Origin: a virus
IMG/VR virus record: IMGVR_UViG_3300035670_000085
Span: 35,897-99,896 of that record
Strand: one strand, 5' to 3'
Length of the DNA: 64,000 nucleotides
Shown: piece by piece, positions 1-64,000 of the stretch
Position numbering within the stretch: the first letter of the stretch is position 1
Layout of the letters: each line of letters opens with the position of its first letter
Made by a program: the position numbers and the translations under genes
Notes under the pieces: generated by a model
The model's database searches: none
The model's input: the letters and a program-made list of their open reading frames with translations, nothing else
Told to the model about the DNA's origin: nothing

Positions 1-23
1 TAATTTAAAGGAGTGTTTCAAAT

Positions 24-416
24 ATGAAAATGTCCGATGCTTGTGAATTGGATTTTTTTGAACAAATTTGCACAGTATCTAAGAAAGATAAAGAAACTGT
101 ACGTGATATTTTAAGATCCATTTTAATGGTAACTACTGCTAATCTTTATTTTGATAAAACGGAAATTGTAATACCTTATTTGTGTAAATTAAATATTAAA
201 TATGAAGATGCAATTCGTATAAATAAAAAAACTTCAAAATGTTGGAGCACAACTGATATATCAATAACAGCAGAACCATTAACTGCACTAATAAAAGAAA
301 TTGTAGCCTTAAATGAAGGAGACGATCCAGAATCATTGCAACATCTTGATAATAGTATTGCTATGAAAATGTCTCAACTTTTGGAGGTTGTTGACGATGG
401 GGAAGAAAAAAAATAA
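24..416 (+). CDS. unknown phage protein
   Basis: A 130-residue protein I do not recognise. AAAGGAG at 7-13 supports the ATG. Helical residues ~20-40 are followed by a short beta-like stretch ending in IPYLCKL, a layout faintly like HU/IHF-type folds, but no diagnostic residue proves this. It opens a run of seven close-packed small plus-strand genes and its end overlaps the next gene by about 20 bases, suggesting translational coupling. Confidence 0.75.
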   Translation: MKMSDACELDFFEQICTVSKKDKETVRDILRSILMVTTANLYFDKTEIVIPYLCKLNIKYEDAIRINKKTSKCWSTTDISITAEPLTALIKEIVALNEGDDPESLQHLDNSIAMKMSQLLEVVDDGEEKK

Positions 417-609
417 AGACTTAGTTCACAGAGTTGCTGTTTTAATATCAAAAAAATTAACTAAGGCAGATTGGATGGCTTCTTTCTGGGATGAAATAGA
501 TGAGATAAAGGATAAAGATGTTATTACAGAACGTAAAAAATTATTACAACTTTCTGGGGAAATAATAAGATTGGTTAGACTAGAAATAGATAAAGAAAAT
601 GAGAAATAA
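397..609 (+). CDS. small basic unknown protein
   Basis: About 70 residues, lysine-rich, predicted all-helical, unrecognised. The start is set at ATG 397 because GGAGG at 383-387 is correctly spaced from it; an in-frame TTG at 388 is too close to that site. It overlaps the end of the preceding gene. Confidence 0.7.
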   Translation: MGKKKNKDLVHRVAVLISKKLTKADWMASFWDEIDEIKDKDVITERKKLLQLSGEIIRLVRLEIDKENEK

Positions 610-631
610 ATTTTAATGGAGAAAATATAAT

Positions 632-829
632 ATGAAAGATGGTTATAAACAACTTGAAGAATTTAAAGCAGGTAAAAGAAAATATTTAAAATATGCTTGG
701 AGAGAAAAAGCTATTTCTTTTTCTTTTTTACCTAAATTTGCTCATGTTAGGGTTCAAAAAACAGAAAGTTATTCCCTTCAATTTTTAAAATGGAATTTTC
801 GTTTAGTATATATGAAAAATGAGAAATAA
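632..829 (+). CDS. small basic unknown protein
   Basis: 65 residues, rich in Lys and aromatic residues, with no membrane segment or motif. GGAG at 619-622 lies upstream of the ATG. The next gene starts inside its last codons. Function not recognised. Confidence 0.6.
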   Translation: MKDGYKQLEEFKAGKRKYLKYAWREKAISFSFLPKFAHVRVQKTESYSLQFLKWNFRLVYMKNEK

Positions 830-1019
830 AATATTCAATATGAGAAAGAAAAAGAAAAAGAAATTTAAAATTGACCATACTGTTTTTTATAGCTTTGGTT
901 TCTATCTATTTCCAACTATTATTGTAGAAAAAATATCTTGTATAGATGCAAATGGAATAGAATTTTCTTTTCATTGGGGTAATATTGGGTATGACATAAT
1001 ATTGTGGAAAAATAAATGA
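819..1019 (+). CDS. small lysine-rich unknown protein
   Basis: 66 residues. The N-terminus carries a run of Lys/Arg (RKKKKKKFK at residues ~9-17), followed by an aromatic beta-like segment. It overlaps the preceding gene by 11 bases and the following gene by an ATGA junction, so it is probably translated by coupling. No family recognised. Confidence 0.55.
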   Translation: MRNKIFNMRKKKKKKFKIDHTVFYSFGFYLFPTIIVEKISCIDANGIEFSFHWGNIGYDIILWKNK

Positions 1020-1381
1020 AATATTTGATTTGTAAACAAGATGCATATGACACTATCAATTATATCACTGATGATATGTCTATGCCAGATGATATGGAAT
1101 ACAAAGATTTTTTAAACTATGTCCGACCTTATGTTATTGAAAATTGGGAACAATTTGTAAAAGAATTAAATTGTTTTAAAGTATTGCATATAGAATATCC
1201 AGAAGGAACATGGACGATAAAAGAAGATAAAAGAACATACACTGATTTTTCAAAAGAAGAATTATATAAATTAAATGATACTACTAATAAAAAAGAACCA
1301 ACTACATTCGAGAAGGTGAGAGATGAAAAAGTTCAGAAAGGAAAACAATTTTTACAACGATTTGGACGACATAAACGATGA
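1016..1381 (+). CDS. unknown protein
   Basis: 121 residues, mixed acidic and aromatic composition with a Lys-rich tail. The start overlaps the previous stop (ATGA). Its last ~60 bases overlap the start of the next gene in another frame. No recognisable domain. Confidence 0.65.
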   Translation: MKYLICKQDAYDTINYITDDMSMPDDMEYKDFLNYVRPYVIENWEQFVKELNCFKVLHIEYPEGTWTIKEDKRTYTDFSKEELYKLNDTTNKKEPTTFEKVRDEKVQKGKQFLQRFGRHKR

Positions 1382-1652
1382 TAATTTTGATATCGTTTTA
1401 TCAGATTTTGAAGAAGAAGAATATGATTTAAGTGGTATTGGGCTTGAAGGATTCTTTTTATCTGTAGAACAGTATAATAATTATTTGTGGTCTGAAGATG
1501 GATTTTCTTTTAGTTTTGAAAATTATGAAGAATTAAAACGATATTTAAATGTAATCGATGATTGTTTTGTTATTTATGACGAAGATGATATGGAATGTAG
1601 AATGACTGAAGATCAACTTGATAATATTAAACATATTTTAAAAGGAGAATAG
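1323..1652 (+). CDS. acidic unknown protein
   Basis: 109 residues, strongly acidic (many Asp/Glu from residue ~12 onward) with alternating aromatic residues. GAAGGTGAGAG just upstream of the ATG gives a ribosome site, and the long overlap with the preceding gene suggests coupling. No family recognised. Confidence 0.7.
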   Translation: MKKFRKENNFYNDLDDINDDNFDIVLSDFEEEEYDLSGIGLEGFFLSVEQYNNYLWSEDGFSFSFENYEELKRYLNVIDDCFVIYDEDDMECRMTEDQLDNIKHILKGE

Positions 1653-1654
1653 AT

Positions 1655-1798
1655 ATGATAGTTTTTCTTATATTGCTTTTAATACTTCAAATATATTTAA
1701 TTTATGCTGGTATTAAAAATAAAGATTATATATTTATTCTTATAAATATGGCTTCTGCTATATATAATATATTTATAATGTATCAATATTTTTTGTAA
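1655..1798 (+). CDS. 47-residue membrane protein
   Basis: A short gene: ATG 1655 to TAA 1796-1798, with AAAGGAG at 1641-1647. The protein is almost entirely hydrophobic, with two likely membrane helices (residues ~1-20 and ~25-45) separated by a short KNKD turn. It is last in the leading gene cluster; only non-coding sequence follows until 2038. Function unknown. Confidence 0.6.
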   Translation: MIVFLILLLILQIYLIYAGIKNKDYIFILINMASAIYNIFIMYQYFL

Positions 1799-1805
1799 GT
1801 GGTTA

Positions 1806-1819
1806 CATACTAATAAATA
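1806..1819 (+). promoter_or_regulatory. late-promoter-like motif
   Basis: ATACTAATAAATA matches the recurring plus-strand motif TATACTAATAAATATA. Here it precedes no open reading frame but the structured non-coding region that ends in a terminator at 1962-1999. Confidence 0.5.
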
Positions 1820-1999
1820 GAAATGCCAAAAAACTTATGATTTAATAATTAATTCACAAGTAATCGCATTTCTAAATAGTATACCCTCTATGCCTCCGTT
1901 TAAATTTGTTAAACATGCACAATTTAGGGGGTCTTTGGGATCTGGTAACAGGATGACCCGTGAAGCGTAAGACTGCGCAATCTTACGCTTCTTTTTTTA
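1818..1999 (+). ncRNA. candidate structured small RNA
   Basis: A gene-free stretch of 239 bases (1799-2037) bounded by a late-promoter-like motif and a strong terminator. Visible pairings: TAGAAATGC (1818-1826) with GCATTTCTA (1866-1874), 9 bp; ACCCTC (1883-1888) with GGGGGT (1927-1932), enclosing the hairpin GTTTAA/TTAAAC (1898-1914); GGGTC (1929-1933) with GACCC (1955-1959), enclosing CTG-gtaa-CAG; then the 11-bp terminator stem. The second and third helices share bases 1929-1932, so they exclude each other. No known RNA family was recognised. Confidence 0.5.
1962..1999 (+). terminator. rho-independent terminator
   Basis: An 11-bp perfect stem (1962-1972 with 1981-1991), 8-base loop, then a T-rich run at 1989-1998. 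Confidence 0.9.
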
Positions 2000-2004
2000 T
2001 TTTT

Positions 2005-2020
2005 TATACTAATAAATATA
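2005..2020 (+). promoter_or_regulatory. late-promoter-like motif
   Basis: Exact TATACTAATAAATATA just after the terminator and upstream of the metallopeptidase-like gene at 2038. Confidence 0.75.
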
Positions 2021-2037
2021 TAGAATAGTTTTATAAT

Positions 2038-3150
2038 ATGGTGGCAAATATGCCTATTACGAAAGATGATGTTCTCTCTCTCCTTCCAGATAAAAATGAC
2101 TATCGTCCTGGTTTACAATTAAAAAAAGACTTAGGACTTGAATTATTTCAAAATGTTGTTATTCAAAAAGCTATAAATTTTCCTATACCATTATATGTTG
2201 TAACTTATAATTCAAGATATCCAGAACGTGCTATTTTTTACAGTAAAGTAAAAGCTATAAAAACGTCTTTAATAACAAAATTAAAACAATATGGTGTCGC
2301 TAATAAATTTAAAGAATTAAGATTAACCCCACCAATCGATTTAAATTATTTTAATAGTCGTTTAAGAACAAATTCAATGATTTTTTGTCGGGATATGTGC
2401 GGGGAACAATTCAGAGACGATAAGATGTTCCAACGAATAAATGAAAGTTTGATTGAAGTAAAAAAAGATACAAGAAATTATTGTATATTTACTGGAAAAA
2501 TTTTAGAAGGTATTATTCGTCCAAATAAATATACAAACGAAATATCTGCAATAGTTAAAAGAAATTCAAATTTGTTATCACAGAATGATAATGAAAATAA
2601 TATAATTTTTTTATTGAATTCATTATTATATAATAAATATAAAATTCATTTTATATATGATGAGAATTCAAATAGAAATCTTCCTATATCAATCGCAGCA
2701 TATAATTATAAAAATAATGATATTGAAGTAGGAATAACTGACACTTTACTTAATAATACAAAAGATAACGGCATATTAAAACAATTATTTGAACAAATAG
2801 AATTGATTATTGGTCACGAAATAATCCACAGATTACAATTTGGTCAAAATAAAATTAAAAAACTTATGAACAAATACAATGTTGAAAATATTGATGATTT
2901 AAATCAAGTTAGGAAGTACCTCTCCGATAAAGATGAAATAATGGCTTATGCTTGGCAGATAGTAGAATTTTTTAAAGTACATGATTATTCAAAAGAAAAA
3001 ATAAAAACTCTATTGCAAAGTAACCATCTTGATAATGAAAAATATCAATACGAACCCTTATATTATTACCATAAAGTATTTACAATAAATGACACACCTT
3101 TGAAACTATTGTATAAATATATGTACTCTTATTTAGATATAGAAGGTTGA
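2038..3150 (+). CDS. zinc metallopeptidase-like protein
   Basis: 370 residues. Contains HEIIH at ~260-264, an HExxH zinc site, followed ~35 residues later by DEIMAYAWQ, whose Glu may be the third ligand as in gluzincin-type peptidases. The N-terminal 200 residues (basic, helical) match nothing I know. It follows an exact late-promoter motif, so it is likely expressed with the virion genes, but it lacks the MKRYK tag of the genes that follow. A second ATG at 2050 is better spaced from GGTGG than the one given. Substrate unknown. Confidence 0.8.
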   Translation: MVANMPITKDDVLSLLPDKNDYRPGLQLKKDLGLELFQNVVIQKAINFPIPLYVVTYNSRYPERAIFYSKVKAIKTSLITKLKQYGVANKFKELRLTPPIDLNYFNSRLRTNSMIFCRDMCGEQFRDDKMFQRINESLIEVKKDTRNYCIFTGKILEGIIRPNKYTNEISAIVKRNSNLLSQNDNENNIIFLLNSLLYNKYKIHFIYDENSNRNLPISIAAYNYKNNDIEVGITDTLLNNTKDNGILKQLFEQIELIIGHEIIHRLQFGQNKIKKLMNKYNVENIDDLNQVRKYLSDKDEIMAYAWQIVEFFKVHDYSKEKIKTLLQSNHLDNEKYQYEPLYYYHKVFTINDTPLKLLYKYMYSYLDIEG

Positions 3151-3188
3151 GGACGATTGCCTATTTTAGATAATTAGTTATATTACAT

Positions 3189-3665
3189 ATGGTGGTAGTT
3201 ATGCAGTTATTAATAGCATTCTTATTTAGGGCCGCTATTTACGTTTTATTCGGGTGGGGATTAGAGATATTAGCTACTTCTATAAGTAAAGTTTTTACTA
3301 AAGGATGGAATGAAGATACAAAATTATTAAATGGCGATGTTAGTGTATGGATGGCTCCAGTATATGGAGTATTTATATTTTTTTGTTTTGAACCCTTACA
3401 TAATCTAATAAGTTTCTTACCAGTCTATATTCGTTTTGCTATTTGGGGATTTTGTTTCATGGGTGTTGAATTTATAACTGGTTTAGTTTATGATAAAGTC
3501 TTTGGTATTCGACCTTGGAATTATGATAATGATGATGGAAATATCTGTGGTTATACAAAATGGTCCCTTTTTAGTTACTGGGCGTGGGCAGCATTTTGGT
3601 TGGAGTCTTTAAGCATGATTTTAATATATGCAACTCCTACAATATGTAAATATTTTGGATATTAA
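3189..3665 (+). CDS. CmpB-like multi-spanning membrane protein
   Basis: 158 residues with four likely membrane helices. The pattern GWNED...NGDVSVWMAPVYG...GVEFITG...RPWNYD...GYTKWSLFSYWAWA resembles the bacterial family called putative ABC-transporter type IV (CmpB-like, PF06541 by memory). Its role in a phage is unknown; it may alter the host envelope. A second ATG at 3201 has a better ribosome site (GGTGG) than 3189. It lies directly upstream of the first tagged gene. Confidence 0.7.
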   Translation: MVVVMQLLIAFLFRAAIYVLFGWGLEILATSISKVFTKGWNEDTKLLNGDVSVWMAPVYGVFIFFCFEPLHNLISFLPVYIRFAIWGFCFMGVEFITGLVYDKVFGIRPWNYDNDDGNICGYTKWSLFSYWAWAAFWLESLSMILIYATPTICKYFGY

Positions 3666-3668
3666 AAA

Positions 3669-3953
3669 ATGAAACGTTATAAATCATTATTAGAAGATGA
3701 TAAAAATAAACGATTTGCTTTACTTCTTTCTGATATGAAACATAGTCGTGGTTCATTTAAATATTTTGATACTGAAAAAGAAGCAGTTGATTTTGTTAAG
3801 AAACTACACAGCCAAAATAAACTTATGAGATATGTAGAAATAGAATTGCTTGATAGAAGTATTAAAGATTATCAAAGTCCTAAATATAGTAGAGTATTGT
3901 GGGATGGATTACATAATGAATTATATGTTAGAGGATATTTGGAGAGAATATAA
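3669..3953 (+). CDS. MKRYK-tagged protein (putative packaged internal protein)
   Basis: 94 residues. It begins MKRYKSLLED, the first copy in the window of a peptide that opens 27 otherwise unrelated proteins. The tag is basic, then hydrophobic, then ends in Glu, like the T4 capsid-targeting sequence (MKTYQEFIAE) cut after (L/I)-x-E. The body (residues 15-94) contains a segment with GSFKYFDTEKEAVDFVKKL, common in small nucleic-acid- or substrate-binding folds, but no function can be assigned. Confidence 0.8.
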   Translation: MKRYKSLLEDDKNKRFALLLSDMKHSRGSFKYFDTEKEAVDFVKKLHSQNKLMRYVEIELLDRSIKDYQSPKYSRVLWDGLHNELYVRGYLERI

Positions 3954-3972
3954 TAAATAAGAGGTTATCGTC

Positions 3973-4113
3973 ATGGGTAAAAATCCTTCAGAAGCAAATA
4001 AAAAAGAAACTCCTAAATGGAAAACAACTATAGTTATTTCTCATTATATAAAACCTAATGGGGCATGGGGAAAAAGAACTACAGAAATACGTGAAGAGGT
4101 TATTAAAAAATGA
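3973..4113 (+). CDS. 46-residue basic protein
   Basis: ATG 3973 is preceded by GAGGT; the stop overlaps the next gene as ATGA. The protein is Lys-rich (MGKNPSEANKKETPKW start) and has no MKRYK tag, one of the few untagged members of this array. Unrecognised. Confidence 0.6.
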   Translation: MGKNPSEANKKETPKWKTTIVISHYIKPNGAWGKRTTEIREEVIKK

Positions 4114-4613
4114 GACGATATAAACCGCTGTTTGAAAAAGTTGATTTAGAAAAAAAAGATTATCATGTTAGAGAATGGGATGAAGATTCTCGTGATACAT
4201 GGGAATATCTTCTTTCTAAATATGAAAACTGGGATCAAGCTAATAAAGATGGTATGGGAAGTCTTTATAATACTTTAGAAAAAAGTTTTATAAGTAATGG
4301 TGATGTTGCAAAGGAATTACTAAAATCTAATAGACAAAATAAAAATTATTTAAATGTTGGTGATGTTCTTTATTTTAAATATATAAACGCTTCAATAATG
4401 GGAAGAAATCCTTTGGATAATAAAGGTATAAAAGAGTTTAAAAAAAATGCATATGTAATTGTGACAGAAGTGAATTTAGAATCTAAAGTTTATGGGTTTA
4501 ATAAAAGCAATAAAAACAAAACAATATTAGGAAATACTTTTTATTATAAAATAAGCGATATAAATGAGTTATTAGAAAAACGAGAAGGAAAATCAATAGA
4601 AGTAATTTATTAA
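4110..4613 (+). CDS. MKRYK-tagged protein
   Basis: 167 residues; tag variant MRRYKPLFEK with LFE as the possible cleavage site. The body is charged and mostly helical to ~85, then a beta-rich part (residues ~90-160) with YLNVGDVLYFKYI, an SH3- or KOW-like look. Starts by ATGA overlap. No known family. Confidence 0.8.
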   Translation: MRRYKPLFEKVDLEKKDYHVREWDEDSRDTWEYLLSKYENWDQANKDGMGSLYNTLEKSFISNGDVAKELLKSNRQNKNYLNVGDVLYFKYINASIMGRNPLDNKGIKEFKKNAYVIVTEVNLESKVYGFNKSNKNKTILGNTFYYKISDINELLEKREGKSIEVIY

Positions 4614-4615
4614 TT

Positions 4616-4915
4616 ATGAAACGTTATAAAAAATTATTTGAATCACAAACTTATCATTCAATAGCTTACAGAGATATTGAAAATACAAGATATAAATCTA
4701 TAAAACCATATAGAGAATATCTTATTATTACTTCTGAAAGTAAAATAGAAAAAGATGGAAATATGATTTGTTATGATAACATTAAATTATATACTAAAGA
4801 AAATTATGCATCTAAAAAAATATCTAACAAAATGATTTTAGTTGATGTAAAAAATATGTGCATTGATATTAAAAGAGACCATTGGATATTTAAAAATGAG
4901 GATATAAATATATGA
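4616..4915 (+). CDS. MKRYK-tagged protein
   Basis: 99 residues; tag MKRYKKLFES. The remainder is basic and beta-rich (YREYLIITSESKIEKDG) without a recognisable motif. Only two bases separate it from the previous gene, and it overlaps the next by four. Confidence 0.75.
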   Translation: MKRYKKLFESQTYHSIAYRDIENTRYKSIKPYREYLIITSESKIEKDGNMICYDNIKLYTKENYASKKISNKMILVDVKNMCIDIKRDHWIFKNEDINI

Positions 4916-5343
4916 AACGGTATAAACCCTTACTTAGAGAGGAAAATTCACTATCGCAATTAGATAAACCAGAATTAGTAGATAAATTATTTCAATATTT
5001 TAAAGAGAATCCGTATCCACTTGACCACGAAGGATTCCATAAATTTGCTGAATCTCTTGGTATGGAAGCAGATGATTTAGAAATCTATGGTTGGGCAATT
5101 ATTAGCTGTTTTGTTACTGGTGGAAATTTTAATAAGTCTGGTAAGAAAGAAGAAGATTTTGATTCTAAAGAAATTGAGATTGGAATTGATATTGAAAAAG
5201 AGCATACCGACTATACTAATGAAAATCCTGTTGTAAAACGTATTGCAAATTTTATGCAAAAAAGAATTGCAAAAGATCATCTTTCAGAATTTTCAAATTA
5301 TTATACTTTGTTAAAAGAAATGGAAAAAAATGCAAAAAAATAA
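4912..5343 (+). CDS. MKRYK-tagged protein
   Basis: 143 residues; tag MKRYKPLLRE (LRE cut site). The body is helical: residues 15-70 are a compact acidic helical domain (DKPELVDKLFQYFKENP), and the C-terminus is a Lys/Glu helix. It closes an operon; a late-promoter motif follows at 5349. Confidence 0.8.
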   Translation: MKRYKPLLREENSLSQLDKPELVDKLFQYFKENPYPLDHEGFHKFAESLGMEADDLEIYGWAIISCFVTGGNFNKSGKKEEDFDSKEIEIGIDIEKEHTDYTNENPVVKRIANFMQKRIAKDHLSEFSNYYTLLKEMEKNAKK

Positions 5344-5348
5344 TAATA

Positions 5349-5364
5349 TATACTAATAAATATA
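5349..5364 (+). promoter_or_regulatory. late-promoter-like motif
   Basis: Exact TATACTAATAAATATA, 27 bases before the ATG at 5391 with a GAGGT ribosome site between. Confidence 0.8.
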
Positions 5365-5390
5365 TAACAATAAAAAAGAGGTAATTGATC

Positions 5391-5708
5391 ATGTATAGAA
5401 GTGTATTTGAAGAAAGCAATGGTAAAAGAAAAATGAATGAAGCTGTAGTATTTTCTATTAGCACAATAGACGATGCTTTTGAAGCTATTCAAAAATGTGT
5501 TGCATTGATAATTGAAAAGAAAAAATCCAGCATGGCTATGATGCTTCCTAGAATAGCTGAAGCAGTAATGAACGGAATTAAAGATGCACTTGGAAATATC
5601 TATAGTGATCCTAACAAAATTGAATCTGTTAAAAAACAAATAGTAGCTAAATTTATTCGTTTCTTTAAACAAGATGCAGTTAGTGCTCCAGAAGAACCAA
5701 TGATGTAG
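5391..5708 (+). CDS. divergent-tagged helical protein
   Basis: 105 residues. The N-terminus MYRSVFEES is a worn version of the tag (Tyr, Ser, hydrophobic pair, Glu-Glu kept; the MKRYK basic part mostly lost). Start chosen at ATG 5391 because GAGGT at 5379-5383 is well placed. The body is a continuous helical domain with an Ala/Lys-rich middle (EKKKSSMAMMLPRIAEAVM). Directly behind an exact late promoter. Function unknown. Confidence 0.75.
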   Translation: MYRSVFEESNGKRKMNEAVVFSISTIDDAFEAIQKCVALIIEKKKSSMAMMLPRIAEAVMNGIKDALGNIYSDPNKIESVKKQIVAKFIRFFKQDAVSAPEEPMM

Positions 5709-5716
5709 TATTAAGT

Positions 5717-5986
5717 ATGAAACGATACATTAGTATTTTTAAAGAATCTGGAACTGGTAATTACGCACCAAGTAGCATTCTTTTTAAAACAGATGAAGAG
5801 TTTAATAGGGCAGTGGAATTGTTAAGTTCTCTTAATTTTCAATTTAAACCAGATTTCTATATAAGAAAAAATGGTAATATTTCTGGGTATAGTAAAAATT
5901 ATTTAAGTTTTACATACTCTAAAGATTGGACTAAACTTGTTAAACTTCTTCAAAAAAATAATGTAGATTTCAAACAAATAAAATGA
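5717..5986 (+). CDS. MKRYK-tagged protein
   Basis: 89 residues; tag MKRYISIFKES. Residues 20-85 look like a small alpha/beta domain (FKTDEEFNRAVELLSSLNFQ, then beta strands and a final helix), as in ferredoxin-like small folds. Function unknown. The stop overlaps the following start. Confidence 0.75.
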   Translation: MKRYISIFKESGTGNYAPSSILFKTDEEFNRAVELLSSLNFQFKPDFYIRKNGNISGYSKNYLSFTYSKDWTKLVKLLQKNNVDFKQIK

Positions 5987-6084
5987 GGCGATACAAACCA
6001 TTATTTGAATATATGACTCCTTCCGAAAGGAAAGGAGCTTTTCTACATGGTCAAACTAATTTAGGAAAGATGGTAATGAAATGA
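5983..6084 (+). CDS. 33-residue MKRYK-tagged mini-protein
   Basis: ATG 5983 to TGA 6084, joined to both neighbours by ATGA overlaps. Begins MRRYKPLFEY, then ~23 residues (MTPSERKGAFLHGQTNLGKM). Almost the whole gene is tag, so it is either a minimal cargo or the remnant of a longer gene; its intact frame and overlaps argue it is still translated. Confidence 0.6.
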   Translation: MRRYKPLFEYMTPSERKGAFLHGQTNLGKMVMK

Positions 6085-6320
6085 AAAGATACAAAAGTAT
6101 ATTTAAAGAATCAAAAGAAGATGTTATAAAACGAGCATTAAATTTTGCAGATTCTGGCTCATTTCCTGTTAATAGAAAAGTATTTCGTTTTATGATGTAT
6201 TTAAATGATGAACAATTTGATATTGAAGAAATTAAGCAATTAGCATGTGAATTCTATAAAATACATAGAAGTAAAGTAGAAGGAATATTTAAAGAAGTTG
6301 AAAGATTAGAAAAAATATGA
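6081..6320 (+). CDS. MKRYK-tagged small helical protein
   Basis: 79 residues; tag MKRYKSIFKES. The rest is helical, about three helices, with basic residues (NRKVFRFMMYLNDEQFDIEE). ATGA overlap on both sides. No family recognised. Confidence 0.75.
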   Translation: MKRYKSIFKESKEDVIKRALNFADSGSFPVNRKVFRFMMYLNDEQFDIEEIKQLACEFYKIHRSKVEGIFKEVERLEKI

Positions 6321-6988
6321 AAAGATACAAACAACTTTTTAAAGAAGATCATGAACATTGGATAGATATAAAATTTTCTGATATAGAAAAGTTGGAAGAA
6401 GAACTTCATCTTGCAGATTTTAAAAAACATGCTGGTGCTTCTGATTTTACAAAAGATTGGATAGAAATAAGACGTAAGATAAAAGGACCAGGAAACAAAT
6501 CAGCTAAATTACATTCACTAAAGGTAAATCGTAAGGACGATTACGTTATTTTTGTATTTAAATCATCACCAACATATTCCGGATTAGAAAAATCAGTCAA
6601 TGTTAAATCTATGACATGGAATGGAAAAGTTAAAGCTTATACCGAAATGATAAAAATAAATGACTTCTTCAAATTGGCAGAAACTAAACCAGGATATGTT
6701 GAAAAAGAAATGACTTGGAAAGAAATAAAAGAAATTCTTTCTGTTGCGCCGATTTCGGTCTCCTGCAATTGCGGAAGTTTCACCTATCAAGGATTGTCTT
6801 ATTATTTGACACAATTAGAGGGAACAATTTTTCCAAATAATATAGAACCGAAGCGATGGAATAAATACCATGATAAAGGAAATGATATAGGATTGCTTTG
6901 TAAACATTTATCAATGATTTTTAATAGCATAGATTTCTTTTTATCTAACTTTACAAGTATGATAAATAAATATATTCAGGGTAAATAA
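6317..6988 (+). CDS. MKRYK-tagged protein with Cys/His cluster
   Basis: 223 residues; tag MKRYKQLFKED. Residues ~60-110 are a beta-rich basic region; ~150-200 hold SCNCGSFTYQG and, further on, LLCKHLSMIF. The spacing Cys-x-Cys...Cys-x-His resembles the SWIM zinc-finger signature (CxCxnCxH), a nucleic-acid or protein-binding motif; the surrounding text (CNCGSFTYQGLSYY...IGLLCKHL) fits SWIM-like elements seen in some phage proteins. The assignment is a family-pattern inference. Confidence 0.75.
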   Translation: MKRYKQLFKEDHEHWIDIKFSDIEKLEEELHLADFKKHAGASDFTKDWIEIRRKIKGPGNKSAKLHSLKVNRKDDYVIFVFKSSPTYSGLEKSVNVKSMTWNGKVKAYTEMIKINDFFKLAETKPGYVEKEMTWKEIKEILSVAPISVSCNCGSFTYQGLSYYLTQLEGTIFPNNIEPKRWNKYHDKGNDIGLLCKHLSMIFNSIDFFLSNFTSMINKYIQGK

Positions 6989-6989
6989 C

Positions 6990-7490
6990 ATGCCTTCACG
7001 GTCAGAGAGACAAAGAAATTTCATCTTTGCTAAACGCGGAGAATACAAAACCAAATCAGATACTCCAGAAGATTGGAAATGGGTGTGGAATGATGAATGG
7101 GAAAAAATAGAGGAGAGGTTTCCAATAAAACGATATAAACCATTGTTTGAATCAAATAAAATTATCTATTTTATCCGTGCAACAGATAAACAAGAAGTAC
7201 AAAGTAAACATTATGGAGATTACTGGAGATTCTTCAAGTCCTTAAAAGATTTATCTAATTTAATAAAATCAAATCAATTATATGTTGCTCAAAAAGATAA
7301 AAATGATCAATATATGATAATAGGACAAGGAAATATAGACGAACTTGAATTAAATTATTCTGAATTAAACGATGACTTTGATTCAAAAGAGATGCATTTT
7401 AAATTCAAAGACTTATTCGATAAAAATTATACACCTTCCTCTAAAGTTCTTTATGCTGGAAAAATTGATTACGATTTAAAATTAAAATAA
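6990..7490 (+). CDS. fusion protein with internal MKRYK-type tag
   Basis: 166 residues from ATG 6990. The first 45 residues (MPSRSERQRNFIFAKRG...) look like a separate small basic phage protein. At residue 46 the frame runs into IKRYKPLFES: the tag with its Met codon as ATA (7125-7127). A ribosome-site-like GGAGAGG sits at 7112-7118, correctly spaced for that codon. The simplest reading is that ATG mutated to ATA and fused two genes, or that ATA is still used as a weak start. The C-terminal 110 residues are a mixed alpha/beta domain of unknown role. Confidence 0.7.
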   Translation: MPSRSERQRNFIFAKRGEYKTKSDTPEDWKWVWNDEWEKIEERFPIKRYKPLFESNKIIYFIRATDKQEVQSKHYGDYWRFFKSLKDLSNLIKSNQLYVAQKDKNDQYMIIGQGNIDELELNYSELNDDFDSKEMHFKFKDLFDKNYTPSSKVLYAGKIDYDLKLK

Positions 7491-7491
7491 T

Positions 7492-8640
7492 ATGAAAAGA
7501 TATAAACCATTATTTAAAGAATCTATTCAATCAGAAAAAGCTATAGCAGAATTAGTTGATTTCGTTATAGATAAATTATCTAATAATATGATGAAAAAAA
7601 TAAATAATGGTGATTTTATTCCAGAAAAAAGATTTAATTTAAGAATGAGTTTTGATGAAAATAAATATTCAAATCCACCAGAAATATTAAAAGAATTTGT
7701 TAATTTATTTTTATATGAATTTGATGTTATATTATCAAGTGATAAAGATAAAGCAAATGGTGTATATCAAAGTAAAAAAAATAGAATAGTATTATGGAAT
7801 GTATTATTTCCAAATACATGGACTAAAGATAATCCTCATTTTGAAGGAAAAAAAGAAATTAAAGATTATTTCAGAAGATATTCTAGAGGTACTCTAATTC
7901 ATGAGTTTGCCCATGCTTATGACGATTTTATAAGTCGTGGAAAATATTTACCTAAAAAATATAAAGATGCCCCAGAAAGTCATGAAGACGAGAAGGGATG
8001 GAAAGATTACGCAAAACAAAATTTAGAAGTCAATGCAAGATATACTGATTGGATAAATGAACATCAAAAAGAAAGAATTACTTACACTTGGCCAGAATAT
8101 GTAAAAGAATTTAAACAAGAATGGGGGATTAAATACTTAAATCCGGAACAATATCGAAGACTTATAAATAGACTATTTGCTCAATATAATGAACCACTAC
8201 CAGAAGATTTTAAACTAGAAGTTTTAAATAGTTTATCCTTTAAATTATTTCATAAAGGATTTGAGAATAAGTTAAATGTTAATGATTTTATTCCAGAAGA
8301 TAAAAGATGGAAAGATCAACTGACCAAAAAAGATATTTTTAATTATATGAAAAAATCTATACAGAATATTTTAACTGGAAAAGTTAAAGAATCTGAGATA
8401 AAAAATCCAGCAATAATTGATAATAGATATGCTGGTTTAAAATCTATAAAATATAGTTTTGAATTGATTGATTCTATGGAAGAAAATCTTAAAAAACATG
8501 CAGACAATCCAGATATTGTTAAAACAATTCAAAAACAAATTGATAAAGAATTAGCATATTATGAAGGATTTAAAAGAATATTTAAATTATCTGATGAAGA
8601 TTTAAAACAGATTAATGATGTTATGATAAAATATTCATAA
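7492..8640 (+). CDS. MKRYK-tagged zinc metallopeptidase
   Basis: 382 residues; tag MKRYKPLFKES. HEFAHAYDD at ~137-145 is an HExxH zinc site, and NLEVNARYTDWI about 40 residues later offers a third Glu ligand, as in gluzincin-type peptidases. The C-terminal 200 residues are helical and charged. In phages, such peptidases occur in injected head proteins (for example in polyvalent proteins), which suits the tag. The cellular target is unknown. It is the largest tagged protein and is followed by a new late promoter. Confidence 0.85.
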   Translation: MKRYKPLFKESIQSEKAIAELVDFVIDKLSNNMMKKINNGDFIPEKRFNLRMSFDENKYSNPPEILKEFVNLFLYEFDVILSSDKDKANGVYQSKKNRIVLWNVLFPNTWTKDNPHFEGKKEIKDYFRRYSRGTLIHEFAHAYDDFISRGKYLPKKYKDAPESHEDEKGWKDYAKQNLEVNARYTDWINEHQKERITYTWPEYVKEFKQEWGIKYLNPEQYRRLINRLFAQYNEPLPEDFKLEVLNSLSFKLFHKGFENKLNVNDFIPEDKRWKDQLTKKDIFNYMKKSIQNILTGKVKESEIKNPAIIDNRYAGLKSIKYSFELIDSMEENLKKHADNPDIVKTIQKQIDKELAYYEGFKRIFKLSDEDLKQINDVMIKYS

Positions 8641-8661
8641 TTTCTATTATATTGAAGAAAT

Positions 8662-8677
8662 TATACTAATAAATATA
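8662..8677 (+). promoter_or_regulatory. late-promoter-like motif
   Basis: Exact TATACTAATAAATATA, 13 bases before the ATG at 8690. Confidence 0.8.
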
Positions 8678-8689
8678 AAGGTAATAAAT

Positions 8690-8941
8690 ATGAAAAGGTA
8701 TAAGCCATTATTCGAATCCTCTCAAAGATTTTGTGCAATATATAAAGCACAAAATAATAAATGGTACCTAGCTCTTGCTGACGAAGAATACGGTACATCA
8801 GAAGATGCCACTACTTACGGACCTTTTTCTAGTAAAGAGCAAGCTCATAGGTATTTGTTGAGAAATTTTTCAAATCCTGGTGGAATAATTGAGGATGGTT
8901 CTGGAGAACATTCAGTACCTCCCAGTGTTGTTAAGCCTTAG
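8690..8941 (+). CDS. MKRYK-tagged protein
   Basis: 83 residues; tag MKRYKPLFESS. The body (CAIYKAQNNKWYLALADEE...TYGPFSSKEQAHRYL) looks like a small alpha/beta domain of the kind found in many short phage proteins, with a Gly/Ser/Pro-rich tail. Unrecognised. Confidence 0.75.
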   Translation: MKRYKPLFESSQRFCAIYKAQNNKWYLALADEEYGTSEDATTYGPFSSKEQAHRYLLRNFSNPGGIIEDGSGEHSVPPSVVKP

Positions 8942-8981
8942 ATCTACATAGACAATTCAAAAATAGAATAGGTATGTAATT

Positions 8982-9335
8982 ATGATATGTGAACTAATTT
9001 CTTTCAGTGCAGCAGAACTCAATACAGGAATAGATGTTATAAAAGATATAGAATTTATTTCTATAGTTAAAAATGATGCAGAAGCGCTTCCAAAAGTATA
9101 TAGACCAATTGAGATACGCTTTTCAAATGTAAGCGGTATTGCAGCAAATATTGATATTTTTTCTGATATCGAACATGCTGCTTATCTAACAACTCCAACT
9201 TTATCTGATAAAATAACTATAGCTAATGGCGGTACATTGACATTAACCCCAACTAAAGATGCTATTACTAAAATAGTTGCTAAAGGTACAGCAGGACATT
9301 CTGGAAATTTAAATATTACAATAATAAAAGAGTAG
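8982..9335 (+). CDS. beta-sandwich protein, untagged
   Basis: 117 residues, almost all beta-strand pattern, no tag. It is a diverged paralogue of the gene at 11010 (shared layout: N-terminal strand, IxIxxxN.S..., FSDxEH/EY...TPT(L/I)(S/T)D, final TI/EIxKE). It could be a capsid decoration or small fibre protein, judged only from fold impression and late expression. Confidence 0.7.
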   Translation: MICELISFSAAELNTGIDVIKDIEFISIVKNDAEALPKVYRPIEIRFSNVSGIAANIDIFSDIEHAAYLTTPTLSDKITIANGGTLTLTPTKDAITKIVAKGTAGHSGNLNITIIKE

Positions 9336-9344
9336 GTGTAAAAA

Positions 9345-9641
9345 ATGAAAAGGTACAAAAGCTTATTTAAAGAAGATTCTACAGAATTTAATAATGATGA
9401 TTTTGTTTATCAAGAATTAAAATTTAAAAAACAATTATCAAAAGAATTGAAATTACCTTATACTGGAAAATGGGCAAATCAAAATAAAGAACTTCCAATT
9501 TATTTTGATGATGCAGATATGGTGTCAATGTTAGATGATAAAACTATTTTTAAAAATGCTATAAATGGTAAGCATACATATGGAGAATTAAAAACATTTG
9601 TTATAAACTTTATGAAAAAAAACACTCCTAATCTTATTTAA
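9345..9641 (+). CDS. MKRYK-tagged protein
   Basis: 98 residues; tag MKRYKSLFKED. The body has a basic helix (FKKQLSKELKLPY) and an acidic middle (YFDDADMVSMLDDK). No motif recognised. Confidence 0.75.
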   Translation: MKRYKSLFKEDSTEFNNDDFVYQELKFKKQLSKELKLPYTGKWANQNKELPIYFDDADMVSMLDDKTIFKNAINGKHTYGELKTFVINFMKKNTPNLI

Positions 9642-9656
9642 TAGAGGTAAAAAAAA

Positions 9657-9938
9657 ATGAAAAGATATAAAAGTGTTATTAGTAAAAATGAAATAAAATT
9701 AAATGAATCTAAGTGGAGTGATGCTAATCTAAGCAGGTTCTTTTTTAGTGGTGAATATGATAATTATCAGCATGGGAATCCAAAGAAAGCAGCGCAGCAA
9801 ATTTATGATCTCACTGTTAATTATTTAGATAATATTGAAAAGAATCTAGAATTGGCAGGTTCATTTTTAGCACCAGCCATAAAAGATGAACTTGAAAAAA
9901 TGTTAAAAAAGAATTTTAGTAGAATAAAAATAAAATGA
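9657..9938 (+). CDS. MKRYK-tagged protein, extended tag
   Basis: 93 residues. Begins MKRYKSVISKNEIKLNES: the usual Glu at position 10 is missing, but LNE at 15-17 restores an [LIF]-x-E site a few residues later, which supports a cleavage role for that motif. GAGGT precedes the ATG. The body is helical; function unknown. Confidence 0.75.
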   Translation: MKRYKSVISKNEIKLNESKWSDANLSRFFFSGEYDNYQHGNPKKAAQQIYDLTVNYLDNIEKNLELAGSFLAPAIKDELEKMLKKNFSRIKIK

Positions 9939-10243
9939 AAAAATATAAATCATTATTTAAAGAATCTGAACAAAAAGCTAGTTACGATTTGGTAGCAAAT
10001 CTTTATAAAAAGGGTTCAAAATGGAGAACTATAGAGTGGGCAAATAATAATGATAAAGCAATAATATCTAATCTATCTCCAACTCTTTTAAAAAAAGGAG
10101 AGAATTGTAATATTGAGATGATGAAAGGTTCTTCTCAATTTAATCTCATAATTTCATGGAAAAACTCTAGCAATGTCATATTAGGATGCTCACTTTCTTT
10201 TGATAATGAAAAAGAAGCACAGAAAGAAGGGTGGAGTATATGA
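9935..10243 (+). CDS. MKRYK-tagged protein
   Basis: 102 residues; tag MKKYKSLFKES. The body has a helical start and then beta strands (CNIEMMKGSSQFNLIISWK). ATGA overlap at both ends. Not recognised. Confidence 0.75.
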   Translation: MKKYKSLFKESEQKASYDLVANLYKKGSKWRTIEWANNNDKAIISNLSPTLLKKGENCNIEMMKGSSQFNLIISWKNSSNVILGCSLSFDNEKEAQKEGWSI

Positions 10244-10467
10244 AGCGTTATACACCAATAAAACTACAAGAACAAGATGAAGAAGAATTACATCCACGAG
10301 TTCTTGAAATACTCGATTGTTTCAAAAACGAAGATTTTAATAATTTTTCAAAACGTCTTGATTTTGCATCAAAGCTACTTGAAATTATAGTATTATCAAA
10401 GGATGTTCGTATAAGAAGACTCATAAAGAAAATCTGTCAGGCAATAAAAGAAATAGAGGAGGAATAA
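10240..10467 (+). CDS. MKRYK-tagged helical protein
   Basis: 75 residues from ATG 10240 (GGTGGAG just upstream; a GTG at 10231 is less likely). Tag variant MKRYTPIKLQEQ: here the site is LQE, again matching [LIF]-x-E although the rest of the tag has drifted. The body is acidic at first, then basic helices (IRRLIKKICQAIKE). Confidence 0.7.
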   Translation: MKRYTPIKLQEQDEEELHPRVLEILDCFKNEDFNNFSKRLDFASKLLEIIVLSKDVRIRRLIKKICQAIKEIEEE

Positions 10468-10469
10468 AA

Positions 10470-10712
10470 ATGAAAAGATATAAGAGTATTTTAAAAGAAG
10501 CACAACCAATTCATATCGGAAAAGTTACTGTTTTTGTTCATTTGAAAATCAAAGAAGAAGAAGTAAGTAAGATTATAGATCTATTTGATAATATAGATAG
10601 CGATCAAAAAATTCAAAATTTTCAATATTTAGCTGGAAATATGAAACTTAAAAATTTAGCAAAATTTATTGATAATAAAAATATTTATCTTTTAAGAATT
10701 TCAGAGGAATAA
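10470..10712 (+). CDS. MKRYK-tagged protein
   Basis: 80 residues; tag MKRYKSILKEA. AGGAGGAAT ribosome site. Small alpha/beta body (VTVFVHLKIKEEEVSKIIDLF). Unrecognised. Confidence 0.75.
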   Translation: MKRYKSILKEAQPIHIGKVTVFVHLKIKEEEVSKIIDLFDNIDSDQKIQNFQYLAGNMKLKNLAKFIDNKNIYLLRISEE

Positions 10713-10714
10713 AA

Positions 10715-10963
10715 ATGAAAAGATATAAAAGCATTATTAAAGAAGCTGAATTTTCAAAAGGAAACATCCAGGCAATAATTGCCGCATTTAAAGAATGTGG
10801 ATTTAAAGTTGAAGGGAAAGAAGGCGAACAGAAAGAAGGAATTTTTTATGCTTCTTTTGAGAAAGGAAAAGAAATTCTCTCTATAGAGGATGCTATAGAA
10901 AACTTACAAGCATTAAAAAAAAACGATAGAAAAAACACAGGATATAGATTTGAAATAGTATAG
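10715..10963 (+). CDS. MKRYK-tagged protein
   Basis: 82 residues; tag MKRYKSIIKEA. Body of alpha/beta type (NIQAIIAAFKECGFKVEGK) ending in YRFEIV, similar in layout to its upstream neighbour, so the two may be distant paralogues. AGAGGAAT ribosome site. Confidence 0.75.
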   Translation: MKRYKSIIKEAEFSKGNIQAIIAAFKECGFKVEGKEGEQKEGIFYASFEKGKEILSIEDAIENLQALKKNDRKNTGYRFEIV

Positions 10964-11009
10964 CACGACAATCCAATCAGATTTGATATATCCGACTGAG
11001 AGAGTAATT

Positions 11010-11357
11010 ATGATAACTGAAAAAATTGCAATAGTTAACGCAGACCTCGTAGCGGGAAAAGCGGTTAAAACAATAGAAGATATATCTTTAACTAGATTAG
11101 ATGCACAAGCTTCATCGAAACAATATATTCCTATCAAAATAAAATGTACTAATAACACTAATGTTTCTGGCAATTTTATTGCATTTTCTGATATGGAATA
11201 TATACAATATATAGCAACACCAACAATTACTGATTTAGTTCCTTTAGCAATCGGTGAATCGTTTGAATATATTCCAACAAATCAAAAAATGACAACTATT
11301 GTGGTCGAGTCTGCTGTTTTTACTGGAACCTATGATATAGAAATTTGGAAAGAATAA
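11010..11357 (+). CDS. beta-sandwich protein, paralogue of the 8982 gene
   Basis: 115 residues from ATG 11010 (GAGAGAG upstream). All-beta pattern, untagged. Its first codons (MITEKIAIVN) recur at 11610, where a different short protein starts MIIEKIAIVS, showing a partial local duplication. Possible small virion surface protein; no proof. Confidence 0.7.
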   Translation: MITEKIAIVNADLVAGKAVKTIEDISLTRLDAQASSKQYIPIKIKCTNNTNVSGNFIAFSDMEYIQYIATPTITDLVPLAIGESFEYIPTNQKMTTIVVESAVFTGTYDIEIWKE

Positions 11358-11376
11358 ATTTTGAAGTTTAAATAAA

Positions 11377-11607
11377 ATGAAAAGGTACAAGAGTGTTATT
11401 AAGGAATCTGGGGATAATTATGAGAATTTTGGCATCTCCTTATCAAAAATGTATAGTAAATCGACAAATATGACGCAATTAGCCAATATGATTTCAAATA
11501 GTATTGGAGAAGAGATCGGAGATAGCGAGGATTTAATAAAGGTATCTAAAACTCTTATTGGTAATTTACAAGACCTTATAAATGATGCAAAATCTTCAAG
11601 AGAATAA
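11377..11607 (+). CDS. MKRYK-tagged protein
   Basis: 76 residues; tag MKRYKSVIKES. Helical body with Ser/Asn-rich start (GDNYENFGISLSKMY). It is flanked on both sides by genes starting with the same ~30-base MIxEKIAIV sequence, a sign of local rearrangement. Confidence 0.75.
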   Translation: MKRYKSVIKESGDNYENFGISLSKMYSKSTNMTQLANMISNSIGEEIGDSEDLIKVSKTLIGNLQDLINDAKSSRE

Positions 11608-11609
11608 AT

Positions 11610-11771
11610 ATGATAATTGAAAAAATTGCAATAGTTAGCTTTGAGAGCGACCCAAAAACGTATAGTGAAATGCGTAAGCTTGTGGACGAACATTTCTCCG
11701 AAAAGGGTGGAGGTTGGTCTAGCGGTTTTAGGAATTTTATAAAATACGTAAGGGGAGAGGAAGTATATTAA
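11610..11771 (+). CDS. 53-residue protein with duplicated start
   Basis: ATG 11610 to TAA 11771. The first ten codons copy those of the 11010 gene at DNA level; after MIIEKIAIVSFES the protein is different (SEMRKLVDEHFSEKGGGW), rich in charged residues and glycine. It looks like a chimera in which a foreign body acquired a resident start region. Confidence 0.55.
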   Translation: MIIEKIAIVSFESDPKTYSEMRKLVDEHFSEKGGGWSSGFRNFIKYVRGEEVY

Positions 11772-11804
11772 AAAAAGCGGAAACGACAACTATGAAAAAT
11801 AGGA

Positions 11805-11849
11805 AAGAGTGCGTATAAAAAAATTTTAAACAACGAGGAAGGGAAATAA
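11805..11849 (+). pseudogene. decayed tag relic
   Basis: The frame at 11805-11849 reads KSAYKKILNNEEGK then stop, recalling the tag of the next gene (MKRYKSILNEES); the DNA around TTTTAAAC is shared. No start codon. Just upstream (about 11776-11803) SGNDNYEK resembles SGDNYENF of the 11377 gene. Together these suggest the eroded remains of a tagged gene. Confidence 0.35.
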
Positions 11850-11850
11850 G

Positions 11851-12216
11851 ATGAAAAGATACAAATCAATTTTAAACGAAGAATCACAATTTTCTAAAAA
11901 TTTACATAAGTATTTAAGACATTATGATAATCTTGAAACTTATAGCGAGTTAATTAAATTAATAAAAACTATAAATTATAATAAAAAAATAGAAACAGAT
12001 GAAGCAAAACAAAATGTTTATAAAGCTGTAATTTTATTGCTTCTTGGATATACTGGTTCAGAAGTGAGTAATAAACGTGATTATCTTTCTAAAGAATGGG
12101 AGAAAGAGGAAGAAAGTAAGAACGAAACTCCAGATGAATTTATGAAAAGAATGAAAATGGTGCCTTATAAAGAAAATTTGTCATGCAATAAAAGAAATGG
12201 AGGAGGAATAAAATGA
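11851..12216 (+). CDS. MKRYK-tagged protein
   Basis: 121 residues; tag MKRYKSILNEES. Helical throughout, with a Lys/Glu-rich C-terminal half. Ends in ATGA overlap with the next gene, whose ribosome site GGAGGAAT lies in its last codons. Confidence 0.75.
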   Translation: MKRYKSILNEESQFSKNLHKYLRHYDNLETYSELIKLIKTINYNKKIETDEAKQNVYKAVILLLLGYTGSEVSNKRDYLSKEWEKEEESKNETPDEFMKRMKMVPYKENLSCNKRNGGGIK

Positions 12217-12524
12217 AACGATATAGAAGTATTTTTAAAGAAGAAAAAAATTTACCTAATATGGATATTGATTCTTTTGTTAAAGAATTAATGAAAAATA
12301 GAAATTTAAAAGATACTTTTAAATCGTATACTATTGATGAATCTTATGAAAATCCAGATGGAGATTTTAATTCTGTTATTTATTTAGAAGATTTTATAAC
12401 TGAAAGACCAAGTTATGATTTTGTGAATCATTTACGCAGGATTGTTAATAAAAATGAAGATATTATTGATAGTAATATTGGTCGGGACAAATATAGAGTT
12501 GTTTTAAATATAACCCATAAATAA
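12213..12524 (+). CDS. MKRYK-tagged protein
   Basis: 103 residues; tag MKRYRSIFKEE. Acidic helical body (NMDIDSFVKELMKNRNLKD) then short strands. No family recognised. Confidence 0.75.
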   Translation: MKRYRSIFKEEKNLPNMDIDSFVKELMKNRNLKDTFKSYTIDESYENPDGDFNSVIYLEDFITERPSYDFVNHLRRIVNKNEDIIDSNIGRDKYRVVLNITHK

Positions 12525-12539
12525 AAAGGTGGAAATAAA

Positions 12540-12743
12540 ATGAAACGATACAAATCGATACTTAAAGAAGGAATGAGATACAATACTAGCTATTTTGAAG
12601 CAGGAAAAGATTTAAGATCAGCAAAAAAAATAGATACTGTAATTGGTGTTTTAGAAGAAATGATTATGGAATTAAAAGCTTGGAAAAAAGAAGGAGCTAA
12701 AGAAGTTCAAGGAAATAAAAATGAATTTATTCCATTATGGTAA
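12540..12743 (+). CDS. MKRYK-tagged small protein
   Basis: 67 residues; tag MKRYKSILKEG. The body is two helices (TVIGVLEEMIMELKAWKKE). AAGGTGG ribosome site. It immediately precedes the protease/scaffold gene, so the tag array and the head morphogenesis genes share a transcription unit. Confidence 0.75.
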   Translation: MKRYKSILKEGMRYNTSYFEAGKDLRSAKKIDTVIGVLEEMIMELKAWKKEGAKEVQGNKNEFIPLW

Positions 12744-12761
12744 TAGTGTAGGTAAAAGAAA

Positions 12762-14828
12762 ATGGCTAAAATAAAATTAGTTGAAAAGATAGGAATTAAT
12801 GTTCCTATTGAAAATATAAAAGTTTTTGATAAAGTAAAGATAGTAGAAGCTGCCGGAAAGAATTACGAGGCTATAGCAGTAATTGAGAAAGTACCTTTTA
12901 CTAGATTTGGCAGTGTTAATGATAACAATAGATATTATCCACGTAAACTTTGGGAAAAAGTTATAAAAGAAGGAGTATGTGAAGGAAGCTCTCTTTATAC
13001 AAACCATGCAGAAAATGAAACAGATGTATCTAAAAAAGCAGGTATCTGGCATAATGCATTTATTGACGATAAGAATAAAGTATGCAGAGCAGATCTTTAT
13101 CTTATAGGACCAAACGGACAACTCTTTCTCGATGCTTTAAAAGCTGGTTCAAAAGGGGAGGGTATCAGTTCAGTTGGCTACGGTGAGTTTGAAGATAGAT
13201 ACGAAGAATTAAAAGAATTTGGTAATATAGGACATGATGTAAAAGTAGTACGATGGGACACGTATGATGGAGAGTCTTATGGCGACTGGGTACATCAGCC
13301 GTCTCAAAACGTATTTGCAACATTAGAAAATATTAAAGAAAATAATGAAAACTCTTCTAATTTAAATGAAAGTTATACTAATAATAGTAAAGCTACTAAT
13401 GATAAATTAGATGAAAATATAAAATTACAAGAGAATAAAAAAGAGGTTTATATGGATAAGTCGATATTGAAGAATATGGTATTGAATGAAATAAAACGTT
13501 CAAAAAATAATCCTAATCTTCTTGAAGCAATTCAAGGATTGAAAGAGATTGACACTGCTGGTGATTCTGAACTTAATAATAGAGTAAATGATGCAATTGA
13601 AACTCTCACAACTAAACTTGAAGAAAGTAAAAGTAATGCAGAAAAACAGCTCAATGAAAGCACAACTAAATTGAATGAAATGACTGCTAAATATAATAAA
13701 CTTGTTGAGAATTATAAAAAAGCTACTTCTAAAGTTGTAGAATTGACAGAATCAACAAAACTTATGGAATCCGATATTAAATGCTTGGTAGAAGATTCTA
13801 ATCTCCGTGATAATGATATTAAATGTCTTACAGAAGACCGTAAAGTTATGATATCCGATCTTAAAAAAATGATTGAAGATCGTAAAGCAATGAGAAAAGA
13901 TATTAATGTTCTTACTACTAAATTGAAAGAAGCTGAAGAAGTTATTGGTCAACAAGAAGATGAACTTGAAAAACGTGGATTTGAATTTGAAGAAGATGAT
14001 GAAGAAGTAGAATTTGATGCGGAAGGAAATCCTATAGTAAAAGAGCCTGTAACAGAAGAAGAAATGCCTGCACCTGAAGTGCTTCCAGAAACCCCGGCAG
14101 AAATAAAAGAAGAAGGTGACGAACAAGAACTTCCTATGCAAATCGATCCTCTTCCAACTGAACCTGCAATGGTTGAAGAAGAAGATGAAATGATGAATCT
14201 TGATTTTGAAGATGAAGAAGAAGTTGAAGAACTTGAAGAAGAAGATGCTTTTGATGCATTTGCTCCTGCAGGTGAAGAAATGGATGAGCCTATGGTAGAA
14301 GAAGATGAGATGGAAATGCCTGTTGAGGAAATGCCAGTTGAAGAAGCTCCGGCAGAAGAAGTGAAAGAAGAAGAAATGCCTGCACCTGAAACTCTTGACA
14401 CTCCTCCTGCACCGGCTCCTGCTCCTATAGCCATAGAAGAACCTAAACCAGAAGAAACTAAAATGGTTGAGGAAGACGAAGAAGAAAAAGAAGATGAAGA
14501 AGAAGTTGAAGAACCAGAAGAAGAAAAAGAAGAAATGAAAGAATCTGTAATTAAGTTTTCATGGGAACCAAAAAAAGAAGTTAAAAAAGCTCCTGTAAAA
14601 ACTAAAATCGTAGAAAATAATATTAAGGCTGATCTTAAAAAATTCTATGAAAGTCAGATTGCAAAGAATCCTTCTGTAAAAGCTATTGAAAAACAAATCA
14701 TGTCTGCTAAATCTTTGTTAGAGGCCTTTGATATGGTTGATGTATTCAAGAGCAGAAAGTCAGATAAACTTGTGAAAGTTACTGAAAGTAAAAAATCTGA
14801 TGGTAATGTGATAAAATTTAAATTCTAA
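12762..14828 (+). CDS. prohead protease-scaffold protein
   Basis: 688 residues. Residues ~30-215 match the T4 gp21-type prohead protease (assemblin-like serine fold): NNRYYPRKLWEKVI at ~55-68, a candidate catalytic His at ~82 in YTNHAENE, and the conserved serine pocket GISSVGYGEF at ~134-143. Residues ~230-390 are coiled coil; ~395-600 are extremely Glu-rich with Pro/Ala/Met repeats; the last ~60 residues are basic and helical, typical of a head scaffold that binds the capsid protein. T4 makes protease and core from separate genes; here they form one frame with an internal start at 13452. Such proteases cut after [LI]-x-E, the motif present in the MKRYK tags around this gene. Confidence 0.9.
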   Translation: MAKIKLVEKIGINVPIENIKVFDKVKIVEAAGKNYEAIAVIEKVPFTRFGSVNDNNRYYPRKLWEKVIKEGVCEGSSLYTNHAENETDVSKKAGIWHNAFIDDKNKVCRADLYLIGPNGQLFLDALKAGSKGEGISSVGYGEFEDRYEELKEFGNIGHDVKVVRWDTYDGESYGDWVHQPSQNVFATLENIKENNENSSNLNESYTNNSKATNDKLDENIKLQENKKEVYMDKSILKNMVLNEIKRSKNNPNLLEAIQGLKEIDTAGDSELNNRVNDAIETLTTKLEESKSNAEKQLNESTTKLNEMTAKYNKLVENYKKATSKVVELTESTKLMESDIKCLVEDSNLRDNDIKCLTEDRKVMISDLKKMIEDRKAMRKDINVLTTKLKEAEEVIGQQEDELEKRGFEFEEDDEEVEFDAEGNPIVKEPVTEEEMPAPEVLPETPAEIKEEGDEQELPMQIDPLPTEPAMVEEEDEMMNLDFEDEEEVEELEEEDAFDAFAPAGEEMDEPMVEEDEMEMPVEEMPVEEAPAEEVKEEEMPAPETLDTPPAPAPAPIAIEEPKPEETKMVEEDEEEKEDEEEVEEPEEEKEEMKESVIKFSWEPKKEVKKAPVKTKIVENNIKADLKKFYESQIAKNPSVKAIEKQIMSAKSLLEAFDMVDVFKSRKSDKLVKVTESKKSDGNVIKFKF
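13452..14828 (+). CDS. internal-start scaffold protein (nested)
   Basis: Within the protease-scaffold gene, AAGAGG at 13441-13446 lies five bases before an in-frame ATG (13452), exactly at the boundary between the protease part and the coiled coil. Translation from here gives a 458-residue scaffold beginning MDKSILKNMVLNE, in which LNE could also be a protease site. The layout is like lambda C/Nu3, where the scaffold is translated from inside the protease gene. Separate use of this start is inferred. Confidence 0.6.
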   Translation: MDKSILKNMVLNEIKRSKNNPNLLEAIQGLKEIDTAGDSELNNRVNDAIETLTTKLEESKSNAEKQLNESTTKLNEMTAKYNKLVENYKKATSKVVELTESTKLMESDIKCLVEDSNLRDNDIKCLTEDRKVMISDLKKMIEDRKAMRKDINVLTTKLKEAEEVIGQQEDELEKRGFEFEEDDEEVEFDAEGNPIVKEPVTEEEMPAPEVLPETPAEIKEEGDEQELPMQIDPLPTEPAMVEEEDEMMNLDFEDEEEVEELEEEDAFDAFAPAGEEMDEPMVEEDEMEMPVEEMPVEEAPAEEVKEEEMPAPETLDTPPAPAPAPIAIEEPKPEETKMVEEDEEEKEDEEEVEEPEEEKEEMKESVIKFSWEPKKEVKKAPVKTKIVENNIKADLKKFYESQIAKNPSVKAIEKQIMSAKSLLEAFDMVDVFKSRKSDKLVKVTESKKSDGNVIKFKF

Positions 14829-14839
14829 TAAAAAATAAA

Positions 14840-14876
14840 CTCAAAGGAGGAATTCAAACTCCTTTGAGATTTCTTT
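14840..14876 (+). terminator. rho-independent terminator
   Basis: 10-bp stem CTCAAAGGAG/CTCCTTTGAG (14840-14849 with 14859-14868), then ATTTCTTT. It ends the protease-scaffold transcript. Confidence 0.8.
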
Positions 14877-14889
14877 AAAGATAATAAAA

Positions 14890-15105
14890 ATGAAACGATA
14901 TAAATCATTATTCAAAGAAGAATTTCCTCTTAATTACAAACAAGGAATGTTTCTTAAAAACATTATAGAGGAATATCTTATAGATATTGGAAAAGAAGAA
15001 AAAAGAAAAGAAGCGTTTACTATAATTTTACATGCAATATCTAACCATAAACTTGATTTTGATAAAGATAAAATTTTATTGTTTTTACAGAAAAAATATA
15101 ATTAA
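14890..15105 (+). CDS. MKRYK-tagged helical protein
   Basis: 71 residues; tag MKRYKSLFKEE. All-helical body (FLKNIIEEYLIDIGKEEKRK). It sits alone between the scaffold terminator and the capsid promoter, with no clear promoter of its own, so it relies on read-through. Unrecognised. Confidence 0.75.
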   Translation: MKRYKSLFKEEFPLNYKQGMFLKNIIEEYLIDIGKEEKRKEAFTIILHAISNHKLDFDKDKILLFLQKKYN

Positions 15106-15126
15106 AAAATTCATTTTTAAATAATT

Positions 15127-15142
15127 TATACTAATAAATATA
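15127..15142 (+). promoter_or_regulatory. late-promoter-like motif (capsid gene)
   Basis: Exact TATACTAATAAATATA 169 bases upstream of the major capsid ATG; this is the longest leader after any copy of the motif here. Confidence 0.85.
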
Positions 15143-15155
15143 AGTTGAAGATATT

Positions 15156-15253
15156 CTATCAAAAGATAGTTTGTATAAAAAAGACGATTCAAAAGAATCA
15201 AATGCAATAGTAGTTCTCAAAAGAGATCATTAATAGTGCCTTTCAGAAGAAAG
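15156..15253 (+). promoter_or_regulatory. hairpin-rich leader of the capsid mRNA
   Basis: Four short hairpins in a row, each with a four-base purine loop: CTATC-AAAA-GATAG (15156-15169), GATTC-AAAA-GAATC (15186-15199), TCTC-AAAA-GAGA (15215-15226), CTTTC-AGAA-GAAAG (15240-15253). Stem sequences differ while the C-loop-G design is kept, which suggests selected structure. It may stabilise the mRNA or tune translation of the most abundant protein. Confidence 0.55.
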
Positions 15254-15310
15254 ATGTTTCGATGTTCAATTAAAATTTAAAATTAAGAAAATAATTTCAA
15301 AAGAGGAAAT

Positions 15311-16819
15311 ATGAGTAATCAAATGAAACTCCAAGAGGAGTTAAAAGAGCGTAACGAACGCTTGAATAAAATAACTGAAAACTGGATGAGGACTGAATTT
15401 ACAAAAGGCGATGTAATTCCTAAAACTGGAAAAACTTATCGTTCCATGCTTCAAGAAGTTGCAGCAAGGAATCCTCATCATGCAAGATGTATCGCTGCTG
15501 CAGCTCAGCAAGAATACAACCACATGAAAAAAAGTAAAATGAATGAAACTACGATTTCTACTGCTCTTCAAACGCACCCGGAAAACGTAATAAAAGTAAT
15601 CATGCTTGGTATGGCTAATTCAATTCGTCCTATGGCATTCGTAGAATGGCCAATGACAACTATTGATGATGCTATGTATTGGGTAGATCGTACATATGAA
15701 CAATCAATTCGTGGCGCAACTGCTAACGATCTGATTTATTACAGCTTGAATGGAAGGTATGCTGGGGAATCTAAAGAAGAAACAGATGCAACTGTAACTT
15801 CATGTCTCCCGAACGTACCGAATAGCGCAACTCAAAACTTTACGTTGACCCTTACTCTCAATCCTATTATCATGAAAAAAACGTATATTACGTTGAATGA
15901 TACTCTGATTGGTTATGACAGTCTTGGAACTGGTGTTATTACCCGTCCAGGGAATTCAACTGTATTGACAACCAATACAACTAATAATAATATCGATTAT
16001 ACGAATGGTATTGTAAAACTTGGTTTTACTTCTGCTCCCGCAACTGGTGCTGTTATAAAAATAGCATATGAGTGGGATTCTGAAAATACAACTCTGTTTG
16101 CTGCAAATCAAGGAACAGTAAGTGTTAATCTTCGGAAAGATCGTTTTAATGCTCGTCCAATGCCGTTAGGATACAAATTCACGGATATGGCTGGCCTTAC
16201 TCTTATGTCAACTGGTCTTGGTGACATTCATGAAATGCTTATTTCTGCAGTAGCAGATGAGCATGCAAAAGCTCGGGATGCTCGTGCAATTCAGCTCGCA
16301 TACCAACTCGCAAAAGTTAATGGTACTTATACATTTGATTGCGATTTCCGTGTAGCTGGTGAAGTTCAAGCGAAATCACACGTCCAGAAAGTTGTAGCAA
16401 AAATAGATTCTATCGGTGGTTTGATTCAGGACGATATTAAAAAAGGTCAGATCAACGTAGCTATCGCTGGTTCACAAGCACTTTCTATTCTCCGGATGCA
16501 TGACAACTGGAAAGATGATAATTCAATGCCTCGTCAAGGATGCTATAAAGCAGGTTCTGTAAACGGTATTGATGTATTCTATGCACCTGCAACTACCGGA
16601 ATTATTGGAACAGAAGACATTATTCTTTCCTATAAAAACCCGCAAGAAAATGCAGACGTTGCTCTTGCTTTCGGTAACTTTACTGAAATCAGTGCAGAAT
16701 TACGTTATCCAAATTTTACAACTGAAGGATCGTTGGCAACTGTTGAAGACGTGAAAATAATTGAGCCTAAGTTTCTCCGTCATCTTCAGCTTTCAAATAC
16801 TTCGGCTGTTCTTTCCTAG
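15311..16819 (+). CDS. major capsid protein (HK97 fold)
   Basis: 502 residues, a T4 gp23-like length. The N-terminal ~100 residues are helical and charged, with LQE and ITE sites (residues ~7 and ~22) where the prohead protease might trim. The core has LGMANSIRPMAFVEWPM (~100-115) and RDARAIQLAYQLAKVNG, followed by a spine-type C-terminal domain with SQALSILRMHDNW and NGIDVFYAP, typical of HK97-fold capsid proteins. Codon use is richer in GC than the neighbours, as expected for a highly expressed gene. AGAGGAAAT ribosome site; downstream terminator at 16850. Confidence 0.9.
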   Translation: MSNQMKLQEELKERNERLNKITENWMRTEFTKGDVIPKTGKTYRSMLQEVAARNPHHARCIAAAAQQEYNHMKKSKMNETTISTALQTHPENVIKVIMLGMANSIRPMAFVEWPMTTIDDAMYWVDRTYEQSIRGATANDLIYYSLNGRYAGESKEETDATVTSCLPNVPNSATQNFTLTLTLNPIIMKKTYITLNDTLIGYDSLGTGVITRPGNSTVLTTNTTNNNIDYTNGIVKLGFTSAPATGAVIKIAYEWDSENTTLFAANQGTVSVNLRKDRFNARPMPLGYKFTDMAGLTLMSTGLGDIHEMLISAVADEHAKARDARAIQLAYQLAKVNGTYTFDCDFRVAGEVQAKSHVQKVVAKIDSIGGLIQDDIKKGQINVAIAGSQALSILRMHDNWKDDNSMPRQGCYKAGSVNGIDVFYAPATTGIIGTEDIILSYKNPQENADVALAFGNFTEISAELRYPNFTTEGSLATVEDVKIIEPKFLRHLQLSNTSAVLS

Positions 16820-16849
16820 TAACAAATAGAACTTACAGATATAAAAATT

Positions 16850-16882
16850 GAGACCGGTAGAAATGCCGGTCTCTTTTTGTCT
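16850..16882 (+). terminator. rho-independent terminator
   Basis: GAGACCGG (16850-16857) pairs with CCGGTCTC (16866-16873), followed by TTTTTGTCTTT; it ends the capsid transcript. Confidence 0.9.
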
Positions 16883-16908
16883 TTATCAAATTGTTATTTA
16901 TTATTTAG

Positions 16909-18714
16909 TTATGGTTTGTATTCAAAAACATAATTACCACAATCCCAAATTCTATCCCAACCATTTTGTTGCATATTTTCCCACTCTGTTAACTCTTGAT
17001 TATAAAATTCTAGTAGATTTTTGAGTTTATGTTTTTGAAATTTAATACGAGAATATAAATTTATATAATCTTGCGTATAGAAATAATTAGGAGAGGATTC
17101 ATTTATAAGAATGAAATTATTTTTAAGATATACGTTTCCAATACTAAATCGTTTATCTGCATATGATATAAGTGATGTAGAATAGTTTTGAGTAAAATAT
17201 TTTAAGCATTTAGAAAATCCACCAATAACAGATATATTTAATTGAGAAGAAAATCGAATTAATTCATATTTATGTTTTTGTTTCTTATCAAATCTTGGTT
17301 TAGAAAATGAACAAACTTGAACTAGTTCATTATTAAAAAATAATCCAATATTTATACTTGCAATAATTCCTCCTTGTATGTGAGTTCTATTTAAAAATTC
17401 AATTGTAGTTGCATTATCTATTTCTTTTATAATACATTTCCTTGCATATATTTTGTTTTCAGATATTCCTATTTTAGTAAGGATTATCGATTTTACAATA
17501 TCTTTTTTTTCTATCCATTCTTTATCCCATATATGAATAACTTGAATATTTTTTTCTTTAAAGAAATTAGTTTTAATTAAGTGATAATTTTGTCTTTTAT
17601 TGCCCGCAATTTCACTATGATAATATATGCCATTTAATTCAATACCAATATTTTTTTCTGGTATATAAATATCAAGTTCATGATGATGCTTTCCTTTATA
17701 ATAAAATCTTTTATTTGGTACTATAGAAATATTTAATTGTTTTAACCAATCTTTAATTTCATTTTCGATTTTAGAGGTATGATATTTAGGAGAAAAGCAA
17801 TGCGTACAGCGTGGAATTTTTCCATCTCTTAATACAAAAGAAAATTCTTGATTACAAGTAAGACATAAAAATTTATAAGATTTTAAATTACCTTTATATT
17901 CTTCAATAGTAAAAAGAGGTTTAACATGTGTAAGATTTAAAATTACTCTTTGATAATATTTAGTATAATGTGTATGTTTACTTTTTTCAATAACTTCTGG
18001 ATTTTGAGAAGGAAAATCAACTCCACGTTTTAATTGATTTGTTTCTTTCATTTTAGTTTCATTATATGCATTAACAGAACCATGAAGTTTCATATTAGTA
18101 TCTTGTCTTTTTCTAATAATTTCTTTCCATTCATCTTCTGATTTATTTAATAATCCTTCACTTATTGCCTTACCATTACTCCCCATTCCATATTTGTCAT
18201 TACATGTTTCAATTCTTTTCTCAGAATTGTTATAATTTTCATCCCCATATCGTTCTTTTTTTATTTCCTTGTTCTTTATAGTAGCCCTCTCGTAAGCATT
18301 CAATCCATTTTCATCAACAGAATTTATTTTATTATTGTGTTTCTTTTGAGAAATTTCTAAAAGCTCCGATTCATTTTTTGATTTCCAAGTTTCTGCTGCT
18401 TTATCATATCCTGGATTTCCTCTGTCTTTTCGGGTTGCATGACTTTTTTTATTACGAGCTTTAATCATAGTATCATAATCTGAATCATAATTTTCTCGTT
18501 TTCTTTTTTCTTTACATTTACCATTTTTACAATAATGATTTTTTAGAAAACAACTCACAGATTTTATGATAAGAGTATTACACGGCGTGTGGATATATTC
18601 TATTTGTTTTGTGTTTAAATGGATAAGTTTATATTCATCAGTCAGTTCTAATTTTTCAATTAAAATTAAAGCTTTTTCAATTTTAAATGCAGTATGTTTT
18701 GCTAATTCTTTCAT
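16909..18714 (-). CDS. homing endonuclease (Vsr-like nuclease domain)
   Basis: 601 residues from ATG 18714; in-frame TTG 18729 lies inside the promoter. N-terminal Lys/Arg-rich helical repeats (KSHATRKDRGNPGYDKAAE, then NAYERATIKNKE, NKSEDEWKEI) resemble NUMOD-type DNA-binding repeats. Mid-protein CLTCNQEF...CTHC is a zinc ribbon (~290-320). The nuclease core HELDIYIPEKNIGIELNGIYYHSE (~345-370) matches the Vsr-like fold of phage homing enzymes. A ~200-residue C-terminal domain follows. It is free-standing, convergent with the capsid gene, and has its own early promoter. Likely a mobile selfish gene; no intron seen. Confidence 0.8.
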   Translation of the reverse strand: MKELAKHTAFKIEKALILIEKLELTDEYKLIHLNTKQIEYIHTPCNTLIIKSVSCFLKNHYCKNGKCKEKRKRENYDSDYDTMIKARNKKSHATRKDRGNPGYDKAAETWKSKNESELLEISQKKHNNKINSVDENGLNAYERATIKNKEIKKERYGDENYNNSEKRIETCNDKYGMGSNGKAISEGLLNKSEDEWKEIIRKRQDTNMKLHGSVNAYNETKMKETNQLKRGVDFPSQNPEVIEKSKHTHYTKYYQRVILNLTHVKPLFTIEEYKGNLKSYKFLCLTCNQEFSFVLRDGKIPRCTHCFSPKYHTSKIENEIKDWLKQLNISIVPNKRFYYKGKHHHELDIYIPEKNIGIELNGIYYHSEIAGNKRQNYHLIKTNFFKEKNIQVIHIWDKEWIEKKDIVKSIILTKIGISENKIYARKCIIKEIDNATTIEFLNRTHIQGGIIASINIGLFFNNELVQVCSFSKPRFDKKQKHKYELIRFSSQLNISVIGGFSKCLKYFTQNYSTSLISYADKRFSIGNVYLKNNFILINESSPNYFYTQDYINLYSRIKFQKHKLKNLLEFYNQELTEWENMQQNGWDRIWDCGNYVFEYKP

Positions 18715-18718
18715 ATAT

Positions 18719-18757
18719 ATAATATACAAAATATCTAGAAAAAATTAACAACTTTTT
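18719..18757 (-). promoter_or_regulatory. sigma70-like promoter, leaderless type
   Basis: Minus strand: AAAAAAGTTGTTA, then 19 bases, then TATATT (18726-18721). The ATG of the homing endonuclease is only seven bases after the -10 box (TATATTATATATATG), so the transcript would begin at or near the start codon. Confidence 0.6.
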
Positions 18758-18777
18758 TCAGAAATTTATAAAAAATA

Positions 18778-19056
18778 TCAAAGAGTTACTAAATTGCTTT
18801 TTTGCTGCATTTGCATTCTTCTAGCATCTTCTATATACAGTCTATAATCATCAGCTTCCCACATTACATACACTCTAACCTGTCCATCCTCTTTTGTTAA
18901 TACATTTTGAACAGTTTGGATATTATATTCTTTTTCTCCTACTTGAACATATTCTCCTATATGTGCTATAAGACTTTGAATAACTATTGTTTCTTTTACT
19001 TCTGGGTATTGTCCATCACGTTTGTATGGACTCATTAAATGACACACTGCTTTCAT
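18778..19056 (-). CDS. unknown protein
   Basis: 92 residues, beta-rich middle (EYVQVGEKEYNIQTVQNVL...VRVYVMWEADDYRLYIED). GGAGGAGA precedes the ATG. Last gene of the long minus-strand cluster. Not recognised. Confidence 0.7.
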   Translation of the reverse strand: MKAVCHLMSPYKRDGQYPEVKETIVIQSLIAHIGEYVQVGEKEYNIQTVQNVLTKEDGQVRVYVMWEADDYRLYIEDARRMQMQQKSNLVTL

Positions 19057-19218
19057 TTTGTCTCCTCCTCAGATATACATTCAATTACACCATATTCTGA
19101 ACATCGACACTTTTTCCATATACCAGAACGATTTAAAATTGATTCAAGAATTTTATCCTCTTCTAAAGTTTTTAGATTCTTCTAATTTTTTGTAATATTC
19201 TTTTTTTGCTTTATCCAT
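19053..19218 (-). pseudogene. small gene with apparent frameshift
   Basis: ATG 19218 opens MDKAKKEYYKKLEESKNFRRG then stops. A one-base shift near TCTAAAAAC (about 19170) would continue as KTLEEDKILESILNRSGIW...CRCSEYG and end in an ATGA overlap with the gene at 19056. The overlap and coding look of the second frame suggest a real gene broken by an indel, a sequencing error, or slippage on the A-run. Confidence 0.45.
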
Positions 19219-19259
19219 TCTATTTCTCTTTTTCAATTTTTTATTTCTTTTTTAATACT

Positions 19260-19562
19260 TTATCTGGCTATAATATTTGCTATTATGGACACAATAAATC
19301 CTATTAGTACGATACAAAATATGTATATTATAATCGATATATAATATTCATAATCATAAGAGCGAACATCTTTAGCATAATCGAAGCAATTATTATATTT
19401 ATTTTTAATAAGCGGATCGTTATATGTCTTTTTTTCTTCAAAATGCTCCTTTTGTAGTGGAGACTCTTCAATATAATTTCCACGTACCCAAATACAGCAA
19501 TCAGGGTTGCCGTCAAGATTACGAAAATAATGTTTGCATTCCTTACAATATACTTTTTTCAT
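19260..19562 (-). CDS. KVYCxxC-family protein with C-terminal membrane helix
   Basis: 100 residues. Begins MKKVYCKECKHY, the hallmark of a cysteine family repeated across this cluster; further Cys in CCIW and NCFDY could complete a metal site. Residues ~75-98 form one membrane helix, so the Cys domain is anchored to a membrane. Role unknown. Confidence 0.75.
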   Translation of the reverse strand: MKKVYCKECKHYFRNLDGNPDCCIWVRGNYIEESPLQKEHFEEKKTYNDPLIKNKYNNCFDYAKDVRSYDYEYYISIIIYIFCIVLIGFIVSIIANIIAR

Positions 19563-19565
19563 ATT

Positions 19566-19853
19566 TTATTCCCCTTTTTTTGTATACTTTGTTTCTGATG
19601 GAATTTCTTTAACTTCTATTTCTAAATACTTTTCAAGCAATTCAATTTTTTTGTTTAATTTTTTAACAATAGTTTCTAAATTTCCATTTTTTGTTTCTAA
19701 GCAAAAACAAGTATCTAATAAAAAATCTATAATATTAGATTTACTGTAAGTACTTTGAAAAGTACCTATGTATTCTCCACCTCCACGCATATAATTCTGT
19801 TCTTCTATTCTGAGAATTCCTTCAATAGCTTTAATCTTTTCTTTTACGTTCAT
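19566..19853 (-). CDS. coiled-coil unknown protein
   Basis: 95 residues from ATG 19853 (AAGAAAGGT upstream; a longer frame exists but has no ribosome site). The C-terminal half (LETIVKKLNKKIELLEKYLEIE) is a clear coiled coil. Unrecognised. Confidence 0.7.
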   Translation of the reverse strand: MNVKEKIKAIEGILRIEEQNYMRGGGEYIGTFQSTYSKSNIIDFLLDTCFCLETKNGNLETIVKKLNKKIELLEKYLEIEVKEIPSETKYTKKGE

Positions 19854-19878
19854 TTTGTTACCTTTCTTGTTAATTTTT

Positions 19879-20124
19879 TTACTTAACCCATGAAATTCTT
19901 GTAAGCTTGCTATCCGATCCATTAAACCAATACTCAATCCTAAACCCATTTGACTCTAGCGTAAGTTCAATTGCATGATCAACAAGATAGTCAAGCTTAA
20001 CAAAAAACTCTCCAGCATTAACCGCATCTGATATTTTAATCATTATAGCTTGGTACTCCTCAGATTCTTCAACAGAAGTAAGAGTTCTACACCTACATAC
20101 ACTAGCTGATAATTTTATTGTCAT
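19879..20124 (-). CDS. unknown protein
   Basis: 81 residues, alpha/beta look with ESNGFRIEYWF near the end, similar in layout to small phage proteins of unknown role. It starts by ATGA overlap with the upstream gene. Begins MTIKLSASV, echoed loosely in MKLSVNAS of the 31846 gene. Confidence 0.65.
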   Translation of the reverse strand: MTIKLSASVCRCRTLTSVEESEEYQAIMIKISDAVNAGEFFVKLDYLVDHAIELTLESNGFRIEYWFNGSDSKLTRISWVK

Positions 20125-20345
20125 TTTACTACCTCATTTATAAAATACTTGCTCAATGCTCTTATTATAGCATTTTCTAACTCCTCTTCATGTAGTTCAA
20201 AATAAAAATTATCTTCAGACCATGCCTCTTTTTTTATTTCAATAATTATGTCATTTAATAAAGATTGTGCATCTGGACCAACAAAAATGTTTGATCTCTT
20301 ATCAAAACTATTCTCTTTCTGATCGAAGTACTCTTCTTTATTCAT
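20121..20345 (-). CDS. acidic unknown protein
   Basis: 74 residues, acidic, helical (SLLNDIIIEIKKEAW...LENAIIRALSKYF). ATGA overlaps both sides, so it is translated in a coupled set with its neighbours. Confidence 0.65.
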   Translation of the reverse strand: MNKEEYFDQKENSFDKRSNIFVGPDAQSLLNDIIIEIKKEAWSEDNFYFELHEEELENAIIRALSKYFINEVVK

Positions 20346-20536
20346 CTTATTACCTCCTCTTGTTTACTTATTTTTCCGCATTTTTCGCAAAATATTACAA
20401 CTGTTCTAATTGTATCTTTAACTGTCCTTGTATTACCAGAATGATGAGCTAATGGTTCCCTTATGCTTTTATAAATTTCAGACTCTGTTACTACTGAAAT
20501 AAACTTATGTTTACACTCTGATGATTGTATTGTCAT
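20342..20536 (-). CDS. zinc-ribbon-like small protein
   Basis: 64 residues. CKHKF near residue 8-12 and CEKCGK near 50-55 could make a CxH...CxxC metal site. Ribosome site GTGAGGCAATAAA, repeated almost exactly ahead of the 20914 gene. Confidence 0.65.
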   Translation of the reverse strand: MTIQSSECKHKFISVVTESEIYKSIREPLAHHSGNTRTVKDTIRTVVIFCEKCGKISKQEEVIR

Positions 20537-20593
20537 TTTATTGCCTCACTTTTATTTAAAAAAATCTTTATTGAAAATAATACAGGTAGCCAC

Positions 20594-20914
20594 TTATTTA
20601 GAAACTATGTTTTTTAATCTTTTAACCTCCTCTTCAAGCTCTTCTATTATATAATCTTTTGATTTAGTTCTGTAGGGAAAGCATCTCATATCAGGCTTTA
20701 ATGTTTTCCCTGCTGTATTACCTTTAATAATATCTCCTATCTTTAATTCATTTGGGCCACCATGTAAAAAAGGTTCGGCTATAGCACCAATAACTGCTCC
20801 TATAATAAGGCTTTGAATACTAAATCCAGACATTAAAAGGCCCGCTATACCAAAAACAAAAGCCCCAGCCAAAGAACCCTCTTTTGTGTAACCCTGACAT
20901 TTTTCTTTACTCAT
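20594..20914 (-). CDS. glycine-zipper membrane protein
   Basis: 106 residues. Residues ~12-48 are hydrophobic with spaced Gly/Ala (SLAGAFVFGIAGLLMSG, IIGAVIGAIAEPF), forming two glycine-zipper helices; the C-terminus is a Glu/Lys coiled coil. Such proteins insert in membranes; a role in lysis or superinfection control is only speculation. Confidence 0.7.
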   Translation of the reverse strand: MSKEKCQGYTKEGSLAGAFVFGIAGLLMSGFSIQSLIIGAVIGAIAEPFLHGGPNELKIGDIIKGNTAGKTLKPDMRCFPYRTKSKDYIIEELEEEVKRLKNIVSK

Positions 20915-20993
20915 TTTATTGCCTCACTTTTTTAATGATTTTCTGTTTTTAAAAGTTCAGTATCATTTTATTGTCCTTCTTTGTTGTATACTT

Positions 20994-21185
20994 CTAATTA
21001 TCAATTATAAGAAAATGTGATATATCTTTAGAATCAAAATAAGGTATAACCGGAGTAGATCCTTTGAATTTTGCTACTATTTTAGGATCACAATTGACTC
21101 CATTTTCACCCATAATAAATATTTCTGTATCCATTACTTCATCTGGTAAATTATTAATAGCTAATTTAAAATCATATAGTTTCAT
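20994..21185 (-). CDS. unknown protein
   Basis: 63 residues (start MKLYDFKLAINNLPDEVMDT). The pattern of helix, conserved-looking LPDEVMDTEIFI, then strands resembles small phage proteins with LPDDA-type motifs. GGAGGAAT ribosome site. Confidence 0.7.
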   Translation of the reverse strand: MKLYDFKLAINNLPDEVMDTEIFIMGENGVNCDPKIVAKFKGSTPVIPYFDSKDISHFLIIDN

Positions 21186-21227
21186 TTTATTCCTCCTTTA
21201 ATCTCTTTTTAAGTCGTCTATTTCAAA

Positions 21228-21452
21228 TCAATCTAGACACTGGCCGACGTTGTATTTTGAAGAATACAACCCACAATTATTAAGTGCGTTTATCTTATAA
21301 GGATCTCCATATTTTGCTATTGCTCTTTCTATAGGGGTGTCATGCATTTCAACTACATTAGGATGCTTGCAACGATGTTCACATGGCGTTGAATTAAGTG
21401 ATTGATACCGATAGTGTATACAATCTTTACAGTAAACTTTTTTAGTACTCAT
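21228..21452 (-). CDS. KVYCxxC-family cysteine protein
   Basis: 74 residues. MSTKKVYCKDCIHY start, then CEHRCKHP and a late CGLY. Six or more Cys suggest a metal-bound knuckle. Member of the family spread through this cluster. Confidence 0.75.
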   Translation of the reverse strand: MSTKKVYCKDCIHYRYQSLNSTPCEHRCKHPNVVEMHDTPIERAIAKYGDPYKINALNNCGLYSSKYNVGQCLD

Positions 21453-21511
21453 TTTATTTCTCCTAAATTTTTCTATTTGTTTTTCATCTATATTATTACT
21501 TTATTTTTTAT

Positions 21512-21715
21512 TCATTGTTTTTCTCTAATTTCTATCGAAAATTCGGGTACACAATACATACTTAAAACCCCTCCATGAGAATTCAGGCGGTATTTAACCA
21601 CATAACCTTTTGCTTCACATTTTTGTGAATAATCCAAAACATATTCTGGCGTATAACCACAAGAACAGAATAATAAACTAAAACTAATTAAAATGACAAT
21701 AATTACTTTTTTCAT
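21512..21715 (-). CDS. small lipoprotein
   Basis: 67 residues. Signal sequence MKKVIIVILISFSLLFCSC with a lipobox-like LLFC (Cys ~17, or Cys ~19). The mature part has a Cys-containing beta segment. Possible outer-spanin-like or exclusion lipoprotein; no proof. Confidence 0.7.
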   Translation of the reverse strand: MKKVIIVILISFSLLFCSCGYTPEYVLDYSQKCEAKGYVVKYRLNSHGGVLSMYCVPEFSIEIREKQ

Positions 21716-21726
21716 ATTTTACCTCT

Positions 21727-21822
21727 TTATTTTTTAAACTTAATTAGTGCTTCTTTAGACACGATCATTTCTAATGGGACATATTTTGATAACGCTTCAT
21801 ATATTTTATACCTTTCATGCAT
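21727..21822 (-). CDS. 31-residue protein, paralogue of the 31712 gene
   Basis: ATG 21822 to TAA 21727. Its core YVPLEMIVSKEALIKFKK recurs as YVPLEMIMSKEALIKFKK in the gene at 31712-31840, 10 kb away. Such strong conservation of a tiny peptide argues that both are real genes. Confidence 0.55.
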   Translation of the reverse strand: MHERYKIYEALSKYVPLEMIVSKEALIKFKK

Positions 21823-21833
21823 ACATCTTTAAT

Positions 21834-22256
21834 TTAATTATTGGCATTTTTATTTTCCTCTTCAATCTGTTTTAAAATTTGTCTATATTGTTCATCAGTT
21901 AAATCATTTTTATTTGAATATTCTTTAGCGTGTTTCGTTAGCCATTCTGGCCCTCCGGCAACACAAGGATATTTTACATTACAATATTTACAATCAAGCC
22001 CTTTCGTTGGATCTTTACCCTCTTTCAAACAGGCTTTCACATATAAACAAGTTTTAAAATGTTTACATTCTTTAATGTTATTGCCTTCTTTAATATAATA
22101 TAATATCTTTAGCTTAATACAATTACACTCATTGTCGTGTACATCCTCTTTTACTTTATTAAGATCTTCTTGTATGATATAATCAACTCCAGTAGCTTGT
22201 TTAATCATATCATTTTTAAGTTGTAAAAACCTAATAAGCCATTGTTTTGATGTCAT
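21834..22256 (-). CDS. cysteine-rich unknown protein
   Basis: 140 residues with about ten Cys: CNCIKL, CKHFKTC, CLKEG, LDCKYCNVKYPC. The latter spacing suggests one or two metal sites. N-terminal helix and Lys/Glu-rich tail. Unrecognised. Confidence 0.7.
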   Translation of the reverse strand: MTSKQWLIRFLQLKNDMIKQATGVDYIIQEDLNKVKEDVHDNECNCIKLKILYYIKEGNNIKECKHFKTCLYVKACLKEGKDPTKGLDCKYCNVKYPCVAGGPEWLTKHAKEYSNKNDLTDEQYRQILKQIEEENKNANN

Positions 22257-22272
22257 TTTATACCTTCTATTA

Positions 22273-22428
22273 TTATTCTCTTAAGGTTACATAAGTTGCC
22301 ACAAAAAAAGCAATGAAAAATAAAACTAAAAATGGTATTGGTCCTGCAACATGAACAAAATACGTTGAAACAATTGCTACAACAGATACTGTAAGTAAAA
22401 GCGCTATGATTTTTAAAATAGTTTTCAT
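22273..22428 (-). CDS. 51-residue membrane protein
   Basis: ATG 22428 to TAA 22273. Two hydrophobic helices (residues ~3-22 and ~27-47) joined by HVAGP. A sigma70-like promoter lies 25-50 bases upstream. A holin-like topology is possible but nothing specific shows it. Confidence 0.6.
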   Translation of the reverse strand: MKTILKIIALLLTVSVVAIVSTYFVHVAGPIPFLVLFFIAFFVATYVTLRE

Positions 22429-22451
22429 TTTGTCCCTGCCTTAAATTAACT

Positions 22452-22478
22452 ATTATAATACTTCCCTAAAAAAGTCAA
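22452..22478 (-). promoter_or_regulatory. sigma70-like promoter
   Basis: Minus strand TTGACT (22478-22473) and TATAAT (22457-22452), 15-base spacer, preceded by AAAAAGTGC. It overlaps the stop of the upstream gene and serves the membrane gene at 22428. Confidence 0.6.
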
Positions 22479-22984
22479 GCACTTTTTTCATCATTTTTAA
22501 AAATAAACCATTTAGGAACTGGCCTTTTTGTCCATTTTGCTATATGTTGCTTCTCGCCGATGTAATAGTTTCTATATGCTTGTACAGGATCATTACATCT
22601 ATACTGATCTGGCATACACTGGACAAAAGGGGTACGTTCAAGTTGATCAAAAGTATACATAGTTGTTGTAGTGCTTACACTATTTAGAAACTCTGTAATT
22701 TTTATAAAAGATAGATGACTTGTACACTTATTATAACGAAATTCATATTCAGCATTTAAAGAGTATAGCAGATCTACTAAATATTCAAAATTACCAAAAG
22801 ATTTACCTGCCCACTTAACGCATGGATGATTTTTATGTGTTGATTTATATGGTGCATTAAAACCCTTCTCGTTAAGCACGGTACACAAAATTTGTGATGT
22901 TTCTAGTATCATTTTTATACAGTGTCTATTATTGTAATATGACACGCTTTTTTCAATGTTGTTGTCTAGTATAAATATGTTCAT
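22475..22984 (-). CDS. conserved phage protein (KMILET / THKNHPC family)
   Basis: 169 residues. The pattern MNIFILD...RHCIKMILETSQILCT...YKSTHKNHPCVKWAGKS...NFEYLVDLL...EYEFRYNK is that of a family common in T4-like and other large phages, usually annotated as hypothetical; conserved His, Lys, Glu and Cys suggest an enzyme, but I know no proven reaction. The usual Asp in the DKH motif is Asn-Arg here (NNRH). ATGA overlap with the upstream gene. Confidence 0.75.
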   Translation of the reverse strand: MNIFILDNNIEKSVSYYNNRHCIKMILETSQILCTVLNEKGFNAPYKSTHKNHPCVKWAGKSFGNFEYLVDLLYSLNAEYEFRYNKCTSHLSFIKITEFLNSVSTTTTMYTFDQLERTPFVQCMPDQYRCNDPVQAYRNYYIGEKQHIAKWTKRPVPKWFIFKNDEKSA

Positions 22985-23163
22985 ACGTTTTTTTCCTTAT
23001 ATTTTACTTGAACATAATAAAAATCCAGTGTCTCAGAAATACAATTCAATTTTGAGTTATATTTTTCTTCTTCACATTTTGCCCCTTTATCAAAAAAGTA
23101 GCATTTCAAACATGGTGCGCCATCAGTTGGATCAGCAAGTTTCTTTTTAAGATAAATTTTCAT
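22981..23163 (-). CDS. small cysteine protein
   Basis: 60 residues. CLKCYFFDKGAKC (~18-30) and a later Cys suggest a metal knuckle related to the KVYCxxC set. First gene after an early promoter. Confidence 0.65.
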   Translation of the reverse strand: MKIYLKKKLADPTDGAPCLKCYFFDKGAKCEEEKYNSKLNCISETLDFYYVQVKYKEKNV

Positions 23164-23183
23164 ATCACTATTCCTATATATAC

Positions 23184-23217
23184 AATATAATATATTTACC
23201 CAAAAAATACAATACTT
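23184..23217 (-). promoter_or_regulatory. sigma70-like promoter
   Basis: Minus strand AAAGTA-TTGTAT (23212-23207), 17-base spacer, TATATT (23189-23184). Drives the genes from 23163 downwards. Confidence 0.6.
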
Positions 23218-23292
23218 TTTTTTTAAATTATGAAAAAAAGTTAAATTTTTTATTGTACTTATAATTACAAATTACTATTAAAATTTATATAC

Positions 23293-23976
23293 TCATTTTA
23301 TATTATAAATTTTTTGTGCAATTTTCCTTTTTAATCCAGTAACATATGCTTGAGATTTTTTCATCTCTTTAGCTATATCTTTTTGAACCCATCCATCAAG
23401 AAGTTTTTCTACAAGAAACATTTCTGCTTCGTTGAGAGTTTTTAATTTAGAGTTAAAATCTATTTCATCACATAGCTTTTGAGTGAAATCTTCTTTGGTG
23501 GCTCTAGTAATTCTTTCCACTGTTTTTTGAAAGATATTATTAACACGAGAACTTGTAGCATCTCCCATCACATCATCAAAGTAACATTCACTCACTCCGT
23601 ACTTATAAATTCTATTCCTATTTCCAACATAATCAATTCTAAGTGACATATATGTTTGATAGAACATTTTATTTGTTTTATAACTATGATCTATTCTATT
23701 AATATCAATTTTAGTATTCATATTTTCAAGCATTCTATATTGTAACTCTTCTTTATAATCTTCAACATCTCTACTTCCATCATATGTGTGAAATTCTTTC
23801 CATAATTTAAATGCATATACATCAATAACATCTTTATGTCGATTATTTAATTCTACTATAGCTTTTTGACACATACCACAACTTTTATTAATATTATTTC
23901 CGGGACATTTTTGGCAACGATACATTTTTATCAATTCTTTGTCTGGCATTGTTGTCAAATCAGTATAATAATTCAT
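23293..23976 (-). CDS. sigma-factor-like protein (candidate late sigma)
   Basis: 227 residues. The C-terminus (LNEAEMFLVEKLLDGWVQKDIAKEMKK..., ~180-225) is a region-4 type helix-turn-helix; ~45-130 is helical with KLWKEFHTY...YMSLRIDYVGNR, consistent with a region-2-like core in phage ECF/T4 gp55-type factors. Unusually, residues 21-36 form a CxxC-x8-CxxC zinc site ahead of the core. The window has a distinct plus-strand promoter motif that host sigma would not read, so this is the natural candidate to read it. That link is inference. Confidence 0.7.
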   Translation of the reverse strand: MNYYTDLTTMPDKELIKMYRCQKCPGNNINKSCGMCQKAIVELNNRHKDVIDVYAFKLWKEFHTYDGSRDVEDYKEELQYRMLENMNTKIDINRIDHSYKTNKMFYQTYMSLRIDYVGNRNRIYKYGVSECYFDDVMGDATSSRVNNIFQKTVERITRATKEDFTQKLCDEIDFNSKLKTLNEAEMFLVEKLLDGWVQKDIAKEMKKSQAYVTGLKRKIAQKIYNIK

Positions 23977-23985
23977 ATGATCTCC

Positions 23986-24522
23986 TTATAGTGTTATTAG
24001 TTCAAAAGTTCTATAAATATTTGAATTCTTTCCATCAATAAACATATCATAATTAATCAAATCCATCTCTTCTTTCAATTGCTCATCAAACTCATAACGA
24101 GCATAACCATTATTAAATATCCATTCACATATTTTTTCATCAGATTCAAATTTCTTTAAATTTTCTAAAAAAATTTTCTTATCTTTTTGAGTTAATATTT
24201 TCATTTCATTATCAGATAAAGTTGTTGCTGTATATCCTCCATATTTTTTTGTATTTCTGTCTGGTCTCCAATGCACTTGAATTCCAAAACTTTTTTCTTT
24301 AGAATACCACAAATATCTATCTTCGATATTTGTTTTTTTATTGTCAATAAGCCAATCTATTCCTTTTTTAAGTAAATTTTCATATACTGTAATATCCTCT
24401 CCAACTCTTTCATGATACCTGACAACAGAATGTTCTGTATCATAAATAAAATATCCTTTATATGTCAAGACTTTTTTAAAATATTCTTTTATAGGAAATA
24501 ATGGTTCATATCGAGTTACCAT
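23986..24522 (-). CDS. unknown protein with tag-like N-terminus
   Basis: 178 residues. Begins MVTRYEPLFPIKEYF; RYEPLF resembles RYKPLF of the tagged genes, followed by IKE, but this lies on the early strand. The middle has TEHSVVRYHERVGED, an HxxxRxxER pattern, and a Trp/Arg region (VHWRPDRNTKKYGG). Function unknown; a small nuclease- or toxin-like domain is possible. Confidence 0.65.
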   Translation of the reverse strand: MVTRYEPLFPIKEYFKKVLTYKGYFIYDTEHSVVRYHERVGEDITVYENLLKKGIDWLIDNKKTNIEDRYLWYSKEKSFGIQVHWRPDRNTKKYGGYTATTLSDNEMKILTQKDKKIFLENLKKFESDEKICEWIFNNGYARYEFDEQLKEEMDLINYDMFIDGKNSNIYRTFELITL

Positions 24523-24719
24523 ATTTCCTCCGCTACAATCTCATCACGACATGTTAGATATCGACCAGTAATATAAAAATCTGACCTATTATAATTTGTT
24601 TTCCAGACTTCATTACAATCGATAATACCAGTAATAATATTTTCAGCAGTATCGATCCATTTAGTAGAACTGAATTTTGAATTACAAACCTCAAAAGTAT
24701 GTGTCATTTTACTACTCAT
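24516..24719 (-). CDS. unknown protein
   Basis: 67 residues, beta-rich with three Cys (CNSKF, CNEVW, CRDE). GGAGAG precedes the ATG; the end overlaps the next gene by seven bases. Not recognised. Confidence 0.6.
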   Translation of the reverse strand: MSSKMTHTFEVCNSKFSSTKWIDTAENIITGIIDCNEVWKTNYNRSDFYITGRYLTCRDEIVAEEIW

Positions 24720-24721
24720 TG

Positions 24722-25078
24722 TTACTCTCCTTTTTCTTCTTTATTATTACATTCCTCTTCTTCATTATCATAATCATCTTCTTCCCAATAAATCTCATCC
24801 CCTTTAGTAAAAATCATTTCATATATTTCTTCTTCCATAATATCTAGCAAATCTTCTGGAACTTCCATAAAAAATACTTGATTTTTCATAAAATAAAAAT
24901 GAACTATGTATTCATCAAATTCAGGATCATCTCCACAATCTGAAAATAACGGACTGTCCGGATTATTACATGGTGGAGCCGGTCTTGTTGGAGTAAATCC
25001 TTTAACTTGAATAAGTACATCAAAATTTCCATTATCTAATTTCAAAGAGGAAATAAAATCAAAATCTAATTTTTTCAT
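24722..25078 (-). CDS. acidic protein with TPTRPAPPCNNPDSP motif
   Basis: 118 residues. The stretch GFTPTRPAPPCNNPDSPLF then DPEFDEY (~28-55) is a motif known from many small phage proteins of unknown function (Pro-rich element followed by an acidic strand). The tail is very acidic (residues ~95-118). Directly coupled to the gene upstream. Confidence 0.75.
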   Translation of the reverse strand: MKKLDFDFISSLKLDNGNFDVLIQVKGFTPTRPAPPCNNPDSPLFSDCGDDPEFDEYIVHFYFMKNQVFFMEVPEDLLDIMEEEIYEMIFTKGDEIYWEEDDYDNEEEECNNKEEKGE

Positions 25079-25290
25079 TATTTTACCCTTATTATTTTAT
25101 TTTCGATATTAGCTATTTGACTTTTAATAGCTATGAGATTCTTTTTTAAGGATGGCAAAATACTCCCATAATATTCTTGCATATAAGGAGAAGTAGCATA
25201 GGCTTTTTCTCCTCTTGCATATTCTCTTGCATCATTATAAATAGCAGTATGTTTATCAAGCATTTTGTATAATTTGATTAAATCAGTCAT
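25078..25290 (-). CDS. coiled-coil small protein
   Basis: 70 residues, all helical: MTDLIKLYKMLDKHTAIYNDA, then a second long helix with IANIENKIIRVK. First gene after an early promoter, with AAGGAG ribosome site. Unrecognised. Confidence 0.7.
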   Translation of the reverse strand: MTDLIKLYKMLDKHTAIYNDAREYARGEKAYATSPYMQEYYGSILPSLKKNLIAIKSQIANIENKIIRVK

Positions 25291-25322
25291 ATTAATTCTC
25301 CTTAATCTAATCTAATATATAC

Positions 25323-25356
25323 AATATAATATAATATATAAAAAATGTAAACAACT
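25323..25356 (-). promoter_or_regulatory. sigma70-like promoter
   Basis: Minus strand AAAAAGTTG-TTTACA (25351-25346) with 17 bases to TATATT (about 25328-25323). It lies just after the terminator of the upstream unit and serves the genes from 25290 on. Confidence 0.6.
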
Positions 25357-25368
25357 TTTTTATAAAAA

Positions 25369-25405
25369 TAAAAAAAAGTTCAATTTTTTAGTGTAAATTG
25401 AACTT
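25369..25405 (-). terminator. rho-independent terminator (minus strand)
   Basis: Perfect 10-bp stem AAGTTCAATT/AATTGAACTT (25376-25385 with 25396-25405), 10-base loop, T-run on the minus strand from 25377 downwards. Ends the unit whose last gene is at 25444. Confidence 0.8.
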
Positions 25406-25443
25406 AAAGATTGATATAAAAATTTTTATATATTAAATAAAAA

Positions 25444-25782
25444 TTATTCAATTCCGCATTGAATAGGTCTTCCATATTCATCGAGTTTATACATAACATT
25501 TAGAATCATTTGTTTTTCTGTTTGAGTATGCTTTTTACCATTTTTTATTATTGTAGACGTAACAACATACATAACTTGATTATTTTGACATACTTCAATC
25601 ATTGATACATTTGATTCTAGAATAGCACTAACATCTTGATACATTAGATCTGGATAATTTTTTTCCTCCACAGTATTATTAGTCACATTAGTTATTTTTT
25701 TATTTCCTGTATCATCATCACAGGAGAAATACAAAAAAGATAAACACACTACAATAAAACATAGAAAAATTTGTTTAATCAT
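25444..25782 (-). CDS. lipoprotein
   Basis: 112 residues. Signal MIKQIFLCFIVVCLSFLYFSC with Cys ~21 as the likely lipid site, followed by DDD and an Asn/Thr-rich linker. The mature domain (YPDLMYQDVSAILESNVSMIEV) is small and beta-rich. It may act in lysis (spanin-like) or superinfection exclusion; the sequence does not decide. Confidence 0.7.
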   Translation of the reverse strand: MIKQIFLCFIVVCLSFLYFSCDDDTGNKKITNVTNNTVEEKNYPDLMYQDVSAILESNVSMIEVCQNNQVMYVVTSTIIKNGKKHTQTEKQMILNVMYKLDEYGRPIQCGIE

Positions 25783-26228
25783 TCGACCTCCTTAATATAT
25801 TTAACTTTATTTTTAATAAAAATTTCAATAGCAGTTTGATAAGTATTTTCTCCCAAAATATGAAAAATTAAATTAAGATACATATCAGCATATTCTATAC
25901 CATGGGGAGCAATATCTCTATCAAAATAAATTCTATCACAAATTCCATGTGCTATTTCATGTAAAATTGTTGCTTGATTTTTAGACCATTTAGGAAGTTT
26001 CATAGCTATTGTATAATTATCTTCCAACCACCCATATGCTACATTTCCTTTACTGCAATAAACATGAATGTGTTTTATATTGAATTTTTTAAACCATTTA
26101 TTAGCAAGAATTTCATTAAGAAAAATTTGTATTTCCGATAAATTTTTATAAAATTTCAATTCAGATTTATATTTCCGTCTGAATTGCCTATCAGAGTCAT
26201 ATATTTTTTGTCTTTGAAAGTCTCTCAT
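25779..26228 (-). CDS. small metallopeptidase (SprT/TIGR04338-like)
   Basis: 149 residues. ATILHEIAHGICDRI with HExxH at ~90-94, then APHGIEYADMYLNL at ~107-120 supplying the third His, as in the HExxH...HG.xF family of small putative metallohydrolases. The N-terminal half has a beta hairpin (IHVYCSKGNVAYGWLEDNYTI) that would carry substrate. Coupled by ATGA overlaps to the neighbours. Target unknown. Confidence 0.8.
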   Translation of the reverse strand: MRDFQRQKIYDSDRQFRRKYKSELKFYKNLSEIQIFLNEILANKWFKKFNIKHIHVYCSKGNVAYGWLEDNYTIAMKLPKWSKNQATILHEIAHGICDRIYFDRDIAPHGIEYADMYLNLIFHILGENTYQTAIEIFIKNKVKYIKEVE

Positions 26229-26527
26229 ATTTTATATAATTCATTTAATCTTTTTAAATATGAAGTTGCTCCTGTATCTCCACTTGTATACCATTCTAAT
26301 TCTTTAGCTCTAATAGCTAATTGTCTCAAATCAACAATAAATCTCTTCACTTCATCAAGAATAATTTCTCGTTCCTCATCTGTAGCATCTGATAACAAAT
26401 CATATTTATGATCTGTATCATTCCCATACTTTTCACATATTACTCCATCATTAATAAAATCTCTTTCAATTTCATCTGCAAGATATTCTAAATATCTATA
26501 TTGATATTGATAGTGTCCACCACTCAT
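26225..26527 (-). CDS. MSGGHYQYQY-family protein
   Basis: 100 residues beginning MSGGHYQYQYRYLEYLADEI, a start found in a widespread family of small phage proteins of unknown function. A close paralogue lies at 28408-28887, with DATDEEREIILDEVK(R/S) shared. Helical; Glu-rich. Confidence 0.8.
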   Translation of the reverse strand: MSGGHYQYQYRYLEYLADEIERDFINDGVICEKYGNDTDHKYDLLSDATDEEREIILDEVKRFIVDLRQLAIRAKELEWYTSGDTGATSYLKRLNELYKI

Positions 26528-26529
26528 TG

Positions 26530-27198
26530 TTATATTTCCTCCAATATTACATCCCTCAATTTTAGTTGATTCTTTATTTGAACCATAAAAAATATACCCG
26601 GATCTTTCTTAATAGTTCGCATATCACTTTTTTCTTTCCATAAATCAGTTTTTTCGAACTTTCTATACTCATAATGTCCAATAACATATTTAATAGTCGG
26701 ATATTTTGAAATTAAGTATTCACATAGTTGTACATTTGCAATCATTTGTTCTTGTGTCAAATCATTATATCCAATATTCTCTATTCCAATAGAGCACCAA
26801 TCTAGTCCTATACAATGTCTTCCAATTAACAAATCTGGCATAAGTCTATAAACAGTTCCATCTCGATCAATAATAAATTGAGTACCAACATTTAATCTTC
26901 CATATCTTCGTATATAATTCCAAGATTTATAGTAACGACCTCTTAAAGAATCATCAAAAAAATATTCACGTATATTATCAACAGAATTACTATGATAACG
27001 AGATTCTGTACTGTGAATAACAATAATTTTAGGATCTATTTGAACTTGTGCTTTTCCATATCTAATTCTTGTGTATTCTTTGATGTTTTTAATACGTTGT
27101 TCTGTTACTGGAATAGATTTATCCTCAATAATCAAAGTATCATTTGTTATTGAAGATAAAAATAAGATAGAACTTAAAATAATTAAATACGGTTTCAT
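26530..27198 (-). CDS. N-acetylmuramoyl-L-alanine amidase (endolysin)
   Basis: 222 residues. An Amidase_2/PGRP-type fold that cuts the amide between MurNAc and the stem peptide. Zinc ligands visible: His ~62 (IVIHSTES), His ~175 (VIGHYEYRKF) and Asp ~199 (KKDPG), with GTQFIIDRDGTVYRLM (~105-120), GRHCIG (~126-131) and SIGIENIG (~136-143) typical of the family. The N-terminus (MKPYLIILSSILFLSSI) is a signal or signal-anchor, so export is by the host Sec route rather than by a holin. It sits among early-type minus-strand genes, not the late ones. Confidence 0.85.
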   Translation of the reverse strand: MKPYLIILSSILFLSSITNDTLIIEDKSIPVTEQRIKNIKEYTRIRYGKAQVQIDPKIIVIHSTESRYHSNSVDNIREYFFDDSLRGRYYKSWNYIRRYGRLNVGTQFIIDRDGTVYRLMPDLLIGRHCIGLDWCSIGIENIGYNDLTQEQMIANVQLCEYLISKYPTIKYVIGHYEYRKFEKTDLWKEKSDMRTIKKDPGIFFMVQIKNQLKLRDVILEEI

Positions 27199-27449
27199 TT
27201 CTGTTCTTTACCACGCTTAACTGATTTATTTATACAGTCAGAACAATATAATTCTGGTCCACAATAATCATCATCTAGAGTATATCCAATTATGTTTTTA
27301 CAACCTGTGCCTTGACACTCTAATAGGTGTACTACATTTGGGTTTTCACAATCACATTCAGCTCCCCACAATTTAGAAGGGTATTGTTTTCCACAATTCA
27401 GACAAAGATCTTTGTTTGCGATTTGCTGAAGAGTCTCTTGTTTTGTCAT
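27195..27449 (-). CDS. zinc-binding small protein
   Basis: 84 residues with CLNCGKQYP, CDCENP, CQGTGCKN and CSDCINK: enough Cys pairs for two zinc ribbons. ATGA overlap with both neighbours. Function unknown. Confidence 0.75.
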   Translation of the reverse strand: MTKQETLQQIANKDLCLNCGKQYPSKLWGAECDCENPNVVHLLECQGTGCKNIIGYTLDDDYCGPELYCSDCINKSVKRGKEQK

Positions 27450-27589
27450 ATATCCTCCCTAAGTATTGTTTTGAATAAATAAAGTTCCTGTACATGTTTA
27501 GGAAGTTGTTCCCAATAATCTCTTACATCTAAACTATTTTTGGTTTCCTCACAATATAATTCCCATGCTAATTCTTCTCGTTTTGTCAT
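27446..27589 (-). CDS. 47-residue helical protein
   Basis: ATG 27589 to TGA 27446, overlapping both neighbours by ATGA. MTKREELAWELYCEETKNSL then YWEQLPKHVQELYLF; acidic, helical. Unrecognised. Confidence 0.6.
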   Translation of the reverse strand: MTKREELAWELYCEETKNSLDVRDYWEQLPKHVQELYLFKTILREDI

Positions 27590-27792
27590 ATTATTTTTCT
27601 CCCCTCAAAATAATGTTTTCTACATACTGGACATTGAATATCAATATTGTTATCTAAATCTTCATTGGTGATGAAAACCAACTCATCCTCATAAAGACAA
27701 TGTAATATTTTTCCCTGTGCTATTAACTCATCATGTGTGTATAATTGATAGGTATCACGAATAGAGCATGTTTGTAATTTAAGTTTTTCCAT
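27586..27792 (-). CDS. zinc-knuckle small protein
   Basis: 68 residues. CPVCRKHYF near the end with further Cys at CSIRD and HCLYED. Possibly a nucleic-acid-binding ribbon. ATGA overlap with the 27589 gene. Confidence 0.65.
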   Translation of the reverse strand: MEKLKLQTCSIRDTYQLYTHDELIAQGKILHCLYEDELVFITNEDLDNNIDIQCPVCRKHYFEGRKII

Positions 27793-27807
27793 TATTCTTC
27801 TCCAATA

Positions 27808-28050
27808 TTATAAATTATTTATTATTTTATACAAGTCTTGTTCAAGTTCAGAATTTTCTATACCAGTATGTTGTTCGGCTACATATTTAAAAGCTTCACA
27901 TAATCTCTCATGTATAACACTTTTTAATTTTATCATTAAATCAACACAGGTATCTGCTTGAATATAACTATTTTTTTGAATATTTTCTATAGTTATTTTT
28001 TCAGCATATTCTTCTGCAATTGAAACAAAATCCTGTGTGTAAATTTCCAT
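27808..28050 (-). CDS. helical unknown protein
   Basis: 80 residues, all-helical, acidic (FVSIAEEYAEKITIENIQK). GGAGAA precedes the ATG, inside the end of the upstream gene. No family recognised. Confidence 0.65.
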   Translation of the reverse strand: MEIYTQDFVSIAEEYAEKITIENIQKNSYIQADTCVDLMIKLKSVIHERLCEAFKYVAEQHTGIENSELEQDLYKIINNL

Positions 28051-28199
28051 TATTTTTCTCCAATAAGTATTTCTAAACAGTGTGTTCCAACATCAATGAA
28101 AATATGATAATGATAACCATCATCTGGATTGTGTTTATGTTTAGCAATTGCAAGACCAAACTGTAATTGATCTTCATATTTAATCCATTGCGCTTTCAT
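28050..28199 (-). CDS. 49-residue histidine-rich protein
   Basis: ATG 28199 to TAA 28050. KHKHNPDDGYHYHIFIDVGTH has six His in ~20 residues, which could bind metal, in a beta-hairpin context. ATGA overlap with the upstream gene. Confidence 0.55.
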   Translation of the reverse strand: MKAQWIKYEDQLQFGLAIAKHKHNPDDGYHYHIFIDVGTHCLEILIGEK

Positions 28200-28411
28200 A
28201 TACTTTTACACTCCATTTTAGTAGATTTAAATTGTACACTTTTATAACCAAAATCTTCAGTAAAGGGCATACAATGATACCTTTTGAACTCCCCATCAAA
28301 ATACTCTTTAAAAATGTATTTAGTCGGGACTCGATGTTGAAGATAATAATTATATCCATTAATACCTAAACTAAAAGCAGAAATTAGTGATAATATTATT
28401 AATTTGTTCAT
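28196..28411 (-). CDS. small exported or anchored protein
   Basis: 71 residues. MNKLIILSLISAFSLGINGY is a signal peptide or signal anchor; the rest is beta-rich with two Cys (YHCMPF and MECKS). Unknown. Confidence 0.65.
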   Translation of the reverse strand: MNKLIILSLISAFSLGINGYNYYLQHRVPTKYIFKEYFDGEFKRYHCMPFTEDFGYKSVQFKSTKMECKSI

Positions 28412-28887
28412 ATTTTTTTATTCTCAAATTTCTTCTTTTTTTGATATTGTGAAAAATTATCCGCTGTACAATCCATACATCTTTGAGAAATCAAATCTTC
28501 CCCAGTATAAGAGGTACAATTTTCACAATTTTTTCTATAGGTTGCATTTCCATCCAGTATACGGGCTATTAATCTCTGTTGTTCTTGTATAAAAAGAAAC
28601 CCCTTTTCTCTTAATATTTCAATATAAGAAGTTGACCCATAGTCCCCAGATGTTAGCCACTCAAGTGCTTTTGCACGTTCTGCACAATTCTTTAAATCAA
28701 CAATAAGACTTTTCACTTCATCTAAAATAATTTCTCGTTCTTCATCTGTAGCATCAGAAAGATAGTCATATGTTCTGTTTTCGCCAAAATCACTTTTCAC
28801 AACCCCATCATTAAGAAAATCACGTTCAATCTCGTCTGCAAGACACTCTAAATATCTATATTGGTATTGATAATGTCCACCGCTCAT
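28408..28887 (-). CDS. MSGGHYQYQY-family protein with Cys tail
   Basis: 159 residues. The first ~100 residues parallel the 26225-26527 gene (MSGGHYQYQYRYLECLADEI; SDATDEEREIILDEVK). A ~50-residue extension carries CENCTSY and CMDCTADN, a CxxC...CxxC site like that of the KVYCxxC family. This looks like a duplication followed by fusion to a resident Cys module. Confidence 0.8.
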   Translation of the reverse strand: MSGGHYQYQYRYLECLADEIERDFLNDGVVKSDFGENRTYDYLSDATDEEREIILDEVKSLIVDLKNCAERAKALEWLTSGDYGSTSYIEILREKGFLFIQEQQRLIARILDGNATYRKNCENCTSYTGEDLISQRCMDCTADNFSQYQKKKKFENKKI

Positions 28888-28901
28888 TTTTATATTTCCT
28901 C

Positions 28902-29087
28902 CTATTCTTCATAATCATCTTTTTGTATAAAAACTCTATCTGATATAAATTCTATTGTTTTAATTTCAAAAGAGTAACCTATTTCATTATAAATTACCGC
29001 CTCCGCCTGTGATATACAACTAGCTGCTATCCAGCATACAAGATCATCACTATCATCTGAAGATGCTATAACTTTATATAATTTCAT
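28902..29087 (-). CDS. unknown protein (MKLYKVIASSDDSDD)
   Basis: 61 residues from ATG 29087. The start MKLYKVIASSDDSDD and WIAASCISQAEAVIYNE follow a pattern seen in small phage proteins (strand, acidic turn, WxAxxxxxA helix). A weak echo, MNSYKVIVSSCRES, opens the 30431 gene. Confidence 0.65.
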   Translation of the reverse strand: MKLYKVIASSDDSDDLVCWIAASCISQAEAVIYNEIGYSFEIKTIEFISDRVFIQKDDYEE

Positions 29088-29251
29088 TTTGTTTTCTCCT
29101 CTCCCATAACTTCTAAAAAATATCCACAATACCAATTAGGTTCAACTAGTACATAGTCATAGTCAATATCTAGCCCTTCTATAATTTTTGTACATTGCCC
29201 CATGTAATAAAAATAACAGTTTTTACATTTTAATTCTTTTGGTATTTTCAT
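29084..29251 (-). CDS. 55-residue cysteine protein
   Basis: ATG 29251 to TGA 29084. MKIPKELKCKNCYFYYMGQCTK then VEPNWYCGYF: C-x2-C-x7-C...C. Tandem paralogue of the next gene upstream, joined by ATGA overlaps. Confidence 0.65.
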   Translation of the reverse strand: MKIPKELKCKNCYFYYMGQCTKIIEGLDIDYDYVLVEPNWYCGYFLEVMGEEKTK

Positions 29252-29412
29252 TTTATTCTCTCTTCAACAAAGTCTCCACAAACATAATCTGGTTCTACAA
29301 TGAAAGAAACATGTTGAGTGTAGCGTAAGTCTTCTATTTCGATATGCTTAGTACAACATTTATGATAATAAAAATTACAATTTTTACAACATAATTCTTT
29401 GATAGTTTTCAT
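29248..29412 (-). CDS. 54-residue cysteine protein
   Basis: ATG 29412 to TGA 29248. MKTIKELCCKNCNFYYHKCCTK then VEPDYVCGDF; the same Cys frame as the gene at 29084-29251, so the pair arose by tandem duplication. Confidence 0.65.
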   Translation of the reverse strand: MKTIKELCCKNCNFYYHKCCTKHIEIEDLRYTQHVSFIVEPDYVCGDFVEERIK

Positions 29413-29415
29413 TTT

Positions 29416-29892
29416 TTATTCCATCACTCCACAAGGACTTTCATTTAAAAATACATATCTTTCATATAGTTGATAATAAGATGTTATAGATGAATTCCGT
29501 CCAATAATTACTCCATCCGGATAAATTTCAGTAATTATAAATTTTCCAAATATCTGTGATACTTCATGTTTCATACTCTTATTAAAACAATCATGTCCTA
29601 TAGCAATATAGGAATAATCCAATTTGATACATTTTCCTAATAATTGAGTTTCTGCTTCTTTAAAAGTAAATGGTCGATAAGTTTTTTGTTTTGGAATACG
29701 CCAAGTACCCCTTGTATAACCTTCTGTATTAAAGCTAAATCCGTCTTTAAAGAGAAATTCATCATCTTTAGAAACTACAATAATACTATTATTAGGACAT
29801 CCATATTTAACAAAAATAGCCGACTTCCATTCATTATCTGGCATAATGCATACTTCAACCGTGTCCCCCATTTTTAATTCCTTTTCATTCAT
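29416..29892 (-). CDS. beta-barrel-like unknown protein
   Basis: 158 residues. The start KMGDTVEVCIMPDNEWKSAIFVKYG resembles an SH3/KOW-type barrel; later strands (SQIFGKFIITEIYPDGVIIGR) may form another. Similar to the small 33640 gene in its GDTVE/GDTIE start. Role unknown. Confidence 0.7.
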   Translation of the reverse strand: MNEKELKMGDTVEVCIMPDNEWKSAIFVKYGCPNNSIIVVSKDDEFLFKDGFSFNTEGYTRGTWRIPKQKTYRPFTFKEAETQLLGKCIKLDYSYIAIGHDCFNKSMKHEVSQIFGKFIITEIYPDGVIIGRNSSITSYYQLYERYVFLNESPCGVME

Positions 29893-29910
29893 ATTATTTC
29901 CTCCAATAGA

Positions 29911-30054
29911 TTATTTTTTCTCCTCTAAAATAATATCCCCATCGGGCAATAACGTATACTTTTCAGTATATTGTTCACACGGTTTCTCAATTTCACAATA
30001 TTCACAATCTGCATCATCGTGTACTATTATTTTATAATATTTACAATAGGCCAT
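29911..30054 (-). CDS. 47-residue cysteine protein
   Basis: ATG 30054 to TAA 29911. MAYCKYYKII, then CEYCEIEKPC, acidic end. A further short Cys protein of this cluster; GAGGAAAAT ribosome site. Confidence 0.6.
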   Translation of the reverse strand: MAYCKYYKIIVHDDADCEYCEIEKPCEQYTEKYTLLPDGDIILEEKK

Positions 30055-30125
30055 ATTTTCCTCTTTAAAACAACTAATACCCATTTTTTGTTTCTTCTAA
30101 TTATAATATATATGATTTTAGAAAT

Positions 30126-30431
30126 TTATTTAAAAACATTAATAATCTTTTGAAAAAAAGATGTATGTTTACAATTTATACAATAGACTTTCGGTGTGCT
30201 AGGTATTTTTAAAAAATCTTCAACAGATATTTTTTTAAAATTACTGTCATCAAAAGAATCTATATCATCATAGGTTATATTTTTATAGTATCCATCAAAG
30301 TAAAAACAAGGTTTATTAAGATTCTTAAGAACAAATCTATTGACAAACCAACTATATCCTAATTTAAAAGCATGTTCCTGTATATTGATTGATTCTCTAC
30401 AGGAGCTAACTATAACTTTGTAACTATTCAT
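30126..30431 (-). CDS. unknown protein with KVYCxxC tail
   Basis: 101 residues from ATG 30431. The N-terminal ~80 residues (SINIQEHAFKLGYSW, acidic middle) carry at their end PKVYCINCKHTSFF, the KVYCxxC motif placed C-terminally. This shows the motif is a mobile module. Confidence 0.7.
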   Translation of the reverse strand: MNSYKVIVSSCRESINIQEHAFKLGYSWFVNRFVLKNLNKPCFYFDGYYKNITYDDIDSFDDSNFKKISVEDFLKIPSTPKVYCINCKHTSFFQKIINVFK

Positions 30432-30432
30432 A

Positions 30433-30696
30433 CTATTCCTCATATTCTTTATAATATTCTTCAGCAGCTTTTAATTGCTCTTGAACTTGAGGTTGATTTA
30501 AAAATTGTTGTATATCCTTAATGTGTATACCACCTATTCCATCAATTATTAGATTATCAATGTCAAGATTTTCATATTTTTTAAAGTCTGGGCTTAATCT
30601 TTTTACAGGTATCAATACAAAAACTAAAAACACAACAAACAGAAATATTGATAAACATCCAATAATAAATATAATTTTGTAAATTAATAGTTCCAT
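30433..30696 (-). CDS. single-pass membrane protein
   Basis: 87 residues. Residues ~5-30 form one membrane helix (IIGCLSIFLFVVFLVFVLIPV), followed by a charged helix (QFLNQPQVQEQLKAAEEYYKE). Topology like an inner-membrane spanin, though on an early-type transcript. Confidence 0.65.
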   Translation of the reverse strand: MELLIYKIIFIIGCLSIFLFVVFLVFVLIPVKRLSPDFKKYENLDIDNLIIDGIGGIHIKDIQQFLNQPQVQEQLKAAEEYYKEYEE

Positions 30697-30708
30697 TATA
30701 ACCCCATT

Positions 30709-30924
30709 TTAACAACTCGAATCTAATTTAAGTCTAAAGGCAAATCCCACGAGAAACGAAATTGAGCCTACTATCCGTAAAACTGTCAGAGCATCTGAAT
30801 TTGTAATCCAGAAAGTGAACACACCAATATCCCAAAATATTAAACTACCAACAAGAGCTGGAAGTAAAAATACACTAATTGAACCCACAAAGCATAGGAA
30901 GCCAAAATATATTGCTTTTATCAC
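30709..30924 (-). CDS. small multi-spanning membrane protein
   Basis: About 71 residues from GTG 30924, chosen for AGAGGAG eight bases upstream. Two to three hydrophobic helices (IKAIYFGFLCFVGSISVFLLP, then IVGSISFLVGFAF). Unrecognised. Confidence 0.6.
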   Translation of the reverse strand: MIKAIYFGFLCFVGSISVFLLPALVGSLIFWDIGVFTFWITNSDALTVLRIVGSISFLVGFAFRLKLDSSC

Positions 30925-30925
30925 G

Positions 30926-31180
30926 CTATTCACACTCCTCTTTATTCTTACCACACAACTCAACTCTCATATGATATTGCCCTTCATACACACTACCAAA
31001 AGACATTTTTTTAAAATCTCCTGATATTTTCAAATCACATTCTTTAGTACCCGAATAAATTTTACCTAATGGACCAGTTATTTTTATTCTATAAAACCCC
31101 CTAATAGTGTTGAATTCTGTATTAGAAGCTTGTAATGGAATGAAAATCAACAGAAACATTAGACAAAATTTTGATATCAT
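30926..31180 (-). CDS. secreted small protein
   Basis: 84 residues. Signal peptide MISKFCLMFLLIFIPLQA with a likely cut near residue 18-19; the mature part is beta-rich with three Cys (KECDLK, ELCGKN, EECE). Periplasmic or surface role; unknown. Confidence 0.65.
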   Translation of the reverse strand: MISKFCLMFLLIFIPLQASNTEFNTIRGFYRIKITGPLGKIYSGTKECDLKISGDFKKMSFGSVYEGQYHMRVELCGKNKEECE

Positions 31181-31209
31181 TATTGACTCCTATATTATAA
31201 TATATAAGA

Positions 31210-31719
31210 TTATTCAAAAAATTTTTTAATCCAACTAATAAATGAAAACTTTTCTTCATAATGCTTACAATTATTAATTTCATTGCTTTCATACATATGA
31301 ACAAATACTGGCATCTTAATAATTGCAGTATCATATTCATGTTCAATTTTATTACAAATTAATGATGTTGGATCTTTTATGTAATATTTACAATCTGAAC
31401 AATACACTTTCTTATTTAGGTCTTTTGGATTTTGCCCTTCTCTCAATATTCTACATTCTGGTTCTTTTGGTTTTTCATTTGAATCTTTTGTCCATATAAA
31501 TGATCTATCTGGTTTTTTGTTTCCTTCAGTTACAGTTCTAAGATAATCTTTAGGATTGAGCATTCGTTTTGTCTTTTTCTTTTCAATATTCTCAGCTATT
31601 TCAGTTAACCCTTCAATTATACCTTCAACTACTGGATTAGAGTATGGTCTAGTTGATGCTGGAGGAGGTGTAGGTCGTTTTATATTTTTTGGTTTTGAAT
31701 TACTTTGTTTTTTAGTCAT
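31210..31719 (-). CDS. unknown protein with KVYCxxC module
   Basis: 169 residues. The N-terminal third is basic and Pro-rich (KNIKRPTPPPASTRPYS), then a Lys-rich region; residues ~105-150 hold KKVYCSDCKYYIKD...LICNK...NNCKHYEE, a full KVYCxxC domain with four Cys and a His. The layout suggests the domain was joined to a disordered linker. Confidence 0.7.
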   Translation of the reverse strand: MTKKQSNSKPKNIKRPTPPPASTRPYSNPVVEGIIEGLTEIAENIEKKKTKRMLNPKDYLRTVTEGNKKPDRSFIWTKDSNEKPKEPECRILREGQNPKDLNKKVYCSDCKYYIKDPTSLICNKIEHEYDTAIIKMPVFVHMYESNEINNCKHYEEKFSFISWIKKFFE

Positions 31720-31840
31720 TGTATTTTTCCTTTTTGAATTTAATCAATGCTTCTTTAGACATAATCATTTCTAATGGAACATAGCACGATACTATTCTAT
31801 AAATTTCAATGCATAATTCTTTCATTTGTTTTTCATCCAT
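31712..31840 (-). CDS. 42-residue protein, paralogue of the 21727 gene
   Basis: ATG 31840 to TAA 31712, overlapping the next start. YVPLEMIMSKEALIKFKK is shared with the 31-residue gene at 21727-21822; the N-terminus (MDEKQMKELCIEIYRIVS) is longer here. Confidence 0.6.
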   Translation of the reverse strand: MDEKQMKELCIEIYRIVSCYVPLEMIMSKEALIKFKKEKYND

Positions 31841-31845
31841 ATTAT

Positions 31846-32214
31846 TTAATCCTTTATTTTATCTCCAAAACAAAATACTTTATAAAATTTATTGTTTTCT
31901 GGTAATAAAAGGTATATTCCAGTATATTTTGGTTTATTAAATAATACTTTTATTTCATGTATGCCAATAGAATGTTTTTGAATAAACCTCATACTAAATG
32001 TATTTGTTTCTTTGTTATATCTAAGTTCCCATTCCTTTAAAAGTTTACTTAATAAATTATTAAAGACATCACCACAATAAGTAGAAAAGAAACAAATATT
32101 ACCTTCAGTTTTACTATTAACAAGATACATAGAATAATATTCGTAACTATAATATACAATAGTTTTAATTATATACTCTAATTTTATATTTGAAGCATTA
32201 ACCGATAATTTCAT
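31846..32214 (-). CDS. unknown protein
   Basis: 122 residues, alpha/beta, Tyr-rich (IVYYSYEYYSMYL), with CFFSTYCGD. No signal peptide. The start MKLSVNASNIKLEY recalls MTIKLSASV of the 20124 gene. Not recognised. Confidence 0.65.
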   Translation of the reverse strand: MKLSVNASNIKLEYIIKTIVYYSYEYYSMYLVNSKTEGNICFFSTYCGDVFNNLLSKLLKEWELRYNKETNTFSMRFIQKHSIGIHEIKVLFNKPKYTGIYLLLPENNKFYKVFCFGDKIKD

Positions 32215-32259
32215 TAGTTTTACTCTTTATAAGTTATTAATATATAATAATGTTAAAAA

Positions 32260-32613
32260 TTATTTATATTTTTCTAATATTTCATTCCAACATTCATCAC
32301 ATCGAGTATATAACCAACTATTACCTCTAAGTTTCCCTTTAGCACCACATTCTTCACAAGTAGTTTCAGATTCTTCTTCAGCTTTTTCTATTATTGTCCA
32401 CTGTTCTTCAGTAGCTCCATTGGCATATACTCTAAGTGTTCCAAATTTTTCTTTTATTTGAGCAAATCCCTGATTAAAATCTAATTTTTTTAATTCAATA
32501 CACATATTCCAAAGTAAGTCAAACCAACCGTCCAACACTTCAAAACCGAATTGGCATTCATCAAACCAACCGGGGAATTCATCGTAAAACTTTTTTTCTA
32601 ATTCTTCTCTCAT
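32260..32613 (-). CDS. conserved phage zinc-ribbon protein
   Basis: 117 residues. FAQIKEKFGTLRVYANGA...IIEKAEEESETTCEECGAKGKLR...WLYTRCDEC is a pattern found in many phage hypothetical proteins: an alpha/beta domain followed by a CxxC...CxxC ribbon. N-terminal MREELEKKFYDEFPGWF is also typical. Function not known. Confidence 0.8.
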   Translation of the reverse strand: MREELEKKFYDEFPGWFDECQFGFEVLDGWFDLLWNMCIELKKLDFNQGFAQIKEKFGTLRVYANGATEEQWTIIEKAEEESETTCEECGAKGKLRGNSWLYTRCDECWNEILEKYK

Positions 32614-32617
32614 TTAC

Positions 32618-32788
32618 TTATACCCTTCCTTCATAATCCTTACAATTATGTTTTGCGTTTTTATAATCTGCTTTGACATATGATATTGCAACAGCATTTG
32701 AGTATATTTTTAATTTGCAAACTCTAATGGTTTTACCATGTTTCGTATTTATAAAATATATACAATTTTCACAGTATACTTTTTTCAT
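32618..32788 (-). CDS. KVYCxxC-family cysteine protein
   Basis: 56 residues from ATG 32788 (GAGGT upstream). MKKVYCENCIYF, then CKLKI and NCKDYEG. A minimal, complete member of the family. Confidence 0.7.
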   Translation of the reverse strand: MKKVYCENCIYFINTKHGKTIRVCKLKIYSNAVAISYVKADYKNAKHNCKDYEGRV

Positions 32789-32982
32789 ATTAACCTCATT
32801 ACAATAGCTTCTCCCGGACAATCGGCTTCATGCAAACATTTTCCACAATCAATACATTTATTTTGATCAATAATCATACCTTTATACATCCCTTCTATTG
32901 TAGGCTTAGGACCAATAGCTTCTTGTGGACAAAGTTCCTCACAATTTCCGCAACTCATACATTTTTCAATCAAAATTTTCAT
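32785..32982 (-). CDS. 2[4Fe-4S] ferredoxin
   Basis: 65 residues. Two clusters: CMSCGNCEELCP (Cys 8, 11, 14, 18) and CIDCGKCLHEADCP (Cys 43, 46, 49, 55), the second with five instead of three residues before the last Cys, as in some clostridial-type ferredoxins. It carries low-potential electrons, so it is useful only in a host with matching reductases. Rare in phages; coupled by ATGA overlap to the Cys gene below and next to the YhhN gene above. Confidence 0.9.
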   Translation of the reverse strand: MKILIEKCMSCGNCEELCPQEAIGPKPTIEGMYKGMIIDQNKCIDCGKCLHEADCPGEAIVMRLI

Positions 32983-32995
32983 TTATATTTTCCTT

Positions 32996-33625
32996 TTAAA
33001 GTTTAAAACAAGACAGCGCAATTATGTATTGTGCTGGACCATAGAACAACCAAGTATAAGTAACTGCTCTGTTAAAAGGACGAACAAAGGCATCAATAGC
33101 TAAAATGATATCTGAAATCAAAAAGCAGATAGTACCAATTTTAAGTTCAGGAGTATTAGGAACTCCAAACGAAATAACTACCATTGAACATAAAACAAAC
33201 ATATAAACTACAACAGGTATCAACAATTCTTTATTCAAATTTTTTAACAAATTAAACATAACAACAATTATTGCAATCATCGCAGCAGTGACTCCTGCAC
33301 TAACAGAAGTATATATAGATACAGATGATAATCCGATAATATAAAAAATGTGTGTAATAAGAAAAAATACAATACCATGTTTCAATAAGTCTATCTCTTT
33401 AATCATCAACATACTGTCCGCTACAACAGCAACAATTAAACCAATCAAAATACACATATTTGTAAATGTAAGTCCTGTTGTGTATATACCCACAAGAGCT
33501 ATACCAATTGATGATAAAGTAATCAATGGTGTTGCTAGATATTGTACAAAAGTATTACCTTTAGCTTTGAGTACCATATTGACTAGCCAAAACACTGTCA
33601 AAACTCCAATCACGATCATGCCCAT
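32996..33625 (-). CDS. YhhN/TMEM86-like lysoplasmalogenase
   Basis: 209 residues, about eight membrane helices. The signature VVADSMLMI...HGIVFFLITHIFYIIGL (~65-100) and FLISDIILAIDAF...YTWLFYGPAQYIIALS (~165-205) match the YhhN family, whose bacterial and animal members cleave the vinyl-ether bond of lysoplasmalogens. The two conserved acids (ADS and SDI) are present. In a phage this would remodel host ether lipids, or it may be a membrane moron. Homology by pattern only. Confidence 0.75.
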   Translation of the reverse strand: MGMIVIGVLTVFWLVNMVLKAKGNTFVQYLATPLITLSSIGIALVGIYTTGLTFTNMCILIGLIVAVVADSMLMIKEIDLLKHGIVFFLITHIFYIIGLSSVSIYTSVSAGVTAAMIAIIVVMFNLLKNLNKELLIPVVVYMFVLCSMVVISFGVPNTPELKIGTICFLISDIILAIDAFVRPFNRAVTYTWLFYGPAQYIIALSCFKL

Positions 33626-33639
33626 AGTTTTAATCCTCT

Positions 33640-33855
33640 TTATTTTAAAGATTTTTTATTATTACTTCTATCTACAGAAATAATTTCAGAATTATATAGC
33701 CATATGCCATCATTCTGTGATCCATCAGTCAGAAATACTAAATAAGCCTCTTGTTTAAGATCTAGTATATACTTTTTATCCGCCACTTTTCCTTTACCAA
33801 AACGAGAGCACTCAATAGTATCTCCTACTGTAACATATTCTTTATTCCTCACCAT
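33640..33855 (-). CDS. KOW/SH3-like small protein
   Basis: 71 residues from ATG 33855. VTVGDTIECSRFGKGKVADKK and LVFLTDGSQNDGIWLYN fit a small beta barrel. Overlaps the upstream gene by 14 bases. Role unknown. Confidence 0.65.
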   Translation of the reverse strand: MVRNKEYVTVGDTIECSRFGKGKVADKKYILDLKQEAYLVFLTDGSQNDGIWLYNSEIISVDRSNNKKSLK

Positions 33856-33979
33856 TATCACTCTCAATAATTTCTTCTGTATAATTACATTCTTTTATAT
33901 TTGATGGATTAATTAAACAAATACCGCATTCATTATTTGTATCAACTTCTTTTTTGTAGTGGGTGCAATAAATTTTCAT
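33842..33979 (-). CDS. 45-residue cysteine protein
   Basis: ATG 33979 to TAA 33842. MKIYCTHYKKEV, then ECGICLINP and ECNYTEE; acidic tail. First gene of the minus-strand cluster, behind an early promoter. GAGGATT ribosome site. Confidence 0.6.
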   Translation of the reverse strand: MKIYCTHYKKEVDTNNECGICLINPSNIKECNYTEEIIESDNGEE

Positions 33980-34011
33980 ATAATCCTCATTTGAATATAT
34001 TCTTAGTATCT

Positions 34012-34048
34012 ATTATATAATAGTTATAAAAAAAATTTACACTTTTTT
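34012..34048 (-). promoter_or_regulatory. sigma70-like promoter
   Basis: Minus strand AAAAAAAGTG-TGTAAA region (34041-34036), 18-base spacer, TATAAT (34017-34012). It starts the minus-strand cluster, back to back with the terminase promoter motif. Confidence 0.5.
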
Positions 34049-34063
34049 TAATATTTTTATATT

Positions 34064-34079
34064 TATACTAATAATTATG
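34064..34079 (+). promoter_or_regulatory. late-promoter-like motif overlapping the terminase start
   Basis: TATACTAATAATTATG: the motif's last three bases are the ATG assigned to the terminase gene. A transcript starting a few bases downstream would lack that ATG. Confidence 0.55.
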
Positions 34080-36176
34080 GAAATATTTGCAAATAAAGAA
34101 ATTTTGATAGAAGAAACCATATCAAAAGAATATGAAAAATATTCTGATGAAGAAAAGAAAAATCTTCACAATCTCTATCATCATTATAGTCAAAATCCAG
34201 AAAAATTCGATCGAATGATTAGAAAGTTGGAGAAAGTTATATTTAAAAAAAGACCCCCAACTATGGCAGAATTTCTTGATGCTAAAAATGGTTGGCTTCC
34301 GAGAAAAGTTATAGATTCTATATGGCCACATGTTAAAGAAGATTTATTAAATATAGTTGACGGTGAAGAAAAATATTTTCAAATTTCTCTATACGGATCT
34401 ACTCGTTTAGGAAAATCTTTCATGGCGCAACTTCTTATGATTTATACTATTGTATTTATGCAACATTTAAGAAGTCCCGCACTATATTACGGTTTATCCC
34501 CCCTTACAAAATTATGTATTTACATCATTTCATTCAAATTTGATAAATCGAGAGAAATATATTTAAAAGATATTTATAATTTTTTAGAAAACTCAGAACG
34601 ATTTGTTAAGATTAAATTTCAAGATCAAGTTAAAGAAAAGCAAGAAGAATATGGCTGTGATAAAATAGTATGGTCTAAAGCTTCTGTTTCTGGTGAAATA
34701 ACAGTAGCTTCTGGATTACAAATATTACTTGGTAATAAAAATCCAGATGAAATAATTGGAGCGAACTGTTTACAAATTTACATATCTGAGATTGCATTTT
34801 TTATAAATCAAGCAGGAGCATCTGAAGATGATATTTTTGAACTATATACAAATAGTTATTCTCGTATTCGTGCTACTGTTGGAAAAAATTATTTAGCGTG
34901 GGTATTTCTTGATTCGTCTGCAAATTTTGAAGAATCAAAGATTGAACGACATATTATAAAAACTCTTCAATATGATAAAGATACATATTTTAGATGGAGA
35001 TCACAATGGCAAGCTAGACCATGGGATTTTAAACAATATTATAAAGGATTGCAGGAAGCAAAAAAGAATAATATTCCAGAAGAGTTAATAAATGAAGAAC
35101 TTTTAAAAAAAGGATGTGTATTTCAAGTTATTACTGGAAATGGTACAATTCCAGCACAAATGGTTACTAATCAAGCTCAAATTTCTGGTATTTCAAAAGA
35201 GTTAATAGACTATGTTCCTATTGATATTAAAACAGAATATGATAATAACCTTATAAAGTCAATTAAAGATATTGGGGGAAAACCAACATCTAATGAATCA
35301 AAACTTATTCAAAATGTAAAATTAATTGACGCTCTTTTTAATAATACTTATTTAAAAAATATAGAAGGTGGCTTAATAGCTGATGCTGCTGATTTTCCTG
35401 AAGAATTATTATGGAAACAAGTAGAACAAATATTTTTTCATAAACAATTTAATGGAAGAACTCAAATATATAGAGCACCAACTGAACCTAGATTTGTAGG
35501 AATAGACGTAGCTCATTCCGCAAAAGGAGACGTTTATGGATTTTCAATTGGTCATCTAGAATATTCAAAATTATTAAAAGAACGAATGTATATAGGGGAT
35601 ATGAATTTTGTAATTCTTCCTGGATCTGAAGGTATAAATTTGAGTGCTGTAGAACACTTTATTATTGATTTAATGACCAAAGGAAATTTATCTATTATAG
35701 CGTTAGCTTCTGATACTTTTCAATCACAGCAAACTATACAAGATTTAAAAAGAATGAATATTAATATTATAAGACCTCAACTTGATACATCTCTTGAACC
35801 ATATATTCGTCTTTTAACTTCTTTGGTTACCGGTTCATGCAAAGTAGGTAAGAATATATTTTTAAAAAATAATTTGAAATGTCTTGAAAGAGTTAGACCA
35901 GATAATGGGCGGGAAAAAATAGACCACCCAAAAGGACCAACTGTTAATAAATATTTTGGTGATTGGAATAATTCAGAAGCGGGTAAAAATGCAAAAGACT
36001 GTTCAGATGCTCTCTGTTCCTCACACTATGCTGCTTTAGAGAGTCAAGTGTTACCATCAACAGTTTATGAAGAAGAGAATAAAAGATGTAATAAAGAAAT
36101 TATAAAAGATGATGAATACTTTAAAAAAATAGATGAAGATTATAAAAAAATTACTGGGGAGTTTTTCAAAATGTGA
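34077..36176 (+). CDS. terminase large subunit
   Basis: Up to 699 residues. DNA-packaging motor: Walker A-like GSTRLGKS at ~107-114, Walker B with catalytic Glu in LQIYISE at ~232-238, and an RNase H-like nuclease with acids at ~477 (VGIDVAHS), ~545 (LASDTF) and ~644 (CSDAL). Length and order agree with terminases of large myoviruses. The assigned ATG lies in a late-promoter motif and lacks a ribosome site; a downstream start such as TTG at residue ~10 is possible, or the mRNA comes from further upstream. Confidence 0.9.
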   Translation: MEIFANKEILIEETISKEYEKYSDEEKKNLHNLYHHYSQNPEKFDRMIRKLEKVIFKKRPPTMAEFLDAKNGWLPRKVIDSIWPHVKEDLLNIVDGEEKYFQISLYGSTRLGKSFMAQLLMIYTIVFMQHLRSPALYYGLSPLTKLCIYIISFKFDKSREIYLKDIYNFLENSERFVKIKFQDQVKEKQEEYGCDKIVWSKASVSGEITVASGLQILLGNKNPDEIIGANCLQIYISEIAFFINQAGASEDDIFELYTNSYSRIRATVGKNYLAWVFLDSSANFEESKIERHIIKTLQYDKDTYFRWRSQWQARPWDFKQYYKGLQEAKKNNIPEELINEELLKKGCVFQVITGNGTIPAQMVTNQAQISGISKELIDYVPIDIKTEYDNNLIKSIKDIGGKPTSNESKLIQNVKLIDALFNNTYLKNIEGGLIADAADFPEELLWKQVEQIFFHKQFNGRTQIYRAPTEPRFVGIDVAHSAKGDVYGFSIGHLEYSKLLKERMYIGDMNFVILPGSEGINLSAVEHFIIDLMTKGNLSIIALASDTFQSQQTIQDLKRMNINIIRPQLDTSLEPYIRLLTSLVTGSCKVGKNIFLKNNLKCLERVRPDNGREKIDHPKGPTVNKYFGDWNNSEAGKNAKDCSDALCSSHYAALESQVLPSTVYEEENKRCNKEIIKDDEYFKKIDEDYKKITGEFFKM

Positions 36177-36182
36177 TTTTTT

Positions 36183-36198
36183 TATACTAATAAATATA
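36183..36198 (+). promoter_or_regulatory. late-promoter-like motif
   Basis: Exact TATACTAATAAATATA, seven bases after the terminase stop; AGGAG and ATG 36217 follow. Confidence 0.8.
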
Positions 36199-36216
36199 AG
36201 TCAATAGGAGTTCGAT

Positions 36217-36399
36217 ATGAAAACATTAAAATGGACTTGGTTTTTGCTTATATTATTATTTTATTCAATTCCTAGAATAGTATACGCAATTAAATTTTTA
36301 ATTTCAGACGAATCAGAAGATAAAGAGGATTGTAATTCGTATATAAATAATCTTGCCGAATCTATAAAAGAATTAAATAAGGAAACAAGGATGTTATGA
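36217..36399 (+). CDS. single-pass membrane protein
   Basis: 60 residues. Residues ~5-28 form a membrane helix (WFLLILLFYSIPRIVYAIKF) followed by an acidic helix (DESEDKEDC...ESIKELNKET). Together with the next three genes it forms a small envelope-directed set behind one late promoter; a lysis role is possible. Confidence 0.65.
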   Translation: MKTLKWTWFLLILLFYSIPRIVYAIKFLISDESEDKEDCNSYINNLAESIKELNKETRML

Positions 36400-36554
36400 A
36401 AAAGGGAATTATAATACTAAAATGTCGTTGTGGTTATGAAGACTCTGTTAAAACAGAAGGAATTTGTCCTATGTGTGGTAATGAAATGAAACTGGAATTT
36501 AAGGAAACAAAAGAGGAAATTAAGGAGATTAAAGAGAGGATTCATTATGACTGA
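36396..36554 (+). CDS. 52-residue zinc-ribbon protein
   Basis: ATG 36396 to TGA 36554. LKCRCGYEDSV and GICPMCGNEMK form a CxC...CxxC ribbon, followed by a Glu/Lys helix. ATGA overlap with the previous gene; its end overlaps the start of the next. Confidence 0.6.
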   Translation: MKKGIIILKCRCGYEDSVKTEGICPMCGNEMKLEFKETKEEIKEIKERIHYD

Positions 36555-37050
36555 TAAAACTAAAATTATAGTAGTAAGTGTGGTATCAGCAGTACTTGTT
36601 GCTGGTTCTTTTGTAGGCGGATGGTATGGATCAAAAAATTGGTATGGTAATAAAAAACCTGTCGTAAAAATAGTGAAAGAAACTGTAACAGAAACCAAAA
36701 TTATAAAAGTTCCAATGAATGATGCTGAATGGGAAGCTTGGAAATTAGCCCCGATGAAGATAACTGGCAAAATGACCTCAACGGATGTGTTTTATGTCGA
36801 AGCTTCTGATGGTTATAAGATAGGAAGTAAATCGTTCACTCTTAAAACTACATGTCCAGATGAAGGAAAAAACGTAATGATATTTAGTTATGTTGGCGGT
36901 ATTGATTATAAAGCTGATACTTTTAAATGGCAACATGGAGCATCTGTTTCATATCATTATATGATTCTTCCAATGATCGGATGTGGAATTCAAATTATAG
37001 CGACGGAAAGTAATGTATTTCTAGCTCCGGGAATTATAGTAAAGTTTTAA
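36547..37050 (+). CDS. membrane-anchored protein
   Basis: 167 residues. An N-terminal anchor (KIIVVSVVSAVLVAGSFVGGW) is followed by a coiled segment (VKIVKETVTETKIIKVP) and a beta-rich domain with GGIDYKADTFKWQHGASVSYHY. The layout resembles phage proteins acting in the envelope at lysis or during DNA entry. Unassigned. Confidence 0.7.
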   Translation: MTDKTKIIVVSVVSAVLVAGSFVGGWYGSKNWYGNKKPVVKIVKETVTETKIIKVPMNDAEWEAWKLAPMKITGKMTSTDVFYVEASDGYKIGSKSFTLKTTCPDEGKNVMIFSYVGGIDYKADTFKWQHGASVSYHYMILPMIGCGIQIIATESNVFLAPGIIVKF

Positions 37051-37054
37051 TAGT

Positions 37055-37381
37055 ATGAATTGGTTATTTACATTATTATTTCTCACAGTACCTTTAACAG
37101 CATATGCTAATATAGACCATGAATTTGAGAAATTCCTATATGGTAACTTAAAATATGAATTTCAACAGGATGCCAGAAACTATCTGAAAAAGAATTTATA
37201 CAAAGAAATAAATAATCAATTTTATAAAATAGATACGTCGTGGATCGAATATATTCCAACTATAATGCAGATTTATTTAAATAGTTTTGCTTTACAACAA
37301 TATGATACAAATAATTATACTTTTGTAGTAGAAAAATTGAGTTGGAGAGAAGTTAAGATAGAAGTTAGATATTATTTTTAG
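37055..37381 (+). CDS. secreted unknown protein
   Basis: 108 residues. Signal peptide MNWLFTLLFLTVPLTAYA (cut near residue 18); the mature protein is helical, then two strands at the end (YTFVVEKLSW, KIEVRYYF). No motif recognised. Confidence 0.65.
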   Translation: MNWLFTLLFLTVPLTAYANIDHEFEKFLYGNLKYEFQQDARNYLKKNLYKEINNQFYKIDTSWIEYIPTIMQIYLNSFALQQYDTNNYTFVVEKLSWREVKIEVRYYF

Positions 37382-37411
37382 GCTATTATATCTTTTATTT
37401 TTATAGATATT

Positions 37412-37427
37412 TATACTAATAAATATA
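37412..37427 (+). promoter_or_regulatory. late-promoter-like motif
   Basis: Exact TATACTAATAAATATA, starts the first copy of the duplicated appendage cassette. Confidence 0.8.
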
Positions 37428-37500
37428 TGATGGGTAGAAATATTCTCATCATATCCGAAATATGTTAATGTTATTATGTTATGGAGATTGTTATTGTTAA

Positions 37501-37911
37501 GTGGAAGCACTCCTTACTAACCCCCTATATTTACAATATTTGAGTGAGTATCAAAAGAAATATAAAAATTTTCTTTGTGATAGTACTGCGCAAATAGGAG
37601 ATATTGTATATATACATCCTACCGAAAATAATAAAGTAATTGTTAATATTGATAATTGTAATGATAATCCTTCAGTTGGAATTATTGTTAAAAAAATTTC
37701 TATAACTGAAGCAAAAGTACAGCTTTGTGGAGAATGTTCTTTATTGTTCTCTGGACTTCAAAAATCTAAAAATGTTTTTCTTGGACTGGATGGAAAGTTA
37801 ACAAATGCCGTTCCAAATACTGGTTTTATTCAAAAAATTGGAATATCTCTAGAAGATCAAAAGGTCTTCTTAAATATTGATTACATGAGGATAAAAAGGA
37901 ATCCTTTTTAA
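37501..37911 (+). CDS. appendage/decoration protein, cassette copy 1 gene A
   Basis: 136 residues from GTG 37501 (an in-frame stop directly precedes it). Its C-terminal ~90 residues match the gene at 43758: SVGIIVKKISITEAKV...LFSGLQKSKNVFL..DGKLTNAVP..G.IQKIGI. Beta-rich, of the kind found in head-decoration and fibre-base domains. The N-termini of the two copies differ. Confidence 0.7.
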   Translation: MEALLTNPLYLQYLSEYQKKYKNFLCDSTAQIGDIVYIHPTENNKVIVNIDNCNDNPSVGIIVKKISITEAKVQLCGECSLLFSGLQKSKNVFLGLDGKLTNAVPNTGFIQKIGISLEDQKVFLNIDYMRIKRNPF

Positions 37912-37918
37912 AAAAAAT

Positions 37919-37934
37919 TATACTAATAATTGTA
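37919..37934 (+). promoter_or_regulatory. late-promoter-like motif variant
   Basis: TATACTAATAATTGTA, nine bases before the ATG at 37943; the second half deviates from the consensus. Confidence 0.55.
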
Positions 37935-37942
37935 GGTAGTTT

Positions 37943-38179
37943 ATGGAAAACAAAATTAAAAACAAAAATAAAACTAAGGATTTGTGGTTTTATGCTTTTT
38001 TGAGAATACGTGGCTATGAATTGTCAGATTATGTAAAGCATGAAGATACAAATAAATCTGAATTTATTTTTAATATTACTAATGATGAATGGAAACAATT
38101 AAAGCTTGATTTTAATAAATCCGATTTATCAAAAGGAAAGTGGTTTATCGAAGAAGCAAAAGATTTAATTTTTGGATAG
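37943..38179 (+). CDS. DUF5659-like small protein
   Basis: 78 residues. TKDLWFYAFLRIRGYELSDY...SEFIFNITNDEWKQLKLDF follows the pattern of the phage DUF5659 family (tKDlyxAaFLxxxGxxL...xFxF). Unknown role. It is present only in copy 1 of the cassette. Confidence 0.65.
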   Translation: MENKIKNKNKTKDLWFYAFLRIRGYELSDYVKHEDTNKSEFIFNITNDEWKQLKLDFNKSDLSKGKWFIEEAKDLIFG

Positions 38180-38192
38180 GGTGGTCAAAGTT

Positions 38193-38627
38193 ATGGACGA
38201 TATTCAAAAACCTCAAAAACGTAAAAAGCAAAAACTGTTTTCTGAACCAACTACAATAAACAATAATGATTTAACTATAGAAGAGAATTCTTCTAAAATT
38301 TTATTAGAAAAAGAGGCATTAAAACTTGAAAATTATATGTTAACTATTGCAAACAAAAAAATGCAATCAGATAATATTTTAATGCAAATAACTAATAAAA
38401 AATTAATTCTTGAAAATGCAGAATTAAAAGAACAAATAGAAAAATTTAAGCTTGATAAAATTAAAAATGATATTCAGTTTTTAGAAGCTCAAAAAGAAAA
38501 CAACCAAAAACAAGTTAGTTCTGTAATGAAAGATTATGATAGTTACAAAAAAATGTTAGAAGATAAATACACGTTAGCGGGAAAATGGGGATTTAATCCC
38601 GAAACATTCGAAATTATGGTTGATTGA
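38193..38627 (+). CDS. coiled-coil protein, cassette copy 1 gene B
   Basis: 144 residues from ATG 38193. A basic start, long coiled coil (~35-120), and the end KWGFNPETFEIMVD, matching RWGFDPRSGEIKI of the 44190 gene. A short coiled coil before fibres suggests a trimerising or chaperone function. Confidence 0.7.
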   Translation: MDDIQKPQKRKKQKLFSEPTTINNNDLTIEENSSKILLEKEALKLENYMLTIANKKMQSDNILMQITNKKLILENAELKEQIEKFKLDKIKNDIQFLEAQKENNQKQVSSVMKDYDSYKKMLEDKYTLAGKWGFNPETFEIMVD

Positions 38628-38638
38628 GGTAAATTTTT

Positions 38639-40153
38639 ATGAGTATTAAAAAATTCTTATTCGTTGATTCGGATAGTTTTTATTCTGAATCGTCTGGAGC
38701 ATATGAAACTTCTGATTATATCAGCGGTACTGCTGGTGCGGGAGATGCAAATAAGCCTATTAAAACAAATCCTTCTGGTTTGTTAGATGCTACCTTTTTG
38801 CCATCTGTTGTAGTGAGGACAGATCAAGATTCAACTCTTGCTTCTGGAGTAACTATTGCTGTTAATCCGGCAACTACTTTTACAGCTAATGATCTTATTT
38901 CTAAATCTTATGCAGATGCTATTGCTGCTGGTTTTGGTCCTAAACGTTCTGTAAGAATAGCTACTGATGCAAACATAGACACATTTGTTTATGATAATGG
39001 GACTGATGGTGTTGGTGCAACATTAACAGCTCCTACAAATAATAGTTCTTATAACACTATGCAGTCAGTTTTATTGTCTGTTGGTGATAGGGTTTTAGTT
39101 AAAGACCAAACAGATACGTTTGAAAATGGTATTTACGCTGTAAGTGCATTGGGTAATGATTCTGACACATCTTTTACTTTGACAAGAGCAATTGACTTTG
39201 ATAATAATCCAGATGGAGAAATTCGTCCTGGTGATTATACTTTCGTCATTGAAGGTACAAAAGCCGATCTCGGTTTTGTTCAGATAGATTTTACAACTAG
39301 TGATGTTGTTGGAACAGATCCTATCACTTTTACTGAATTTATGTCTCCGACTGTTTATGTTGCTGGCGACGGTATTGATATTGCCGGAACAACTATATCA
39401 GTAGATGTAACTGATTTTATTGATACCACGTATGGATTAACAGAAAGTTCAAATGATATTCGAGTTAATCTTGATTCTGCTGGTGGTCTTGGTTTTGATT
39501 CTATAAATTATGGTATTGAAGTAGTACCGGATGTAACAACTGGGGCAACTGTTGCTCCTGTGACTGTTGGAGCAAATGGAGTTGGTGTAACTGTAGATAA
39601 TAGTACTATTGGCCATACTTCTGGAACTTTGGGAGTTAAAGCTGATGGTATAAACGACACTCATATCAATTGGGGTACTGGTGCTAATCAAGTATCTGCA
39701 GTTGATGTTCCAATCGCTGATGCCGGCGGGTATACTACTCAAACTGAAGTTGAAGGAGCATTACAAGAAATTTATGGAATGTTGGCTGAAAGTGGTGCTG
39801 AAACTTTTACTGTTGGTGCTGGTGGAGTTACCAAAGGTGATTTAGTTTATGTAAGTGCAAATGATACTGTAAATAAACTTGATATAGATGATTCAGAATA
39901 TGGTATTGGTTTAGCAATGGCAACTATTGGAGCAGGTAGTTCAGTGAAAGTTGTTCAAGATGATACTATTCTTGAAGGAGTTCTTACTGGAGCTATAGCA
40001 GGAGCTAAATATTACTGGTCATGGGATGGTTCAACTGGTGGTATAACTGCAACAGCACCCACTGCATCCGGTAAATCTGTATGGCAAATTGGTATAGCTA
40101 AAAATGCAACAGATTTGTATGTAGAAATAAGATTCATAACAAAACGGTCTTAA
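38639..40153 (+). CDS. tail fibre/appendage protein, cassette copy 1 gene C
   Basis: 504 residues, beta-rich and poor in Cys. The N-terminal ~230 residues are ~85% identical to the 44611 gene (for example TFTANDLISK(S/A)YAD(A/S)IAAGFGPKRSV), with DNA that differs mainly at synonymous sites. The middle is diverged, and the end (VWQIGIAKNATDLYVEIRF) is again alike. Typical trimeric fibre composition. A terminator follows at 40164. Confidence 0.8.
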   Translation: MSIKKFLFVDSDSFYSESSGAYETSDYISGTAGAGDANKPIKTNPSGLLDATFLPSVVVRTDQDSTLASGVTIAVNPATTFTANDLISKSYADAIAAGFGPKRSVRIATDANIDTFVYDNGTDGVGATLTAPTNNSSYNTMQSVLLSVGDRVLVKDQTDTFENGIYAVSALGNDSDTSFTLTRAIDFDNNPDGEIRPGDYTFVIEGTKADLGFVQIDFTTSDVVGTDPITFTEFMSPTVYVAGDGIDIAGTTISVDVTDFIDTTYGLTESSNDIRVNLDSAGGLGFDSINYGIEVVPDVTTGATVAPVTVGANGVGVTVDNSTIGHTSGTLGVKADGINDTHINWGTGANQVSAVDVPIADAGGYTTQTEVEGALQEIYGMLAESGAETFTVGAGGVTKGDLVYVSANDTVNKLDIDDSEYGIGLAMATIGAGSSVKVVQDDTILEGVLTGAIAGAKYYWSWDGSTGGITATAPTASGKSVWQIGIAKNATDLYVEIRFITKRS

Positions 40154-40163
40154 TATTAAATAA

Positions 40164-40199
40164 ACAGGGGAGGAACTCCACTCCTCTGTTTTGTAATTT
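40164..40199 (+). terminator. rho-independent terminator
   Basis: ACAGGGGAG/CTCCTCTGT (40164-40172 with 40181-40189, one G-T pair) then TTTTGTAATTTTT. Same place in the cassette as the terminator at 46248. Confidence 0.8.
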
Positions 40200-40201
40200 T
40201 T

Positions 40202-40714
40202 ATGGATAATGTAAAACCATTAAAGTTGGAAACTTCTATCGATGGATCTCAAAATGATGAGTTTCAAACAGAAGTCAATTCATTAGAAGATTATATTACT
40301 GCTAAAGGTTTTTCATTTGAAAATTTAAAAACCCATTATATTGATTTAAAAGATAATGAAATAGCCTTTACGGATATAGTGAATGGAACTCTAAAAATTT
40401 CTGAAATAATGGGCGGTGGTGGTTTAACTGCTAATTCTCATAAAGCACTCGATCAGTTAGTTCATAATATATCAGAAACATGTTATGTAGAAATAAATAG
40501 AACCAATAATAAAATAAATTCTGTAATTTATTGGGATTCTATTTCTAAATTAAAAAAAATAAGAGAGGAATTAATAACATATTCATCAAATTTTATTTCT
40601 GAAGTCGTTACGAAACAATATGACAGTTCTGGTAGTCTTTCAGAAACCTTAACTGATACATATAATAGAGATGTTAATAATTTTGTTACGTCAATCACAT
40701 CTGTATTATCATGA
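40202..40714 (+). CDS. fibre-attachment protein, cassette copy 1 gene D
   Basis: 170 residues. Residues 1-75 resemble those of the 1308-residue fibre at 46297: VKPLKLE...EDYITAKGFSFENLK...IAFTDIVNGTLKISE against VRVFKLE...EDYIAVKGISFENLE...IQFKDTVNGTIKLSE. The rest is unrelated and helical. This is a short fibre with the same base-binding N-terminus as the long one. Confidence 0.75.
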   Translation: MDNVKPLKLETSIDGSQNDEFQTEVNSLEDYITAKGFSFENLKTHYIDLKDNEIAFTDIVNGTLKISEIMGGGGLTANSHKALDQLVHNISETCYVEINRTNNKINSVIYWDSISKLKKIREELITYSSNFISEVVTKQYDSSGSLSETLTDTYNRDVNNFVTSITSVLS

Positions 40715-40724
40715 GGTATTTATT

Positions 40725-41396
40725 ATGTTTTTTAAATGGATAAATCAAAAACTTGCAGAAAAATTTAAAAAAGAGACTAAACCATCTGCTCATAGAGAAA
40801 TGACTTTAGAATCCTATCAAAGATTTCAATCTAATGGTGAAGGAATTTATTATTGCAATGTAAAAGGAAAATCAAATACAATAACTGCTAAACTTATAGA
40901 ATTTTTTGCTCATAAATTAACACATAGTTTTGCTGTTCTTTTTTCAAATGATTTAAGGAGTTGGTTCACTGACGAACAATGGAAAAAATTATGTGATAGA
41001 TGGAATTATCATTATGGTGTCACAACTGGTATTCCTTCAACAGTAAAAGCATTAATTTTAGGTTCTGCAGATCAAGATGGTATAAATATAATGGATTATT
41101 CTGCATATCAAAGTAGAGAACATTCTATTAGAAAAGCACCATTAAATTCAATACAAATTAAAAAACTTCTTGAGTTTGTATGTCAAGATAAGATATTAAA
41201 TGCTAATTATGATTATGTTGGTCTTGCATTACATTTAATTTCTAGGAAATTGCAAGATAAAACTGCATGGTATTGTTCTGAGTTGGTATATGATTCTTTT
41301 ATGGCAATAGGAGTTAAAACTGCAAAAAAACCATATCCTACTCCATATGAGCTCGAATGCTATAATAAAGAATGGATAATTTGGAGTAATCTTTAG
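40725..41396 (+). CDS. papain-like (NlpC/P60, YiiX-type) peptidase
   Basis: About 223 residues from ATG 40725 (GAGGT upstream). Permuted papain-like fold: a candidate catalytic His in KLTHSFAVLF (~60-68), YDYVGLALHLI (~165), and Cys in AWYCSELVYDSF (~185-196). Such enzymes hydrolyse amide or thioester bonds in peptidoglycan or lipid-linked groups. Lying among fibre genes, it may locally open the cell wall or process a virion protein. No tag. Confidence 0.75.
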   Translation: MFFKWINQKLAEKFKKETKPSAHREMTLESYQRFQSNGEGIYYCNVKGKSNTITAKLIEFFAHKLTHSFAVLFSNDLRSWFTDEQWKKLCDRWNYHYGVTTGIPSTVKALILGSADQDGINIMDYSAYQSREHSIRKAPLNSIQIKKLLEFVCQDKILNANYDYVGLALHLISRKLQDKTAWYCSELVYDSFMAIGVKTAKKPYPTPYELECYNKEWIIWSNL

Positions 41397-41448
41397 TTTA
41401 TAAAGATTATGAAAATTTTAAATAGATTTTAATAAGGGATTAAAAAAG

Positions 41449-41464
41449 TATACTAATAAATATA
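41449..41464 (+). promoter_or_regulatory. late-promoter-like motif
   Basis: Exact TATACTAATAAATATA upstream of the acidic tagged gene at 41487. Confidence 0.8.
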
Positions 41465-41486
41465 TTTAATTTTAATGAGGCAAAGT

Positions 41487-41900
41487 ATGAAGAGATACAA
41501 AAGACTTTTTGAACAAGAAGATATGGTTGTTAAACCAGAAGAAGAAATTAACGAACCAGAAATGGATTTAAAACAACAAACACAAGATGCAGTTATTGAA
41601 AATCCAATGGTTGAAGAAGATGATGAAGAAATTAATTTCGAAGATGAGAATGAAGAAGAATTTAATTTTGAAGAAGAAGACGAAACCCTTCCAGAAATAG
41701 AAGATGATGAAGAGGAATTCAATTTTGAAGAAGAAGACGATGATGAAATTCTTCCTGAATTAGAAGATGAAGAAGAATTTAATCTTGAAGAAGAAGATTC
41801 TGAATTTCCAATCATTAATTTTGAAGAGGAAGATGATGATGAAATTCTTCCTGAATTAGAAGATGAAGATGAAATTCAAGAACCAGAAATAGTACAATAA
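41487..41900 (+). CDS. highly acidic MKRYK-tagged repeat protein
   Basis: 137 residues from ATG 41487 (TGAGG upstream). Tag MKRYKRLFEQE, then about half Asp/Glu arranged in imperfect repeats of EEEFNFEEED and DDEILPELEDE (four or so between residues 45 and 130). If packaged it might act as DNA mimic or internal head counter-ion, like T4 internal proteins or Ocr in effect; it also resembles the acidic part of the scaffold. Role is inference. Confidence 0.75.
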   Translation: MKRYKRLFEQEDMVVKPEEEINEPEMDLKQQTQDAVIENPMVEEDDEEINFEDENEEEFNFEEEDETLPEIEDDEEEFNFEEEDDDEILPELEDEEEFNLEEEDSEFPIINFEEEDDDEILPELEDEDEIQEPEIVQ

Positions 41901-41913
41901 TTTAAGGTAATAA

Positions 41914-43068
41914 ATGTCATTTAATATAGTAGAAGGAATTGTCCGTGTTTCTGATGATAACGGCAATTTAGTAACTTCACAAGATAATGGTTCTCAAAGA
42001 GCATTAGATATTGGAGTTACTGTAGAGGGTAATCAAATTGACCCAAGACAAATTAGACAAATAACTACTTCTGATGAAATAACTGTACAGCAAGGAGGTA
42101 TCTGGGATATTAATAATATTTCGGGTACTGTCTCTTTACCTACTGGAGCTTCTACAGCAGCTAATCAGATAACAACTAATAGTAAGCTTGACACATTACA
42201 CATAGATATAACCACAACACAGCCAAGAAAATTACAGGATGGTTCTGGTAATGTTATAACTTCTCAAATATCTGGTTCTCAACGTGCTCTGGATATTGGA
42301 GTTAATGTTGGTGGCGTTCAAGTTGATCCAAGACAAATTAGAGCTTTAATTTCTTCAGATATTATAACTGCAAATCAAGGGGGAGTTTGGAACATCACTA
42401 ATATTTCTGGAGAAGTTTCTTTGCCTACTGGTGCAGCCACTTCCGCCAATCAATTAACTACTCATGCTAAATTAGACACAGTTAATTCTAATTTAACAAC
42501 TATTGATTCCGACATTAAAGCTTCTCAACCTCGTAAATTACAAGATGGAAATGGCAACATAGTAACTTCTACGATTGTTGGATCAACACGATCATTAGAT
42601 GTTAATATTTCTGCCTCTGCTGATTCTGGAGTATGGATTCGAGATGGAATAAATGCTTCATTTAAAGCAAAAGTTGACGGTTCTGGAAATCTATATATGG
42701 TTACTCCAACACCAGAAGCTCCAGCAGGGAAAACATCAATAGTAGATACAAAACAAGGGGATGTAACCGGTACTTCCGATAGTTTTACAATAATACCTTC
42801 TGGATTTGCAATTACAATACAAAGATTAAAAGCCGGTTCTGAAGTAGATACTGTTGCAGGAAGTAAAGTTGAACTACATTATGCTCCTAATGGAACTACT
42901 GTTGGAACTATTCTTATTGATGCGGTATATGTAAACGGAGATAGTGACCATTCTGATTTAAATTATATAACTGAAATTGGAAATGGCACTAAAGCTATTT
43001 TACTTCGTAGACAAAGATTAGGCGGTGGCGCAGTAGAAATATTCGGTAAATGGGAAGGATACTATTAA
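41914..43068 (+). CDS. virion protein with internal repeats
   Basis: 384 residues, three repeats of ~90 residues: (R)KLQDGxGNxxTSxxxGSxRxLDIxV...VDPRQIR...ITxxQGGxWxIxNISGxVSLPTGAxTxANQ(I/L)TT. The C-terminal ~150 residues form a beta-rich domain (GFAITIQRLKAGSEVDT). Known in phages as collar/fibre-type proteins; function unproven. The short 50238 gene echoes its GGIW motif. Confidence 0.75.
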   Translation: MSFNIVEGIVRVSDDNGNLVTSQDNGSQRALDIGVTVEGNQIDPRQIRQITTSDEITVQQGGIWDINNISGTVSLPTGASTAANQITTNSKLDTLHIDITTTQPRKLQDGSGNVITSQISGSQRALDIGVNVGGVQVDPRQIRALISSDIITANQGGVWNITNISGEVSLPTGAATSANQLTTHAKLDTVNSNLTTIDSDIKASQPRKLQDGNGNIVTSTIVGSTRSLDVNISASADSGVWIRDGINASFKAKVDGSGNLYMVTPTPEAPAGKTSIVDTKQGDVTGTSDSFTIIPSGFAITIQRLKAGSEVDTVAGSKVELHYAPNGTTVGTILIDAVYVNGDSDHSDLNYITEIGNGTKAILLRRQRLGGGAVEIFGKWEGYY

Positions 43069-43749
43069 ATGAAATTATCATATTCGTCAATAATATCAAC
43101 AGTTACTTCTAAAAATTTAAGACTACAATATACAACAATACCAAGTGGTGGTTATTATATATATGCATGGGATGGATCACAATATTATGATAGTACAATA
43201 ATTGATTCGTCAGATATAACAAATTTTGAAACAAATTATAAATCTTCTTGCAATAAAAAAATTAATCCTATAGAGACGGGCACTGGTTGGTTAAAAGTTA
43301 GACCCAGAAAAGCGTCTGGGGACATTCAATTAAAATATATTTATTTTACTTCTGCAACATCTAATAATTTTGATGATGCTGGAGATTCTGATTATACAAT
43401 TTCTATAAATGAGGCTCATACTAAAACAATTATAGATTTTATGCCTGATTATGATTATGAACTTGCTGGAGGAAGATTAAGAGCTCTTTCTTCTTCTATA
43501 GCTAATAACACAATATCATTAAATTTCATAATGGCTCCGGATATACCAGAAGCATATAGTGGTAACTATTACATTATCACAAATAAACATATAGATGACG
43601 ATGAAAAATTTTTTGTAATGAATGAAGAACCTAAATGTATGTTATATGACCCTTTAGTTCCGCAAGCATCAAAAGTGAGGTTAGAAATCAATCATTCTGT
43701 CGATGAGCAGATTTCGTTTGAGTATAATTTAAAAATATATAGGATTTAG
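43069..43749 (+). CDS. virion-type unknown protein
   Basis: 226 residues starting at the stop of the previous gene. Beta-rich (SGGYYIYAWDGSQYYDS..., IQLKYIYFTS). Late, and next to fibre genes, so probably structural. No family recognised. Confidence 0.65.
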   Translation: MKLSYSSIISTVTSKNLRLQYTTIPSGGYYIYAWDGSQYYDSTIIDSSDITNFETNYKSSCNKKINPIETGTGWLKVRPRKASGDIQLKYIYFTSATSNNFDDAGDSDYTISINEAHTKTIIDFMPDYDYELAGGRLRALSSSIANNTISLNFIMAPDIPEAYSGNYYIITNKHIDDDEKFFVMNEEPKCMLYDPLVPQASKVRLEINHSVDEQISFEYNLKIYRI

Positions 43750-43757
43750 TTAATAGA

Positions 43758-44180
43758 ATGAGTACTGTAATACTAACTCGTTCTGTAAATGCTGGAAGAA
43801 CGATCCATGTTAATGATGAAGAATCATTAAGAATTGTTAGAGAATTTGATTGTGATAGTAGTACGTTAGTAGGTCAACCTGTTATTTTATCTTCAACTGA
43901 AATAAATAAAGTAATTGTACCAAATAATAATTTTGATGTTATGCCTATTTTTGGCATAGTTGAATCAAAAATAACAGCAACAACCTGTAAAGTTATCACT
44001 CATGGATATAGTGACGTTACGTTTACTGGACTAGTTAAAAATAAAAATATTTTTTTATCTTCGGATGGGGCATTAACTACAGATGTTCCATTAAGTGGTT
44101 ATATGCAGATATTAGGTATTGCATATGAAGATAATAAAATGTATGTTAATATTGGTTTACAGATTACGTTAATGGGATAA
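43758..44180 (+). CDS. appendage/decoration protein, cassette copy 2 gene A
   Basis: 140 residues. Homologous over the C-terminal two-thirds to the 37501 gene (MPIFGIVESKITATTCKV...FTGLVKNKNIFLSSDGALTTDVPLSGYMQILGIAYEDNKMYVNI). Beta-rich. The order of the following three genes matches copy 1. Confidence 0.75.
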   Translation: MSTVILTRSVNAGRTIHVNDEESLRIVREFDCDSSTLVGQPVILSSTEINKVIVPNNNFDVMPIFGIVESKITATTCKVITHGYSDVTFTGLVKNKNIFLSSDGALTTDVPLSGYMQILGIAYEDNKMYVNIGLQITLMG

Positions 44181-44189
44181 GGTATTTAT

Positions 44190-44600
44190 ATGGGCAGAAA
44201 AAAAGTAATAAAAGTTGAAGCAGAAATGGTCAAAATTGATTCTCTCAAACTCTTAAAAGAAGAGTTATTAGAGTTGAAATTGGATAAAGCGGAAACAAGA
44301 GAAAAAGAATTAGAAATGGAATTGAAAAAGAAAGACTATTCAATTAAAGCACTTGAATTAAAAATTATGGATTTGCAAAATAAATTGCAAAGAATAGAAG
44401 AAGAAAAAAAGATTCAAGAAATGAAAGCGGTATTAGTCTCAATTGATAATGAAGTTGCTAATTTAAAAAAACATGTAGAAGATAAATATAAAGAACATAT
44501 TCCATTAATGAAAAAAATAGCTGAAAATCATAATATAGGAGAAGATGTTAGGTGGGGTTTTGATCCCCGTAGTGGTGAAATTAAAATAATAGATAAATAA
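44190..44600 (+). CDS. coiled-coil protein, cassette copy 2 gene B
   Basis: 136 residues, basic start, continuous coiled coil (~25-110), end RWGFDPRSGEIKI as in the 38193 gene. GGTAT upstream of the ATG. Confidence 0.7.
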   Translation: MGRKKVIKVEAEMVKIDSLKLLKEELLELKLDKAETREKELEMELKKKDYSIKALELKIMDLQNKLQRIEEEKKIQEMKAVLVSIDNEVANLKKHVEDKYKEHIPLMKKIAENHNIGEDVRWGFDPRSGEIKIIDK

Positions 44601-44610
44601 GAGGTATTAT

Positions 44611-46233
44611 ATGGCTACAAGTCAAAAATATATAATTGTAAATACAACTACTGGCCGGTATGAAGTTGAAAATACTTATGCGGCTGCTGATTTATTTGCA
44701 AAAGATGAATACATAAGTGGTACATCGGGAGCAGGAGATGCCGATAAACCGATTAAAACCAACGTGTCTGGATTATTGGATTCTACTTTTCTTCCTTCAG
44801 TAGTAGTAAGAACAGACCAAGATTCAACATTAGCTTCAGGTGTAACTATTGCCGTTGATGCAGCAACAACATTTACTGCTAATGATTTGATTTCTAAAGC
44901 ATATGCTGATTCTATAGCAGCAGGATTTGGTCCTAAAAGATCTGTAACATTAGCCACCGATGCTAATATTGATACATTCGTATACGATAATGGTACTTCT
45001 GGTGTTGGTGCTACATTAACAGCTCCAACAAACAATAGTTCCTATAATACAATGCAGACAGTATTATTAGTTGTTGGAGATCGTGTTTTGGTTAAAGATC
45101 AAACAGATACATTTGAAAATGGTATCTATGCAGTTAGCGCACTTGGTAATGATTCGGATACATCATTTACGTTAACACGTTCTGATGATTTTGATAATAA
45201 TCCCGATGGAGAAATTAGACCAGGCGATTATACATTTGCAGTATCTGGAACAAATGCAAATAGAGGGTATTATCAAGTTGATTTTACAACTGGAGATGCA
45301 GTTGGTACTGATCCTATTACTTTCTCAGAATTTATGGCACCGGCAGTATATACCGCTGGAGATGGTATCGATATAGCTGCTAATTCTATATCTGTAGATG
45401 TTACTGATATAATTGATACAAATTATGGTTTGACTGAAAATGCTAATGATATTAGAATTAATCTTGAATCCGACGGTGGTTTACAATTCGATGCGTCTAA
45501 TAAAGGAATAGAAATTAAATCAGATTCTATAACTGCTAATACAATTGCTATTACAACTACTGCAAATGGAGCTGGAGTAAAATATGATAACACTAAAGGT
45601 TTAGGGGAAACATCTGAAACATTAGAAGTTAAATTAAATCCTGCTGGAGCATTAGAATTTGATGTTACTTCTGGAACTATTGGAGTAAATGTTGATAATA
45701 GTTCAATTGAAATTAATGGTTCAAATGAAATTCAAGTAAAAGCAGACGGTATTAAAGATACTATGATAGATTGGGGAATAGGAGCAAGTCAAGTATCTGC
45801 TGCTGATATGCCAATAGCTGATACTGGTGACGTATTTACAGCAACTGATGTTGAAGCTGCTTTGCTTGAACTCTATAATGGTATTGGTTCTACAACTTAT
45901 ACAACCGACGGTACTGGAGTAACTGCAGGAGATGTTGTATATATTTCAGCAAATAATATTGTATCAAAATGGTCAGATATCACATCAAATCAGTACATAG
46001 TTGGTATTGCTGCTGAAACAAAAGGTGCTGGTGTAGCAGTTAGAGTATTGTGGTCTGGAGAAATTATTACTGGAATTCTTACTGGAGCAACTGCTGGAAA
46101 CGAATACTACTGGAGTGGTTCAGCTTGGGTAACAACATTTCCTTCAACAGCCGGGGGATATGTTTATCAAGTTGGTGTTGCTAAAAATGCTACTGATGCG
46201 GTAGTTCAAATCGAGTTTATAGTTCAAAACTAA
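44611..46233 (+). CDS. tail fibre/appendage protein, cassette copy 2 gene C
   Basis: 540 residues. N-terminal ~235 residues closely match copy 1 gene C, including DRVLVKDQTDTFENGIYAV; about 35 residues longer in the middle. C-terminal ~120 residues share GAGVAVRVLW/GAGSSVKVVQ and VYQVGVAKNATDAVVQI. Terminator at 46248. Confidence 0.8.
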   Translation: MATSQKYIIVNTTTGRYEVENTYAAADLFAKDEYISGTSGAGDADKPIKTNVSGLLDSTFLPSVVVRTDQDSTLASGVTIAVDAATTFTANDLISKAYADSIAAGFGPKRSVTLATDANIDTFVYDNGTSGVGATLTAPTNNSSYNTMQTVLLVVGDRVLVKDQTDTFENGIYAVSALGNDSDTSFTLTRSDDFDNNPDGEIRPGDYTFAVSGTNANRGYYQVDFTTGDAVGTDPITFSEFMAPAVYTAGDGIDIAANSISVDVTDIIDTNYGLTENANDIRINLESDGGLQFDASNKGIEIKSDSITANTIAITTTANGAGVKYDNTKGLGETSETLEVKLNPAGALEFDVTSGTIGVNVDNSSIEINGSNEIQVKADGIKDTMIDWGIGASQVSAADMPIADTGDVFTATDVEAALLELYNGIGSTTYTTDGTGVTAGDVVYISANNIVSKWSDITSNQYIVGIAAETKGAGVAVRVLWSGEIITGILTGATAGNEYYWSGSAWVTTFPSTAGGYVYQVGVAKNATDAVVQIEFIVQN

Positions 46234-46247
46234 TAAATAAATACTAA

Positions 46248-46282
46248 TTAGTGGAGGAGATTAATCTCCTCCACTAATTTTT
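46248..46282 (+). terminator. terminator (perfect palindrome)
   Basis: A 30-base perfect palindrome centred on ATTAAT (46248-46277) followed by TTTTTG; it separates gene C from gene D of copy 2. Confidence 0.85.
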
Positions 46283-46296
46283 GTATATGGTATTAT

Positions 46297-49200
46297 ATGG
46301 ATAGAGTTAGAGTATTTAAGTTAGAAAATCCTACCAATGGAACTGAAAATAATCGTAGACAACAATTATTAGATTTTAATGAAGATTATATTGCTGTAAA
46401 AGGTATATCTTTTGAAAATCTTGAATCAAGTTCTATCGATATAGTTAGTGGAACCTCTGGAACAGATATTCAATTTAAAGATACCGTAAATGGTACAATT
46501 AAATTATCAGAATTAGTAGATCGGGGATTTTCAACTTATACAACTACATCTTCTGCTGAAACTGCTACTGGATCAGATAATGATTTATGTTATGTTGTGG
46601 AAACTGAAACATTCTATCGATATGAAGCAACTGGGTCTTCTTATACCGATGATAATAAATGGGTTCTCTCTACTGGAAATGGCGGAACTACTCGATGGAT
46701 TGGAATAGCAGGTAAATATATTTACACTACTTCAAATGCTTTTTATGGTTTTAAATCTGCTATTTCTAATAGTTCTGGATTATATAATACCTCATTTGGA
46801 ATGAATAGTTTATATACTAATTCAACAGGAAGTTCAAATGTGGCGATTGGTCATAATGCATTATATGCAAACAATGATGATCAAAATACTGCAATTGGTA
46901 AAAGTGCAGGATCTCAAGCAACGAGCGGATATAATACATTTATAGGAGCTGGAAGTGCATATAATGTAACTTCTGGGGGGAATAATGTTGCTATAGGGTA
47001 TTCCGCACTTTATGGAGCAATATCCCCTACATTTGCTACAGGAACAAATAATGTAGCTATTGGATATGAATCTGCAAAATCAGTATCTACTGCTTCTCGA
47101 TTAGTATTTGCGGGATATCGTTCTGGATATACAAATACAACTGGAGCAGATAATATTTTTATTGGTTCAAGTTCTGGATATTCAAATAGTACTGGTGGTA
47201 ATATTATTGCTATTGGAACAAGTGCTCTATATTCTAATACCACTGGAAGTAATATAGCAATTGGTTATCAGGCTGGTTATTCAAATACTTCAGCAACATC
47301 AATAACATATATAGGACATCAAGCCGGTCAATATGCTACTGGTAATAGTAATATAGCGTTAGGTTTTCAAGCATATAAAGGAGTTAACGGACAAACAACT
47401 GGAACAAATAATACAACTATAGGCGCTAATGCTTTTTATGGTTTAACTTCTGGATCATACGGAATTGCTATAGGTTCTTCAGCTGGTTATACACTAACAA
47501 CCGGAACAGACAATATCGCTATAGGTTATAGAGCAGGATATTTAAATAGCACTGGAAATTATCAAATAGCTATTGGTACGGATGCACTTTATAATACTAC
47601 GTCATCAAACAACACAGCGGTGGGGTATAAAGCTGGAGAGTCAAACACCTCTGGTGGTTCGCATGTATTGATTGGTTACGAAGCTGGAAGATATTCTACT
47701 GGATCTTTATCCAATACTTATGTTGGAGATAGAGCTGGTAAGGGTGCAGCTGGAACGAACTCTGGATATTATAATACTGGTTTTGGCGGCGGAGCATTAC
47801 AATTAATAACTTCTGGCCATGATAATATGGCTATTGGGCAACAATCTTTGCAACAGTGTAGTTCGGGAAGTTATAATACCGCAGTTGGAACTAATTCTGG
47901 TATTTTTACTGGAACAGGAAGCTATAATACTTATATAGGGAACGCAACTGGACAGAATGTAACAAATTGTAGTAATAATATTTTCATTGGTGCAAGTTCC
48001 GGAGCTAGTTTTTATGGAACTTCTCAAACATTAGCATATAATATTGCAATTGGTCTTGGATCTTCGTCTTCATTAGTATCTAGTTCATATAATATTACAC
48101 TTGGTGCTAATACAGGATTAATCAATAATTATAATAATTATAATATACTTATTGGTCATGATGCTGGTAATAGTGTTCAGTCAGATAATAACGTTGCTAT
48201 TGGTTATCGCACATTAGGTTATAAAGGTACTTCAGCGGCTCAAGAGAGAAGTAGAGTTATAACTGTAGCTGATGTATCTGGTTCATTGGACGGAAAATAT
48301 TTTATTCTTTATTCTACAACTACCACATATTGGGTATGGTATGATGTTAATAATGGTTCAACTCCACCGAGTCCGTCTAGCGGAGAAACTTTAGTTGAAG
48401 TTGATATTAGTACTAATGCAACTGCAGCGACAGTAGCAACAAATACTAAAACGGCAATTAATGCAATTAGTGGAACACCCTTTTTAGCTTTTATAGAAGC
48501 GAGCGGGACAAATTATCTGGGTATTGTTTGCAAATTAGCAGGAAATAATACTAACACTACTGATGGGGCCGCACCAACTGGATTTACAATATCAACAGTA
48601 ATTGCTGGAGCAGGTACTTCAACAACTGGAGCAGATAATACTGCCATTGGTTATAAATCACTCTATAATTTAAGTTCTGGATATGGAAATGTAACTGGAG
48701 GATATCAAGCTGGCGATACAATCACGACTGGCTATAATAATATTATTTTTGGTTATGACGCTGATGTAAATGCAACTGTTTATAATACAATTGTTCTAGG
48801 TGCAAATGCATCAAGTACAGTAAATAATCAAATACTTATAGGAAATTCATCCCATACGACAGCTATTATAAAAGGAATTTATGGTAATGAAAACGGAGTA
48901 AATCCTTATGTAAGGGTGGGATCAGATGGGACATTATATGAAGATAATAATCCACCAACTGGAGGAAGTGGAGTAACCACATACACAACGGTTACAGCAG
49001 CAGAAGCAGCATCAGGCTCAGACAATGATATATGTTATGTAGTTGAAACTGAAACTTTCTATCGTTATGAATCTAGTGGATCATCATATACGGATGATAA
49101 CAAGTGGATTTTAAGCACTGGGGATGGAGGAGATACACGATGGATTGGGGTTAGTGGTAAATACACATACACAACAGATAATTTATTTTATGGTTTAGGT

Positions 49201-50223
49201 TCATTAAAAAGTATAGTTTATGGAGATAGAAATATTGCAATAGGAAATAACGCCCTATCTGTAAATGATGGTGATTATAATGTTGGTATTGGTCGAAAAT
49301 CTTTATATAGCAACACATCCGGTTATGAAAATATAGCAATTGGAGATTATGCATTATACTCTAACGTATCGGGTTATGATAATACTGCTATAGGAGTTAA
49401 TGCCGGAAATTATCTTACAGGAGACAATAATACATTGCTTGGTGCATATGTATATAATAATTGTACATCTGGAAATAACAATACTGCTATCGGCTATCAG
49501 GCAATGTTTGGGGGAGGTGGGAGTACAGTTAATAATAGTATAGCTATTGGTTTCAATTCATTATATAATATCCAATCTGGAACAAATATTGCTATTGGAA
49601 ATTTCGCAGGATATACCCTTCAAGCGGGACAATATAATGTCATGTTTGGAAATTACGCTAATTATTCTAATCCCAATGGCGGATATAATGTTGCTATTGG
49701 ATACAATGCTTTATATCTCAATATTACCAACAATAACGTAGCAGTAGGTTATCAAGCTGGTAATTCAATTACCTCTGGCTCTTCTAACGTTATTATCGGT
49801 TATGATGCTGACCTTGCATCTAACACTAATTCAAACTCTATTGTAATAGGATCTGGAGCTACTTCAACTGCGAATAATCAAACATTTATAGGAAACGCAT
49901 CAACCACCTCAACAATCATTAAGGGTATTTATGGCAATCAAAATGGTTCTAATCCTTATGTGAGGGTTGGCTCTGACGGTACTTTATACGAAGACAATAA
50001 TGCTCCTTCTGGTGGGGTTAATATTTTAGAAGAAATTTTTACAGCTACTGCATCACAAACAGATTTTGTATTAACTAATTCTCCAACAGATGAAAATGGT
50101 GTCTGGGTATTTATCGATGCGGCATATTCAGCAACAGATCAATATAGCATATCTACTAATACTTTATCATTGAGCTCTGGTTTAGTTGGTGGAGAAAAAG
50201 TAGTTATTAAATATATATACTAA
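46297..50223 (+). CDS. long tail fibre with YadA-like head repeats, cassette copy 2 gene D
   Basis: 1308 residues. The N-terminus (1-75) is shared with the 40202 gene. Then come dozens of repeats of the form GxxNxAIGYxAGxxxTTGxxN, the left-handed beta-roll repeat of YadA-type trimeric adhesins, which bind surfaces. Two modules follow each other: each begins with SGSDND(L/I)CYVVETETFYRYE (~85 and ~905) and ends with IIKGIYGN(E/Q)NGxNPYVRVGSDG. A ~140-residue globular domain (VITVADVSGSLDGKYFILYS) interrupts the first module at ~650-790. The last ~65 residues (ILEEIFTATASQTDFVL) form a cap. Host-binding fibre. Confidence 0.85.
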   Translation: MDRVRVFKLENPTNGTENNRRQQLLDFNEDYIAVKGISFENLESSSIDIVSGTSGTDIQFKDTVNGTIKLSELVDRGFSTYTTTSSAETATGSDNDLCYVVETETFYRYEATGSSYTDDNKWVLSTGNGGTTRWIGIAGKYIYTTSNAFYGFKSAISNSSGLYNTSFGMNSLYTNSTGSSNVAIGHNALYANNDDQNTAIGKSAGSQATSGYNTFIGAGSAYNVTSGGNNVAIGYSALYGAISPTFATGTNNVAIGYESAKSVSTASRLVFAGYRSGYTNTTGADNIFIGSSSGYSNSTGGNIIAIGTSALYSNTTGSNIAIGYQAGYSNTSATSITYIGHQAGQYATGNSNIALGFQAYKGVNGQTTGTNNTTIGANAFYGLTSGSYGIAIGSSAGYTLTTGTDNIAIGYRAGYLNSTGNYQIAIGTDALYNTTSSNNTAVGYKAGESNTSGGSHVLIGYEAGRYSTGSLSNTYVGDRAGKGAAGTNSGYYNTGFGGGALQLITSGHDNMAIGQQSLQQCSSGSYNTAVGTNSGIFTGTGSYNTYIGNATGQNVTNCSNNIFIGASSGASFYGTSQTLAYNIAIGLGSSSSLVSSSYNITLGANTGLINNYNNYNILIGHDAGNSVQSDNNVAIGYRTLGYKGTSAAQERSRVITVADVSGSLDGKYFILYSTTTTYWVWYDVNNGSTPPSPSSGETLVEVDISTNATAATVATNTKTAINAISGTPFLAFIEASGTNYLGIVCKLAGNNTNTTDGAAPTGFTISTVIAGAGTSTTGADNTAIGYKSLYNLSSGYGNVTGGYQAGDTITTGYNNIIFGYDADVNATVYNTIVLGANASSTVNNQILIGNSSHTTAIIKGIYGNENGVNPYVRVGSDGTLYEDNNPPTGGSGVTTYTTVTAAEAASGSDNDICYVVETETFYRYESSGSSYTDDNKWILSTGDGGDTRWIGVSGKYTYTTDNLFYGLGSLKSIVYGDRNIAIGNNALSVNDGDYNVGIGRKSLYSNTSGYENIAIGDYALYSNVSGYDNTAIGVNAGNYLTGDNNTLLGAYVYNNCTSGNNNTAIGYQAMFGGGGSTVNNSIAIGFNSLYNIQSGTNIAIGNFAGYTLQAGQYNVMFGNYANYSNPNGGYNVAIGYNALYLNITNNNVAVGYQAGNSITSGSSNVIIGYDADLASNTNSNSIVIGSGATSTANNQTFIGNASTTSTIIKGIYGNQNGSNPYVRVGSDGTLYEDNNAPSGGVNILEEIFTATASQTDFVLTNSPTDENGVWVFIDAAYSATDQYSISTNTLSLSSGLVGGEKVVIKYIY
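46520..46746 (+). repeat. intragenic module start, copy 1
   Basis: Encodes TGSDNDLCYVVETETFYRYE...WIGIAGKYIYTTSNAFYGF; pairs with the copy at 48977-49200. Protein similarity is high but the DNA is well diverged. Confidence 0.75.
48977..49200 (+). repeat. intragenic module start, copy 2
   Basis: Encodes SGSDNDICYVVETETFYRYE...WIGVSGKYTYTTDNLFYGL, second copy of the module in the long fibre. Confidence 0.75.
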
Positions 50224-50237
50224 AAGGATAGAAGCAT

Positions 50238-50426
50238 ATGGATAAAATAACTCCAAAATCAGTAAATTTTTTAAGTTCGGATGGAATATTCCATTTGTTT
50301 GCTCAAACAGTATCAAATGATTATACAGTAGCTTCAACAGTAAATGCTTTATCTGTTGGGCCAGTTTCAGTAGACGATGGAGTTACTGTAACTGTTGAAG
50401 ATGGTGGAATCTGGACAATTGTATAA
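50238..50426 (+). CDS. small virion-type protein
   Basis: 62 residues, beta-rich. DDGVTVTVEDGGIWTIV echoes EITVQQGGIWDI of the 41914 repeats, so it may be a single-unit relative of that protein. AAAGGAT ribosome site. Confidence 0.65.
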   Translation: MDKITPKSVNFLSSDGIFHLFAQTVSNDYTVASTVNALSVGPVSVDDGVTVTVEDGGIWTIV

Positions 50427-50448
50427 AATTAGGAGAATACTAATATAT

Positions 50449-51156
50449 ATGAGCACATTAAAAGTAGATAATATTGAACCAAGAACAGGAACATCCATTA
50501 CACTAGCCGGTGGTCTTGTATTGCCTTCATGGGTTACAAGTACTTCATATACAACTGGAATGATGGTGTTAAAAGGAAATACAGTCTATATTTGTATTTC
50601 GGATCACACTTCTGGAACTTTTGCAACAGATTGGCTTACAAATAGTTATTGGGTTACAAATGGATCTGCTCCGGGAACTGTAACTATGCTTGGAAAATCA
50701 ACGACAATAACAGGACATTTACTCTGTGATGGTTCAGCAGTTTCTAGAACAACATATGCAGACTTATTTGCAGTAATTGGAACTACATATGGTGCTGGAG
50801 ATACTACAACAACATTTAATCTTCCAGATTTTAGGGGGGTGTATCCAAAAGGTGCTGGAACTACAAATAGAGCAGCTGGAAAGGATGCAAGCGGAAATTT
50901 TTACGCCGCAACACTTGGTACATATACAACCGATAAAATGCAAGGTCACTATCACACCATTAAAGATATGGAAGGGGGCGGTGGTTCGCTGAGAAATTAC
51001 ACGGTTTCCGGCTCCCCACAAACAAATACGGGAGCGGGAATTGCGGTTGATTTAGGTGTATTGGAACCAATAACAGACGGAACAAATGATACACCCAGAA
51101 CCGGACACACAACAGAGCCCCAGAACTTGGGGATTACTTTTATAATTAAATATTAA
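50449..51156 (+). CDS. tail-collar-domain fibre protein
   Basis: 235 residues from ATG 50449 (AGGAG at 50431-50435). N-terminal LKVDNIEPRTGTSITLAGG is a fibre-base motif. Residues ~85-150 form a Phage Tail Collar domain (GHLLCDGSAVSRTTYADLF...FNLPDFRG). The C-terminal part is Gly/His-rich (GHYHTIKDMEGGGG) and ends in IKY like many fibre tips. Likely short tail fibre or tip. Confidence 0.8.
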   Translation: MSTLKVDNIEPRTGTSITLAGGLVLPSWVTSTSYTTGMMVLKGNTVYICISDHTSGTFATDWLTNSYWVTNGSAPGTVTMLGKSTTITGHLLCDGSAVSRTTYADLFAVIGTTYGAGDTTTTFNLPDFRGVYPKGAGTTNRAAGKDASGNFYAATLGTYTTDKMQGHYHTIKDMEGGGGSLRNYTVSGSPQTNTGAGIAVDLGVLEPITDGTNDTPRTGHTTEPQNLGITFIIKY

Positions 51157-51167
51157 GGATATATTTT

Positions 51168-51962
51168 ATGTCAACAGTTGAAGTAAATACAATTAAACCA
51201 TCAACAGGAAATACTACAACATTTTCTAATACAACAGAATCATCCTCTTCTACAACAGGAGCAGTAGTTATTTCTGGTGGTGTTGGAATTGCTAAAAATG
51301 TGAATATAGCAGGAACATTATCTGCAACAACTTCTATATTACCAGATAAAGCGTCTATATCTTCTGGATCAGGGGCTCCATCATCAACTCCGGAAAAAAT
51401 TGGAGATTTATATGTTGATACAATAAATAAACTATTGTATACTGCTGATGGAAATTCTTCAAGTGCAAATTGGGTTATACAGTCTCCAGCTTCAAAAATT
51501 GGTATGATGACAACAAGTAATTGGGCCGATGTTAGTTGGGGAAAAGATAACGTAGGAGCAACAAGATTCATGGCATATCAAACAGGATATGTTTCAACAA
51601 TTGCAATGTGGATAAACTCCAATACTAGTGGAACTAAAGTAAAATGTGCATTATATGCAAATTATTCTGATAGTTCTCGACCAAATGGAGCACCTCTTAC
51701 AATAAGTGATGAAGTTACATTGGATGGTGTTGCAATGAAAATATGGTTATTTGATTTTTCAACTCCTTATAAAATAACAAAAGGAACTAATTATTGGTTA
51801 GCTTTCAATTTTGGCACATACAATTCAAACCCCATGCGTATTGGGACATCAGCTATTCCAATGTGTCAATATTGGTCACAATCTTATAATTCTGGAAATA
51901 GTTTTTTAACAATATCAGGAGCGGGTACAAATGAAAAAGGGATAGCAATGTTTGGTTATTAA
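51168..51962 (+). CDS. tail fibre protein (GGVGIAKN motif)
   Basis: 264 residues. STVEVNTIKPSTGN start, then STTGAVVISGGVGIAKNVNIAG, a segment common in phage and giant-virus fibre proteins. The C-terminal ~130 residues are a beta-sandwich-like receptor-type domain (TGYVSTIAMWINSNTSGTKVKC). Shares a 43-base identical segment with the next gene. Confidence 0.75.
   Translation: MSTVEVNTIKPSTGNTTTFSNTTESSSSTTGAVVISGGVGIAKNVNIAGTLSATTSILPDKASISSGSGAPSSTPEKIGDLYVDTINKLLYTADGNSSSANWVIQSPASKIGMMTTSNWADVSWGKDNVGATRFMAYQTGYVSTIAMWINSNTSGTKVKCALYANYSDSSRPNGAPLTISDEVTLDGVAMKIWLFDFSTPYKITKGTNYWLAFNFGTYNSNPMRIGTSAIPMCQYWSQSYNSGNSFLTISGAGTNEKGIAMFGY
51271..51313 (+). repeat. 43-bp direct repeat, copy 1
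   Basis: From TTTCTGGTGGTGTTGG to ATAGCAGG; identical to 52116-52158 in the neighbouring fibre gene, at the base/tip boundary of both proteins. Confidence 0.9.
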
Positions 51963-51991
51963 TCCTATTTATTAAAAGAGAGTATACAATA

Positions 51992-53056
51992 ATGGCTGGA
52001 ATTTTAAAAGTTGACGAATTACAAAAATCTTCTGCATCAAATATAACAATATCTGATTCTATAACTATATCTGATGATACTGAATCTACATCATCGAGTA
52101 CAGGATCTTTAATAGTTTCTGGTGGTGTTGGAATTGCTAAAAATGTGAATATAGCAGGGACATCTACATTAGCTACATTAAATGTTACCGGGGTGACTTC
52201 TGCTGTTAAAATAAGTACTGCAACCAAAACAGCAGATTATACAGTATTAGATGATGATGGATACGAACAAATATTTGTCAATCCTACAGGTAAGACAATA
52301 ACTATAACTCTCCCTACTGCATCAGCAAATACAGGTAGACGATTGATTGTAAAAGTTACTCATGCTGGTGGTGCTGTAACTGTAAATGGTGAAGGGAGTG
52401 AAACAATTGATGGTGCAACAACTTTTGTCATGCAATCACAATATGACTTTTTAGATATTACTTGTAATGGTACTACATGGTTTATAAATAGTTGCTATGC
52501 TAAATTAGATACTGGTTGGATAAACACGGCCGATGAAACTAATCGGGAGATGGGAAGCCAACAAGTTACATATAACGGGGCGTCTGGGTCCTTTACACTG
52601 GGGGAAACAATCACTGAAGCAACTAGCAATAATACCGGAATTATTATAGCTGATAGTGGGACTGTGCTAACACTCAAAAATGTAACTGGAACAGGAGTTT
52701 TTACTAACGGGCGACAAATAACGGGATCAACGTCGTCTGTTACTGCAAATGTAAACGGAAATACAATAAACCAAGATACTAATGTTACTCATAATTTTTC
52801 TTTGTCTCTGGCGTCCCCATTAGAGGTTTCGTACTATTACTCAACCGATAAAGCGGAAAATACAACGATATATATGCCCCTTACAATCGAATCAGATGGG
52901 GCCGTATATAATTTTTCACTCTTTGGCGTGAGCACATCTGCAGTAAAAGTTCAATCCGGCGCACAGGGGATGGTATGGGTTGCCGAGAATGGCACGTCAA
53001 CCCCCATAACTGCAACTAGTATATATTATAAATTACTTGTGGAGTATAAAAAATAA
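51992..53056 (+). CDS. tail fibre protein (GGVGIAKN motif)
   Basis: 354 residues. AGILKVDELQKSSASNI start, then STGSLIVSGGVGIAKNVNIAG as in the 51168 gene. Residues ~80-170 form a beta-helix-like part (YEQIFVNPTGKTITITLPTA); the C-terminal ~180 residues have a more GC-rich codon use from about 52510 on, suggesting a tip acquired from another phage. Confidence 0.75.
   Translation: MAGILKVDELQKSSASNITISDSITISDDTESTSSSTGSLIVSGGVGIAKNVNIAGTSTLATLNVTGVTSAVKISTATKTADYTVLDDDGYEQIFVNPTGKTITITLPTASANTGRRLIVKVTHAGGAVTVNGEGSETIDGATTFVMQSQYDFLDITCNGTTWFINSCYAKLDTGWINTADETNREMGSQQVTYNGASGSFTLGETITEATSNNTGIIIADSGTVLTLKNVTGTGVFTNGRQITGSTSSVTANVNGNTINQDTNVTHNFSLSLASPLEVSYYYSTDKAENTTIYMPLTIESDGAVYNFSLFGVSTSAVKVQSGAQGMVWVAENGTSTPITATSIYYKLLVEYKK
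52116..52158 (+). repeat. 43-bp direct repeat, copy 2
   Basis: Identical to 51271-51313. Unit of recombination between two fibre genes. Confidence 0.9.
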
Positions 53057-53403
53057 TGAAAACAATAACATCAAGAAAACCAGAAAGTATAGTTATAGAA
53101 TCAGGGGAAGAAATATTATATGATATGTCTCAATGGCCAGAAAGTTCACCCGGTCAACCTTATAGAAAATCTGAAGTGTTGTGGGATGAAGTAAATGAAG
53201 TTATAGTTTTAAAAACACAAGCACAATTGGATAGTGAAAATGCTTTAAAACAACTTGTTGAAACTGATAAAGAAATGAATAGAAAATTAGAAGATCACGT
53301 TGATTTACTAATTTCAAAAGGGTTAGTTGAAATTGAAGATTATCCAGTTCAATTTCAAGAAGTTTATAATTTGAGAAAGGAATTGAGAACAAAATTAATT
53401 TAA
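53056..53403 (+). CDS. possible tail-fibre assembly protein
   Basis: 115 residues. N-terminal small beta part (SIVIESGEEILYDMSQWPE), then a long helix (DSENALKQLVETDKEMNRKLED). The layout and position right after fibre genes fit fibre-assembly chaperones, but no diagnostic motif is present. Overlaps the previous stop (TAATG). Confidence 0.6.
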   Translation: MKTITSRKPESIVIESGEEILYDMSQWPESSPGQPYRKSEVLWDEVNEVIVLKTQAQLDSENALKQLVETDKEMNRKLEDHVDLLISKGLVEIEDYPVQFQEVYNLRKELRTKLI

Positions 53404-53425
53404 AATATATTAGAGGTAACTAATT

Positions 53426-53650
53426 ATGTCAGACACTTTTGAATTTAAAAACCCAGAAGAGCAATTGCCAGAAGTAAAAAAAGAAATAGTTCAGACAGTA
53501 ACTACTCAAATTCAAACTATTTTTAGAATTGAGGATTTACAAGAAGAAATGAATAGAATTGATTCGGAAATTGCTATGCTTCAAGGTCGTAAAGCAACAT
53601 TACAAGCGAAAATTGATGCAGCAGCAATAGCATTAAATATTACATTATAA
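53426..53650 (+). CDS. coiled-coil small protein
   Basis: 74 residues. Acidic start, Gln/Thr-rich middle, then a coiled coil (IEDLQEEMNRIDSEIAMLQGRK) and a hydrophobic end. GAGGT ribosome site. Unrecognised. Confidence 0.65.
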   Translation: MSDTFEFKNPEEQLPEVKKEIVQTVTTQIQTIFRIEDLQEEMNRIDSEIAMLQGRKATLQAKIDAAAIALNITL

Positions 53651-53656
53651 AATAAG

Positions 53657-53672
53657 ACTACTAATAAATAAA
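53657..53672 (+). promoter_or_regulatory. late-promoter-like motif, weak
   Basis: ACTACTAATAAATAAA: the core CTAATAAATA is kept with altered flanks; 25 bases before the ATG at 53697. Confidence 0.4.
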
Positions 53673-53696
53673 CTATAATATAAAAGGAGAAATATT

Positions 53697-54173
53697 ATGA
53701 AAAATATTGATTTATTAGATTTGTCTTATGTTTTAGAAAATGTAGATACTAAAGAATCATCAGTAAAATTTAAATATTTTATTTCAAAAAATAAACAAAA
53801 TATTGATGGTCAAGTTAAGATTTTAAAAGACTTGATAAAACCCTCTGATGAATACATGAAAGTAGAAAATGAAAGAATAGCTATATGTGAAAAATATAGT
53901 GTTAAAAACGAAAATAATGAGCCTATTAAAGAAAAAAGTGGTTACATTATTTCAAATGATAAAATAGAAGAATTTAATAAAGAAATTAAAAATTTATTTG
54001 ATGAAAATGATTCAATTTTGAAAAAAGAAATAGAAAAGTCTAAAGAAATAGAGGCTATATTACAAGAAGAAATTACTAATATAGTATTAGATAAAATAAA
54101 TATTAATGATTTGCCAAATAATGTGCAACAAATAGAGATGGATATTCTGGTTAAACTTGACCTAATTTATTAA
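53697..54173 (+). CDS. helical unknown protein
   Basis: 158 residues, all-helical, Lys/Glu/Ile-rich, with a final amphipathic part (LDKININDLPNNVQQIEMDIL). AAGGAG ribosome site. Found between fibre and neck genes, so possibly a chaperone. Unrecognised. Confidence 0.65.
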   Translation: MKNIDLLDLSYVLENVDTKESSVKFKYFISKNKQNIDGQVKILKDLIKPSDEYMKVENERIAICEKYSVKNENNEPIKEKSGYIISNDKIEEFNKEIKNLFDENDSILKKEIEKSKEIEAILQEEITNIVLDKININDLPNNVQQIEMDILVKLDLIY

Positions 54174-54178
54174 AAAAT

Positions 54179-54194
54179 TATACTAATAAATATA
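54179..54194 (+). promoter_or_regulatory. late-promoter-like motif
   Basis: Exact TATACTAATAAATATA, ten bases before the ATG at 54205, followed by a short GGTTAATAAA leader. Confidence 0.8.
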
Positions 54195-54204
54195 GGTTAA
54201 TAAA

Positions 54205-54636
54205 ATGCCAGCAATAATATTAAAACTTATTTCTTTTATACCAATGATATGGGAAATTATTAAAAAAATAATTCCCTTTATTCACAAAAAAGAAGAAACA
54301 TTGATAGCTTTTTGTGATGATTATGGTTCTTTTTATGATTTTAAAGAGCATGTTGTAATTCCTGATTACGATGTATTGCATAAAAGTTTGATGAAGGTTA
54401 TTAAAAGAGCTAGAAAAAAAGGAGAAGTTTTAATTCTTAATTTTTCTGATATGAAACAATTTAATAACGATACTTCTGAAGCTATTAGAGAATGTTTGAG
54501 AGATGCCGTTATTCATAATAATATAAGACTTAGAGCTATTTTTCCTAAAAAAGGAATGAATGATTTATATAAAGAATTATCAAAATTGATAAACCAAAAA
54601 GATTGTAAATCTATAAGCATAAAAAGGGTTGGTTAA
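54205..54636 (+). CDS. unknown protein with amphipathic N-terminus
   Basis: 143 residues. The first ~28 residues are hydrophobic/amphipathic (AIILKLISFIPMIWEIIKKI), possibly membrane-associated. The rest is alpha/beta with GEVLILNFSDMKQFNNDTSEA, a layout like STAS-type domains, which I offer only as a resemblance. Confidence 0.6.
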   Translation: MPAIILKLISFIPMIWEIIKKIIPFIHKKEETLIAFCDDYGSFYDFKEHVVIPDYDVLHKSLMKVIKRARKKGEVLILNFSDMKQFNNDTSEAIRECLRDAVIHNNIRLRAIFPKKGMNDLYKELSKLINQKDCKSISIKRVG

Positions 54637-54637
54637 A

Positions 54638-54937
54638 ATGATAATAGTTTCTTATTTTGCCGATGAAGATTCTAACCCTATAACTGGATTAACACCAACT
54701 ATAAAAATATATGATGTTATAACGTATGAACAATCTGTTTCATCTGGTTCAATGGAAGAGATTGATAATGCTGATGATGCTGGTTGGTATAAATATGATT
54801 TTACAACAGTTGATTTATCTCATACATATACAGTTAATATTGATGGTGGTAATACTCTCGATAGTTTTATACGTTATCAAAACGCAATAGTAGTTCCAGA
54901 AATACCACAAAGACCAGTAGTAGATTTTGGAAATTAA
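54638..54937 (+). CDS. beta-sandwich virion-type protein
   Basis: 99 residues from ATG 54638. An Ig-like pattern: FADEDSNPITGLTPTIKIYDV ... AGWYKYDFTTVDLSHTYTVNIDGG. The same fold pattern (ALTDADSTPTYVI...GYYTASYDVP) makes up the N-terminus of the 55116 gene. Probably structural. Confidence 0.65.
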   Translation: MIIVSYFADEDSNPITGLTPTIKIYDVITYEQSVSSGSMEEIDNADDAGWYKYDFTTVDLSHTYTVNIDGGNTLDSFIRYQNAIVVPEIPQRPVVDFGN

Positions 54938-54939
54938 TT

Positions 54940-55116
54940 ATGATTTATAAACAGATTTTAAAAGATAAAGAATTATTATATACAGAATATATTATTATTA
55001 AAAATTTAATTAGAATAAAAGAAAGTGAATTTAAAAATAATAATCAATATTTAGATTTTTTAATTTTTAAAAATATACCAAGATATTTAACAAATAGACT
55101 TGGCGAGGTATTGTAA
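54940..55116 (+). CDS. 58-residue basic helical protein
   Basis: ATG 54940 to TAA 55116, where the stop overlaps the next ATG (TAATG). MIYKQILKDKELLYTEYIIIK then IFKNIPRYLTNRLGE. Unrecognised. Confidence 0.55.
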   Translation: MIYKQILKDKELLYTEYIIIKNLIRIKESEFKNNNQYLDFLIFKNIPRYLTNRLGEVL

Positions 55117-56177
55117 TGGCAAGTAAGAATCAGACTAGAGTAGCACAGGGAAGTACTCTCACAACCGATATATTTTTATATGCATATTCCGGAGGAGCTT
55201 TAACAGATGCAGATTCTACTCCAACATATGTGATAAAAAATCCTGATGGTGATACTGTATATACTGATTTTGCAAATAGAATTTCTATTGGATATTATAC
55301 TGCTTCATATGATGTACCAGCAGATGCAACGATATCTGAAGATTGGTCAATAGAATGGACTATTTATCTTCGTAGTGTTTTAGTTCCGGGAGCTACTGAA
55401 AATTTTATAGTTGTAGAATCTGGATTACCTGATTTTGGAGATTCCATTGTAATTGAAGATAAATGGATGAGGCAAATAAAACGAATCATTGGTTTTCCTA
55501 AAGTTACAAAATTGATATTAACTGATGATGAGATAAAAGAATTATGTGTTGAGCCTGCTCTTAGAGAATACTTTAAAAAATTTCCAAAACGTTTAGTATA
55601 CGAACAATGGGTTAATAGAGATTCTAAATACGAAATTGCTTTTCCTGCAGAATCTGTTTTTGGAGTTATAGATGCAAGAATAACTGATAGGAGAACTGCT
55701 ACTGTTGGCAGTCAATCATCATTTTGGGAACTTATTAAATTTCAACAATTTGGTGGTTCTAATATCACTCTTTATGGAGTTAAAGGTTTTAATCCAAACG
55801 CATTACGACAATCTAATTTAACACAATTTCAAGGATTAAACGCTTATAGAAAAACATATAAAACTGAATTTATTGAGATGGAATTAGATGAACGAAAATT
55901 ACATGTATATACTAATCAAGAAGGAACTCTTCAGGTTGATTGGGCATTATGGTCTAATAATTTTGAAGATGTAAGATATCAGCAAATAGAAAATGTTATA
56001 AAATTGTCTCAAAGTTATGTATTGCGACAAGTAGCTGATTTAACTGGATTAATGACAGATGCAGACGTTTCAATTAGTATGAATGCAGAAGAATTAAAAA
56101 CTAAAGCCGATGATTTGCGTGAAAAAGTATTTGAAGAATGGAATGAAATTACAGATATAGTAATGATTAAAATGTAA
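55116..56177 (+). CDS. neck/head-tail connector-like protein
   Basis: 353 residues. Residues 1-100 are an Ig-like beta domain. Residues ~115-353 start with DKWMRQIKRIIGFP, LTDDEIKELCVEPALREYFKKFP, then beta elements and the helical end YVLRQVADLTGLMTDADVSI. The alpha-beta layout and place before the sheath gene recall T4 neck proteins (gp13/gp14 type); the assignment is tentative. Confidence 0.55.
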   Translation: MASKNQTRVAQGSTLTTDIFLYAYSGGALTDADSTPTYVIKNPDGDTVYTDFANRISIGYYTASYDVPADATISEDWSIEWTIYLRSVLVPGATENFIVVESGLPDFGDSIVIEDKWMRQIKRIIGFPKVTKLILTDDEIKELCVEPALREYFKKFPKRLVYEQWVNRDSKYEIAFPAESVFGVIDARITDRRTATVGSQSSFWELIKFQQFGGSNITLYGVKGFNPNALRQSNLTQFQGLNAYRKTYKTEFIEMELDERKLHVYTNQEGTLQVDWALWSNNFEDVRYQQIENVIKLSQSYVLRQVADLTGLMTDADVSISMNAEELKTKADDLREKVFEEWNEITDIVMIKM

Positions 56178-56192
56178 ATTTATAGAGGAAAA

Positions 56193-56414
56193 ATGAAAAA
56201 GTATAGAAGTATATTTCAAGAAGCTGAAGAAGATAAAACACAAGATTCTATTGATGAATTAATTACTATGAAACGCCTTGATACTGAAGAAGATAAAGGA
56301 AAATTTCTTGAACTTATAAAAGGAATCGTTTTTTCAAATAATTCTAAAGGAAATGAATTTTTGAATAAAATAAATGATTTCACTTCTACTTTAAAAAAAG
56401 AAGATATTGAGTAA
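56193..56414 (+). CDS. MKRYK-tagged protein
   Basis: 73 residues; tag MKKYRSIFQEA. Acidic helical body (DKTQDSIDELITMKRLDTEED). AGAGGAAAA ribosome site. A lone tagged gene in the tail region, between neck gene and homing-type gene. Confidence 0.75.
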   Translation: MKKYRSIFQEAEEDKTQDSIDELITMKRLDTEEDKGKFLELIKGIVFSNNSKGNEFLNKINDFTSTLKKEDIE

Positions 56415-56426
56415 TATCTAATAAGT

Positions 56427-57503
56427 ATGAATGACAAAAAATGTAAATATTGTGGAACAATAGAAAATTTATGTACACGAACAATGAAGACAGGACAAGT
56501 CTTCATTTTAAATATTTGTAAAGAATGTCATTCTAGTTTAATTAGTAAAACAACTAAAAAAGCAATGTCAGAATTACCAGAAGATAAAAAAGAAAAATGT
56601 CAGAATGCTTTTAAGAATTTTTGGGAAACTTGTACAGAAGAACAAAAACAAAAAATTTTAGAGAAACGAAGTAATTCTATAAAAGAATCTGATAAAACAA
56701 ATAATAGAAAAGAAAAAATATCAGAATATTGGAAAACTTGTGATAATTCTATTATTGAAGAAAAAACTAAAAAACAATTAGAAACTATCAATAATAAGAC
56801 AGAAGAAGAGAGAAATCAAACTAAAGAAAAACAAAGTATATCTATGAGTTTTTATTGTCAAAGTGACGATGGAAAAGAACAAAGAAGTAAATCTTCTAAA
56901 AAAATGTGGTCTTCAAAATCTGAAGAAGAGAAAGAAGAAATTAATAAAAAACGTTCTATATCTTATAAAGAAAGCTATTCGCTCCTATCAAAAGAAGAAA
57001 AAGAGATACGTAGTCAAAATATGAAGACAGTAATGCTTAACTTACCAGAAGAAACTAAAAAAAGAAGAAGTGAAAAACTTTCTATAGCAAATGTAAAAAG
57101 GATAGAAAGAGCTATTTTTAACAGAACTCATAGAACATCAAAAGTTGAAGTTAAGTGTTTAGAATACATAAGAGAAAATATTGATGAAAATGTTCAATAT
57201 CAAGTAACTTATAAACACAATCATGATGGAAGAAATAGATATTGGATAATGGATTTTTATCTTCCGAAATTTGATTTGTATGTCAATTTAGACGGTGTTT
57301 ATTGGCATGGTCATTCTACTACAAATGAAAAATTAAAAGAAACTAAAATGGGCAAAGCTATTTTAAAATGTAAAGAGAAAGATATTTTACAAAATCAAGT
57401 TATTGATAATTTAGTTAGAATTTCTGATGTAGAATTTAACAAAAACCCTTTCACTTTGAACAGAATAATTGAATTTAGATTAGAAAATGATATGTCTTTT
57501 TAG
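56427..57503 (+). CDS. homing-endonuclease-like protein, altered catalytic site
   Basis: 358 residues. N-terminal zinc site (CKYCGT ... CKECHSS, residues ~4-35), then helical repeats of ~25 residues (KNFWETCTEEQKQKILEKR, MWSSKSEEEKEEINKKR, LSKEEKEIRSQNMK) that probably bind DNA, and a C-terminal Vsr-like nuclease: WIMDFYLPKFDLYVNLDGVYWHG. In the 16909 enzyme the matching place reads IGIELNG; here the Glu is Asn (VNLDG), so catalysis may be lost or altered. It lies between the tag gene and the sheath promoter. Confidence 0.75.
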   Translation: MNDKKCKYCGTIENLCTRTMKTGQVFILNICKECHSSLISKTTKKAMSELPEDKKEKCQNAFKNFWETCTEEQKQKILEKRSNSIKESDKTNNRKEKISEYWKTCDNSIIEEKTKKQLETINNKTEEERNQTKEKQSISMSFYCQSDDGKEQRSKSSKKMWSSKSEEEKEEINKKRSISYKESYSLLSKEEKEIRSQNMKTVMLNLPEETKKRRSEKLSIANVKRIERAIFNRTHRTSKVEVKCLEYIRENIDENVQYQVTYKHNHDGRNRYWIMDFYLPKFDLYVNLDGVYWHGHSTTNEKLKETKMGKAILKCKEKDILQNQVIDNLVRISDVEFNKNPFTLNRIIEFRLENDMSF

Positions 57504-57510
57504 GGAATAT

Positions 57511-57526
57511 TATACTAATAAATATA
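57511..57526 (+). promoter_or_regulatory. late-promoter-like motif (sheath)
   Basis: Exact TATACTAATAAATATA 35 bases before the sheath ATG; GAGGT lies between. Confidence 0.85.
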
Positions 57527-57560
57527 AGATTAGAATATAAGAAATAATGAGGTAAATATT

Positions 57561-59735
57561 ATGCCAGGAAGTTTTAGGTCCGATTTTTCTATAAAAGACC
57601 TTTCGGGTTATATACAAGCAACAGGAGTTGAAACTGGGTTTATGGCCATTAATGCTAGTAAAGGCCAATCTAAACCAGTTAAATGTAGAAATCAAGATGA
57701 TGTTTTAACATATTTTGGTAATCCTTCAGCAACATTTCCTGAAGTTTTTGAAGCACTTGCTTTTGTACAATCAGCTCCTTGTTGGATTGGACGTGCAATT
57801 GGAACTGGTGCATATTGGGGCGGTGTTGATGTAACTGCTACTAATGTGGTTCCTTTTGGCGGTGGTAGAGGAAATCCAGAAACTTTTAATTTTACAACTG
57901 CAACACAACTTACTGAATATACTGCTGGTTCTGGAACGGGACTGGTGAAACATTTTTCTGGTACTGCTACAAATATACCTGCTGTAAACGCAACATTAAA
58001 AATAAAAGTTGGTTCAACATATGTAAATGCTTCTGAAACTGGAGATTCTATTTCTGGTTCTGATATTGATTCTGGGGCAACACATACATTTATAAAAACA
58101 ACTGGTGCATATGATTTTACCTTTACTGGAACTGTTGGAACTGTTGCTGAAGTTACTGGTAATGTTGCTCAACCTTATAATCTATCTACAAATAAATATG
58201 TAAATATTACAATTGATGGAACACTGTACGAAAATATAGATTTGTCTGATGGCGCTAGTGATCCTTCAGCAGTTACAAATGTAGAAGTTGTAAATGCTAT
58301 AAATGCTATTATACCCGGAACAAAAGCACATACAAGTGGAAATTATGTGAAGCTTAATGGTGCTATAGCAAGTCTGGCATCTGGAAATATTTCTGTAGAA
58401 GATCCAACATTAGGAGCTTCTGCTTTATCTACAGTATTTAGTTCTGGTGGTGGTGTTTTAAGTGCTAAAGGAACTGATCCTGTTGGTGCAGTGCCTAAAT
58501 ATGGTGAAACTGTAGTTTTAGAATATTCTTATACAAGTGATATTTCTTCTACAGTATCTCATTCATTCTTTTCAGCGTCTCCTGCTGATGATGAATATAA
58601 AGTGCTAATTGATAATATTTCTGGTTCACAATTTAATCTTAAATTATATCAAACTGTAGCCGGTAATGATGTATATCTTAAAGAATATAATTATTCATTA
58701 CTTCGTGAAAAAGATGCATTTGGAAAAAATCTTTATATTATGGATGTATTTGATGATGATCCTTATTTAATTCCTGTAGTTAATAGTTCTTATGCTGGAA
58801 CGATTCCTTCACTCCCCGGCACTCCTGCAGTTGCACTTGCTGGTGGTGATAGTGGTTCTGCTCCTTCAGCTTCTAATTATGTAACTGTTTGGGATTATGC
58901 TAAAAAAGTACAAGATTATCCTGCTAAAATATTTATGAACGTAAATGGATTAAATCTTGCATATGTTAATAATATTCTTGAAACTTATCAATATTATTCA
59001 CATCAAATCGGTGTTGTTCCTCTAGGAAATGATGTAGCTGATGCAATTGCTTGGAGAAGTGCTACTACAATAGATTCTAAATATACATCACTCTATACAA
59101 ACTGGAGAAAAATCTATGATGTATATAATGATAGTTATGCATGGATTTCAAACGTTGGTTCAATAGGACGTAAATATGCAGCAATGGCAGATGTATATGA
59201 TGGACTCTCTCCTGCTGGTATTGATGAAGGTCCTTATGGTGGTCAAATTGCAGACTGGACAACAATAGAAATGGAATACGGATATGATGATTCTGAACTC
59301 GCAGATTTAGATGCAGCTCAAATCAATCCTATTATTCTTGATGAGATTTATGGAGTTATGATTTATGGTGATAAAACTTTACAAGTAAGTTTATCAGATA
59401 CATCATTTATACATTCAAAAAGGATTATTGATACGATTATTGAAACTGCTGTTAAACAAGTTTTGAGAAAACAAGAATTTAAATTGAATGATCAAAACCA
59501 TCAGTTATCTGCTAAATCTAAAATAGAAACTTTTATGGAACCTATTTTAGCTAAACAGTTGATTAGGGATTATCGTGTCCAGTGTGACGATATTAATAAC
59601 TCAGATGCGGTGAAAACACAAAGATTGTTCATTGTCGACATTATCTTGAAAGTTTCCGTGAATTCTCAGAAATGTAGGGTTAGACTAACACAAACCTCTC
59701 AAAATGCAGTTCTTAGTCAAATAACGCCGGCATAA
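57561..59735 (+). CDS. contractile tail sheath protein
   Basis: 724 residues, T4 gp18-like size. The N-terminus (SIKDLSGYIQATGVETGFMAINASKGQ, then DDVLTYFGNPS, CWIGRAIG) and the C-terminus (RIIDTIIETAVKQVLRKQEFKLNDQNHQLSAKSKIE...VNSQKCRVRLTQTSQNAVLSQI) are typical of the sheath core; the middle (~100-430) is a variable outer insertion rich in Gly/Thr. Directly followed by the tube gene. Contracts to drive the tube into the cell. Confidence 0.9.
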   Translation: MPGSFRSDFSIKDLSGYIQATGVETGFMAINASKGQSKPVKCRNQDDVLTYFGNPSATFPEVFEALAFVQSAPCWIGRAIGTGAYWGGVDVTATNVVPFGGGRGNPETFNFTTATQLTEYTAGSGTGLVKHFSGTATNIPAVNATLKIKVGSTYVNASETGDSISGSDIDSGATHTFIKTTGAYDFTFTGTVGTVAEVTGNVAQPYNLSTNKYVNITIDGTLYENIDLSDGASDPSAVTNVEVVNAINAIIPGTKAHTSGNYVKLNGAIASLASGNISVEDPTLGASALSTVFSSGGGVLSAKGTDPVGAVPKYGETVVLEYSYTSDISSTVSHSFFSASPADDEYKVLIDNISGSQFNLKLYQTVAGNDVYLKEYNYSLLREKDAFGKNLYIMDVFDDDPYLIPVVNSSYAGTIPSLPGTPAVALAGGDSGSAPSASNYVTVWDYAKKVQDYPAKIFMNVNGLNLAYVNNILETYQYYSHQIGVVPLGNDVADAIAWRSATTIDSKYTSLYTNWRKIYDVYNDSYAWISNVGSIGRKYAAMADVYDGLSPAGIDEGPYGGQIADWTTIEMEYGYDDSELADLDAAQINPIILDEIYGVMIYGDKTLQVSLSDTSFIHSKRIIDTIIETAVKQVLRKQEFKLNDQNHQLSAKSKIETFMEPILAKQLIRDYRVQCDDINNSDAVKTQRLFIVDIILKVSVNSQKCRVRLTQTSQNAVLSQITPA

Positions 59736-59748
59736 AAAAAATTGAGAA

Positions 59749-59784
59749 AAGAGCGATAGTTAAATCGATTATCGCTTCTTTTTA
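59749..59784 (+). terminator. rho-independent terminator
   Basis: GAGCGATA/TATCGCTT (59751-59758 with 59770-59777), then CTTTTTAAA; follows the sheath stop. Confidence 0.8.
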
Positions 59785-59821
59785 AATATAAAAAAGATAA
59801 TAACAAGAGGTAAATAAATAT

Positions 59822-60328
59822 ATGTCAATTAGTAAAATATTAAATTTGGGCGACGACGCTCTTGCAAGCAAATATTTTTTGGTATTTCCAAATGGTCTTC
59901 CAACTGGAGGAGATACTGATTCTATAGCACTTAGAATGGATCAATCATTTGATTTTCCTGAAATTGGTCCCGGAACATATGAAGTTGCATGGAAAGGAAT
60001 GAAAGTTCCAAAAACTAATGCAACAGATCAAACTACAAAAGAATTTACAGTACAGGTTCGTATAGACCAACAATGGAAGGTGATGGATGATTTGTATAAT
60101 CTTTCAAAAGCATCTTATGATCCAAATACAGGAACATATCTTCCAGATTCTGCTGTTCGTTTTCCTTTAGCAATTAGATTTGTTGATGGTCAAGATGTTG
60201 TTAAAAAAACGTGGACTTTTCAATATGCTAAATTAAAAACTTTTACTATACAATCAATTGAACCTATTTCTGAAGATCCTCTTCGTGTAAGTTTGACCTT
60301 TATTTATGCATCTCATAAGTACGAATAG
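59822..60328 (+). CDS. tail tube protein (gp19-like)
   Basis: 168 residues, the usual size. SKYFLVFPNGLPTGG, DFPEIGPGTYEVAWKGMKVPKTN, FTVQVRIDQQWKVMDDLYNL, then FQYAKLKTFTIQSIEPISEDPLRVSLTFIYA fit the tube fold of the gp19 family. Follows the sheath as in T4. AGAGGT ribosome site. Confidence 0.85.
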   Translation: MSISKILNLGDDALASKYFLVFPNGLPTGGDTDSIALRMDQSFDFPEIGPGTYEVAWKGMKVPKTNATDQTTKEFTVQVRIDQQWKVMDDLYNLSKASYDPNTGTYLPDSAVRFPLAIRFVDGQDVVKKTWTFQYAKLKTFTIQSIEPISEDPLRVSLTFIYASHKYE

Positions 60329-60343
60329 TTATTTTTCCACACT

Positions 60344-60391
60344 AAACCATATCGATTTAATTTCTCCTTTTTAGATCGGTATGGTTTATAA
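60344..60391 (+). terminator. terminator-like inverted repeat
   Basis: AAACCATATCGAT (60344-60356) pairs with ATCGGTATGGTTT (60375-60387), with one G-T pair, loop containing CTCCTTTTTAG. It separates tube from the next gene. Confidence 0.65.
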
Positions 60392-60415
60392 TTTCTTCTT
60401 TTTTGATAAAATATT

Positions 60416-61021
60416 ATGGCAGATATAAATTCATTATTAAGTATAGCGCAAGCAAATGGAAAAAGATTTGAAGCTGAAAGACTTTTATTTCAGCTTATGG
60501 ATTTTCAAAATAAAAATTCTTTTGATGTAATATTTTATCCTACTTATTTTTCTACAGATCCGGTAAGTGCTATACTTCAAGGGGCTTCTGTTGCATTGGA
60601 TCAACTTGTTCAAAGACTTCATATTCAATCTATCTCTATACCAGCTTTTAATACTCTTGAATTTGAAAACGCAGATAAAGAACAATATGCAAGAGCTTTA
60701 ACTCGTGCTACTGAAATTACAATGACCTTTATTGAAACAGAACAATCTGTTATTAGAAATTATATATATGCTTGGAATAATCTTATTTATTATTATGATT
60801 TTGTTAAACAAACATATATTTTTAGAGATGATCAATATGCGGCTAAACGAAATTGTAAAATTTTTCTACTTACTGGTATAGGAAATCCATCTGTTGCATA
60901 TTTAACTATCACTGGTATGAGACCAAAATCAATAGATGAACTCACTCTTTCACATGAAGAACAAGATCCTTATAAGCCTGTTATAACTTTTCATTGTGAT
61001 AGAATAGACTGGGTATTTTAA
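60416..61021 (+). CDS. tail tube-like or baseplate protein
   Basis: 201 residues. FDVIFYPTYFSTD, LVQRLHIQSISIPAF, ALTRATEITMTFIETEQSVIRNYIYAW and AYLTITGMRPKSIDEL...PVITFHCDRIDWVF match the tube-fold pattern shared by tail tubes and tube-initiating baseplate proteins (T4 gp48/gp54 type). Longer than the tube, so more likely the initiator. Its stop overlaps the stop of the minus gene (TTAA). Confidence 0.65.
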   Translation: MADINSLLSIAQANGKRFEAERLLFQLMDFQNKNSFDVIFYPTYFSTDPVSAILQGASVALDQLVQRLHIQSISIPAFNTLEFENADKEQYARALTRATEITMTFIETEQSVIRNYIYAWNNLIYYYDFVKQTYIFRDDQYAAKRNCKIFLLTGIGNPSVAYLTITGMRPKSIDELTLSHEEQDPYKPVITFHCDRIDWVF

Positions 61022-61275
61022 TCTTCTTGACATTCTACTGGCGTAAAATTATCTACATTATACACTCTTTTAATCTTTAATCCTTGCGACGTTCTAATTA
61101 AAATTAATTCATTTCCATTTCTACAAACCACTTGAATTGTTGTTGTGAATTCTTCCGGATATGGAATATCTTTTGCCACTCCTTTTATAACATTTTCATA
61201 TATAGTTATATCGATAGCAAAAGTAGAATTTAACAAACACACAATAAAAATAATTGTAAATATTAGTGTTTTCAT
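61018..61275 (-). CDS. secreted small protein, lone minus gene
   Basis: 85 residues. Signal peptide MKTLIFTIIFIVCLLNSTFA (cut ~20), mature part beta-rich (TIYENVIKGVAKDIPYPEEFTTTIQVVC) with two Cys. It is the only minus-strand gene in the 34-64 kb late block and carries its own early-type, leaderless-looking promoter: probably a moron gene. Confidence 0.7.
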   Translation of the reverse strand: MKTLIFTIIFIVCLLNSTFAIDITIYENVIKGVAKDIPYPEEFTTTIQVVCRNGNELILIRTSQGLKIKRVYNVDNFTPVECQED

Positions 61276-61316
61276 ATATATAATATATCAATATTTTTAA
61301 TAAAAATCAACTATTT
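61276..61316 (-). promoter_or_regulatory. sigma70-like promoter, leaderless type
   Basis: Minus strand AAAAAATAG-TTGATT (61310-61305), 17-base spacer, TATATT (61287-61282), then ATATATATG: the ATG is at the expected transcription start. Confidence 0.65.
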
Positions 61317-61353
61317 TTTCTTAAAAAAAGTAAAAAAGTACAAATTTTTTATA

Positions 61354-61369
61354 TATACTAATAATTAAA
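61354..61369 (+). promoter_or_regulatory. late-promoter-like motif variant
   Basis: TATACTAATAATTAAA before the gene at 61399, with TTGAGGT as ribosome site. Confidence 0.6.
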
Positions 61370-61398
61370 ATAATATATTAAAATTGAGGTTTATTTAT

Positions 61399-62541
61399 AT
61401 GCCAGATATTCTATCACCACAAGAAGTTGCTGAAAGAAAAGCTAGATCGGCTCAACCTATAAAACCAACTATTGATTTAGGTACAAACATTATAGCTGAA
61501 AATAATGCATCAAAAGTCAAATTAGATTATGAGACGATGGGTAGATTTAGTATTCCAGAATCTCTTTATTTTGAAGATTGGGATACTGAAGATGTTAATA
61601 ATCTTACTCTTTGCAATGAAGACAATATCTTTGAAACTTTAGTTACTATTTTAAATAAAAATGCTAAAAATCAAAATTTTAAAGTTGAAGATATGCTTCT
61701 TGAAGAATTCCTTGAAACGATGATAGGTATTAAATCTTCATTTGATTCCCCAGTTCATGTACATAAATGGATATGTGAATGTCAGAGAGATATTGAAGAC
61801 AAAGATAGAGCTATTCATGATCATACTATTGATTTGAGAACTATCAATTATATTTCTATTCTTGAAGCAGATGAAAAGATGAAAGAATATTATAAAAAAA
61901 TATTTGAGTCTATGACAAGAGAACAATTTGCTGAATTTGCTATTATGAAATATGGCGATAGTATGAAAGATACTGTTGCTGATTATACTATTGAAAAAGA
62001 ATTGGAAACTATTCGTATACAAGAACCTATTAAGCAAAATATTAATGGTAAGTTATATGAGTTTAGATTTATGAGAGTTGGGGATTTATTGCTTGCTCAA
62101 AAAGAAGCTGATAAAAAATATATTTATGAAATGAAGATATTAAATAGCAAAAAATATCGTAAAGAACTTGGTGAACTTGCAGTATTTAAAGCTAATCAAG
62201 AAGAACAAATGAATAAGCTTAAAGAACAAAAAGCAAAAGAAATAGTATTCTATTCACAGGCATCTACCATAGTTGCTGTTGATGGAAAGCCGGTATCTAA
62301 TATGCAAGAAAAAGCAAAACTATATAAAGAAATAAAAAGAAAAGCTCGTTTTGATTTTCTTAATTTCCTTGAAGAAATAAAATTTGGTATATCGAATGAG
62401 ATGACTTTAGTTTGTCCGCTATGTGGTCAGGAGGAGAAAAGGCCCTTTCGACGTGAAGTCAACCCTCTCGAATTCATACCTGTTTCAACTGATTCCACCA
62501 ATAAATTACGAAACACTCCAACAGGGTATATTTTTATGTAA
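61399..62541 (+). CDS. baseplate-hub-type protein with C-terminal zinc motif
   Basis: 380 residues from ATG 61399. N-terminal linker (PDILSPQEVAERKARSAQP), central helical domain (YKKIFESMTREQFAEFAIMKYG), then LYEFRFMRVGDLLLAQKEADKKY and, at the end, VCPLCGQEEKRPFRREVNPLEFI. The order (gp26-like domain with C-terminal CxxC) resembles baseplate hub assembly proteins of T4-like phages. Medium-low certainty. Confidence 0.55.
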   Translation: MPDILSPQEVAERKARSAQPIKPTIDLGTNIIAENNASKVKLDYETMGRFSIPESLYFEDWDTEDVNNLTLCNEDNIFETLVTILNKNAKNQNFKVEDMLLEEFLETMIGIKSSFDSPVHVHKWICECQRDIEDKDRAIHDHTIDLRTINYISILEADEKMKEYYKKIFESMTREQFAEFAIMKYGDSMKDTVADYTIEKELETIRIQEPIKQNINGKLYEFRFMRVGDLLLAQKEADKKYIYEMKILNSKKYRKELGELAVFKANQEEQMNKLKEQKAKEIVFYSQASTIVAVDGKPVSNMQEKAKLYKEIKRKARFDFLNFLEEIKFGISNEMTLVCPLCGQEEKRPFRREVNPLEFIPVSTDSTNKLRNTPTGYIFM

Positions 62542-62542
62542 T

Positions 62543-62683
62543 ATGAAACTTAAACTCTGTGATAGTGAAATTATGAAGATTAAGTATCATAGAATGAGAG
62601 ATAAATTTAAGTACCTTGCTGAATATAATAAAGCTTTTGAAGATGCTTTAAAAGAAGGTGCTAGTAAGATGAAGAAGAAATAA
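62543..62683 (+). CDS. small basic helical protein
   Basis: 46 residues from ATG 62543, one base after the previous stop. MKLKLCDSEIMKIKYHRMRDK then KYLAEYNKAFEDALKE. The same frame is open 120 bases upstream, but there is no slip site, so simple coupling is preferred. Possibly a tiny hub or assembly factor. Confidence 0.6.
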   Translation: MKLKLCDSEIMKIKYHRMRDKFKYLAEYNKAFEDALKEGASKMKKK

Positions 62684-62693
62684 AGTTACATAT

Positions 62694-62728
62694 AACCACT
62701 TTGATTGAAAAATCATTGTGGTTTTTCT
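62694..62728 (+). terminator. rho-independent terminator
   Basis: AACCAC...GTGGTT (62694-62699 with 62718-62723) with further pairing of TGAT/ATCA inside, then TTTCTATTATTTTT. Confidence 0.7.
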
Positions 62729-62746
62729 ATTATTTTTCAAAATTTT

Positions 62747-62762
62747 TATACTAATAAATATA
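62747..62762 (+). promoter_or_regulatory. late-promoter-like motif
   Basis: Exact TATACTAATAAATATA, 12 bases before the tagged SprT-like gene. Confidence 0.8.
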
Positions 62763-62774
62763 AAGTTTACCCAT

Positions 62775-63125
62775 ATGAAAAGATATAAATCCTTATTTGA
62801 ACAAAATAGCGATGATTATGATCTCAAAACAAAATATAAGGAGTTCAATGATTTATATTTTAACGGAGAACTTTCACCAACCACTAAATTAGAATGGGCA
62901 GATAGAATGGGTGATGCAACTATGGCTATGACACATCCAACACTTCCATTCACAATTAAAATGGGTAATAAAAAAGACTTAGATGAAATAGTTCTTGACT
63001 CGACATTGATACACGAAATGATTCATGTTCTTCAATTTCAAATGGGAAGACAAGGTTTTCACGATGATTGGTTCAATGCTGAAAAAGAACGTATAGAAAA
63101 ATTAAATCCAAAATTAGATATATGA
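62775..63125 (+). CDS. MKRYK-tagged SprT-like metalloprotease
   Basis: 116 residues from ATG 62775; tag MKRYKSLFEQ. YKEFNDLYFNGELSPTTKLEW (~25-45), STLIHEMIHVLQFQMGRQGFHDDW (~76-99) with HExxH at 80-84 and a third His at ~96 are the SprT-family layout (compare Spartan, which digests proteins cross-linked to DNA). Shorter than usual, lacking the C-terminal zinc ribbon. If packaged it could clear DNA-bound proteins from the incoming genome. Role inferred. Confidence 0.85.
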   Translation: MKRYKSLFEQNSDDYDLKTKYKEFNDLYFNGELSPTTKLEWADRMGDATMAMTHPTLPFTIKMGNKKDLDEIVLDSTLIHEMIHVLQFQMGRQGFHDDWFNAEKERIEKLNPKLDI

Positions 63126-63607
63126 AAAGATATAAACCGTTATTCAAAGAAGAAGTTATAGGCGATCTAAAAAGTTTAGAATTTACCAAAACTTATCATG
63201 GTACAACTTCTCAAAAACTACCGGGTGGATTAAAGTTATCCAAAAGTGAGAATAAAAATATATTTGGCGGCAATGCTTCAATAAGTGTAACTGATAATAA
63301 ATTTTTAGCGCAATCTTTTACAAAAGGGGAGTTGGGCCTCGATCCAGAGGGTAAGATTTTTATTATTACAAAACCTATAAAAGTACTAGATTTACGAGAT
63401 AAAAAGACGCATAGTTTTTGGAAAAATTCAAAATACAATCCTCAAATAATTCTAAATGCTGGGTACGATGGTGTAGCTTTTGAAAATCTTGAAGAGATAA
63501 GAATTGAATCTTTTTATAAAGAAATTCCAATAAATAAAATAAAAAATGCTTTAGAGATTCAATTATTTAAGAATGTAGAAGAAAGATATATAAAAGAACT
63601 AAAATGA
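63122..63607 (+). CDS. MKRYK-tagged ADP-ribosyltransferase-like protein
   Basis: 161 residues; tag MKRYKPLFKEE. TYHGTTSQKLPGGLKLS (~22-38), GGNASISVTDNKFLAQSF (~47-64), GKIFIITKPIKVLDLRD and GYDGVAFENLEEIRIE follow the order of mono-ADP-ribosyltransferase folds (YHGT first strand, S-T region, late Glu). T4 packages the ADP-ribosyltransferase Alt with a similar targeting peptide, so the pairing of tag and fold is striking. Activity is not provable from sequence alone. Confidence 0.7.
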   Translation: MKRYKPLFKEEVIGDLKSLEFTKTYHGTTSQKLPGGLKLSKSENKNIFGGNASISVTDNKFLAQSFTKGELGLDPEGKIFIITKPIKVLDLRDKKTHSFWKNSKYNPQIILNAGYDGVAFENLEEIRIESFYKEIPINKIKNALEIQLFKNVEERYIKELK

Positions 63608-64000
63608 AAAGATATAAACCGTTATTCAGAGAAAATAATATCTCAGATTTCTATGAGTATGAAGAAGTTCGGAGAACTATTGACGAACTTCAATTACCAT
63701 ATAATATAGAAGAAATAATTGATAAATTTAATAAAACAAAAACTCAAAAATTAGATAAAGCAATTTGGAAAATTTTGAATAATACTGATTATGATGTCAA
63801 TACAGAACAGGATGTTAGAGCGCGATTAGAGCAGTATGAGCGTGACCTAAACAACTATAATAAAGTATTGAATGAATTTAAGAAGGGTATATTTTATCCT
63901 TCCTTAATAGTACATACAGAAAAAGATGGTTATTATTTAGTAGCAGGAAATACTAGATTAATGGTATCTAAAGTTAATAATTTAATACCGTTTGTAAAAA
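63604..64000 (+). CDS. MKRYK-tagged ParB-like protein (3' end outside window)
   Basis: 132 residues visible; tag MKRYKPLFREN. Helical N-terminal ~85 residues, then YPSLIVHTEKDGYYLVAGNTRLMVSKV (~100-126), the ParB/sulfiredoxin-type core with GNTRL. Such domains occur as nucleases/CTPases and in injected polyvalent phage proteins. Starts by ATGA overlap with the previous tagged gene. Incomplete at the window edge. Confidence 0.8.
   Translation, partial: MKRYKPLFRENNISDFYEYEEVRRTIDELQLPYNIEEIIDKFNKTKTQKLDKAIWKILNNTDYDVNTEQDVRARLEQYERDLNNYNKVLNEFKKGIFYPSLIVHTEKDGYYLVAGNTRLMVSKVNNLIPFVK

What the first reader, a model, noticed from the sequence alone, without database searches (positions are those of the whole stretch)
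3669..64000. A 28-member set of proteins sharing one N-terminal peptide: probable capsid-targeted, injected effectors
Seen: 27 genes in four clusters (3.7-15.1, 41.5, 56.2, 62.8-64 kb) start with MKRYK[SP][LI][FLI]KE or a variant; one more has it internally. Bodies are unrelated. Almost all tags end in [LIF]-x-E; drifted tags regain it nearby (LNE in the 9657 gene, LQE in the 10240 gene). Known: T4 internal proteins IPI-III carry MKTYQEFIAE, removed by gp21 after (L/I)-x-E. Inference: the tags direct packaging and are cut by the gp21-like protease encoded at 12762, inside the array. Cargo includes metallopeptidases, an ADP-ribosyltransferase-like and a ParB-like protein, as in known injected phage proteins.
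Basis: partly seen in the sequence, partly recalled or inferred. Interest (0 to 1): 0.95.

Follow-up and report, generated by a model that had tools for sequence, protein, structure and literature searches.

The report
Probable capsid-loading tag on phage proteins
An uncultured phage, distantly related to T4, carries at least 30 otherwise unrelated genes that share a short N-terminal tag very like the one T4 uses to load proteins into its head for injection into bacteria, so its likely injected proteins can be listed straight from the genome.

Summary
In detail: 26 ATG genes, one drifted gene and one internal copy in the window carry the tag (28), and two more lie elsewhere in the 99.9-kb virus record, giving 30. 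Simulations give 0.03 on average. The amino acids are conserved, not the codons, and no two bodies match.

The gene at 12762 is a T4 gp21-type protease (best profile and Foldseek hit gp21 5jbl; catalytic His and Ser align) fused to a scaffold-like tail, upstream of a gp23-type capsid gene. The tag matches T4's capsid-targeting sequence at residues 4, 7, 8 and 10, the mapped determinants. One cargo wears this tag here and a T4-type tag in a Vibrio phage. Two diverged relatives keep many tags.

Limits: one tagged protein looks like a core part; ADP-ribosyltransferase and ParB-like labels got no significant support; packaging, cleavage and injection are untested. It is a large new variant of the T4 internal-protein system.

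The parts
12762..14828 (+). gp21-type prohead protease (N-terminal ~215 aa) fused to coiled-coil/acidic scaffold-like tail; predicted to cut the tags
   Evidence: Pfam S77 17.0 bits, below cut-off 27; profile vs PDB best hit T4 gp21 5jbl E 3.8e-4; Foldseek 5jbl E 7.5e-6; catalytic His/Ser aligned with T4
15311..16819 (+). gp23-type major capsid protein; [LM]-x-E79 in front of the conserved domain
   Evidence: Pfam Gp23 E 1.3e-5, above cut-off; Glu79 invariant in 5 of 5 sequences
3669..3953 (+). tagged protein, MKRYKSLLE, 94 aa
4110..4613 (+). tagged protein, MRRYKPLFE, 167 aa
4616..4915 (+). tagged protein, MKRYKKLFE, 99 aa
4912..5343 (+). tagged DUF5661 protein, MKRYKPLLRE
   Evidence: Pfam DUF5661 E 1.1e-10; tagged ortholog L050:614-1051
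5385..5708 (+). drifted tag MYRSVFEE (Met at 5391)
5717..5986 (+). tagged protein, MKRYISIFKE, 89 aa
5983..6084 (+). tagged miniprotein, MRRYKPLFE, 33 aa
6081..6320 (+). tagged protein, MKRYKSIFKE, 79 aa
6317..6988 (+). tagged CxC..CxH (SWIM-like) protein, MKRYKQLFKE, 223 aa
   Evidence: tagged orthologs 48-51% identical, L048:17325-18104 and L050:17954-18736; SWIM hit in ortholog below cut-off, E 0.03
6990..7490 (+). leader (~45 aa) + internal tag IKRYKPLFE at 7125-7151 + body
   Evidence: leader followed by tag also in G008 and G005; leader without tag in phage RM378
7492..8640 (+). tagged HExxH protein (putative zinc peptidase), MKRYKPLFKE, 382 aa
   Evidence: tag; HEFAH motif read in the sequence; no family above cut-off
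8690..8941 (+). tagged protein, MKRYKPLFE, 83 aa
9345..9641 (+). tagged protein, MKRYKSLFKE, 98 aa
9657..9938 (+). tagged protein, MKRYKSVISKNEIKLNE, 93 aa; site displaced
9935..10243 (+). tagged protein, MKKYKSLFKE, 102 aa
10240..10467 (+). tagged protein, MKRYTPIKLQE, 75 aa
10470..10712 (+). tagged protein, MKRYKSILKE, 80 aa
10715..10963 (+). tagged protein, MKRYKSIIKE, 82 aa
11377..11607 (+). tagged protein, MKRYKSVIKE, 76 aa
11851..12216 (+). tagged protein, MKRYKSILNE, 121 aa
12213..12524 (+). tagged protein, MKRYRSIFKE, 103 aa
12540..12743 (+). tagged protein, MKRYKSILKE, 67 aa
14890..15105 (+). tagged protein between protease and capsid genes, MKRYKSLFKE, 71 aa
41487..41900 (+). tagged very acidic protein (net charge -65), MKRYKRLFE; probably a core/scaffold component
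56193..56414 (+). tagged protein, MKKYRSIFQE, 73 aa
   Evidence: tagged relatives in G008 (L043:173, 58%) and G005 (L050, match 571-389 on - strand, 59%, starts MEKYVPKFKIKE)
62775..63125 (+). tagged SprT-like metallopeptidase, MKRYKSLFE
   Evidence: Pfam SprT-like E 2.5e-11
63122..63607 (+). tagged protein, MKRYKPLFKE, 161 aa; ART-like by motif only
   Evidence: no supporting family match; fold model failed
63604..64000 (+). tagged protein, MKRYKPLFRE, cut by the record end; ParB-like by motif only
   Evidence: ParB chain 4umk E 0.83, not significant

Best explanation
The shared N-terminal peptide is a capsid-targeting sequence of the T4 internal-protein type, particular to this phage clade. 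During head assembly each tagged protein is drawn into the prohead core through the tag: Tyr4 and hydrophobic residue 7, by analogy with T4, would bind the scaffold, which here is probably the tail of the protease gene. The gp21-type protease at 12762 then cuts behind [LIFM]-x-E, mostly Glu9 or Glu10. This frees the bodies inside the head while the capsid protein is cut at its own [LM]-x-E79. The freed proteins are ejected with the DNA; most are probably early host-takeover or anti-defence proteins, while a few (41487, perhaps the DUF5661 protein) are core or scaffold parts. Shown here: the tag set, protein-level selection, protease similarity to gp21, conserved candidate cleavage sites, conservation in relatives, and a T4-type tag in place of this tag on one shared cargo. 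Inferred: packaging, cleavage, injection and function.
For: 30 tagged genes in the record; 26 window ATG copies against 0.03 expected. [LIFMV]xE in 29 of 30 tags against 14 of 91 untagged N-termini. T4 IPIII mutational map: targeting at residues 4 and 7, processing at 8 and 10 (passage of PMC9026906); here Tyr4 is in 29 of 30, [LIV]7 in 28, [FLI]8 in 28; T4 IPII/IPIII in the T4 record begin MKTYQEFIAE. gp21 specificity L/I-X-E (PMC9026906 section 2.5). Protease similarity. Gp23 capsid protein with invariant Glu79. T4 gene order 20-67-68-21-22-23. Cargo L002:8258 starts MKRYKPLFEAEDYRGDHRAP; its homolog in Vibrio phage VH7D starts MKTYTEFLSEYHMQHRAP (tblastn 9e-14; BLASTP of the pair 4e-22). 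G005 and G008, with capsid proteins 37% and 39% identical, keep many tags, on orthologous and on other cargo.
Against: No virion proteomics. Pfam S77 stays below its cut-off (17.0 and 18.7 against 27 bits) and was matched by only 2 of 5 clade proteases; the protease model has pLDDT 58.6. P3 is mostly Phe, wider than T4's L/I. In relatives 34 of 41 hand-kept tags have the site within residues 8-16, 7 do not. Only 5 of the 30 bodies have relatives in the related records (tblastn 1e-4), and most bodies have no recognisable function. Four window cargoes had no relative in phage records. G015, with a related capsid protein, has no strict tags, and G001 and G013 have few. A DUF5661 protein of phage Cr30 has a CTS-like start without Glu. 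T4 IPI differs in itself (Phe4, first [LI]-x-E at residue 19), so exact spacing is not a firm rule.
Confidence: 0.86

Rival explanations
1. Most tagged proteins are structural core or scaffold components of the prohead that are packaged and cut but are not injected effectors.
For: 41487 is extremely acidic (net charge -65), and the first 75 residues of T4 gp67 have a long acidic run; the main array sits on the protease side of the presumed portal gene, where T4 has core genes 67 and 68; DUF5661 occurs within longer head-region proteins of cyanophages and under a DUF2213 annotation in a Vibrio phage.
Against: Bodies are unrelated to each other and 25 of 30 have no relative in the related records, unlike core genes; they include SprT-like and nucleotidyltransferase-like proteins here and a PRTase and a DnaJ protein in relatives; one cargo carries a T4-type CTS in another phage.
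Confidence: 0.25
2. The peptide is a sorting signal for another compartment, for example import into a phage nucleus, or a degradation or partner-binding tag.
For: A short shared N-terminus on unrelated proteins would suit any sorting signal.
Against: Position-by-position match to the T4 CTS and a T4-type CTS in its place on one cargo; protease-type site at its end; [quoted passage not shown] No nucleus gene was looked for.
Confidence: 0.05
3. The shared stretch is a DNA or RNA element: a translation-initiation cassette or recombination spacer.
For: It lies at the start codon; some tags are preceded by AGGAG-like sites.
Against: Upstream bases carry at most 0.81 bits each, tag bases up to 2.43; both codon families of Arg and Ser are used; a conserved internal copy lacks an ATG in the window (ATA) and in G005 (ATT); the motif survives in relatives at amino-acid level.
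Confidence: 0.02
4. The genes are paralogs whose bodies have diverged beyond recognition, and the N-terminus is simply the slowest part.
For: Many are small, tandem and on one strand.
Against: The recognisable bodies belong to different families; for 6317 the body is 48-51% identical to its orthologs while the tags differ.
Confidence: 0.03

Closest known systems
T4 internal proteins IPI-III and their capsid-targeting sequence (CTS), cut by gp21
   Same: About 10-residue N-terminal peptide on otherwise unrelated proteins; Met1, Lys2, Tyr4, hydrophobic 7 and 8, Glu10 as in IPII/IPIII; similar protease and capsid protein, protease gene before capsid gene
   Different: Consensus MKRYK[SP][LI]FKE instead of MKTYQEFIAE; P3 mostly Phe; at least 30 members, against three in T4 and at least 10 known across related phages (passages of PMC12373910; a narrow MKT[YF]xEF pattern finds 4 in T4, 1 in VH7D, 0 in 1.081.O); protease and scaffold-like tail fused; 23 of 30 members in one stretch of head genes
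Ejection proteins of giant phages SPN3US/phiKZ
   Same: Many head proteins, some with propeptides cut by a prohead protease (passages of PMC5694885)
   Different: Several propeptides there exceed 100 residues and sites are A-x-E or S-x-E; in the passages seen, a shared N-terminus is reported for two paralogs only
Phage P1 DarB N-terminal capsid signal
   Same: A short N-terminus suffices to target a reporter to the capsid (passages of PMC9024508)
   Different: One large protein; signals not compared by sequence here
Polyvalent proteins of phages and plasmids
   Same: Domain types delivered with DNA, such as metallopeptidases, ParB-like and phosphoribosyltransferase domains (passages of PMC5512222)
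   Different: Those are multidomain polypeptides; here the domains are separate tagged proteins

Membership tests
T4-type capsid-targeting sequence / internal proteins | Short N-terminal peptide shared by otherwise unrelated proteins | tested here: met
   30 tagged, no related bodies at 1e-3
T4-type capsid-targeting sequence / internal proteins | Targeting determinants at residues 4 and 7 | tested here: met
   Tyr4 in 29 of 30, [LIV]7 in 28 of 30, compared with the map in PMC9026906
T4-type capsid-targeting sequence / internal proteins | Processing site L/I-X-E at the end of the peptide | tested here: met
   29 of 30 with [LIFMV]xE at 8-16; met with a widened P3, since Phe is commonest there
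T4-type capsid-targeting sequence / internal proteins | Same cargo carries the accepted T4-type tag elsewhere | tested here: met
   one cargo: VH7D homolog MKTYTEFLSE
T4-type capsid-targeting sequence / internal proteins | Presence in the virion in processed form, ejected into the host | not testable with these tools
   needs proteomics
T4 gp21 / peptidase family S77 | Sequence-family match | tested here: inconclusive
   Pfam S77 17.0 bits against a cut-off of 27, matched by 2 of 5 clade proteases; profile vs PDB finds T4 gp21 first, E 3.8e-4
T4 gp21 / peptidase family S77 | Fold of T4 gp21 | tested here: met
   Foldseek 5jbl E 7.5e-6, probability 1.00, TM 0.42/0.52, next other hit 0.85; model pLDDT only 58.6
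T4 gp21 / peptidase family S77 | Catalytic His and Ser | tested here: met
   T4 His85/Ser140 align with invariant His82/Ser136; which T4 residues are catalytic is recalled
T4 gp21 / peptidase family S77 | Proteolytic activity behind L/I-X-E | not testable with these tools
   needs assay
T4 gp23 major capsid protein | Family match above curated cut-off | tested here: met
   PF07068, 25.3 bits against 24.4
Polyvalent proteins | Several effector domains in one polypeptide | tested here: not met
   the record's tagged proteins are 33-382 aa (63604 cut off) and none matched two families

The most novel reading that the evidence does not exclude
T4-related phage lineages each use their own short capsid-loading tag, a lineage-specific address, and cargo genes change tags when they move between lineages. 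In this uncultured clade the system has expanded to 30 or more separately tagged proteins, so the virion delivers an arsenal that other elements carry as multidomain polyvalent proteins, and the injected protein set of uncultured phages can be read from genome sequence alone.
Probability: 0.5. Interest if true: 0.82.

Novelty: new variant of a known kind. Interest (0 to 1): 0.7.

Why it matters
Which proteins a phage injects is normally learned from virion proteomics of cultured phages. Here a tag plus its protease names at least 30 candidates in a phage known only as an environmental sequence record, about three times the at least 10 reported across T-even relatives (PMC12373910). Since T4's three internal proteins each inhibit distinct GmrSD restriction enzymes (same paper), the small unknown bodies are ranked candidates for new anti-defence proteins. 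The T4-type tag on one shared cargo suggests a general way to find such sets in other lineages.

Tried and rejected
Protease, capsid and ART-like queries in viral contigs found no relatives directly, nor did the capsid protein in genome contigs; the sheath alignment did. A degenerate tag-DNA scan of viral contigs gave nine stretches with one match each; their ORF lists show no tagged arrays. tblastn of four window cargoes (63604, 62775, 4912, 6317; limit 1e-3), of L001:8044 (limit 1e-5) and of L048:14582 (limit 1e-3) against phage records found nothing. L044:1207 found five records that match only parts of it, not pursued. PADLOC and NCBIfam gave only marginal hits (KwaB E 0.0027, Cas10 E 0.0075, four NCBIfam models at 0.0018-0.01), which I read as noise. 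Single-sequence fold of 63122 failed (pLDDT 30.4), so no fold search was made with it. The by-eye resemblance of the 5391 body to the C-terminal half of L043:173 was rejected (BLASTP E 3.6). The idea that a fused pair of tagged genes in G008 shows a polyprotein was set aside: the internal tag there has its own AGAGGA site and ATG.

Rows dropped or added before counts: of 47 rows scoring above 6, I dropped 10 judged spurious (for example MKKYTILLILI, MKRYSTLFIIS, MKKQTSIFE) and added 4 by eye (L044:19376, L043:17409, L042:13276, L046:1723) to reach the 41 relatives' tags. One search repeats the count without hand selection. M.[KRP]Y starts, with expectation from 8 simulations in brackets: 36 in G000 (3.9), 40 in G005 (6.2), 29 in G008 (2.8), 12 in G017 (3.3), 10 in G001 (4.0), 4 in G013 (1.6), 1 in G015 (0.5), 0 in an RM378 stretch (1.0), 3 in two T4 stretches (0.1). 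None of the T4 three has the site, and none is a T4 tag; so the simulation underrates the background at real gene starts. With [LIFMVY]xE at 8-12: 28, 22, 20, 4, 1, 2, 0, 0, 0.

Full report
What is there. The window is positions 35897-99896 of a 99,896-base virus record (G000) that ends at the window's right edge. Scoring every possible start in the record against a matrix built from the tags gives 29 starts at 15.7 or more (26 window ATG genes, the internal copy at 7125, two outside the window), one drifted start at 10.1, and then 6.3. All 30 are on the + strand. Sixty Markov-2 simulations of the window give 0.03 matches on average, at most 1, against 26 observed.

Selection is on the peptide. 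Arg3 is encoded by AGA, AGG, CGA, CGT and CGG, and Ser6 by TCN and AGY; 820 of 1955 amino-acid-identical codon pairs use different codons; upstream bases hold at most 0.81 bits each against up to 2.43 in the tag. BLASTP finds no related pair among the 30 bodies at 1e-3.

The end of the tag. 29 of 30 tags have [LIFMV]-x-E with Glu at residues 8-16, and 27 of 30 at residue 9 or 10. Of 91 untagged N-termini 14 and 3 do (Fisher 2.7e-16 and 2.2e-20). The untagged set is mechanical ORFs, so these p-values are indicative. Two main forms occur, LFKE and LFE, the same motif shifted by one.

The protease. The protein at 12762 scores below Pfam's cut-off for S77 (17.0 against 27 bits for the domain alone), and S77 was matched by only 2 of 5 clade proteases, so the family call needed more. 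A profile of five clade members against the PDB sequences returns T4 gp21 (5jbl) first, E 3.8e-4. A model of the window domain (pLDDT 58.6) returns 5jbl_A and 5jbl_B at 7.5e-6 and 1.3e-5, then nothing better than 0.85. Aligned with T4 gp21 from the T4 record, His85 and Ser140 fall on invariant His82 and Ser136, and T4's N-terminal LLIE falls on LLIE or LVE. T4's LIE-9 is named as a possible cleavage site in PMC9026906 (passage). The rest of the 688-aa protein has coiled-coil-like and acidic stretches (read), so protease and scaffold appear fused.

Head-gene context. The capsid protein matches Pfam Gp23 (25.3 bits against 24.4). In five clade members an invariant Glu79 stands in [LM]-x-E before the conserved domain; T4 gp23 loses a 65-residue propeptide (PMC9026906 section 2.5). 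T4 order is 20-67-68-21-22-23. Here a 639-aa protein upstream (L002:15292), which I take for the portal from position only since no PHROG or Pfam hit was found, is followed by several untagged genes, the main array, the protease-scaffold gene, one more tagged gene and gp23. The array thus lies where T4 has core genes 67 and 68.

Match to the T4 signal. In T4 IPIII the first ten residues are what packaging requires; residues 4 and 7 carry targeting, residues 8 and 10 processing (passage of PMC9026906). In the T4 record IPII and IPIII begin MKTYQEFIAE and IPI MKTFKEFTSTTTPVSTITE. The window set has Tyr4 in 29 of 30, [LIV]7 in 28, [FLI]8 in 28.

T4-type tag on the same cargo. L002:8258 (PHROG 2579, E 3.4e-30) begins MKRYKPLFEAEDYRGDHRAP. 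Of 12 phage records with a relative I looked at 3 N-termini: Vibrio phage VH7D (Straboviridae) begins MKTYTEFLSEYHMQHRAP; Vibrio phage 1.081.O begins MYSFSEFINLAESDYMGSHRAP; a 34.7-kb Myoviridae record has the domain at the end of a longer protein without tag. tblastn to VH7D gives 9e-14, BLASTP of the pair 4e-22. DUF5661, tagged here at 4912 (Pfam 1.1e-10), has relatives of its G008 form in 13 records, of which I read 5. It starts MKDFKSFLNA in Caulobacter phage Cr30 (CTS-like but without Glu) and MKKSQLRQIIKEA in Flavobacterium phage immuto, and lies inside longer proteins in three cyanophages. The Cr30 and immuto starts are CTS-like by eye only.

Relatives. The sheath alignment found 19 viral loci; 4 of 17 records searched carry the capsid protein, 36-39% identical to the window's over the alignment. 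G005 and G008 have tagged genes next to their protease genes and elsewhere. With an unselected pattern they have 40 (6.2 expected) and 29 (2.8) starts, and 22 and 20 of those have the site; but two T4 stretches give 3 (0.1) without the site, so the expectation is too low for real gene starts. G013 has a tagged DnaJ protein (Pfam 6.4e-9) and G005 a tagged phosphoribosyltransferase (2.7e-6). G015 lacks strict tags. Shared cargo keeps a drifted tag: 4912 (36%), 6317 (48-51%), 56193 (58-59%), L001:8044 (61%; MKRYQSQFME here, MVKRYKRIESQFME in G005). With the 6990 gene these are 5 of 30; the other 25 have no relative in these records. Of 41 hand-kept relatives' tags 34 have the site.

The internal copy. 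The 6990 gene has a leader (MPSRSERQRNF...) before its tag. The same kind of leader stands before a tag in G008 (there in front of the SWIM-like protein) and in G005, and begins a 139-aa protein without the tag in Rhodothermus phage RM378. The tag's first codon is ATA in the window, ATT in G005, ATG in G008. So leader plus tag looks like a reused unit of unknown purpose.

Mechanism and limits. The best reading is capsid targeting, cleavage by the gp21-type protease, and ejection with DNA. Identity of the parts and conservation are shown; loading, cutting, ejection and function are inferred. Not every member need be an effector: 41487 has net charge -65. Among window cargo only SprT-like 62775 and DUF5661 4912 reach a Pfam cut-off; outside the window L002:8258 and L001:8044 (nucleotidyltransferase PHROG, E 3.3e-4) have PHROG matches.

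Novelty. Internal proteins with a shared signal are known, at least 10 in T-even relatives (passages of PMC12373910). The listings of seven literature searches show no paper on this clade or on a tag set of this size. Most subscription papers and all bioRxiv preprints are outside that library, and the 1994 survey of T-even internal proteins was not held. Confidence, probability and interest are as first written; the checks changed counts and wording, not odds.

Noticed in passing
window 13452 (ATG inside 12762-14828): In-frame internal ATG (MDK) preceded by GAGGT in the protease-scaffold gene; an MDK at about the same place with a GAGG-type site upstream in 4 of 5 clade members. Possibly a separately started scaffold, as in phage lambda (recalled).
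   Followed up: partly
window 2038-3150: Untagged 370-aa HExxH protein just before the array, similar to tagged metallopeptidases of G008. Its best match there starts MKYKLQEVE, perhaps a shortened tag.
   Followed up: partly
window 23986-24522 (- strand): Begins MVTRYEPLF; its 52% identical homolog in G008 begins MKRYEPHKFEE. Possibly a 31st, drifted member on the - strand.
   Followed up: partly
window 8982-9335 and 10983-11357: Two untagged genes inside the array that look alike by eye; the first has relatives in G015 and G008. Possibly head decoration proteins.
   Followed up: no
L075:2446 (T4 gp23) and L081:16190-17761 (RM378 capsid protein): Their N-termini contain KWKPLLEG and KWQPLLEG, similar to the tag's RYKPLLRE/RYKPLFE. 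Perhaps the same core-binding element; chance not tested.
   Followed up: no
window 57561-59735 and 15311-16819: The tail sheath has 38-53% identical relatives in 19 IMG/VR loci, while the capsid protein has one weak match among phage records, Xanthomonas phage phiXF1: a little-described myovirus clade.
   Followed up: partly

Follow-up and report, generated by a model that had tools for sequence, protein, structure and literature searches.

Two four-gene cassettes that lie in the same order in the genome of an uncultured phage were found to carry genes 1 and 3 that are, as judged from sequence profiles, remote homologues of gp82 and gp81 of the Anabaena phage A-1(L). Because of this homology, and because gene 4 occupies the same place as the A-1(L) tip gene gp80, each cassette probably encodes a thin polymeric bead-on-a-string fibre with gene 1 at the base, gene 3 in the shaft and gene 4 at the tip. 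This provides a likely structure and polarity for an appendage operon that occurs widely among uncultured phages and for which only a distant structurally studied relative was found. It also connects a recurring RNA hairpin with the ratio of subunits that would be required in such a fibre, and the doubled cassette offers a natural case of two fibre types that share or separate their parts.

Layout and occurrence of the cassettes

The analysed window, a stretch of 64,000 nucleotides, belongs to the IMG/VR record IMGVR_UViG_3300035670_000085, whose full length is 99.9 kb with 284 ORFs. Cassette A spans positions 37501-40714 and cassette B positions 43758-50223, and both contain, in order, all four genes of the family that is found at the IMG/VR loci. 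A sequence-only reading had described two ordered cassettes, and the doubling was confirmed, with every ORF and both hairpins recovered at their positions. The features of the region, including the genes between the cassettes, are as follows.

37501..37911, + strand: A1, gene 1 of A, putative base-side bead with a decoration/cement fold, homologous to the C-terminal bead of A-1(L) gp82 (leave-window-out profile 4.7e-28; phrog_4368 6.9e-7; 42% to B1)
37943..38179, + strand: extra small gene of A, 78 aa, between genes 1 and 2 (homologues at the same place in loci L032 and L052)
38172..38627, + strand: A2, gene 2 of A, small charged protein ending in WGFNPETFEI, candidate assembly helper (leave-window-out profile 1.4e-6)
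38639..40153, + strand: A3, gene 3 of A, putative repeating shaft subunit with an N-terminal hairpin (about aa 28-57), middle domains and a C-terminal bead (about aa 385-503)
40162..40191, + strand: hairpin followed by a T-run in the gap between genes 3 and 4 of A
40202..40714, + strand: A4, gene 4 of A, tip protein by position, conserved N-terminal motif and short variable part, 170 aa (leave-window-out profile 2.8e-21)
40719..41396, + strand: permuted papain-like (C92/YiiX-like) peptidase gene, the usual downstream neighbour (Pfam PF05708 0.0032, below its cut-off; downstream homologues in 14 of 31 loci, three of them seeds)
41914..43068, + strand: canonical downstream neighbour gene (a homologue adjoins gene 4 in L049)
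43069..43749, + strand: canonical downstream neighbour gene (homologues just ahead of the C92 gene in L049 and L053)
43758..44180, + strand: B1, gene 1 of B (leave-window-out profile 1.7e-31; phrog_30025 6.9e-4; bead model pLDDT > 90)
44190..44600, + strand: B2, gene 2 of B (leave-window-out profile 5.5e-7)
44611..46233, + strand: B3, gene 3 of B, 540 aa
46246..46279, + strand: hairpin followed by a T-run in the gap between genes 3 and 4 of B
46297..50223, + strand: B4, gene 4 of B, 1308 aa, same N-terminal motif and a long putative tip with two repeated, AIG-repeat-rich units

The 78-aa ORF of cassette A is an addition to the earlier four-gene description, and the start that had been given for gene 2 of A, 38193, is an in-frame ATG within the ORF that is listed from the TTG at 38172. 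Among the 284 ORFs of the record, the leave-window-out profiles of genes 1-4 matched only A1-A4 and B1-B4, besides the expected cross-matches between the beads of genes 1 and 3, and no third copy was found across the 99.9-kb record.

As a module, the cassette is widespread in uncultured phages, and it is usually single. Gene 4 was present in 31 IMG/VR records, with one copy in every record and genes 1 and 3 upstream, and the order with these two genes was kept in 29 of the 30 loci that had an assigned gene 4 as well as in the contigs that were recovered via gene 3. When bacterial and archaeal genomes were scanned for a host, the profiles of genes 4 and 3 gave 20 and 59 pattern matches, respectively, none of which was confirmed as a relative. 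In single-sequence tblastn searches of 50,697 phage records, B1, the B4 N-terminus, a gene-4 consensus and the L048 gene 4 each had no match, and the gene 3 of L029 matched eight records via its bead. An alignment search of viral contigs with gene 1 also found nothing, and no description of the four-gene family was found in the open-access literature as searched by title or abstract start.

Bead, putative shaft and putative tip

A1 and B1 were 42% identical over 111 aa (BLASTP, E 7e-27). When the gene-1 profile was compared with all of the PDB chains, the top match was 8keg_a, 'neck fiber gp82N', at residues 122-240 (E 5.8e-8), which are gp82C in the numbering of PMC10966104. Moreover, both A1 and B1 matched phrog_4368, which was also matched by gp81 (3.9e-22), and B1 matched phrog_30025, which was also matched by gp82 (3.6e-158). 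Gene 1 thus has the C-terminal bead of an A-1(L)-type base protein, and only about 20-25 residues precede it in A1 and B1, the N-terminal neck anchor of gp82 (gp82N, residues 1-125) being absent. The beads of genes 1 and 3 form one family (hhalign 99.7%, 8e-26). The predicted model of B1 resembled HFTV1 8qsy (Z 9.6, rmsd 3.3, 108 aligned), Adjutor 8saj (Z 9.0) and the phi29 gp8.5 base (Z 4.7), and that of the A3 bead also resembled HFTV1 (Z 10.3, rmsd 3.3, 110 aligned). Based on these models, the bead appears to have the capsid cement/head-fibre base fold (gpD, HFTV1, phi29 gp8.5), which supports the previous description of gene 1 as decoration-like.

The fold of the B1 model would also suit head fibres, in which gene 1 would act as a cement trimer on the capsid, similar to lambda gpD, or as a base similar to phi29 gp8.5, and genes 3 and 4 would project from the capsid and not from the neck. 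The lack of a gp82-type neck anchor points in the same direction, as do the cassettes of L028, L030, L035 and L048, which are located directly after or close to the major capsid gene. However, the nearest sequence relatives of a known location are neck-fibre proteins, and both cassettes of the window lie between terminase and tail-collar genes with no recognised capsid gene adjoining. We hold head fibres to be a less likely reading.

A3 and B3 had an overall identity of 61% (BLASTP). The gene-3 profile matched gp81 (2.8e-21) and gp32 of the Flavobacterium phage 11b (1.6e-30), while the N-terminal hairpin motif of the window-type gene 3 matched gp81 at 4.8e-10, with none of the 300 shuffles scoring as high; gene 3 has both the N-terminal hairpin and the C-terminal bead of the A-1(L)-type repeating subunit. 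The middle of A3 was modelled poorly (mean pLDDT 58). A docking motif common to genes 3 and 4 was sought and not found (hhalign 9.7%). Since gene 3 and B4 have families of tail fibres and tail spikes among their PHROG matches, and tail-collar genes as well as a tail sheath gene (57561) are found downstream, the cassettes could encode ordinary tail fibres, made of common fibre domains, in a phage with a contractile tail, their order being only a habit of gene neighbourhood. This is improbable given that the order is so widely kept, also in the contigs found via gene 3, and that the homology spans both ends of gp81.

Gene 4 had previously been taken for the fibre base, and its two lengths for two receptor systems on one shared base. 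The lengths, 170 aa in A and 1308 aa in B, were confirmed, and A4 and B4 were 43% identical over the first 74 aa (BLASTP, E 2e-15). However, homology and order with gp82-gp81-gp80 place gene 1 on the base side and gene 4 distally, so that, by analogy, gene 4 is probably the tip and not the base, and the lengths are better read as two tips. The label of tip is positional since no sequence homology to gp80 was detected, the gene-4 profiles giving no match to it. For B4, Pfam gave no match at E 1, and the only PDB matches below 0.01, to triosephosphate isomerase, were weak and were taken as spurious.

A2 and B2 were only 28% identical over 83 aa (BLASTP, E 3e-4), but the pair is real because the gene-2 profile, built from 27 other loci, found both of them and no further ORF in the record. 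A coiled coil, as had been proposed for gene 2, was not supported by the heptad test, in which 287 of 300 shuffles of A2 and 122 of 300 of B2 scored as high.

In the bead-chain fibre that we favour, gene 1 would provide the bead nearest the virion and gene 3 the subunit that is repeated many times, with its N-terminal hairpin docking in the bead of the preceding unit (gene 1 or gene 3) and its C-terminal bead accepting the next one. Gene 4 would cap the chain, its N-terminal 60-70 residues docking and the remainder being free to vary, and gene 2 probably aids assembly. The phage would then have two fibre types, one with the short tip of A and one with the long, repeat-rich tip of B.

The intergenic hairpin and the history of the two copies

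The terminators that the sequence-only reading had placed at 40164 and 46248 were present as terminator-like hairpins with T-runs in both gaps, and their RNA stability was high (z -4.2 in A and -6.4 in B; as-stable shuffles 0 of 200 for each). Across the loci, a hairpin was found in 18 of 21 gene 3-gene 4 gaps compared to 17 of 77 other gaps (p 1.5e-7), and in all five out-of-sample contigs that were found through gene 3; this recurrence is new. In total, 14 of 32 cassettes had no hairpin, and in 10 of these 14, genes 3 and 4 almost touch. The recurrent hairpin perhaps sets the ratio of shaft to tip: by attenuation, only a part of the transcription would enter gene 4, which would give many shafts per tip. 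Alternatively, the terminator-like hairpins may serve only as 3'-end stabilisers. A bolder and decidedly speculative idea is that the conserved hairpin of this widespread operon is a stoichiometry switch and that here the conserved docking half of the shaft in both operons lets shafts and tips mix, leading to a combinatorial display of tips on each virion.

The two copies are old and have been kept by purifying selection, as had been proposed. In gene 3, A and B were 90-95% identical in the windows of aa 41-200, and the dN/dS comparison gave a dN of 0.06-0.08 and a dS of about 0.7-1.7, the divergence being mostly synonymous. At the fourfold sites of aa 20-235, the identity was 42/91 (46%), close to the 42.5% that is expected from the base composition, which means that the synonymous change is saturated. 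Recent gene conversion of gene 3 is ruled out by the same values, while an older exchange of its 5' half between A and B is possible.

This 5' half (74% identical overall, at least 90% in the core) is the only part that links A to B specifically, and it is closer than anything else that was found. Elsewhere, the identities of A-B, A-L021 and B-L021, where L021 is the cassette of another phage, were alike (41/43/38% for gene 1, 47/41/46% for gene 3C and 45/44/46% for gene 4N), and B2 was nearer to L021 (40%) than to A2 (23%). The trees gave a mixed picture on a separate closest relative for each copy, which the earlier reading had named as the sign of independent gain: in the best tree of genes 1+2+3C+4N (418 columns), B joined L045 (= L021) with support of 90/69, yet the grouping of A with B was not rejected (AU p 0.32 for the concatenated genes, 0.385 for gene 3C and 0.49 for gene 1). 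Two independent gains from phages of one subfamily, with the 5' half of gene 3 later becoming common through recombination in the lineage, are a reasonable candidate that we hold with some reservation. The alike distances, the position of B2 and the best tree are in its favour, and the cassettes do move, as the phages that carry related cassettes differ considerably in their structural genes, whereas the gene 4 tree unites A and B (94/86) and the 5' halves of gene 3 are far more alike than either is to any other sequence that was found. Since A sits among the usual downstream genes of the module, it is likely to be the resident cassette, with B as the addition. A search for close relatives of the phage gave only a 4.6-kb contig whose terminase was 67% identical.

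Comparison with known systems

The neck fibre operon gp82-gp81-gp80 of A-1(L) (PDB 8keg) has the same order of a base bead, a repeating bead and a third protein. According to PMC10966104, the purified proteins form bead chains in which each trimer of gp82 and of gp80 comes with about 14 trimers of gp81, the N-terminal hairpins of gp81 sit on gp82C, and no binding of the tip to the host was seen. The window shares with this operon the homologous beads, a homologous hairpin at the N-terminus of the repeating subunit and a DNA hairpin between the second and third gene of the operon (z -7.4 in the gp81-gp80 gap). Unlike A-1(L), it has two cassettes, a much longer gene 3 and a gene 2 with no A-1(L) counterpart, and it lacks both the 125-residue neck anchor and homology between gene 4 and gp80.

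In Flavobacterium phage 11b (gp31-gp33, AJ842011), gp32 is homologous to gene 3 over both ends and gp31 weakly resembles gene 1, but these proteins are annotated as hypothetical, and neither gene 2 nor the gene-4 motif was found there. In Xanthomonas phage X1 (OQ427096, 180153-186770), proteins resembling those of genes 1 and 3 precede a hairpin and a fibre gene of 1371 aa, which differs in being annotated as a tail fibre and having no detected gene-4 motif. Finally, the phage capsid cement proteins (lambda gpD, HFTV1, Pam3) and the phi29 gp8.5 head-fibre base have the fold that was predicted for the beads of genes 1 and 3; their identity in the structural alignments is low, mostly 7-20%, and in the cassettes the bead is carried by two genes of one fibre operon.

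Two old cassette copies and their settings

The record that holds the window is 99,896 bases long and belongs to a contractile-tailed phage. The sequence-only reading had proposed that a four-gene cassette is present twice in the same order, which was confirmed, as the pairwise matches between cassettes A and B were significant for all four genes (A1-A4 and B1-B4). With window-free profiles, these eight genes were the only matches among the 284 ORFs of the record, besides cross-matches between the beads (domains with the capsid cement fold) of genes 1 and 3, and no third copy emerged when all ORFs of the record were compared with one another.

Features of the two cassettes and their surroundings (window positions)
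34077: terminase (weak phrog_2 match)
37501-37911: A1
37943-38179: ORF of 78 aa between A1 and A2
38172-38627: A2
38639-40153: A3
40162-40191: hairpin of cassette A
40202-40714: A4
43758-44180: B1
44190-44600: B2
44611-46233: B3
46246-46279: hairpin of cassette B
46297-50223: B4
57561: tail sheath

The 78-aa ORF has homologues at the equivalent place in two other viral contigs (L032 and L052) and is absent from cassette B. The window also holds a second duplication, that of a separate gene family, with two minus-strand ORFs (26225-26527 and 28408-28887) that are 71% alike over 96 aa; another ORF pair (8982-9335 and 10983-11357) shows 38% likeness over 117 aa.

The earlier view of an old copy that had changed mostly at synonymous sites was correct and even too modest. 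For gene 3, dN was 0.28 and dS 1.17 (495 aligned codons); in windows within aa 41-200, protein identity was 90-95% and dN 0.06-0.08, with dS still high. Fourfold-degenerate third positions were alike at 42 of 91 sites in aa 20-235 and at 41 of 82 beyond aa 235, which is near the 42.5% expected from base composition alone, and the silent sites are therefore saturated.

Cassette A is followed by a C92-like peptidase gene, g41914 and g43069, which also accompany gene 4 on its downstream side in other loci: peptidase homologues follow it in 14 of 31 loci, three of them seeds, g41914 and g43069 have homologues in L049, and g43069 also in L053. Cassette B lies past these genes and ahead of the tail-collar genes. 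Cassette A thus seems to be in the usual context of the module and cassette B seems to be extra. The peptidase, a frequent neighbour of the cassette, is permuted papain-like (YiiX/C92-like; 40719-41396), its Pfam match being under the curated cut-off, and is followed by a very acidic protein of tandem repeats (41475-41900; periods of ~30, 57 and 96 bases). The nearest terminase relative (67%; L013:1162-4523), on the 4.6-kb contig L013, has no cassette between the terminase and the g50238 homologue; that interval is ~1 kb compared to ~14 kb in the window phage.

The trees of genes 1, 3C (the C-terminal part of gene 3) and 4 and of the concatenation did not settle between duplication and two gains. 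Gene 4 placed A and B together (94/86), 3C placed B with L045, on the same contig as L021 (96/80; A+B AU p 0.385), and gene 1 gave p 0.49 for A+B. In the concatenation of genes 1, 2, 3C and 4N (the N-terminus of gene 4), A, B and L045 formed a trio without a resolved order (A+B p 0.32, A+L045 p 0.125). Identities for genes 1, 2, 3N (the N-terminal part of gene 3), 3C and 4N were 41, 23, 74, 47 and 45% for A-B, 43, 25, 37, 41 and 44% for A-L045, and 38, 40, 33, 46 and 46% for B-L045. The excess of 3N over 3C identity was larger in A-B than in all other 19 pairs compared. Strong constraint on this half was rejected as the sole cause because L045 differs there. Judging from these identities, an old exchange between the copies, or a recent shared ancestry of the 3N half only, would explain the likeness.

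The cassette in other viral contigs and its hairpin

A profile search of viral contigs yielded 31 loci with the gene-4 N-terminus, of which L029, L041 and L045 lie on the same contigs as L028, L027 and L021, which were already part of the seed. A gene-4 ORF was listed in 30 of them, the exception (L050) being a match close to the contig end. Gene 3 lay upstream in all 30 and gene 1 in 29 (L049 is cut), and the gene-2 profile matched in 20 of the 31 loci. In whole-record searches, gene 4 occurred exactly once in 31 of 31 records; since no record has a completeness rating of 90% or more, a second gene 4 could lie beyond the contig. To avoid the bias of a gene-4 starting point, a second search was begun from gene 3, which gave 28 loci, 11 of them new contigs. 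Gene 4 followed gene 3 in six of the 11; L081 had no gene-4 match in the 690 bases past gene 3, L085 is cut within gene 3, and L086, L087 and L088 are differently built. All seven new contigs that extend far enough upstream of a cassette-type gene 3 carried genes 1 and 2. One short part of gene 3 (aa ~240-333) also turns up, at 51-68% identity, in many viral contigs that are unrelated in other respects (L004-L012), like an independently mobile shaft repeat.

Among gaps of 30-120 nt, a stem of at least 8 pairs was found after gene 3 in 18 of 21 (in L031 and L039 a different ORF comes next, ahead of gene 4) compared to 17 of 77 other same-strand gaps of these loci (Fisher p 1.5e-7, which overstates independence because the loci are kin). 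The hairpin is absent from 14 of 32 cassettes: L031, L045, L054 (merely a 6-pair perfect stem) and 11 with gaps below 30 or above 120 nt, in 10 of which genes 3 and 4 abut. Contigs from the gene-3 search had the stem in 5/5 such gaps, mostly with a T-run (no shuffle control). The gp81-gp80 gap of Anabaena phage A-1(L) folds too (z -7.4, 0/200 shuffles), as do those of YongM (z -3.6) and Xanthomonas phage X1 (z -3.5); the words stem-loop, transcription and stoichiometry are absent from the main text of the A-1(L) paper (PMC10966104). The terminator proposed earlier is, on the simplest reading of these folds, a putative partial terminator or 3'-end stabiliser that would separate an abundant shaft from a rare tip.

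Putative tip proteins and likeness to known fibres

A4 has ~100 residues beyond its N-terminal motif. B4 has two internal units (local matches of 48% over 305 columns and 62% over 114 columns), 24 AIG/FIG motifs, often spaced 16-17 residues apart, and the motif IIKGIYGN...YVRVGSDGTLYEDNN twice. This internally duplicated, AIG-rich protein matched no Pfam family; its relatives in PHROGs are labelled tail spike or virion structural proteins. Long gene-4 products also occur elsewhere (922 aa in L056), and phage X1 has a 1371-aa fibre downstream of its gene-3 homologue.

Against all PDB chains, the gene-1 profile gave a single good match, A-1(L) gp82 (8keg_a residues 122-240, E 5.8e-8). The gene-3 bead profile matched A-1(L) gp81 (E 2.8e-21) and Flavobacterium phage 11b gp32 (E 1.6e-30), and the N-terminal motif of the window-subfamily gene 3 matched gp81 residues 20-49 (4.8e-10; 0/300 shuffles as high). 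PHROGs, which are independent of our purpose-built profiles, gave the same link to the A-1(L) fibre proteins. The B1 model (bead pLDDT >90) and the C-terminal bead of A3 have the capsid cement fold of phages, so that a head fibre stays a candidate for the cassette product. In the viral library, ranks 2 and 3 went to entries of 241 and 168 residues, the lengths of gp82 and 11b gp32.

In A-1(L), gp82 is neck-anchored with a bead at its end, gp81 is the unit repeated ~14 times, its N-terminal hairpins touching gp82C in the authors' model, gp80 is the chain cap, and the recombinant gp82-gp81-gp80 complex makes bead chains (PMC10966104). Because the gp82 neck anchor is absent from A1 and B1 and gp80 has no homology to gene 4, the cassette was not classed as an A-1(L) neck fibre proper. 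By analogy, we infer that it may work like that neck fibre, in which case gene 1 would form the base side, gene 3 the shaft and gene 4 the tip.
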